Assembly (NCBI GenBank): GCA_028690275.1
Contig: JAQVBN010000001.1
Location: 1-20,955 of the forward strand
Origin: Minisyncoccota bacterium
GTDB taxonomy: Bacteria > Patescibacteriota > Minisyncoccia > Minisyncoccales > Minisyncoccaceae
Direction: 5' to 3'
DNA length: 20,955 nt
The position numbers were made by a program, and so were the translations under genes. Below are positions 1 to 20,955 of the stretch, in pieces. Within the stretch, counting starts at the first letter, position 1; every line of letters begins with the position of its first letter. The notes below the pieces were generated by a model. It did not search any database. It saw only the letters and a program-made list of their open reading frames with translations, and was not told the DNA's origin.

Positions 1-150
1 GAATGTTTTGGTGGAGCCAAGTGTATTGCTAATGCATACTTTAAAGATCCTTTTGCCCCAGATCCTCAATGTTGGAGATTGTTTAAAGAGCTTCCTAGCC
101 AAGAAGAAAAGTTTGAGAAAGATAATAAAAAAGAAACAAGAATTTTTTAA
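1..150 (+). CDS. C-terminal end of a radical SAM/SPASM maturase (5' part outside window)
   Basis: The frame is open from the first base and ends at TAA 148-150, giving 49 residues. It carries the last part of a SPASM auxiliary-cluster region (ECFGGAKC, then a further Cys in DPQCWRLF). The first 42 codons are identical, in the same phase, to the end of the complete gene at 2791-3822, so this is the 3' end of a second copy of that enzyme. After the shared DNA the ending differs: seven extra residues (KKETRIF) replace the single Ile of the complete copy. The family presumably binds iron-sulfur clusters and modifies a peptide. The next gene starts three bases after this stop, where the other copy is followed by a TPR gene, so the downstream neighbour was changed by rearrangement. 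Confidence 0.85.
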   Translation, partial: ECFGGAKCIANAYFKDPFAPDPQCWRLFKELPSQEEKFEKDNKKETRIF

Positions 151-152
151 TC

Positions 153-1052
153 ATGAAAACACTCGATATAAAAACAGGATTTCAATGCAATAATCAATGT
201 CAATTTTGTATACAGGGAGATAAAAGAAATTTTAAAAAGACAAAAAGCACGGAAGAAATCAAGCAAATATTAAAACAAAATTGCGATAATTTCGGAAAAT
301 TAGTATTTACTGGAGGGGAAGTGACAATTAGGGAAGATATTTTAGAAATAGTAAAATATGCTAAAGACTTAGGGTATAAAATAATACAAATTCAAACCAA
401 CGGAAGAATGTTTTCTTATTTTGATTTTTGTAAAAAATTGATTGATGCAGGAGTTACAGAGTTCGGATTATCAATACATGGTTCGACTCCGGAAATTCAT
501 GATGGTTTAACTAGGGCGGTTGGAAGTTTTGAGCAAACACTTCAAGGTATTCTTAATTTAAAAAAATTACAACAACCTGTTTTAATTAATTCGGTTGTTA
601 CAAGAATTAATTATAAAGATGCTCCCAATATAGCAAGAATATTATCAGATATAGGTGTTAAAAGCTATCAATTTGCTTTTATGCATATTAATTCTATTAT
701 TTTAAATAATGATGAAACGATAGAAAAAATAGTTCCTAGATATAAAGAAATTAAGCCTTTTGTAGAAGAAGGGCTTCAAATAGGAATTGATGCCAATGTT
801 AAATCAAGAGTAGAAACTATCCCATTTTGTATTTTACAAGAAAAATATTATAACAATATTTCACCGGATTATTTAAGAGAATCTTTTATTTATGAAGATG
901 ATAAATTAAAAGATTTTAGAAAAATGAAAAAAGACGGAGCTAAGTTAAAGGGGGAGAGATGTAGGGAGTGTAAATTTTTTGAACAATGTGAAGGGCCATG
1001 GAGCGATTATGTTAAGACTTTTGGCTTTGATGAATTTAAACCAATTAAATGA
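153..1052 (+). CDS. Radical SAM enzyme, ~300-aa tandem family, copy a
   Basis: A 299-residue radical SAM protein. The cluster motif CxxxCxFC (C12, C16, C19) binds the SAM-cleaving [4Fe-4S] cluster, and a TGGEVTIR segment matches the GGE motif for SAM binding. A Cys in the segment IPFCIL plus a C-terminal CxxCxxxxxC group ending in EGPWSDY could hold one auxiliary cluster (twitch-like rather than full SPASM). It lies in the same broad group as peptide-maturing radical SAM enzymes of Hxs loci, but I could not assign it to HxsC. It starts 3 bases after the upstream SPASM gene and overlaps the next radical SAM gene by ATGA. Three stretches of 63-68 bp are identical in DNA to the copies at 5053 and 5949, while sequence between them differs. 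The substrate is inferred to be one of the HxsA-like precursors. Confidence 0.9.
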   Translation: MKTLDIKTGFQCNNQCQFCIQGDKRNFKKTKSTEEIKQILKQNCDNFGKLVFTGGEVTIREDILEIVKYAKDLGYKIIQIQTNGRMFSYFDFCKKLIDAGVTEFGLSIHGSTPEIHDGLTRAVGSFEQTLQGILNLKKLQQPVLINSVVTRINYKDAPNIARILSDIGVKSYQFAFMHINSIILNNDETIEKIVPRYKEIKPFVEEGLQIGIDANVKSRVETIPFCILQEKYYNNISPDYLRESFIYEDDKLKDFRKMKKDGAKLKGERCRECKFFEQCEGPWSDYVKTFGFDEFKPIK

Positions 1053-1945
1053 AAGAACTTGATATAAAATTAGGTTATAATTGTAATAATAATTGTTTGT
1101 TCTGTCTAAATAAAGATAAGAGAGGTTTTGGTTATGCAACAGAAGAATTAAAAAAACAAATAGAGATATCCGCCAATAATGGTTGTAAAAAATTGATTAT
1201 TTCGGGTGGAGAACCTTTGATTTATAATAATTTTTTTGAGATTGTTAAATTTGCTAGAGAGAGGGGGATTCCTAATTATCAAATTCAAACAAACGGAAGA
1301 ATGCTTTTTTATGGTGAAATGGTTGAAAGAATAAAAAGAATTTGCCCAAATGTTGATTTTTTAGTTTCTTTTCATTATCCAAATGCAGAAATGTATAAAA
1401 AATATTCTCAAGTAGATGGCTTTAATCAGGTTTTGGAGGGTTTGAAAAATCTTCAAAAGCATAGTTTAAAATTTACAACTAACACTGTTTTGTTCAAAGA
1501 AAATATTAAATTTTTAAATGAAATTTTAAGCACATTATCAAAAGTTGACTGCAAGTATAGTCAATTTAGATTTATTGATGGACACAATGTAGGTGATGAT
1601 TTTTTTGATTTTGTTCCTAGAATGGAGGAAGCGGTATCGGAAATAAAAAAAGTGATTTTTAATTATCCTGAGTTAAAAATATATATTCATGAAATACCTG
1701 CTTGTGTTCTAGGAAGAGATTTGGAAGATTATATTACTTCTATGCCTAATATAGAAAGAGAAAACTTTAATTTAAAAAAAGAAGTTTTAACTTCTCCAGA
1801 AATTGTCAGACAACAATTTATTTATCCTAATTGTGATGGTTGTATGAATAAAATGAGGTGTTTAGGTGTTAGAAAAAGTTATTTGAAATTTTTTGACAAA
1901 AAAGAATTTAATCCTATTATTAGTAAATTAGAAAATTATGATTAA
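1049..1945 (+). CDS. Radical SAM enzyme, divergent member of the tandem family, copy b
   Basis: A 298-residue radical SAM protein with CxxxCxFC at C12, C16, C19, followed by LNKDKRGF, and a SGGEPLI segment. The C-terminal group is C-x2-C-x5-C (CDGCMNKMRCLGV), and an internal Cys in IPACVLG could complete an auxiliary cluster, as in its neighbours. It keeps the IQTNGRM segment of copy a, but the central part differs strongly: a SFHYPNAEMY segment replaces the SIHGSTPEIHDGLTR motif of the others. It is therefore the outlier of the six and may have a different substrate or reaction. It overlaps copy a by four bases and the following 62-residue gene by eight, so the three are probably translationally coupled. 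Function as a RiPP maturase is inferred from context. Confidence 0.88.
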   Translation: MKELDIKLGYNCNNNCLFCLNKDKRGFGYATEELKKQIEISANNGCKKLIISGGEPLIYNNFFEIVKFARERGIPNYQIQTNGRMLFYGEMVERIKRICPNVDFLVSFHYPNAEMYKKYSQVDGFNQVLEGLKNLQKHSLKFTTNTVLFKENIKFLNEILSTLSKVDCKYSQFRFIDGHNVGDDFFDFVPRMEEAVSEIKKVIFNYPELKIYIHEIPACVLGRDLEDYITSMPNIERENFNLKKEVLTSPEIVRQQFIYPNCDGCMNKMRCLGVRKSYLKFFDKKEFNPIISKLENYD

Positions 1946-2126
1946 AGATTATATCGTTACTTATAGAAGTAGGGAACATTACGAAGTTTTGGGTTGGTTG
2001 AGAGCAGAATCTTTAGAAGATGCGAAAAGTATGGTTAATAATAAGTTTAAGGATCAAATTAAAAAATATGGAGTTGTGGATGCTATGATTGCAGAGTGGG
2101 GAAATTCTGACAATATTCATTTATAA
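1938..2126 (+). CDS. Small conserved protein (62 aa), paralogue of 13713-13901
   Basis: I do not recognise this family. The protein has 62 residues and aligns without gaps to the 62-residue product at 13713-13901, with 29 identical positions. Shared segments are a beta-like IVxY, SREHxEVLGW, an acidic helix with EAK, QIxKY, and a closing DAxIAEW. The pattern of two strand-helix units suggests a small alpha/beta domain, with no membrane segment and no Cys. The start ATG overlaps the end of the radical SAM gene by eight bases. Both copies sit next to a pair of radical SAM genes, so it could be a precursor-recognition or enzyme-partner protein; this is inference. Conservation in both copies argues for a real gene despite its size. 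Confidence 0.8.
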   Translation: MIKDYIVTYRSREHYEVLGWLRAESLEDAKSMVNNKFKDQIKKYGVVDAMIAEWGNSDNIHL

Positions 2127-2142
2127 TATTTGCTAAATATTA
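2124..2142. promoter_or_regulatory. Inverted repeat overlapping the -35 region upstream of the first precursor
   Basis: A perfect 8-base inverted repeat with a 3-base centre (TAATATTT-GCT-AAATATTA) spans the stop codon of the 62-residue gene and covers the proposed -35 hexamer at 2130-2135. It could be an operator, or a weak AT-only hairpin. In such AT-rich DNA a chance palindrome is possible. Confidence 0.3.
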
Positions 2143-2158
2143 ATTAATGATTTATAAT
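2130..2158 (+). promoter_or_regulatory. Predicted sigma70-type promoter for the Cys/His-rich precursor gene
   Basis: TTGCTA at 2130-2135 (4 of 6 to TTGACA) and a perfect TATAAT at 2153-2158 are separated by 17 bases. Initiation would fall near 2165, about 20 bases before the ATG at 2187. It is one of only two clear promoter-like sites inside the peptide island, and a separate promoter would let the precursor be made in excess over the enzymes upstream. Confidence 0.55.
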
Positions 2159-2186
2159 ATATTTAATTTAGTGTTTATAAAATTAT

Positions 2187-2747
2187 ATGGCAAATAAATT
2201 ACCAAAAATAAAAAAAGATCTAAATGATTTTTTAACTCAAGAAGAAGGAAGTATTGATAAAAAGAACGCTGCTAATTTAGCCATTACTGCAGTTGTTTTA
2301 GGCGCGGCTTTTTATGGAGCATCAGCCGATGCACATAATAGTTATTTGCTTAATGATGTTGATGCTGGCAAGCATTCTTCTTCCGATGGAACACATTCTG
2401 TACCCAATCATGCAAGCAATCTTTTGAACACAGAGGAAAGCGGTTTACATAATTCTCATACTTCTTGTCACGCAAGTCATTTTTCCTGTTCTCATAGTTC
2501 CCATGAATCTTGCCATGGTTCATGTCATGATGATCATAGTTCGTGTCATTGTTCTTGTGCTCATGGGTCTTCCACAGATTGTAATTGTCATTTTAGTACA
2601 CCTGATTATGATAGTGGCTCTCCATATTGTGACTACAACGATCATAGTAATTGCCACTGTTCTTGTGATCATGGCTCTCATGAATCTTGCCATAGTTCAT
2701 GTCATACTAACCATAGTAATTGTAGTCATTCTAATTCGGCAACATAA
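2187..2747 (+). CDS. hxsA: HxsA-like precursor peptide with Cys/His/Ser-rich repeat core
   Basis: A 186-residue precursor. Residues 1-27 are a charged, presumably cytosolic leader (DFLTQEEGSIDKK at 14-26). Residues 28-46 are a hydrophobic segment ending in A47-D48-A49|H50, a plausible signal peptidase I site. HxS motifs begin exactly there (H50-N-S, H63-S-S, H70-S, H88-N-S, H91-T-S). From residue 94 to the end the core is dominated by Cys, His and Ser with units such as HESCHGSCH and HSSCHCSC; I count 16 Cys, all after residue 93. Residues 1-93 align without gaps to the precursor at 11841, whose core is entirely different. His-Xaa-Ser repeats and the HxsB/HxsD genes nearby support the HxsA name. 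The product could be a crosslinked or metal-binding surface peptide; this is inference. It has its own promoter and is followed 43 bases later by a SPASM maturase. Confidence 0.8.
   Translation: MANKLPKIKKDLNDFLTQEEGSIDKKNAANLAITAVVLGAAFYGASADAHNSYLLNDVDAGKHSSSDGTHSVPNHASNLLNTEESGLHNSHTSCHASHFSCSHSSHESCHGSCHDDHSSCHCSCAHGSSTDCNCHFSTPDYDSGSPYCDYNDHSNCHCSCDHGSHESCHSSCHTNHSNCSHSNSAT
2466..2744 (+). repeat. Irregular Cys/His/Ser repeat region in the first precursor core
   Basis: This part encodes residues 94-186. Units of three residues such as HSS, HES, HGS alternate with SCH steps. At DNA level 2502-2528 and 2679-2705 are a 27-base direct repeat with one mismatch, so part of the core arose by internal duplication. 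Confidence 0.7.
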
Positions 2748-2778
2748 CAATTGTAAAATAGCTCTCAATCCTTTATAC

Positions 2779-2805
2779 TTGTAAGTAAGAATGTTTCACT
2801 TACAA
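2779..2805 (+). promoter_or_regulatory. Stem-loop enclosing the start codon of the SPASM maturase
   Basis: TTGTAAGT at 2779-2786 and ACTTACAA at 2798-2805 form a perfect 8-bp stem with an 11-base loop. The ATG at 2791-2793 lies in the loop. In a transcript reading through from the precursor gene this could lower translation of the enzyme relative to the precursor. No function is proven and an 8-bp stem can occur by chance. Confidence 0.4.
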
Positions 2806-3822
2806 TGGCACATAACCGAAAGATGCAATCTTTGTTGTACTCATTGCTACAAAGAAGAGAAATTAATTAAAGAAGAGATATCTACCTCTCAAGTTTTTGA
2901 AATCTTAGGAAAGTATTACGACCAATTAGATGCTTGGAATTTTGATAAAAGTAATAACAAAATATCTTTAACGGGTGGAGAGCCTTTTATTCGAGAAGAT
3001 ATTTGGGATATTTTAGAAAATTGTTATCAACACAGAGAAAAGATTACCTATGGTTTTCTTTCTAATGGTACTTTAATTACCGAAGAAGTAGCTTCTAAAT
3101 TAAAAGATCTTCATGTTGCATACGTTCAAGTTAGCTTGGAAGGATTACAAGAGATTAATGATCAGATTAGGGGTAGAGGTTCTTTTGAAAAAGCTATTCG
3201 AGGATTAAAGTTTTTAATTAAAAATAATATTTCTACTAGTATCTCTACAACCGTTACTACCAAAAATCTTAACGAAGTTCCTAAATTAATTAATCTTACC
3301 AAGGAACTTGGAGTTTCGGGAATAGGTATTAGAAGATTGGTTCCAATTGGAATGGGAAAAAAGATGGAAAATCTAATGATTACTCCACAACAGACCAGAG
3401 AGTTGTTTCAATATGTTTTGGGGAAGAATAAGAGAAATATTGGGGTTGGCTGCGAAAAAGGATTGTTCGCACAAGAAGGACGTAGTGTTGGAGGATTCTG
3501 TTGTACAGGATATAACACTCTTTCTGTCTTACCCAACGCCGATGTCTATCCCTGCAGAAGACTACCAATATTATCAGGCAATCTTCTTAAAGATAATTTT
3601 GAAGATATTTTAAAGAATAGCAAACCACTAAGAGAACTTAGGAATTTGAACAATATAAACAAAAAATGTCAGTCTTGTCCATATTTTAACGAATGTTTTG
3701 GTGGAGCCAAGTGTATTGCTAATGCATACTTTAAAGATCCTTTTGCCCCAGATCCTCAATGTTGGAGATTGTTTAAAGAGCTTCCTAGCCAAGAAGAAAA
3801 GTTTGAGAAAGATAATATATGA
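2791..3822 (+). CDS. Radical SAM/SPASM peptide maturase
   Basis: A 343-residue protein. The N-terminus FHLQWHITERCNL leads into CxxxCxxC (C12, C16, C19), and TGGEPFI is the GGE motif. The C-terminal third is Cys-rich (a GFCCTG pair, VYPCRRL, CQSCPYFNECFGG and later C residues), the layout of a SPASM domain carrying two auxiliary [4Fe-4S] clusters, as in thioether- or C-C-forming RiPP maturases. It directly follows the Cys-rich precursor at 2187, its likely substrate. The ATG lies in a hairpin loop. The stop overlaps the next gene's start (ATGA). The last 126 bases of the coding part recur at 1-126. By eye its codons are somewhat richer in G and C than those of the surrounding radical SAM genes. 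I could not assign it to a named subfamily; similarity to the ACGX-system enzymes is an impression only. Confidence 0.92.
   Translation: MFHLQWHITERCNLCCTHCYKEEKLIKEEISTSQVFEILGKYYDQLDAWNFDKSNNKISLTGGEPFIREDIWDILENCYQHREKITYGFLSNGTLITEEVASKLKDLHVAYVQVSLEGLQEINDQIRGRGSFEKAIRGLKFLIKNNISTSISTTVTTKNLNEVPKLINLTKELGVSGIGIRRLVPIGMGKKMENLMITPQQTRELFQYVLGKNKRNIGVGCEKGLFAQEGRSVGGFCCTGYNTLSVLPNADVYPCRRLPILSGNLLKDNFEDILKNSKPLRELRNLNNINKKCQSCPYFNECFGGAKCIANAYFKDPFAPDPQCWRLFKELPSQEEKFEKDNI
3691..3817 (+). repeat. Direct repeat, second copy of the sequence at 1-127
   Basis: Bases 3691-3817 are identical by eye to 1-127, in the same strand and reading frame. The left copy runs off the window edge, so the true repeat is longer. 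The two copies diverge just before the stop codon. Confidence 0.95.
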
Positions 3823-5066
3823 TTAAAATAATTTTATTCGTTTTATTTCTATTTGTAGGTTTTATTTTTTTTAAAGAATTTAAGAATTACAAAAAAAAAG
3901 CTCTTCAGAGAGCGACAGATTCTTTCGAAAAAGGAGATATAGAAAAAACAGAAAAAATTTATAAAAATTTAATTAAGAAAAAATCTCCTGATTATATTCA
4001 AGCTATGGATAGATTGGGGAGGTTTTATTATTATAGAAAAAAATACAAAAAGGCGAAGAAGGTTTTTGAGGATTTGTATGAATTAAAACTTAAAAAAAAT
4101 AATGCCACTTCAAGTGCCGTCAATTATTTATCTTTAATTGCCAACAAGCAGGGCGATTATGATTTGGCAATTGAGTATATAATAAGGTTTGAGGAATTAG
4201 GAACAGGAGATTTTATTTTAAAATCAAACGCTTCTTCAAGTAGTGCTTTTTTAATATTGTCGAGATGTTATTTAAAGAAAGGAGATATCGAAAAATCAGA
4301 AACATATCTTGAAAAATATTTTTCGATGCATGCTGAACAGATGGAGGCGGGGTTTAAACAACAAGGAGAGAATTTTTTAGAATTAGCCGAGTACGATAAG
4401 GCAAAAAAGTGTTTTGAAAAAATAAATAAGAAAAATTTAGTAAAAACAGAGCAAAGCGAACTGAGTCATCTTTTGTCAATGGCGCTTTTAGGGAAAAAAG
4501 ACTACAAAAATATTTTAGAAATGGATAGAAATAATTCTTTTTTGATGGATAATAAAAGTAGTCTATTTTTTTCTATTTATAGCACGGCTATAGCTTACAT
4601 AAAGACTGGAAAGTTTGAAGAGGCTAAAAAGAAATTAAATTTATGTTTTGAGTTGGTGGTGTTTATGGATTTGAATAATTTTTACAATTTTTACAATTTT
4701 AGTCTTTTAAGACATTATTCCTTGGGAATTTTAAATTCTTATGAAAAAAAATACAAAGAAGCAGAAGATTGTTTTAAAAGAAACATTGAAATAATAGAAA
4801 AAATTCCTGAGATAAGATATAAATATTTTATGGAAAAAATTAATATTATTTTTTTAAAGCTTTTATCTTTATATGAATTAGCCAGAATAAATTGGTCTAA
4901 AAAAGATCCTTCAAAAGCAAAACAATATATATTTCTAGCTATTAATTTAATTGAAGCATTAAAAATAGAAGAAAAGAAAATAATTGAGTTAAAAGAGGTT
5001 GGAAATGAGGGTTCTATTATAAAAAAAATTAATAATTTAAATTTAGAAATTAATGAAAAAACTTGA
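3819..5066 (+). CDS. Membrane-anchored TPR-repeat protein
   Basis: A 415-residue protein. Residues 2-18 (MIKIILFVLFLFVGFIFF region) form one membrane anchor, followed by a Lys-rich stretch and helical tetratricopeptide-like repeats, visible as recurring segments such as GRFYYYRKKYKKAKKVFEDL, QGDYDLAIEYI and KKGDIEKSETYLEKYF. The C-terminus carries LKEVGNEGSIIKKINNLN, conserved in the paralogue at 12467. The repeats probably form a scaffold for peptide or enzyme binding on the cytosolic face; the orientation is inferred. The start overlaps the SPASM gene by ATGA, and the 3' end overlaps the next radical SAM gene by 14 bases. The same position, after a precursor or maturase and before paired radical SAM genes, is used by the second copy, so it is probably part of the peptide system. 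Confidence 0.85.
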   Translation: MIKIILFVLFLFVGFIFFKEFKNYKKKALQRATDSFEKGDIEKTEKIYKNLIKKKSPDYIQAMDRLGRFYYYRKKYKKAKKVFEDLYELKLKKNNATSSAVNYLSLIANKQGDYDLAIEYIIRFEELGTGDFILKSNASSSSAFLILSRCYLKKGDIEKSETYLEKYFSMHAEQMEAGFKQQGENFLELAEYDKAKKCFEKINKKNLVKTEQSELSHLLSMALLGKKDYKNILEMDRNNSFLMDNKSSLFFSIYSTAIAYIKTGKFEEAKKKLNLCFELVVFMDLNNFYNFYNFSLLRHYSLGILNSYEKKYKEAEDCFKRNIEIIEKIPEIRYKYFMEKINIIFLKLLSLYELARINWSKKDPSKAKQYIFLAINLIEALKIEEKKIIELKEVGNEGSIIKKINNLNLEINEKT

Positions 5067-5952
5067 TATTAAATTAGGTTATACTTGTAATAATTTGTGT
5101 AAATTTTGTATACAGGGCAATAAAAGAGATCTTAAGGACTCTCAAACAACAAGTGAGGTAAAGAAAACTTTATTAGAGAATAGTTTTAATTTTAAAGAAG
5201 TGGTTTTTACTGGTGGGGAGGTAACGATTAGAAATGATATTTTCGAATTGGTTAAATTTGCAAAAGAATGTGGATACAAAACAATAAGAATTCAAACTAA
5301 CGGAAGAATTTTTTCATATTTTGATTTTTGTCAAAAAATAATTGATGCTGGAGCGAATGAATTCATGCCATCTATTCATGGTTCAACCCCAGAAATTCAT
5401 GATGGTTTAACTAGGGCGGTTGGAAGTTTTGAGCAAACACTTCAAGGTATTCTTAATTTGAAAAAATTGCAACAAGGTGTTTTTATCAATACAGTGGTAA
5501 CAAGAATCAATTACAAAGATATGCCTAATATTGCAAAAATGTTATCTGATATTAAAGTGAATAGTTACCAATTTGCTTTTATGCATATTAATTCTAGTAT
5601 TCAAAAAGATATAAAATTAGTTGAAGAAATAGTTCCTAGATATAAAGAAATTAAGCCTTTTGTAGAAGAAGGGCTTCAAATAGGAATTGATGCTAACGTT
5701 AAATCAAAAGCAGAAGCTTTCCCTTTTTGTACATTAAATGAAAAATATCATGCTCATATTTCTGAAAATTATATGCCAAATGTTTTTATTTATGAAGATA
5801 AAAAACTTTCTAATTTTAATCAAATGAAAAAAGACGGAGCTAAGTTAAAGGGGGAGAGATGTAGGGAGTGTAAATTTTTTGAACGATGCGAAGGTCCATG
5901 GAGTGACTATCCTAGAATTTTTGGCTTTAATGAATTTAAACCAATTAAATGA
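5053..5952 (+). CDS. Radical SAM enzyme, ~300-aa tandem family, copy c
   Basis: A 299-residue radical SAM protein with CxxxCxFC at C12, C16, C19, FTGGEVTIR as the SAM-binding GGE segment, and an internal FPFCTL plus C-terminal CRECKFFERC for a probable auxiliary cluster. The start was chosen because MKKLDIKLGYTCNN matches the N-termini of the sister copies; it overlaps the end of the TPR gene by 14 bases. The 3' half (5509-5940) is identical in DNA to that of the next gene, while the first half differs between residues about 27 and 50 and again around 95-155. The two stand as a pair, overlapping by ATGA. Variation confined to some segments may mean different substrate positions; this is inference. 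Confidence 0.9.
   Translation: MKKLDIKLGYTCNNLCKFCIQGNKRDLKDSQTTSEVKKTLLENSFNFKEVVFTGGEVTIRNDIFELVKFAKECGYKTIRIQTNGRIFSYFDFCQKIIDAGANEFMPSIHGSTPEIHDGLTRAVGSFEQTLQGILNLKKLQQGVFINTVVTRINYKDMPNIAKMLSDIKVNSYQFAFMHINSSIQKDIKLVEEIVPRYKEIKPFVEEGLQIGIDANVKSKAEAFPFCTLNEKYHAHISENYMPNVFIYEDKKLSNFNQMKKDGAKLKGERCRECKFFERCEGPWSDYPRIFGFNEFKPIK
5509..5940 (+). repeat. 432-bp exact direct repeat, copy 1 (copy 2 at 6405-6836)
   Basis: Line-by-line comparison shows no difference between 5509-5940 and 6405-6836, a constant offset of 896 bases. It covers the 3' half of two adjacent radical SAM genes. An identical stretch also starts at the 5' end (from 5071 against 5967, about 60 bases). This indicates recent tandem duplication followed by divergence or gene conversion. 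Confidence 0.93.
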
Positions 5953-6851
5953 AAATTTTAGATATAAAATTAGGTTATACTTGTAATAATTTGTGTAAAT
6001 TTTGTATACAGGGCAATAAAAGAGATCTTTATGAGAATCAATCCAAGGAAGAGATTAAAAAAATAACTAAGCAAGGCTCTGGAAAATACGAAAGGATAGT
6101 TTTTACTGGTGGAGAGGTAACGATTAGAAATGATATTTTCGAATTGGTTAAATTTGCAAAAGAATGTGGATATAAAACAATAGCTATTCAAAGTAATGGT
6201 AGGATGTTTTCATATTTTGATTTTTGTCAGAAAATAATTGATGCGGGGGCTGATAATTTTACTTTAGCTATTCATGGTTCAACCCCAGAAATTCATGATG
6301 GTTTAACTAGGGCGGTTGGAAGTTTTGAGCAAACACTTCAAGGTATTCTTAATTTGAAGAAATTAAGACAAAAGATTTATACCAACACCGTTGTAACAAG
6401 AATTAATTACAAAGATATGCCTAATATTGCAAAAATGTTATCTGATATTAAAGTGAATAGTTACCAATTTGCTTTTATGCATATTAATTCTAGTATTCAA
6501 AAAGATATAAAATTAGTTGAAGAAATAGTTCCTAGATATAAAGAAATTAAGCCTTTTGTAGAAGAAGGGCTTCAAATAGGAATTGATGCTAACGTTAAAT
6601 CAAAAGCAGAAGCTTTCCCTTTTTGTACATTAAATGAAAAATATCATGCTCATATTTCTGAAAATTATATGCCAAATGTTTTTATTTATGAAGATAAAAA
6701 ACTTTCTAATTTTAATCAAATGAAAAAAGACGGAGCTAAGTTAAAGGGGGAGAGATGTAGGGAGTGTAAATTTTTTGAACGATGCGAAGGTCCATGGAGT
6801 GACTATCCTAGAATTTTTGGCTTTAATGAATTTAAAATAATTAAGAGATAA
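5949..6851 (+). CDS. Radical SAM enzyme, ~300-aa tandem family, copy d
   Basis: A 300-residue radical SAM protein with C12, C16, C19 in CxxxCxFC, FTGGEVTIR, and the same C-terminal CRECKFFERCEGPW cluster group as copy c. From residue about 153 to near the end it is identical to copy c, including the DNA, but residues about 27-50, the IQSNGRMF region and DNFTLAIHG differ. The C-terminus ends EFKIIKR rather than EFKPIK. It overlaps copy c by four bases and is followed two bases later by the A24 peptidase gene, so all are likely one transcript. A maturase role on the HxsA-like precursors is inferred from context. Confidence 0.9.
   Translation: MKILDIKLGYTCNNLCKFCIQGNKRDLYENQSKEEIKKITKQGSGKYERIVFTGGEVTIRNDIFELVKFAKECGYKTIAIQSNGRMFSYFDFCQKIIDAGADNFTLAIHGSTPEIHDGLTRAVGSFEQTLQGILNLKKLRQKIYTNTVVTRINYKDMPNIAKMLSDIKVNSYQFAFMHINSSIQKDIKLVEEIVPRYKEIKPFVEEGLQIGIDANVKSKAEAFPFCTLNEKYHAHISENYMPNVFIYEDKKLSNFNQMKKDGAKLKGERCRECKFFERCEGPWSDYPRIFGFNEFKIIKR
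6405..6836 (+). repeat. 432-bp exact direct repeat, copy 2 (copy 1 at 5509-5940)
   Basis: Second copy of the exact repeat covering the 3' half of the adjacent radical SAM gene. Confidence 0.93.
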
Positions 6852-6853
6852 TT

Positions 6854-7846
6854 ATGTCATTTGATTTTTTTGAAATAATGTATTTGATCCCGATACTAAT
6901 AGTGGGTTTTATATGTGTTTTTACTGATTTAAAAGAAAAAAAGATTTATAATAAGATTATTTTTTCAGGATTTTTTTATGGATTAATACTTTTTATTTAC
7001 TTTTTATTTACTAATTATAATGAGACATATTTAATAAATATGTTGATTAATTTTTCTATTTCTGTTTTTGTTTCTTATGCTTTATGGTTTTTCAATTGTT
7101 GGTCAGCTGGAGATGCTAAGCTGTTTTCCTTGCTTTGTTTTCTTTTGCCATTAAGTTTTTATGAAAATACAAATTATTTGTTTTTTCCAAGTTTCAACAT
7201 TTTAATTAATTTATTTATTCCTGTGATATTTTTTTTAAGTTTTTTAAGTACAATAAATATGTTTAAGAAAAATAATTTTAATATTAAATCTTTTATAAAT
7301 TTATTAGTTGGCTATTTAAAAGCTTCTTTTATTTATATTTTTTTATTTTTAATTATTGGAAAGTTTTTTAAATTTTTTTTAATTGAAAATTATGTATTAT
7401 TTCAAACCATTTATATAGTTTTTATGTTTATAACCGTAAGAGGGATGAATAAATTCTTTGAGAAACATTTCTTTTTGAATTATTTATTAATTTTTTTTAC
7501 AATGGGATATAGTTTTTATTTAGTTTTTTCTGGAGAAGAAGAGTTAATTCAATTAGTTTTTTTTAGAGTGTATATATATTTAGGATCGGTCTTTTTAATA
7601 AGATCGTTAATAAATGACTATATTGATAAATGTGAAACAGAAGAAGTAACGAGAGAAGACATAAAAGAAGGAATGGTTGTAATTTTTGACAACAAAACAA
7701 ATAGGATTAACGAAGATAATATAGAAGAAATGAGAGAAAAACCTGGGATAAAGTCTTATAAGGTTTTCCCTTTTTCTATTTTTATTTTTATTGCAGTTAT
7801 GATTACAATTTTGCTTAAGGGCTCTCTTTTGTTTTTTATATTTTAA
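6854..7846 (+). CDS. A24 family prepilin/preflagellin-type peptidase
   Basis: A 330-residue multi-pass membrane protein. Residue D25 in TDLKEKKIYN and D86 in SAGDAKLF match the two catalytic aspartates of A24 aspartic peptidases (GxGD-type site, with Ser replacing the first Gly). Several hydrophobic segments follow, then a soluble stretch VTREDIKEGMVVIFDN (about 265-280), resembling the C-terminal region of archaeal FlaK-type enzymes, and a final membrane helix. Such peptidases cut short charged leaders in front of a hydrophobic segment. No pilin gene is visible here; the only membrane-targeted candidates nearby are the HxsA-like precursors, whose leader also ends in a Gly before a hydrophobic stretch (EEG at 19-21). 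It sits 2 bases after a radical SAM gene and 16 before hxsB, so a leader-processing role is a reasonable inference. Bitopic export or pilus assembly elsewhere is the alternative. Confidence 0.8.
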   Translation: MSFDFFEIMYLIPILIVGFICVFTDLKEKKIYNKIIFSGFFYGLILFIYFLFTNYNETYLINMLINFSISVFVSYALWFFNCWSAGDAKLFSLLCFLLPLSFYENTNYLFFPSFNILINLFIPVIFFLSFLSTINMFKKNNFNIKSFINLLVGYLKASFIYIFLFLIIGKFFKFFLIENYVLFQTIYIVFMFITVRGMNKFFEKHFFLNYLLIFFTMGYSFYLVFSGEEELIQLVFFRVYIYLGSVFLIRSLINDYIDKCETEEVTREDIKEGMVVIFDNKTNRINEDNIEEMREKPGIKSYKVFPFSIFIFIAVMITILLKGSLLFFIF

Positions 7847-7862
7847 TGTAAATAAAATCGCT

Positions 7863-9260
7863 ATGGAATTTGATAAAATTAAAATAAATAAAAATAAGGT
7901 TGGTTTTTTTAGATTTAAAAAATTAAACGATTTTTATTTGCTAACAAATGATATTCATTATATTCAATTAGACGAAGAGGTTTTTAAAGATTTTTTAGAG
8001 GGAACATTAGACGAAGGTAGTATTTTTTTTAAGGAGTTGGCACAGAAAGGTTTTATAAAAAATATTATTTCGGTTAAAGAATTAGCTAAGGAATATAAGA
8101 AGAAAAATATTTTTTTATTTCAAAAAGGAATTTCCTTACATATTATTATAGTTACTAAAAGGTGTAATCATTGTTGTATTTATTGTCAGGCGGGAAGTCC
8201 AGAACTTCAAGATCCTGCATATGACATGACAGAGGAAACTGCAAGAAAAACGGTGGATTTAATTTTTCAAACACCTTCTTTGGATATTAAAATTGATTTT
8301 CAAGGAGGAGAACCTTTGGTTAATTGGGAGATTGTAAGGTTTATTATTGAATATGCAATTGAAAAAAATAAAGTTTTTAAAAAAAGATTAACTTTTAGTT
8401 TGATTACTAATTTAACTCTAATGACCGATGAGATATATCAATATTTATTAGATAAAAGGGTGGATATTTGCACTTCTCTTGATGGTCCAGAGCATGTTCA
8501 CAATAAAAACAGGTTGTTTCCTGGGGGAAGCTATAGAGTGGTTGTTAATTGGATAGAAAAAATGAAATCAGATTCTCGGAATATAATTTCTGCCCTTCCA
8601 ACACTTACTAGATATTCACTTAAACATATAAAAGAGGTTGTGGACGAGTATATAAAGCATGATTTTAAAATAATACACCTAAAACCTCTTAATTATTTTG
8701 GTCGTTCTTCTGGCAGTAGGGATGGTTTTGGTTATACTTCGGAAGAATTTATTTTTTCTTGGAAGGTTGGAATGGATTATATAATTTTAAAAAATAAAGA
8801 GGGTATTAATATTCAGGAAAGAATTGCTAAAATATTATTAAATAAGATCTTAAAAAATGAGGGATCTTCTTATATAGATTTAAGAAGTCCTTGCGGTCTA
8901 GGGATTGGAGTGTTGTCATATTCACACGATGGTTATATTTATGCTTGTGAGGGTGGAAGACTATTAGAAAATGATAACTTTATTTTAGGGAGCATAGATA
9001 ACACTTATCAAGAAATTGTGAATAATCCTAAAAATAAAATCTTAATTCAATCTTCTATTTTGGAAAATTTTGCTTGTGATCAATGTGTTTATAAGCCATA
9101 TTGTGGAGTTTGTCCTGTTTTAAATTACGCTTTATATAAAAATCTTTTTCCTAATATTAAAGCAACTGATAAATGTAATATTCACAGGGGAATGCTGGAT
9201 TACCTTTTTTTAAAAATGAGAGAAAAAGAAATTTTAGCTATTTTTAAAAAATGGATTTAA
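7863..9260 (+). CDS. hxsB: HxsB-type radical SAM/SPASM maturase, copy 1
   Basis: A 465-residue protein. Residues about 8-66 (VGFFRFKKLNDFYLLTND, then KDFLEGTL and LAQKGFIKN) look like a PqqD-type leader-recognition domain. The radical SAM core has VTKRCNHCCIYCQA with C101, C105, C108, then FQGGEPLVNW. A C-terminal SPASM region has CGLGIG, IYACEGG, CDQCVYKPYCGVCP and a last Cys in TDKCNI. The order and the YDMTEETARKTVDLIF segment match what I know of HxsB, the maturase of His-Xaa-Ser systems. It would modify the triad repeats of an HxsA precursor in the cytosol. It follows the A24 gene by 16 bases. A paralogue lies at 10382, with about 90 bases around the cluster motif nearly identical in DNA. 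Confidence 0.87.
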   Translation: MEFDKIKINKNKVGFFRFKKLNDFYLLTNDIHYIQLDEEVFKDFLEGTLDEGSIFFKELAQKGFIKNIISVKELAKEYKKKNIFLFQKGISLHIIIVTKRCNHCCIYCQAGSPELQDPAYDMTEETARKTVDLIFQTPSLDIKIDFQGGEPLVNWEIVRFIIEYAIEKNKVFKKRLTFSLITNLTLMTDEIYQYLLDKRVDICTSLDGPEHVHNKNRLFPGGSYRVVVNWIEKMKSDSRNIISALPTLTRYSLKHIKEVVDEYIKHDFKIIHLKPLNYFGRSSGSRDGFGYTSEEFIFSWKVGMDYIILKNKEGINIQERIAKILLNKILKNEGSSYIDLRSPCGLGIGVLSYSHDGYIYACEGGRLLENDNFILGSIDNTYQEIVNNPKNKILIQSSILENFACDQCVYKPYCGVCPVLNYALYKNLFPNIKATDKCNIHRGMLDYLFLKMREKEILAIFKKWI

Positions 9261-9289
9261 TTGTAAAATTTTTATAGTTGTGGTATAAT
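9261..9289 (+). promoter_or_regulatory. Predicted extended -10 promoter upstream of the secreted protein gene
   Basis: TTGTAA at 9261-9266 (4 of 6 to TTGACA), 17 bases, then TGG-TATAAT with a perfect -10 at 9284-9289 and the TGn extension at 9281-9283. Initiation would be near 9296, leaving about 25 bases of leader before the ATG at 9322. It begins immediately after the hxsB stop codon and would drive the second half of the island. Confidence 0.65.
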
Positions 9290-9321
9290 TAATTAAATAA
9301 AATTATTAATAAAAAATAAAT

Positions 9322-9747
9322 ATGAAAAAGCAAAAAATATTAATTTTTTTACTATCAACAATTATTTTTTTCTCAACGTTTTTTATTGCTTATGGTTGGT
9401 TTGAGCCAACAACGAATATTCTAAGTGAATATGCAGCACCAATTAATACAACAGCTACTGCTCAAACTAAGGGGGGAAGTTTAATTGTTCCTATGATTTA
9501 TGATTACGATAATGTTTCTTATTACATAGATCCAAGTAATATAAATAGTGGTAATTTGGCTGGTAAAATTATCTCTGACACTTCTATTTTGCAAACAGAT
9601 CCCGATAAGACGTTAATTACAAAAGATTATGTGGATAATTTGTGTATTTTAGTCTTATATGCAACTACTTGTCCTAATGGATATTCTTCTTTGAGTGGAA
9701 TTGCAAGTACTGGGGGTACATATAAGATGTGTTGTAGAGCTCAATAA
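9322..9747 (+). CDS. Small secreted protein with NVSYYIDP-type motif
   Basis: A 141-residue protein. Residues 2-5 are basic and about 6-24 hydrophobic, a Sec signal peptide with a possible A-Y-G|W cleavage near residue 25. The mature part holds a DNVSYYIDPSN segment and a DPDKTLITKDYVD segment; related short motifs occur in surface or fibre-like proteins of CPR genomes (from memory). The end is Cys-rich (CILVLYATTC, then MCCRAQ), so disulfides are possible outside the cell. It is the first gene after the strong promoter at 9261 and lies 1 base ahead of hxsD. It is probably a surface component delivered with the modified peptide; the exact role is unknown. It has no HxsA-type leader, so I do not call it a precursor. 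Confidence 0.75.
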   Translation: MKKQKILIFLLSTIIFFSTFFIAYGWFEPTTNILSEYAAPINTTATAQTKGGSLIVPMIYDYDNVSYYIDPSNINSGNLAGKIISDTSILQTDPDKTLITKDYVDNLCILVLYATTCPNGYSSLSGIASTGGTYKMCCRAQ

Positions 9748-9748
9748 A

Positions 9749-10195
9749 ATGGAAACTAAAACAATAACAATAGATACAAATATATATTCTCTAAGGGCAG
9801 TATTAAGTACAGCTTATGTTTTTTTAAATGATTACTACTTTTTTTTAAATCAACCAGAAGAAGGAAAAATAAAAATCGATATAAAACCAAAAGAGGAGGG
9901 TACTAGTTTAGATAAAATAGAGGGGGAGTTTAATAATGAACTTATTAATGTTGGTTTGAGACAAAAAGTTTTTGAAGAAAATAGAAAGGTTAGGGAAATG
10001 ATAGTTAATATTGCTCTTAATGGAATAGATAAGAACAGTGTTGTTGAAGAGAGGCCTTTTTGTCAAAATGATCCAGATGGTATTTCAAAGAGGTGGGAGG
10101 ATAGTGTCTCCAATACGCACATAGCAATAGAAAAACCTAAAGGAGTTAATTTTTCTGCTAATTTTGTTAAAAATAAAGAAAAAAATGGAAATTAA
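9749..10195 (+). CDS. hxsD: HxsD-type His-Xaa-Ser system protein
   Basis: A 148-residue protein. The start at 9749 is preferred over an upstream in-frame ATG at 9695, because the latter lies inside the secreted protein gene and adds 18 unrelated residues. Segments IYSLRAVLSTAYVFLNDYYF (about 12-31), GEFNNELINVGLRQ (59-72) and ENRKVREMIVNIAL (77-90) match the pattern I recall for HxsD, a small cytosolic partner of HxsB with no known enzymatic motif. The C-terminal 58 residues (EERPFCQNDPDG onward) extend beyond the usual domain. A role in precursor binding or maturase assembly is inferred. It begins one base after the secreted protein gene and overlaps a second, shorter relative by 11 bases. 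Confidence 0.8.
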   Translation: METKTITIDTNIYSLRAVLSTAYVFLNDYYFFLNQPEEGKIKIDIKPKEEGTSLDKIEGEFNNELINVGLRQKVFEENRKVREMIVNIALNGIDKNSVVEERPFCQNDPDGISKRWEDSVSNTHIAIEKPKGVNFSANFVKNKEKNGN

Positions 10196-10391
10196 ATTTG
10201 ATAAAAATATTTATAATAAAAAAGCTCTTGAAAACACAATTCAGGCCTACAAAGAATTGGCAAACATAGAATTTTCAGAAGTAGATAATTTTTATATTGT
10301 AGCAATGAGTAACGTAGATGAAGAGGTAAAAGATTTGATCGGGGATGAGTTTTGTAATTATTTGTTGTTTGAAACGGTAAAATGTCTTTAG
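10185..10391 (+). CDS. Short HxsD-like protein
   Basis: A 68-residue protein starting at the ATG at 10185, which overlaps the end of hxsD by 11 bases; an upstream ATG at 10164 would add seven Lys-rich residues. MEIKFDKNIYNKKALENTIQAY at the start parallels the N-terminus of hxsD (ITIDTNIYSLRAVLSTAY), and DEFCNYLLFETVK parallels GEFNNELINVGLR. It therefore looks like a compact second HxsD-type subunit lacking the helical tail after that motif. It overlaps the second hxsB by 10 bases, which suggests coupled translation and a partner role for that enzyme. Confidence 0.65.
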   Translation: MEIKFDKNIYNKKALENTIQAYKELANIEFSEVDNFYIVAMSNVDEEVKDLIGDEFCNYLLFETVKCL

Positions 10392-11830
10392 ATTTAAGTA
10401 AAATAAAAATAGATAAAGAAACGGTTGGTTTTTTTAGATTTAAAAAATTAAACAATTTTTTTTTACTAACAAATGATATTGCATATATTAAATTAAGCGA
10501 AAAAGATTTTAAAGATTTCCTTGAAGGAAAATTAGATAAAAATGGGGATAGTTTTAAAGAATTAGCAGAAAGAGGCTTTATTAAAAACTTTCTTCCTATA
10601 AATAAAATGGTTCGCATTTATCGTAAAAAAAGCGATTTTCTTTTTCGTAAAGGAACCTCTTTACATATAATAGTGGTTACAAAAAGATGCAATCATCTTT
10701 GTATATATTGTCAGGCGGGAAGTCCAGAGCTTCAAGATCCTGTATATGACATGACAGAGGAAACTGCAAGAAAAACAGTAGATTTAATTTTTCAAGGATC
10801 TAATCCTAATATAACTATTGAATTTCAAGGAGGAGAACCTTTAATAAATTGGAATGTTGTTAAATTTATTATTAATTATACGAGAGAAAAAGAAAAAAAG
10901 TCGAATAAAAAAGTTCATTTTGGAATTGCTACAAATTTATCTTTAATGACTGATGAAATTTGTAAATTTTTAGTTGATAATGATGTCGGCATTTCAACAT
11001 CTCTCGATGGACCAGAACACATTCATAATAGAAATAGGCCATTTAATGATCCTAATGGAAGTTATCAAATAGTTGATAGATGGTTAAAAAAAATAAAAAA
11101 TTATTTTAAAGAAAATAAGAAGAGGGGCGCTGGTGGAGCGCTACCCACACTTACCAAATACTCACTTGAACACATAGAAGAAATTGTTGATGAGTATGTT
11201 AGACAAGGAATAGCGTCGATACATTTTAGACAACTTAGTTATCTTGGAAAATCTGCAGGAAAAGAAAAAAAAGAAGAGTTTGGATATACAGCAGAAGAGT
11301 TTATCGCTGCATGGAAGAGGGGTATGGATTATATAATACAAAAGAATAAGGAAGGTTTTTTAATAACGGAGAGAATGGCAGTAACAATTTTAGCGAGAAT
11401 TTTAAAAGATAGGTCAGTTTCTTATTTAGATTTTAGAAGTCCTTGTGGTTTAGGAATAGGAATGTTATCTTATTTTTATAATGGCAATATTTATTCTTGT
11501 GAGGTGGGAAGATTGTCTGGCGATGAAGTTTTTCTCTTGGGAACAGTTGATGATTCTTACGAAAATATTATGGAAAGGAAAAAAATGGAATCTTTCGTAG
11601 AAGCTTCTGTTTTAGATGCTAGTCCTTGTGATGAATGTGTTTATAAACCATATTGTGGGATTTGTCCAGCCTCTAATTATGCTTTATATGGAAATTTTAC
11701 GCCAAACATAAAAATAACAGATAAGTGTAAAATTAGCGAAGCGCAAATAGATTATCTTTTTTTAAAAATGGAAGATGAAGAAGTTTTAAATATTTTTAAC
11801 AAATGGCTAGAAAGATGTAAAAATAATTAA
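10382..11830 (+). CDS. hxsB: HxsB-type radical SAM/SPASM maturase, copy 2
   Basis: A 482-residue paralogue of the gene at 7863. The N-terminal PqqD-like part (VGFFRFKKLNNFFLLTND, KDFLEGKL, LAERGFIKN) is conserved, followed by VTKRCNHLCIYCQA with C103, C107, C110, FQGGEPLINW, and a SPASM region with CGLGIGML, IYSCEVG, CDECVYKPYCGICP and TDKCKI. Compared with copy 1 it has a small insertion around residues 218-250 (FNDPNGSYQ through KENKKRGAGG). It sits directly in front of the Trp-rich precursor (10 bases), its likely substrate. This is the only hxsB touching both hxsD genes and a precursor, so this block is closest to a minimal Hxs system. Confidence 0.88.
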   Translation: MSLDLSKIKIDKETVGFFRFKKLNNFFLLTNDIAYIKLSEKDFKDFLEGKLDKNGDSFKELAERGFIKNFLPINKMVRIYRKKSDFLFRKGTSLHIIVVTKRCNHLCIYCQAGSPELQDPVYDMTEETARKTVDLIFQGSNPNITIEFQGGEPLINWNVVKFIINYTREKEKKSNKKVHFGIATNLSLMTDEICKFLVDNDVGISTSLDGPEHIHNRNRPFNDPNGSYQIVDRWLKKIKNYFKENKKRGAGGALPTLTKYSLEHIEEIVDEYVRQGIASIHFRQLSYLGKSAGKEKKEEFGYTAEEFIAAWKRGMDYIIQKNKEGFLITERMAVTILARILKDRSVSYLDFRSPCGLGIGMLSYFYNGNIYSCEVGRLSGDEVFLLGTVDDSYENIMERKKMESFVEASVLDASPCDECVYKPYCGICPASNYALYGNFTPNIKITDKCKISEAQIDYLFLKMEDEEVLNIFNKWLERCKNN

Positions 11831-11840
11831 CATCAATTAT

Positions 11841-12461
11841 ATGAATAATAAATTTCCAAAAATAAAAAAAAATATTAGTGATTTTTTAACCCAAGAAGAA
11901 GGAAGCATTGATAAAAAGAATGCTGCTAATTTAGCTATTACAGCAGTTGTTTTAGGAGCAGCTCTTTATGGGGTGACCGCTGATGCTCATAACAGTTTTT
12001 TGTTAAATGATGATCTTGTTGGCAAACATTCATCTTTTAATGGAACACATTCTGTTTTAAATCATACAAGTAATTTAATAAATGATATTAATCAAGGTAA
12101 TCATAATTCTCACACTTCTGTACCTTGGAGTGATTGGAGTGATTGGAGTGATTGGGATAATTGGGATGACTGGAGTAATTGGAGCGATACTATTTCATGG
12201 AGTGATGCTTGGAGTGATTGGAGTAATACTTGGAGTGATTGGAGTAATTGGAGTGATTGGAGTGATGCTTATGTAGACTTATGGAGTGATGTCCATTGGG
12301 ATAATGGAGATCATAATGTAACATGGGGAGATTATACTGATGGTTATAATGATTGGGGCTTTATTTATAGTGATCATGTAGATCAATATAGTGATGCAAA
12401 TCCTACTTGGGTTGATCTTCATTCAGATAATGCCTATGATGATTGGTGGACTTTGTGGTAA
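11841..12461 (+). CDS. hxsA: HxsA-like precursor peptide with Trp-Ser-Asp triad core
   Basis: A 206-residue precursor. Residues 1-93 align without gaps to the precursor at 2187: leader DFLTQEEGSIDKKN, hydrophobic residues 28-46, A47-D48-A49|H50, and the HxS motifs at 50, 63, 70, 88 and 91. From W96 the core is a run of WSD, WSN, WDN and WDD triads, then looser repeats with Tyr and His (YSDHVDQYSD, VDLHSD) ending in WWTLW. I count 22 Trp and no Cys. The three-residue step of the His-Xaa-Ser family is kept but His is replaced by Trp and Ser by Asp or Asn. Enzymes that form three-residue cyclophanes are known to act on aromatic-X-X triads; whether that happens here is inference. It follows hxsB by 10 bases, with no clear promoter of its own. 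Confidence 0.8.
   Translation: MNNKFPKIKKNISDFLTQEEGSIDKKNAANLAITAVVLGAALYGVTADAHNSFLLNDDLVGKHSSFNGTHSVLNHTSNLINDINQGNHNSHTSVPWSDWSDWSDWDNWDDWSNWSDTISWSDAWSDWSNTWSDWSNWSDWSDAYVDLWSDVHWDNGDHNVTWGDYTDGYNDWGFIYSDHVDQYSDANPTWVDLHSDNAYDDWWTLW
12126..12266 (+). repeat. Tandem 9-base repeat coding for Trp-Ser-Asp
   Basis: The unit TGGAGTGAT (Trp-Ser-Asp) recurs in frame, three times in a row from 12126 and again near 12228-12266, mixed with TGGAGTAAT and TGGGATAAT variants. The units share almost the same codons, which favours expansion by slippage or unequal recombination. Confidence 0.92.
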
Positions 12462-12466
12462 GTATT

Positions 12467-13708
12467 ATGATAAAGATAATTCTTTTTACACTCATCTTAA
12501 TTATTGTTTTTATTGTTTTTAGAGATTTTAATTTTTTTTTAAAAGAAGTTGAAAAATTTATTATAAAAATTAAAAATTTTTTTAATAAAAAAAAAGAAGA
12601 TAATTATGAAAAACATTATCTAGCGATTCTTAAAAATAAAAATAAAAATAATAATTTTACTCAAAACCTAAATAGATTATGTGAATTTTATATTTCGCAA
12701 GGCAGATACGAAGAAGCTGTTTTGATGTATGAAAAAATGTTGAGAAGAGGGGATTTGCAGTATAATATGTTTTGGAATTCTTTGGCAGGATTTGGATCTA
12801 TAGCAGAAAAAAGAGGAGATTTTAATTTAGCTATAGAATATGTTAAAAAAGGAGAGGACATGAGAAAACATTTTTCCCACAAAGAATCTTCTGATTATTT
12901 TGAAAAAGTTTATTTTATTTTATCTAATTGTTATTTGAAAATAGGAGATAAAAAAAAATCTCTAGACTACTTAAGAAGCTTTCTTAAAAAAAATTTAGAA
13001 GAAAGATCTAGGTTAAAAATTTTTTTAAAGATGGGGGAAAATCTTTTGGAGTTTTTTGATTATAAAAATGCTAAAAAATATTTTGAAAGAAAAGAGCTTG
13101 AAGTGTTAAATAGTGACCAAAAAAATAAAAGAGATTATTTATTGTGTATGTCTTTACTTGGAATGAGAGATTATGATTCTATTTTAGAAATTGGAAAAAG
13201 AAAAGATTTTTTTCAAAGTGGTAGTGATCTTTTAATTTTAGGACTTTATAGCTTAGGCATATCAAATGTTAAGAAAAATTTTTTTAATGAGGCTGAAAAG
13301 TGTTTTAGTGTAATTTTCCCCATAACAACTTTTCGTTTAGATATTAAAGATTTTTATAAATTTTATTATTATAATTTATTATTATATTATGGGTTAGGGC
13401 TTCTTAATAATGTCAAAAAAGAATACGATAAGGCAGAAATAAATTTTCAAAAGATGTTAGAAATTATAGAAAGGATTCCTCCGATAAGATATCAATATTT
13501 TTTAGAAAGAACTAATATATATTTTTTTAAAATTTTAGCAAATTTTGAATTGATAAAAATAGAAAAAAATATCAAAAAAAAGAAAGAAAAAATTAAAATA
13601 TTAAAATCTTTTTTAGATCAATTAACGACAGAAGAGAGGTCTTTAATAGGATTGAAAGAAATTGGAAATGAAGGTTCTATAATTAATAAGATTAATAATT
13701 ATAAATAA
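12467..13708 (+). CDS. Membrane-anchored TPR-repeat protein, paralogue of 3819-5066
   Basis: A 413-residue protein. I chose the ATG at 12467 because MIKIILFTLILI matches the start of the paralogue at 3819; an in-frame ATG at 12443 lies inside the precursor gene. Residues 2-18 are a membrane anchor. TPR-like repeats follow (ISQGRYEEAVLMYEKML, KRGDFNLAIEYVKKGEDM, KIGDKKKSLDYLRSF, KKEYDKAEINFQKMLEIIERIP), and the tail LKEIGNEGSIINKINN is conserved with the first copy. It lies five bases after the Trp-rich precursor and four before the 62-residue gene. Pairing of each precursor block with one copy suggests that each TPR protein serves a particular peptide, perhaps as membrane docking site for enzyme or product. 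Confidence 0.85.
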   Translation: MIKIILFTLILIIVFIVFRDFNFFLKEVEKFIIKIKNFFNKKKEDNYEKHYLAILKNKNKNNNFTQNLNRLCEFYISQGRYEEAVLMYEKMLRRGDLQYNMFWNSLAGFGSIAEKRGDFNLAIEYVKKGEDMRKHFSHKESSDYFEKVYFILSNCYLKIGDKKKSLDYLRSFLKKNLEERSRLKIFLKMGENLLEFFDYKNAKKYFERKELEVLNSDQKNKRDYLLCMSLLGMRDYDSILEIGKRKDFFQSGSDLLILGLYSLGISNVKKNFFNEAEKCFSVIFPITTFRLDIKDFYKFYYYNLLLYYGLGLLNNVKKEYDKAEINFQKMLEIIERIPPIRYQYFLERTNIYFFKILANFELIKIEKNIKKKKEKIKILKSFLDQLTTEERSLIGLKEIGNEGSIINKINNYK

Positions 13709-13712
13709 ATTT

Positions 13713-13901
13713 ATGGAAAAATATTTTATTGTTATTTATAAGAGTAGAGAGCATTTTGAGGTTTTAGGGTGGGAAAAGGCTGTTACGAGTGAAGAAGCAA
13801 AAAAAAGATTTGAAACTGGCCATGCTTCTCAAATAGAAAAGTATAAAATTAAAGATGCTGTAATTGCTGAATGGAAAGAGCCGGAAGACATTCAATTTTA
13901 G
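13713..13901 (+). CDS. Small conserved protein (62 aa), paralogue of 1938-2126
   Basis: An unrecognised 62-residue protein with the same length and 29 of 62 positions identical to the product at 1938. The conserved parts are IVxY, SREHFEVLGW, an EAK helix, QIEKY and DAVIAEW. It starts four bases after the TPR gene and ends five bases before a radical SAM gene. The first copy follows a radical SAM pair, this one precedes a pair. Its consistent link to these enzymes suggests an accessory protein of the maturation machinery. Confidence 0.8.
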   Translation: MEKYFIVIYKSREHFEVLGWEKAVTSEEAKKRFETGHASQIEKYKIKDAVIAEWKEPEDIQF

Positions 13902-13906
13902 TTATT

Positions 13907-14815
13907 ATGGCAAAAACAAGTGTTATAAAAACAGGTTTTCAGTGTAATAATAATTGCATTTTTTGCATACAAGACAATAGCAGATATACAAAAAAGACAC
14001 AATCGACCGAAGAAGTTAAAAAAATATTAAAAGAAAATGTTAAGACATCAAAAGAAATTGTTTTGACTGGTGGAGAAGTAACGATTAGAGGTGATATTTT
14101 TGAATTGGTTAAATTTGCAAAAGAATGTGGATATGAAAGTATCCAAGTTCAGTCAAATGGAAGAATGTTTTCTTACATGGATTTTTGTGAAAAATTAATT
14201 AATGTTGGAGCTAATGAATTTGGAATTTCTATTCATGGTTCGACTTCAGAAATTCATGATAAATTAATAAGGGTGGAGGGCGGTTTTAAACAAGTTTATA
14301 AGGGGTTAAATAATTTAAAAGAATTAAAACAAAAAATATGTACCAACACGGTTGTTACAAAAATAAATTATAAGGATTTGCCTAACATTACTAAGATATT
14401 AATTGATTTTAATGTTTTTGAACATAATTTTACTTTTTTATATTTAAATTTTAATATTATGAAAGATAAAAAATTAATTGAAGAAATTGCTCCCAAGTAT
14501 GTTGATGTCAGGAAATATATTGAAAAATGTCTTAGAATGGGGATAGAAGCTAAGATAAAGATAAGAACAGAGGCTTTCCCTTTTTGTGTATTGGGAAAAA
14601 AATATCATCATTTTATTAAAGCTTTATGTGTTCCAGATAATATAGTTTATGAAAATGATATCATTTTTGATTTTAAGGGAAAAAATATAAAAAGTGATAT
14701 AGGCAAAAAAAAATTTGAAAAATGCAAACAGTGTAAATTTTATGATGTTTGTGAGGGGCCATGGATAAGTTATGGTAAGATTTTTGGAGAAGAAGAATTT
14801 AAACCAATAAATTAA
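13907..14815 (+). CDS. Radical SAM enzyme, ~300-aa tandem family, copy e
   Basis: A 302-residue radical SAM protein. The start at 13907 (MAKTSVIKTGFQC) matches the sister copies; an in-frame ATG at 13871 would lie within the preceding 62-residue gene. CxxxCxFC is at C13, C17, C20, with LTGGEVTIRGD as GGE segment. The C-terminal CKQCKFYDVCEGPW group and an internal FPFCVL could hold an auxiliary cluster. It keeps SIHGSTSEIHD but has RVEGGFKQVYKGL in place of the usual RAVGSFEQTLQGI, so it is among the more diverged copies. Residues coded at 14716-14765 are identical in DNA to 15635-15684 in the next gene. It forms a pair with that gene, four bases apart. Confidence 0.88.
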   Translation: MAKTSVIKTGFQCNNNCIFCIQDNSRYTKKTQSTEEVKKILKENVKTSKEIVLTGGEVTIRGDIFELVKFAKECGYESIQVQSNGRMFSYMDFCEKLINVGANEFGISIHGSTSEIHDKLIRVEGGFKQVYKGLNNLKELKQKICTNTVVTKINYKDLPNITKILIDFNVFEHNFTFLYLNFNIMKDKKLIEEIAPKYVDVRKYIEKCLRMGIEAKIKIRTEAFPFCVLGKKYHHFIKALCVPDNIVYENDIIFDFKGKNIKSDIGKKKFEKCKQCKFYDVCEGPWISYGKIFGEEEFKPIN

Positions 14816-14819
14816 AATT

Positions 14820-15734
14820 ATGAATAAAAAAAACAATACCACTATTGATATAAAAACAGGTTTTCAGTGTAATAATAATTGTAAGTTTTGTGCACAAGGG
14901 AATCAACGTAATTTTAGGAATAATTTTTCGACAGAACAAATCAAAAAAATATTAATTGAGAATAAGACAATCTTTGATAATGTTGTTTTAACTGGAGGGG
15001 AGATTACTATTAGAAGTGATTTTTTAGAGTTGGTTAAATTTGCAAAAAATTGTAACTATAAAAATATATTTATTCAATCAAATGGAAGAATGTTTTCTTA
15101 TGTTGATCTTTGTGAAAAAGTTGCTGAGATTGGAGTTAATAATTTTTATTTATCCTTGCATGGTTCAACTCCAGAAATTCATGATGGGCTAACTAGAGTG
15201 GCTGGAAGTTTTGAGCAAACCATAAAAGGGATTAAAAATTTAATAAATCTCGGACAAAAAGTTTCTACAAATACAGTCGTTACAAAAATAAATTACATGG
15301 ATATGCCAAATGTGGCCGAATTGTTATCAAAATTAAATGTTTTTAGTTTTCAGTTTTCTTTTATGGATATAAATTCAGTTATTGAAAAGAATAAAGAGGA
15401 AATAGATATTATAGTTCCTAGATATAAGGATGTTAAAGAAAGTGTTGAAAAAGGATTACAGATTGGATTGGATTTTAATTCTAAATGTAAAACAGAATCT
15501 TTTCCATTTTGTAGTTTATCAAGGAAATATTATGATTGCATTCCTTTCAAAAGAATGGAAGATTATTTTGTTAGAGATGGAGAGAGAACGCAAAACATGA
15601 CAGAAATTAGAAAGAATAAATTAAAAAAACAAGGTGAAAAATGCAAACAGTGTAAATTTTATGATGTTTGTGAGGGGCCATGGAGTAATTATGTCAATAT
15701 TTTTGGATTCGATGAGTTCAATCCAATAATATAA
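14820..15734 (+). CDS. Radical SAM enzyme, ~300-aa tandem family, copy f
   Basis: A 304-residue radical SAM protein with CxxxCxFC at C17, C21, C24, LTGGEITIR, SLHGSTPEIHDGLTR and the C-terminal CKQCKFYDVCEGPW group. The extra N-terminal residues (NKKNNTT) make it slightly longer than its sisters. It is the last gene of the island: its TAA ends at 15734, directly touching the recG stop on the other strand, with no terminator visible in between. It shares an exact 50-base block with copy e in the cluster-binding tail and shorter near-identical stretches with copies a, c and d in the HDGLTR-to-GSFEQT region. Confidence 0.88.
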   Translation: MNKKNNTTIDIKTGFQCNNNCKFCAQGNQRNFRNNFSTEQIKKILIENKTIFDNVVLTGGEITIRSDFLELVKFAKNCNYKNIFIQSNGRMFSYVDLCEKVAEIGVNNFYLSLHGSTPEIHDGLTRVAGSFEQTIKGIKNLINLGQKVSTNTVVTKINYMDMPNVAELLSKLNVFSFQFSFMDINSVIEKNKEEIDIIVPRYKDVKESVEKGLQIGLDFNSKCKTESFPFCSLSRKYYDCIPFKRMEDYFVRDGERTQNMTEIRKNKLKKQGEKCKQCKFYDVCEGPWSNYVNIFGFDEFNPII

Positions 15735-17834
15735 TTATTCTATATGAACCTTGTCTTCAAAACTTTCTAATCTTTTTGATGTTGATGGATACTCTCTAAT
15801 TCTAGGGAGTATTTTTTTAGCCGCTTCTTTTGCTTTTTCAACCATTTTTATATCTTTTAAAGCGTCCATGATATAATCAGAAAAGCCCCATTGTTTAACG
15901 CCTAAAAAATCTCCAGGACCTCTTAATTTTAAATCTATTTCAGAAAGTTTAAATCCCGAAGAATACTTTTCCATAGCTTTTAACCTTTCAATAGTTTTTC
16001 GATTATTTAAGTCAGTACTTAAAAAACAATAGGATTGCTTATCAGATCTTCCCACACGACCCCTAAATTGATGTAATTGTGATAGTCCGAACCTATCAGC
16101 TCCTTCAATTAAGATAACAGTGGCATCCGGAATATCTATACCAACCTCAATAACAGAAGTAGAGACTAGAATCTGAAATTTTTTCTTTTTAAAGTTTTTC
16201 ATAATTTCGTCTTTTTCTTTGATTTTCATTTTTCCGTGGAGCATTTCAATTTTAAAATCAGGGAACATTTCTTTTAGTTTTTCGTATTCGTCTTTTACAT
16301 TTTTTAATTCTAATGTAGAAGATTCATCTTCTTCTATACGGGGACAGATAACAAAACATTGATTTCCTTTTATCAATTCTTTTTCAATAAAATGATAAGT
16401 TTTTTCTCTTTCGATTGGAAGAATAATACTTGTTTTAACTTCTTTTCTTCCTTTAGGCATTTTGTCTATTATAGATAAATCTAAATCGCCCCAAATAGTT
16501 AAAGCTAAACTTCTTGGAATAGGGGTAGCTGTCATAGATAGAAGATGGGGAACTTTATCATTATTTTCAAGACATAATTGTTTTCTTTGCTTGACTCCGA
16601 ACCTGTGTTGCTCGTCAATAACAACGAGTCCGAGATTTTTAAAAAGAACCTTAGGTTTTTTATCTTTTTCTTTTTTGACGATTAAAGCTTGAGTTCCAAT
16701 TAAAACATCTATTTCTCCTTCCATACATTTTTTTAAAAGTTTTTCTCTACTAATTTCAATAGTTTCATTTTTAAGTTTGTAGGAATAGTATTTATCTTCT
16801 TTTCCTGTTAAAAGACCAACATTTACACGAAATTTTTTCAACATGTCGAAAATGGTTTTAAAATGCTGTTTGGCTAATATTTCGGTGGGAGCCATAATTA
16901 CCACTTGAGTTTTGTTGCGGATGGCATTTAAAGCAACGCTGCCAGCCACTACGGTCTTTCCTGAGCCAACATCTCCCTGGATTAGTCTATTCATTGGGTG
17001 GGGGATGTTTAAGTCCTTTAAAATCTCTTTTATGACTCTTTTTTGAGCGGTTGTTAGCTTGTATGGAAGAGAACTTTCAAGTCTTTCGAGAACGTCTTCT
17101 TTTATTTCCATCTTTTGGGCTTTTTCGTTCTTCATTTCGTACTTCTTCTTTAAAGAAAAAAGAGAAATTAAGAAAAGTTGCTCAAAAACAAATCGTTCTT
17201 TTGCTCTTTGAGCACTTTCCATTGTTTTTGGAAAATGTATTTGTTCAAAAGCTTCTTTGAAGGACATTAAATTGTTTTCACGAATAACTTCTTCTGGTAA
17301 TGTTTCTGGAAGTTTATTTTTAAAAGAATCAACAAGTGGCTTTAAAAGAAAGCGAATATATTTAGAAGAGAGACCTCTAGTTTCTTTATAAACAGGCATT
17401 ATTTCTCGAAGATGAGTTAGCTCTTCTTTGTTTGTTTTTTCATAGACAGTGGGGGAAAAATAAACGGAAGTTCCTTTGAATCTTAATTTTCCAGCAATAA
17501 TAATTTCTTCTCCTTTTTGAAAGTTTTGTTTTAAAAAGCTTTGATTAAAGAAGATAACCTCAACTGAGGCAGAGTCGTCAGAAAGAAGAAGTGTTAGGAT
17601 AGACATCTTTTTTTTAAAAGAGCGAGATTCGTTTATTTCTGTAATTTTACCCTTGAGAACAGCATTTTCATTTAGTTTAAGATTTCTTATTTTTGTTATT
17701 TGTGAGAAATCTTCATAGTGTTCAGGAAAATAAAAGAGTAAATCACCCAAAGTGTTTATTTTTATTCTTTTTAGCTTTTTAGCTTGTTTCTCTCCAATGT
17801 ATTTTATATTTTCTATGGGAGTAGAAAAATTCAT
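15735..17834 (-). CDS. recG: ATP-dependent DNA helicase RecG
   Basis: A 699-residue protein, close to the usual RecG length of about 690. RecG remodels stalled replication forks and Holliday-type junctions. An N-terminal wedge/OB region (about 50-130) precedes the helicase core: GDVGSGKT Walker A at 287-294, DEQHRFG at 407-413, TATPIP at 435-440, and a QFRGRVGR motif VI near the C-terminal third. The frame is open further upstream, but those 20 residues are the antisense-free reading of the tRNA-Arg gene; MNFSTPIENIKYIGEKQ is the typical RecG start. That ATG lies one base after the tRNA's discriminator base, so the message would be essentially leaderless once the tRNA is cut out. The stop touches the end of the peptide island. 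Confidence 0.95.
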   Translation of the reverse strand: MNFSTPIENIKYIGEKQAKKLKRIKINTLGDLLFYFPEHYEDFSQITKIRNLKLNENAVLKGKITEINESRSFKKKMSILTLLLSDDSASVEVIFFNQSFLKQNFQKGEEIIIAGKLRFKGTSVYFSPTVYEKTNKEELTHLREIMPVYKETRGLSSKYIRFLLKPLVDSFKNKLPETLPEEVIRENNLMSFKEAFEQIHFPKTMESAQRAKERFVFEQLFLISLFSLKKKYEMKNEKAQKMEIKEDVLERLESSLPYKLTTAQKRVIKEILKDLNIPHPMNRLIQGDVGSGKTVVAGSVALNAIRNKTQVVIMAPTEILAKQHFKTIFDMLKKFRVNVGLLTGKEDKYYSYKLKNETIEISREKLLKKCMEGEIDVLIGTQALIVKKEKDKKPKVLFKNLGLVVIDEQHRFGVKQRKQLCLENNDKVPHLLSMTATPIPRSLALTIWGDLDLSIIDKMPKGRKEVKTSIILPIEREKTYHFIEKELIKGNQCFVICPRIEEDESSTLELKNVKDEYEKLKEMFPDFKIEMLHGKMKIKEKDEIMKNFKKKKFQILVSTSVIEVGIDIPDATVILIEGADRFGLSQLHQFRGRVGRSDKQSYCFLSTDLNNRKTIERLKAMEKYSSGFKLSEIDLKLRGPGDFLGVKQWGFSDYIMDALKDIKMVEKAKEAAKKILPRIREYPSTSKRLESFEDKVHIE

Positions 17835-17835
17835 G

Positions 17836-17909
17836 TGCGCCCAACAAGATTCGAACTTGTAACCTCTGGATCCGCAATCCAGTGCTCTATCCAATTGAGC
17901 TATGAGCGC
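17836..17909 (-). tRNA. tRNA-Arg (anticodon GCG)
   Basis: On the minus strand the 7-bp acceptor stem GCGCTCA/TGGGCGC, a D arm GCTCAATTGGATAGAGC, the anticodon stem CTGGA/TCCAG with loop TTGCGGA (anticodon GCG, bases 17873-17875) and a T arm with TTCGAAT fold well. CCA is not encoded; the base after the discriminator A is followed by the recG ATG. Anticodon GCG reads the Arg codons CGC and CGU. Bacteria usually use ACG for this box. Confidence 0.93.
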
Positions 17910-17937
17910 TTTTCTTTATGATATATAATAATAGGGC

Positions 17938-17962
17938 AAAAAGCAACAAAAACTTGCTTTTT
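17938..17962. terminator. Possible bidirectional hairpin between divergent tRNA genes
   Basis: AAAAAGCAA at 17938-17946 and TTGCTTTTT at 17954-17962 form a perfect 9-bp stem with a 7-base loop, A-rich on one side and T-rich on the other, as in short bidirectional terminators. No gene clearly needs termination here since the flanking genes diverge, so it may instead insulate the two transcripts or be coincidental. Confidence 0.35.
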
Positions 17963-17981
17963 ATTCAATTTTATATAATTA

Positions 17982-17987
17982 TATAAT
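17982..17987 (+). promoter_or_regulatory. -10 element for tRNA-Ser(GCU)
   Basis: A perfect TATAAT ends 13 bases before the tRNA's first base, placing initiation about six bases upstream of the mature 5' end. A second TATAAT lies at 17974-17979. No -35 at the ideal distance is clear. Confidence 0.45.
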
Positions 17988-18000
17988 AGTAACTTATATT

Positions 18001-18090
18001 GGAGAGGTGCCAGAGCGGTCGATTGGGGCACCCTGCTAAGGTGTTAACTGTGAAAACGGTTCGAGGGTTCGAATCCCTCCCTCTCCGCCA
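18001..18090 (+). tRNA. tRNA-Ser (anticodon GCU)
   Basis: Acceptor GGAGAGG pairs with CCTCTCC (18080-18086), followed by discriminator G and an encoded CCA (18088-18090). The anticodon loop CTGCTAA gives GCU for AGC/AGU codons. A long variable arm (class II) and a T arm GAGGG-TTCGAAT-CCCTC are present. Confidence 0.96.
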
Positions 18091-18120
18091 AATTATCATA
18101 GGATATATCAATGCATAATA

Positions 18121-18149
18121 TTGATTAAGAGAATATGTGTAATTATTAT
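18121..18149 (+). promoter_or_regulatory. Possible promoter for the Nudix-like/S51 peptidase operon
   Basis: TTGATT at 18121-18126 (4 of 6) and TATTAT at 18144-18149 (5 of 6) are 17 bases apart. The untranslated leader to 18219 would be about 60 bases. The rest of 18091-18218 shows nothing else I can support. Confidence 0.4.
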
Positions 18150-18218
18150 TTAGATATTTTTTAAATAAAAGATTTTGATTTATTCGCTAATTAATATAGT
18201 GATAAATTATCAAATTAC

Positions 18219-18650
18219 ATGATTTTAAAAATTAAAAATCTCCCGGTTAAAATCTTAATAGTTGGTGTTATTAAAAAGGGATATTCAATATTGATGAGAA
18301 ATAAATTTCCAGGAGCGGGGCCATATATCGAAACATGGTATTCTTTTAGTGCAGATTTTGTTTCCGGAAAAGAGCCTTCTATTGTTTTTAAGGAATATAT
18401 AAAGGATTTTATTGGTATTGATATCCTACCAATAAAATATTTATTTTGGGATACAGAAGTTAAGAAAGATTATGATGGGGTTAAAAAACAATTTATTTAT
18501 TTAAACATAGAGTTTAAATATATTTCTGGAAATATTTTAGTTCCTAAAGATCTTAAAGGAATCGAATGGGTTTCTTTAAAGAAACTTTCCAGCCTAGATA
18601 TTGTTCCCCCCTTTGTTGTTTTATTTAAAAAACTTAAATATTTAAAATAA
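18219..18650 (+). CDS. Nudix-fold protein with degenerate Nudix box
   Basis: A 143-residue protein. The pattern VKILIVGVIKKGYSILMRNKFPGAGPYIETW near the start, and GIEWVSLKKLSSLDIVPP near the end, is that of small Nudix hydrolases, which cleave nucleoside diphosphates linked to other groups. In the expected Nudix box (around SADFVSGKEPSIVFKEYIKDFIGI) the first Gly, the REUxEE arginine and most metal-binding Glu residues are replaced; only a D at one Glu position and the final Gly remain. Catalysis by the usual route is therefore doubtful, and a binding role is possible. It is separated by one base from the peptidase gene. The assignment rests on the overall pattern only. Confidence 0.6.
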   Translation: MILKIKNLPVKILIVGVIKKGYSILMRNKFPGAGPYIETWYSFSADFVSGKEPSIVFKEYIKDFIGIDILPIKYLFWDTEVKKDYDGVKKQFIYLNIEFKYISGNILVPKDLKGIEWVSLKKLSSLDIVPPFVVLFKKLKYLK

Positions 18651-18651
18651 T

Positions 18652-19290
18652 ATGAAATTATTTTTAACCTCAACTGGATTAGAAAACAAAGATATATCTC
18701 GTAATTTCGAAATGATGTTTTTGCCAAAAGAGCCAAAAGATTTGTCTTTTTTGGTTGTGTCGATTCAAGATTCCGAACAAGATGCTTTTTATCTAGGAAA
18801 GACTTTGAGTGAAATAAAAAATACAGGCGCTGTAGATATTGATGTCTTTAAACTAAGAAATGAAAAGTTTGTTACCAATAAAGAATACGATGTTGTTTTT
18901 GTTTGTGGTGGAAACACTTTTGATTATTTAGATAGAATAAGAAAAATCGGATTAGCTGATTATTTATTATCTTTTTCAAAAAAAGAAGAAAGTGTTTATG
19001 TTGGAGTTAGTGCGGGTAGTATTGTTGCCGGACCAGATATATCTATTGCTGGCTGGGGAAAAGAAGGCGATAAAAACGATATTGGTTTAAAGGATTTGAG
19101 AGGGTTAGGTTTGATTGATTTTTTAATCTATCCTCATTATAGGGAAGATTTGAAAGAAGAAGTGGATGGTTTTAGAAAAAAGACTGGACATAAAATCATT
19201 GAATTAAAAGATGACCAGGCCTTTGTGGTAAATTATTCTAAAGCAGGAAAAGGTGTTTTGGGTTGGTATTATATAAACAAAGAATTATAA
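18652..19290 (+). CDS. Peptidase S51 (PepE/cyanophycinase-like) family protein
   Basis: A 212-residue protein with the class I glutamine amidotransferase-like fold of S51 serine peptidases. CGGNTF at 85-90 and GVSAGS at 118-123 with the nucleophile S120 are diagnostic; PHYRED at 161-166 supplies a likely catalytic His. PepE enzymes cut Asp-Xaa dipeptides; the substrate here cannot be told from sequence. The gene is one base after the Nudix-like gene and two bases ahead of tRNA-Ser(CGA), so the three are probably one transcript from which the tRNA is processed. Confidence 0.88.
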   Translation: MKLFLTSTGLENKDISRNFEMMFLPKEPKDLSFLVVSIQDSEQDAFYLGKTLSEIKNTGAVDIDVFKLRNEKFVTNKEYDVVFVCGGNTFDYLDRIRKIGLADYLLSFSKKEESVYVGVSAGSIVAGPDISIAGWGKEGDKNDIGLKDLRGLGLIDFLIYPHYREDLKEEVDGFRKKTGHKIIELKDDQAFVVNYSKAGKGVLGWYYINKEL

Positions 19291-19292
19291 AT

Positions 19293-19377
19293 GGAGAGGT
19301 GCCAGAGTGGCTGAACGGGATAGTTTCGAAAACTATTATAGGGAAACCTATCGTGGGTTCAAATCCCACTCTCTCCG
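19293..19377 (+). tRNA. tRNA-Ser (anticodon CGA)
   Basis: Acceptor GGAGAGG pairs with TCTCTCC (one G-T pair), discriminator G at 19377, no encoded CCA. Anticodon stem ATAGT/ACTAT with loop TTCGAAA gives CGA for UCG. A long variable arm TATAGGGAAACCTATC and T arm GTGGG/CCCAC are present. Its last 19 bases overlap, on the opposite strand, the 3' end of gltX. Confidence 0.95.
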
Positions 19378-20955
19378 CTGATTTTTAATCTGTTAAAGAC
19401 TCTTTCTTTTCCCATAACTTGTATAATTGAATATAGGTCGGGAGTTTGAGTTTTTCCTGTTAATAGAACCCTAAATATTTTTGCAACATCGGCAACGTTT
19501 CCTTTGTAATTTTCAGGACTTTCTTTGTATTTTTTCATATCTTCTGCAAAACCATTTTCTTTTCCAATTTCTTTTATCTTTTCAAACCATTCTTCTCTAT
19601 TATCTTTTTCGTTATAAGAATTAAGGAAAGACTTAATAATAGGATCAATGTTGTCTATTCCCCAAAGAAGTTCTTTTATTTCTTCTTTATTAATAGAAAA
19701 ATCTTCATCAAAGAAGTATTCAATTTCTGCTTTAACATTTGACCATTTTGAAATATCTTTTCTAGCTTTGGTGTTATTGCCTCTTTCTATGCCTAATATT
19801 TTTTTGACATAATCTGAATGTTTTTCTATTTTTTCAGCAAAAGGAAGATCATATTTTTTTGCCCAGTTTAGAGTTTCGTTATAAACTTCTTCGGCGGTAT
19901 ATTTAGAAATAATTTCCTTACTTATATTATCAAGTTTAACAAAATCAAATAGGGGACCATTAGAGCTAGCTAATTTTTTCAAAGTAAGCACAAATTCTTT
20001 ATTATCTTTATCAGGGTTTTGTTTTCTCCAGTCTTCAAAATTAGAGTTTGCTAGATTTAAAAGGTATTCAATAATAGCATTTTTTGGATAACCTTGTTCT
20101 TTAAAGAAATCAACATTAGCTTCTGGATCTTTTCTTTTGCTTAATTTTCTTTTTGAAGAACCTTCCATTTTTTGAATTGGAAAAATATGTCCATATTTTG
20201 GAGCTTTCCATTCCATAGCTCTGAATAGTTGTAAGTGGAGAGGCAGTGAAGAAAGCCATTCATTTCCACGAACAACATGAGTAGTTCTCATTAAGTGGTC
20301 GTCAACGATATGAGCCATATGATAAGTAGGGAGGCCGTCGGATTTCATAATAACGATATCTTGATCATTTTCTGATAATTCTTTTTTTCCTAGCAAAACA
20401 TCTTCAATAAGGATTTTATTTTCAAAATTTCCGTTAGATTTAAACCTAATAACAAATGGTTTCTTTTGCTCTAAAGCTTCCAAAACTTCTTCTTCTGATT
20501 TATTGCGCCAGATAGCCCATTTGCTGTAGTATCCTGGTCTTATTCCTTCTTCCTCTTGCTTTTTATGCATTTCTTCAAGTTCTTCGCTAGTTGAGAAACA
20601 AGGGTAAGCCAATCCTTTTTCTAAAAGGTGTTTAATGTAGGCTTTGTATATATTAGCACGTTCACTTTGTTTGTATGGTCCATATTTACCAACCTCTTCT
20701 CCTGAAGCATTTTCTCCTTCATCAGTTTTGATATTGTAATAGTCAAGGGATTTTGTGATTAACTTGGAAGCTCCTTCAACTTCTCTTTTTTTATCAGTAT
20801 CTTCAATTCTTAAAAAAAATATTCCATCAGTTTGATGAGCCAACCTTTCAGAAATTAAAGCCGTATAAAGACTTCCTATGTGCATAAATCCTGTAGGGCT
20901 TGGAGCAATACGAGTAACCATAGCTCCTTCTTTTAACTTTCTTTGAGGGTATTTT
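19359..20955 (-). CDS. gltX: Glutamyl-tRNA synthetase (5' end beyond window)
   Basis: The frame runs from the right edge to the TGA at 19361-19359. It charges tRNA-Glu with glutamate. RIAPSPTGFMHIGS contains the class I HIGH-type motif, and SSKRKLSKRKD carries the KMSKS-type motif; FFLRIEDTDKKREVEG is typical of GluRS. An ATG at 20921 is possible, but codons upstream of it stay open to the edge (KYPQRKLKEGAMVTR), and related enzymes of Firmicutes and CPR often have a KYPxRxLPEGAMVTRFAPSPTG extension (from memory). The true start is therefore probably outside the window. AAGGAG just before that ATG is only two bases away, too close for a normal ribosome site. The last residues (SGESGI) are read antisense from the tRNA-Ser acceptor region. 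Confidence 0.93.
   Translation of the reverse strand, partial: KYPQRKLKEGAMVTRIAPSPTGFMHIGSLYTALISERLAHQTDGIFFLRIEDTDKKREVEGASKLITKSLDYYNIKTDEGENASGEEVGKYGPYKQSERANIYKAYIKHLLEKGLAYPCFSTSEELEEMHKKQEEEGIRPGYYSKWAIWRNKSEEEVLEALEQKKPFVIRFKSNGNFENKILIEDVLLGKKELSENDQDIVIMKSDGLPTYHMAHIVDDHLMRTTHVVRGNEWLSSLPLHLQLFRAMEWKAPKYGHIFPIQKMEGSSKRKLSKRKDPEANVDFFKEQGYPKNAIIEYLLNLANSNFEDWRKQNPDKDNKEFVLTLKKLASSNGPLFDFVKLDNISKEIISKYTAEEVYNETLNWAKKYDLPFAEKIEKHSDYVKKILGIERGNNTKARKDISKWSNVKAEIEYFFDEDFSINKEEIKELLWGIDNIDPIIKSFLNSYNEKDNREEWFEKIKEIGKENGFAEDMKKYKESPENYKGNVADVAKIFRVLLTGKTQTPDLYSIIQVMGKERVFNRLKISGESGI

Follow-up and report, generated by a model that had tools for sequence, protein, structure and literature searches.

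The window (the whole 20,955-nucleotide stretch of DNA that we analyzed) carries 19 genes on the + strand between positions 153 and 15734, with intergenic gaps of at most 61 nt (Table 1). A sequence-only reading had described it as an Hxs-type island on one strand over 15.7 kb, in a probable CPR lineage, with two HxsB proteins, two HxsD-type proteins, two TPR proteins, two 62-residue proteins (p62), and an A24 peptidase. All of these are present: each gene that it named has an open frame on the + strand, and the CPR assignment is supported, by inference, via a genome of the same genus (G005). It had also proposed an HMM search of all proteins against the Hxs families, looking for hits of the HxsB and HxsD candidates (starting at 7863, 10382, and 9749), and a survey of gene neighborhoods. 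The three candidates pass the cut-offs of their NCBIfam families, as does the HxsD-like protein, and the gene set recurs among 80 named HxsB loci: 61 contain a leader-bearing precursor, 70 an HxsD homolog, 28 an HxsD-like protein, and 33 an A24 homolog. The modularity that it noticed reflects duplication of the HxsB, precursor, TPR, p62, and HxsC-like genes within the island, and the two HxsB proteins are sisters (59% identical). The island is a duplicated Hxs system of the HxsA4/HxsC4 sort, and its host, a bacterium with a tiny genome, is probably a member of Paceibacterota.

Table 1. Features of the Hxs island in the window.
Feature	Position	Strand	Evidence and remarks
3' end of SPASM rSAM gene	1..127	+	contig end; duplicates 3691-3817 exactly
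HxsC-like rSAM enzyme a (class I)	153..1052	+	NF038332 169.5 bits, cut-off 500; CxxxCxxC
HxsC-like rSAM enzyme b (class II)	1049..1945	+	NF038332 82.8 bits; 33% identity to a
62-aa protein p62_a	1938..2126	+	47% identity to p62_b; weak S6-like match only
Precursor A1	2187..2747	+	conserved leader, as in A2; H-x-S(-C) core, 16 Cys
SPASM-domain rSAM enzyme	2791..3822	+	PF13186 34.8 bits; closest PDB sequences SkfB, 5wgg
TPR protein a	3819..5066	+	TPR families; N-terminal hydrophobic segment (anchor, read from sequence)
HxsC-like rSAM enzyme c	5053..5952	+	NF038332 167.5 bits
HxsC-like rSAM enzyme d	5949..6851	+	NF038332 154.5 bits; 360 nt of 3' half identical to c
A24 (prepilin-type) aspartic peptidase	6854..7846	+	PF01478 33.2 bits, cut-off 26.5; two conserved Asp
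HxsB_a	7863..9260	+	TIGR03978 426.5 bits, cut-off 370
orf141, probable secreted protein	9322..9747	+	matches no family; beside HxsD in genus mate too
HxsD	9749..10195	+	TIGR03976 69.1 bits, cut-off 50; fold model
HxsD-like protein	10188..10391	+	NF038315 67.4 bits, cut-off 41
HxsB_b	10382..11830	+	TIGR03978 436.7 bits, cut-off 370
Precursor A2	11841..12461	+	A1-type leader; W/Y/H-x-D/N core; no Cys
TPR protein b	12467..13708	+	TPR families
62-aa protein p62_b	13713..13901	+	47% identity to p62_a; model pLDDT 76.7
HxsC-like rSAM enzyme e	13913..14815	+	NF038332 152.1 bits
HxsC-like rSAM enzyme f	14820..15734	+	NF038332 162.1 bits

The six smaller radical SAM (rSAM) enzymes of the sequence-only reading are there, and by profile score they are related to HxsC4 and HxsC, but they lie below the cut-offs of both families. 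HxsC4 (NF038332) is the best match of each (82.8-169.5 bits, Table 1), and HxsC (TIGR03977) is next, at 73-109 bits with a cut-off of 267.9. All six keep CxxxCxxC and four more invariant Cys. Among the best 25 families for HxsB_b, the thioether-forming PapB, nif11, and SCIFF families are nearer (162, 156, and 133 bits), and the cyclophane families score far lower and well under their cut-offs: GrrM/OscB (TIGR04261), 62.2 bits against 310; YhhB (NF041707), 63.2 against 445; and AmcB (NF041718), 49.7 against 425. Five PDB sequences matched the HxsB profile with E below 1e-20; three of these are two anaerobic sulfatase-maturating enzymes (about 2e-24 and 3e-24) and 5wgg. Because the match to 5wgg begins only at column 52 of the profile, a recognition element may sit in the N-terminal part of HxsB. 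We had considered HxsD as a winged-helix (PqqD-like) recognition element. Its AlphaFold model has a ferredoxin-like arrangement that ends in a long helix, and neither Foldseek nor VIA-align found a clear structural relative; HxsD may still play such a role. Since the model is not a winged helix, a helper role for HxsD is a guess.

The island holds 9 of the 13 rSAM domains of its own genome. The load of rSAM enzymes that had been called striking is, however, common in loci of the HxsA4/HxsC4 type: 6-8 rSAM genes are found in 18 of the 33 related loci of at least 19 kb, and one genome (G036) has 15 of them within 36 kb of a 216-kb contig. This rules out an expansion that is unique to the lineage. 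Elusimicrobiota, Omnitrophota, DPANN archaea, and CPR bacteria all have genes of the hxs type, and some plasmids carry them too. The window shares its leader, HxsB, and HxsD with the HxsA4/HxsC4/HxsD-like systems (NF038313, NF038332, and NF038315) of Elusimicrobiota, Omnitrophota, DPANN archaea, and Patescibacteria. Those loci, like the window, often contain several HxsC-like rSAM genes, and some contain the HxsD-like and A24 genes, as counted above. The window differs from them in its two HxsB proteins (only L119, among the 80 loci, also has two of at least 250 bits), in its two precursors with different cores (L064 and L093 also hold two precursors), in the W/Y-x-D/N core, in the TPR and p62 genes, and in the SPASM gene, which few loci have. 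Also, its precursors and HxsC-like enzymes are under the family cut-offs; outside the window, 2 of the 6 leader-bearing precursors that we scanned reach the HxsA4 cut-off. Three compact plasmid loci (Nostoc p057_G, Sphingobium pTK1, and Adhaeribacter) resemble the window in combining genes of the hxsD, hxsB, and hxsC types with one for a His-Xaa-Ser repeat protein, but each gene is present in one copy, the repeat proteins lack the window's leader (profile E of 0.47 or worse), and no A24, TPR, or additional rSAM gene is annotated within 5 kb.

What is new in the window is the precursor pair, with one leader and two types of core. The first 92 residues of A1 and A2 are identical at 70 positions. 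In the window the leader reads [LF]PKIKK-x5-FLTQEEGSIDKK; a hydrophobic stretch and an A-x-A site come after it. A leader profile matched 69 ORFs at E < 1e-7. A1, A2, and 24 precursors from other loci had gone into this profile, with one more chosen row skipped, and it then recovered A1 and A2, so these hits are partly by construction. E-[EDK]-[GA] is present in all 69 precursors, with G in 65 and A in 4 (the pattern admitted only G or A), and a loose A-x-A pattern is present in 57 of 69. These precursor counts exclude L035 and L039, which are on the same contigs as L048 and L046; the precursor of G481 includes masked letters, and the G541 and G098 precursors are truncated by a contig end or by the limit of the stretch analyzed. 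The hydrophobic stretch that follows E-E-G brought a Flp or type IV pilin to mind, but charged residues intervene, unlike in a pilin, and we set that identity aside.

The sequence-only reading grouped both precursors as HxsA-like. Both are present and share the leader, but neither reaches the cut-off of an HxsA family (TIGR03979, NF038296, NF038309, or NF038313): only HxsA3 was listed (E up to 1), with weak scores of 20.9 and 36.7 bits against a cut-off of 65. The core of A1 is of the His-Ser type, with a His-Xaa-Ser repeat beside hxs genes, but the core of A2 has changed to Trp-Ser-Asp. In the 137 residues of the A1 core there are 24 His and 16 Cys, and H-x-S occurs 18 times, versus 5.9 in shuffled sequences (0/2,000 reach 18). 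Several relatives of A1 have H-S-S-C-H repeats. The A2 core, 157 residues long, lacks Cys and contains only 10 His; with only 5 H-x-S, it is without the name-giving feature. Instead, W-S-D/N occurs 13 times, versus 1.0 in shuffles (0/2,000 reach 13), and 27 of 32 aromatic residues are followed by D or N at +2. Across A2 and four homologs from the database, which are known as proteins without gene context, this holds for 91 of 115 aromatics (27/32, 19/23, 18/24, 16/21, and 11/15, with A2 first; each 0/5,000 shuffles), while the middle residues of the units vary. None of the 68 other leader-bearing precursors keeps this rule. In full repeats, D/N is nearly as common at -1 as at +2 (18 vs. 19 in homolog P0001 and 16 vs. 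18 in homolog P0002); only A2's degenerate tail, which no longer keeps the tandem repeat, tells the two registers apart. There, 13 of 18 aromatics keep the rule (0/10,000 shuffles), and D/N at -1 drops to 5. For precursors of the H type, the residue at the third position (X3) after His is S in 977 cases out of 1,212, N in 91, Q in 36, A in 20, and D in 17; H-x-N and H-x-D cores are seen in loci L066, L062, L059, and L114. As deduced from these sequences, A1 and A2 differ as an H-x-S(-C) core and a W/Y/H-x-D/N core, in an i/i+2 register.

Judging by gene neighborhoods, the A24 peptidase is linked to Hxs systems in several phyla. Among the 33 A24 homologs in HxsB loci, 12 of which are weak matches, 31 lie within 200 nt of, or overlap, an Hxs, SPASM, or precursor gene (overlaps of up to 501 nt gave negative distances and were counted as within 200 nt), and 32 share the strand of that adjoining gene. 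D87 is invariant and D25 is nearly so in 11 aligned sequences. An A24 match is present in 9 of the 12 genomes that we searched, and the window's own genome (90% complete) has no other match at E = 0.001, though a canonical copy may be missing from the assembly. G005 has an A24 match away from its Hxs contig, and none on that contig (C65, 15,933 bases), which is cut short. The recurring A24 suggests that prepilin-type peptidases are used outside pili. We retain E-E-G as a possible A24 site, but it could be a recognition motif.

The presence of a SPASM gene goes along with Cys in the core. In a table of 65 loci, which leaves out precursor-less loci and L057 (on the same contig as G098), cores contain Cys in 6 of 7 loci with a SPASM gene and in 1 of 58 without, as counted across loci uncorrected for relatedness. 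Among loci named Patescibacteria, the counts are 5/6 and 1/9; that list was picked by hand, using record titles and handles, and excludes L051, L077, and L090, which have unclear names and 0 Cys motifs each. In G098 a SPASM enzyme occurs, but the portion of the precursor that was read shows no Cys motif; L050 is the opposite case. The best NCBIfam matches of the window's SPASM enzyme are ACGX (160 bits), heme b synthase (159 bits), and mycofactocin (158 bits), versus 91 bits for PapB and 74 bits for SkfB. Because the best matches are not thioether families, its assignment to Cys rests on the Cys link and the order of PDB hits. The sequence-only reading counted this enzyme plus part of a second, but that part (positions 1-127) is 100% identical to 3691-3817. 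A k-mer length of 127 is common in assemblers, so the assembly graph probably stopped on a repeat at the contig start. A second copy of the SPASM gene may lie upstream.

The open-access literature that we searched yielded no report of what Hxs systems make, how the product is modified, or what it does; all four hxs gene names occur in PMC8446631, and HxsB is named as a previously annotated enzyme in PMC9062424, as far as the available portions of these papers go. The triceptide enzymes XncB, OscB, MscB, YxdB, HaaB, and YhhB act on aromatic-x-X3 units like those in the window, and the available portion of PMC11002830 describes three-residue cyclophanes that link Trp to Asn, Asp, or Arg; Tyr to Asp or Arg; Phe to Ser or Asn; and His to Ala or Arg. 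The window differs in that HxsB_b is far from the three cyclophane families above, in having tens of units almost without spacers, and in that its cross-link is putative. Another parallel is TvgA/TvgB, in which an rSAM enzyme makes several modifications in a repeat precursor, at repeated TVGG units. In the available portion of PMC9062424, the long tandem-repeat core resembles ours, but the modification is a cyclopropylglycine on Val, the precursor is a different one, and the cluster encodes a putative dioxygenase and transporters.

At the level of sequence, we consider the HxsB, HxsD, and HxsD-like families, the common leader, the duplication, the two cores with their register, and the A24 linkage to be settled. 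As to what the island does, we give slightly less than an even chance to the following scheme, in which a duplicated Hxs operon of the HxsA4/HxsC4 sort makes two long repetitive exported peptides. HxsB, with HxsD and the HxsD-like protein as helpers, and the HxsC-like enzymes would work on every aromatic-x-X3 unit. By analogy with three-residue-cyclophane enzymes, they would most likely bond the beta carbon of residue i+2 to the ring of residue i, and the core would become a stiff chain of small rings. The SPASM enzyme would serve A1, with the A2 module doing without it, and would modify Cys within H-x-S-C units, perhaps by forming thioethers. The A24 peptidase might cut after E-E-G; signal peptidase would cut after A-x-A, with export by Sec; and the TPR proteins might hold the enzymes at the membrane. 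The product would stay at or leave the cell surface. We favor a structural role over metal binding because the A2 core lacks Cys and is poor in His. A broader generalization is more doubtful and only tentatively offered: that Hxs systems make giant exported poly-cyclophane proteins, with dozens of units ring-locked from i (His/Trp/Tyr) to i+2 (Ser/Asn/Asp), some with Cys thioethers as well, and with the leader released by a dedicated A24 peptidase, and that this bacterium runs His- and Trp-based versions from one duplicated operon.

The enzymes might act differently. If HxsB-type enzymes, in the manner of anaerobic sulfatase-maturating enzymes, oxidize the Ser of H-x-S (for instance, to formylglycine), no cross-link would form. 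The PDB matches of the HxsB profile and the predominance of Ser at X3 are consistent with this; but A2 and its four homologs carry Ser mostly in the middle of the unit and D/N at X3 while keeping the leader, HxsB adjoins the A2 gene in the window, and other loci have H-x-N and H-x-D cores. We view Ser oxidation as unlikely. The same can be said of a secreted metal-binding protein (for zinc, copper, or nickel) whose ligands are tuned by rSAM enzymes, or in which these enzymes act on few sites. It would account for the His and Cys of A1 and the H-S-S-C-H repeats, but not for the composition of A2, which has the same leader and is encoded beside HxsB, and none of the island's 19 genes matches a metal transporter family.

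Could the island be less than it seems? Its size might partly be an assembly product, with repeats joined or strains mixed, given the 127-nt copy at the contig start and the identical stretch in enzymes c and d. This is very unlikely: most of the duplication is real because the HxsB and p62 pairs have diverged to 59% and 47% identity and the precursor cores are wholly different. Also, the window's proteins are listed in the protein database on a 23,584-base contig, and the G036 locus is also rich in rSAM genes. Least probable of all is that the A2 core is functionless drift, produced by a 9-nt DNA repeat expanding in a redundant copy of the gene. The gene does contain 9- and 21-nt tandem repeats (12125-12270), and S, D, and N are each encoded mostly by one codon; but the i/i+2 rule persists outside the tandem part and in four homologs with different middle residues, and the gene keeps an open frame, only 10 and 5 nt away from its neighbors.

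Returning to the cross-linking scheme, the combination of one leader with two cores suggests that the enzymes require position i to be aromatic and position i+2 to be Ser, Asn, or Asp. The core swap in a duplicated system is a natural experiment that hints at Hxs chemistry; the A1/A2 pair narrows the possible chemistry and opens a direct test. The link between the SPASM enzyme and Cys is a second, separable prediction.

The structural model of p62 was built from 8 sequences, and its best PDB match has E = 0.61. Orf141 had no family match in profile searches; it has a homolog in locus L046 (117 bits).

The duplicated Hxs operon is real, and all of the genes named in the sequence-only reading are present. 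The window is the entire contig C69 of a genome of 523,799 bases in 73 contigs (90% complete). In its island, 19 genes lie on the + strand, and adjacent genes overlap by at most 14 nt or are separated by at most 61 nt, as expected of a probable single operon. The proposed family memberships held as well: the two copies of HxsB score 426.5 and 436.7 bits (cut-off 370), and the single HxsD scores 69.1 bits (cut-off 50). There is also one HxsD-like protein (67.4 bits; cut-off 41) and an A24 peptidase (33.2 bits; cut-off 26.5). Six enzymes of ~300 amino acids resemble HxsC4 and HxsC and score under both family cut-offs; all six keep CxxxCxxC and four further invariant cysteines. One radical-SAM (rSAM) enzyme has a SPASM domain; among PDB sequences, phmmer places SkfB and 5wgg closest to it. 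The island also encodes two TPR proteins and two 62-amino-acid proteins (p62_a and p62_b). Hxs systems of this kind are already known, yet are uncharacterised as far as we found in mostly non-subscription literature; PMC9062424 and PMC8446631 are on topic for the four hxs gene names. The Trp-core paralogue of the precursor makes the function of the Hxs enzymes testable.

Features of the window and of related loci (L numbers are HxsB-related loci)
Feature	Location	Position	Remark
Contig start	window	1-127	copy of 3691-3817
Island	window	153-15734	+ strand
Precursor A1	window	2187-2747	H-x-S(-C) core
SPASM enzyme	window	2791-3822
HxsC-like c, 3' half	window	~5533-5892	identical to d
HxsC-like d, 3' half	window	~6429-6788	identical to c
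HxsB_a	window	7863-9260
orf141	window	9322-9747	N-terminal motif
HxsD	window	9749-10195
HxsB_b	window	10382-11830
Precursor A2	window	11841-12461	W/Y/H-x-D/N core
Protein on longer contig	window	13713-13901	as also A1
Downstream genes	window	15735-20921
orf141-motif protein	L046
orf141-motif protein	L035	11072-12541
orf141-motif protein	L044	11018-11956
~300-aa-domain precursor	L048	12727-14292
~300-aa-domain precursor	L047
~300-aa-domain precursor	L050
~300-aa-domain precursor	L033
~300-aa-domain precursor	L038
~300-aa-domain precursor	L132
~300-aa-domain precursor	L133
~300-aa-domain precursor	L135

The two precursors are identical at 70 of their first 92 residues (41/49 in the leader) and diverge thereafter. 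His, Ser, and Cys abound in the core of A1, which has 18 H-x-S (5.9 expected) and nine H-x-S-C (0.7 expected); a scan of this core for C-x-x-C found none. The core of A2 has 22 Trp and zero Cys, and W-S-D/N occurs 13 times, versus 1.0 expected. In the repeat region of A2, 27 of 32 aromatic residues have D or N at +2 (shuffle mean 10.1; reached in 0 of 5000 shuffles). In the tail, the tandem repeat is degenerate and the rule is kept in 13 of 18 cases (0 of 10,000 shuffles), while D/N at -1 falls to 5, so the rule is more than a tandem repeat. The units of the tail that keep the rule are YVD, WSD, HWD, WDN, WGD, YTD, YND, YSD, HVD, YSD, WVD, HSD, and YDD.

A protein search found seven relatives at E 0.01: A1 itself, two of the His/Cys type, and four with Trp/Tyr cores (P0001-P0004). 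In these four, the +2 rule holds for 19/23, 18/24, 16/21, and 11/15 aromatics, with S, D, V, L, F, N, or others in the middle. D/N at -1 is nearly as frequent as at +2 in P0001 (18) and P0002 (16), which is what tandem repeats produce; the rule is therefore tested most cleanly by the tail of A2. P0003 is labelled 'Candidatus ainarchaeum sp.' and P0004 'Proteiniphilum sp.', but these are labels of metagenome bins and call for caution.

Among 69 ORFs that bear the leader (E < 1e-7; two in the window, 67 at other loci), A2 alone has more than one W-x-D/N. A search with A2 of 247 genomes of the order found leader-type precursors in at least 11 (it missed the cut precursor of G098, a related genome), and, read over the available sequence, none besides the window's has a Trp-type core. 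At L066, L062, L059, and L114, the core is rich in H-x-N or H-x-D instead of H-x-S. Across the His-type precursors, the residue at +2 of 1212 His is S in 977, N in 91, Q in 36, A in 20, H in 18, and D in 17; this count spans up to 275 residues beyond the leader and includes some non-core sequence. Long precursors of this order carry a ~300-aa domain (CPF..WNGK....NNILPxSE) after the H-x-S repeats, and a Pfam search of one such domain found no match.

The geometry is the same in both cores: position i is aromatic, and i+2 is S, N, or D. The published enzymes that make three-residue cyclophanes link Trp-Asn/Asp/Arg, Tyr-Asp/Arg, Phe-Ser/Asn, and His-Ala/Arg (PMC11002830). Given this geometry and these pairs, we propose by analogy that rings would form between residues i and i+2 along the entire core. 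However, the sequence of HxsB_b resembles thioether-forming families more than it does the listed cyclophane families. Thioethers cannot be the general product, because cores with at least two Cys motifs occur at just 7 of 65 loci. The likeness of HxsB to sulfatase-maturating enzymes suggests Ser oxidation instead, but this leaves unexplained why Ser is mostly at the middle position in A2.

Cysteine-containing cores go with the SPASM enzyme. At least two S-C-H or H-x-S-C motifs are present in 6 of 7 loci with a SPASM orthologue (200 bits or more), versus 1 of 58 without (Fisher p = 6e-7, which ignores kinship); when the comparison is limited to loci named as Patescibacteria or placed there, the counts are 5/6 versus 1/9 (p = 0.011). 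The window fits this pattern within itself: A1 has Cys and adjoins the SPASM enzyme, and A2 is Cys-free in a module without a SPASM gene. Similarly, the related genome G085 and locus L047 are close by HxsB; G085 has the SPASM enzyme and six Cys motifs, and L047, whose precursor directly follows hxsB, has one motif and no SPASM gene within 14.9 kb. Two cases depart from the pattern: L050, and G098, which has the enzyme and a precursor that is cut at the contig end and shows no Cys motif. Among NCBIfam families, the window's SPASM enzyme best matches ACGX, heme b synthase, and mycofactocin, which do not point to thioethers.

All 69 leaders match E-[EDK]-[GA]-x-[IVMAT]; the third position is G in 65 and A in the other 4, and 57 have a loose A-x-A pattern after a hydrophobic stretch. 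Prepilin-type peptidases accept G or A preceding the cut. An A24 homologue of at least 40 bits is found in 21 of the 80 HxsB loci that we surveyed, and a weaker match alone in 12. In 31 of these 33 loci, A24 overlaps an Hxs, SPASM, or precursor gene or lies no more than 200 nt from one; it shares the strand of that gene in 32 and has the GD motif (simple pattern) in 26. In the DPANN group of the HxsB tree, the closest of these genes to A24 is hxsD in 11 of 15 loci, at 3-166 nt. The window's copy, the sole A24 match in its genome, keeps both Asp (D25 and D87). Together, these observations make the A24 peptidase a recurrent part of this Hxs system, and we infer that it would cut the leader.

The modelled HxsD is beta-alpha-beta-beta-long helix (block-mean pLDDT 93-98 for residues 1-90), with no clear relatives in PDB. 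The HxsD-like protein matches the HxsD profile at 22 bits, so the two are related and may act as a pair. The TPR proteins, as read from sequence, have an N-terminal hydrophobic segment and then basic residues, which would fit a membrane-held scaffold. orf141, a probable secreted protein adjoining HxsD, has an N-terminal motif (W-x-E-P...P-[LI]-N...Q-x-K) common to secreted-looking proteins adjoining rSAM islands in related genomes.

The surveyed loci are the best 80 of 507 stretches encoding HxsB relatives from a tblastn scan of one genome per species (84,980 species). The gene set recurs, as the sequence-only reading had asked for in support: a precursor with the same leader is in 61 loci, an HxsD homologue in 70, and HxsD-like in 28. 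Many contigs are short, so the neighbourhood counts are lower bounds. The loci are from Paceibacterota, other Patescibacteria, Omnitrophota, Elusimicrobia, Woesearchaeota, Nanoarchaeota, an Aenigmatarchaeote, Spirochaetes, a Schekmanbacterium, and some Deltaproteobacteria, Myxococcales, and Bdellovibrio, a list ranked by likeness to the query that does not show the whole spread. HxsB is rare and patchy closer to home: counting the window's genome, it is above the cut-off in 6 of 100 relatives and at E 1e-60 in 3 of 379 genomes sampled from the phylum. On the Nostoc plasmid p057_G, hxsA2, hxsD, hxsB, and hxsC are consecutive, and the other two of three plasmid loci examined are equally compact; the repeat proteins of these three do not match the window's leader (E 0.47 or worse). 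The plasmid collection has 331 records with an HxsB-like match (304 from Klebsiella), all below 60% identity and only 23 with 80% query coverage.

The rSAM load had been called striking. The nine genes in 15.7 kb are at the high end but not outside the range: 33 loci of at least 19 kb have 1-8 rSAM genes (mode 6), with six or more in 18, and an island in the related genome G036 has 15 across 36 kb. Thus, a large load is common for Hxs loci of this sort. The contig carries 9 of its genome's 13 rSAM domains; at E 1e-8, 94 of 99 other related genomes have at most 11, and five have more than 13 (G036, 21; G039, 17; G085, 17; G098, 24; G060, 31). G060, from the same order, has HxsC-like arrays and an A24 homologue (contigs C8, C15, and C25, or L043-L045), with no HxsB above the cut-off.

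In a tree of 83 HxsB proteins, HxsB_a and HxsB_b are sisters (support 99/60, under the program's mark for firm support), and with the same-genus genome G005 they form a three-row group (100/100). They are 59% identical over 463 columns, so the duplication is lineage-specific but not recent; whether it came before or after the divergence from G005 is not firm. G005 has one HxsB, on a contig of 15,933 bases, in the order orf141-HxsD-HxsD-like-HxsB-SPASM-precursor-TPR-HxsC-like. The window's right half (orf141-HxsD-HxsD-like-HxsB_b-A2-TPR_b-p62_b-HxsC-like e-f) repeats this order without the SPASM gene; the left half is HxsC-like a-b-p62_a-A1-SPASM-TPR_a-HxsC-like c-d-A24-HxsB_a.

Part of a second SPASM enzyme had been reported. 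The end of a SPASM gene is at the contig start, but it is a 100% identical copy of exactly 127 nt, and 127 is a common assembler k; an unresolved assembly-graph repeat is therefore the probable cause of the contig start. HxsC-like c and d share an identical stretch of 360 nt in their 3' halves and differ in their 5' parts, which reflects either gene conversion or an assembly effect. Two of the island's proteins are assigned to a longest contig of 23,584 bases, which exceeds the window, so there may be a more complete assembly of the island. Downstream of the island are a RecG-like ORF and an ORF resembling glutamyl-tRNA synthetase (both reverse-strand and named by eye), tRNA-Arg, and two tRNA-Ser.
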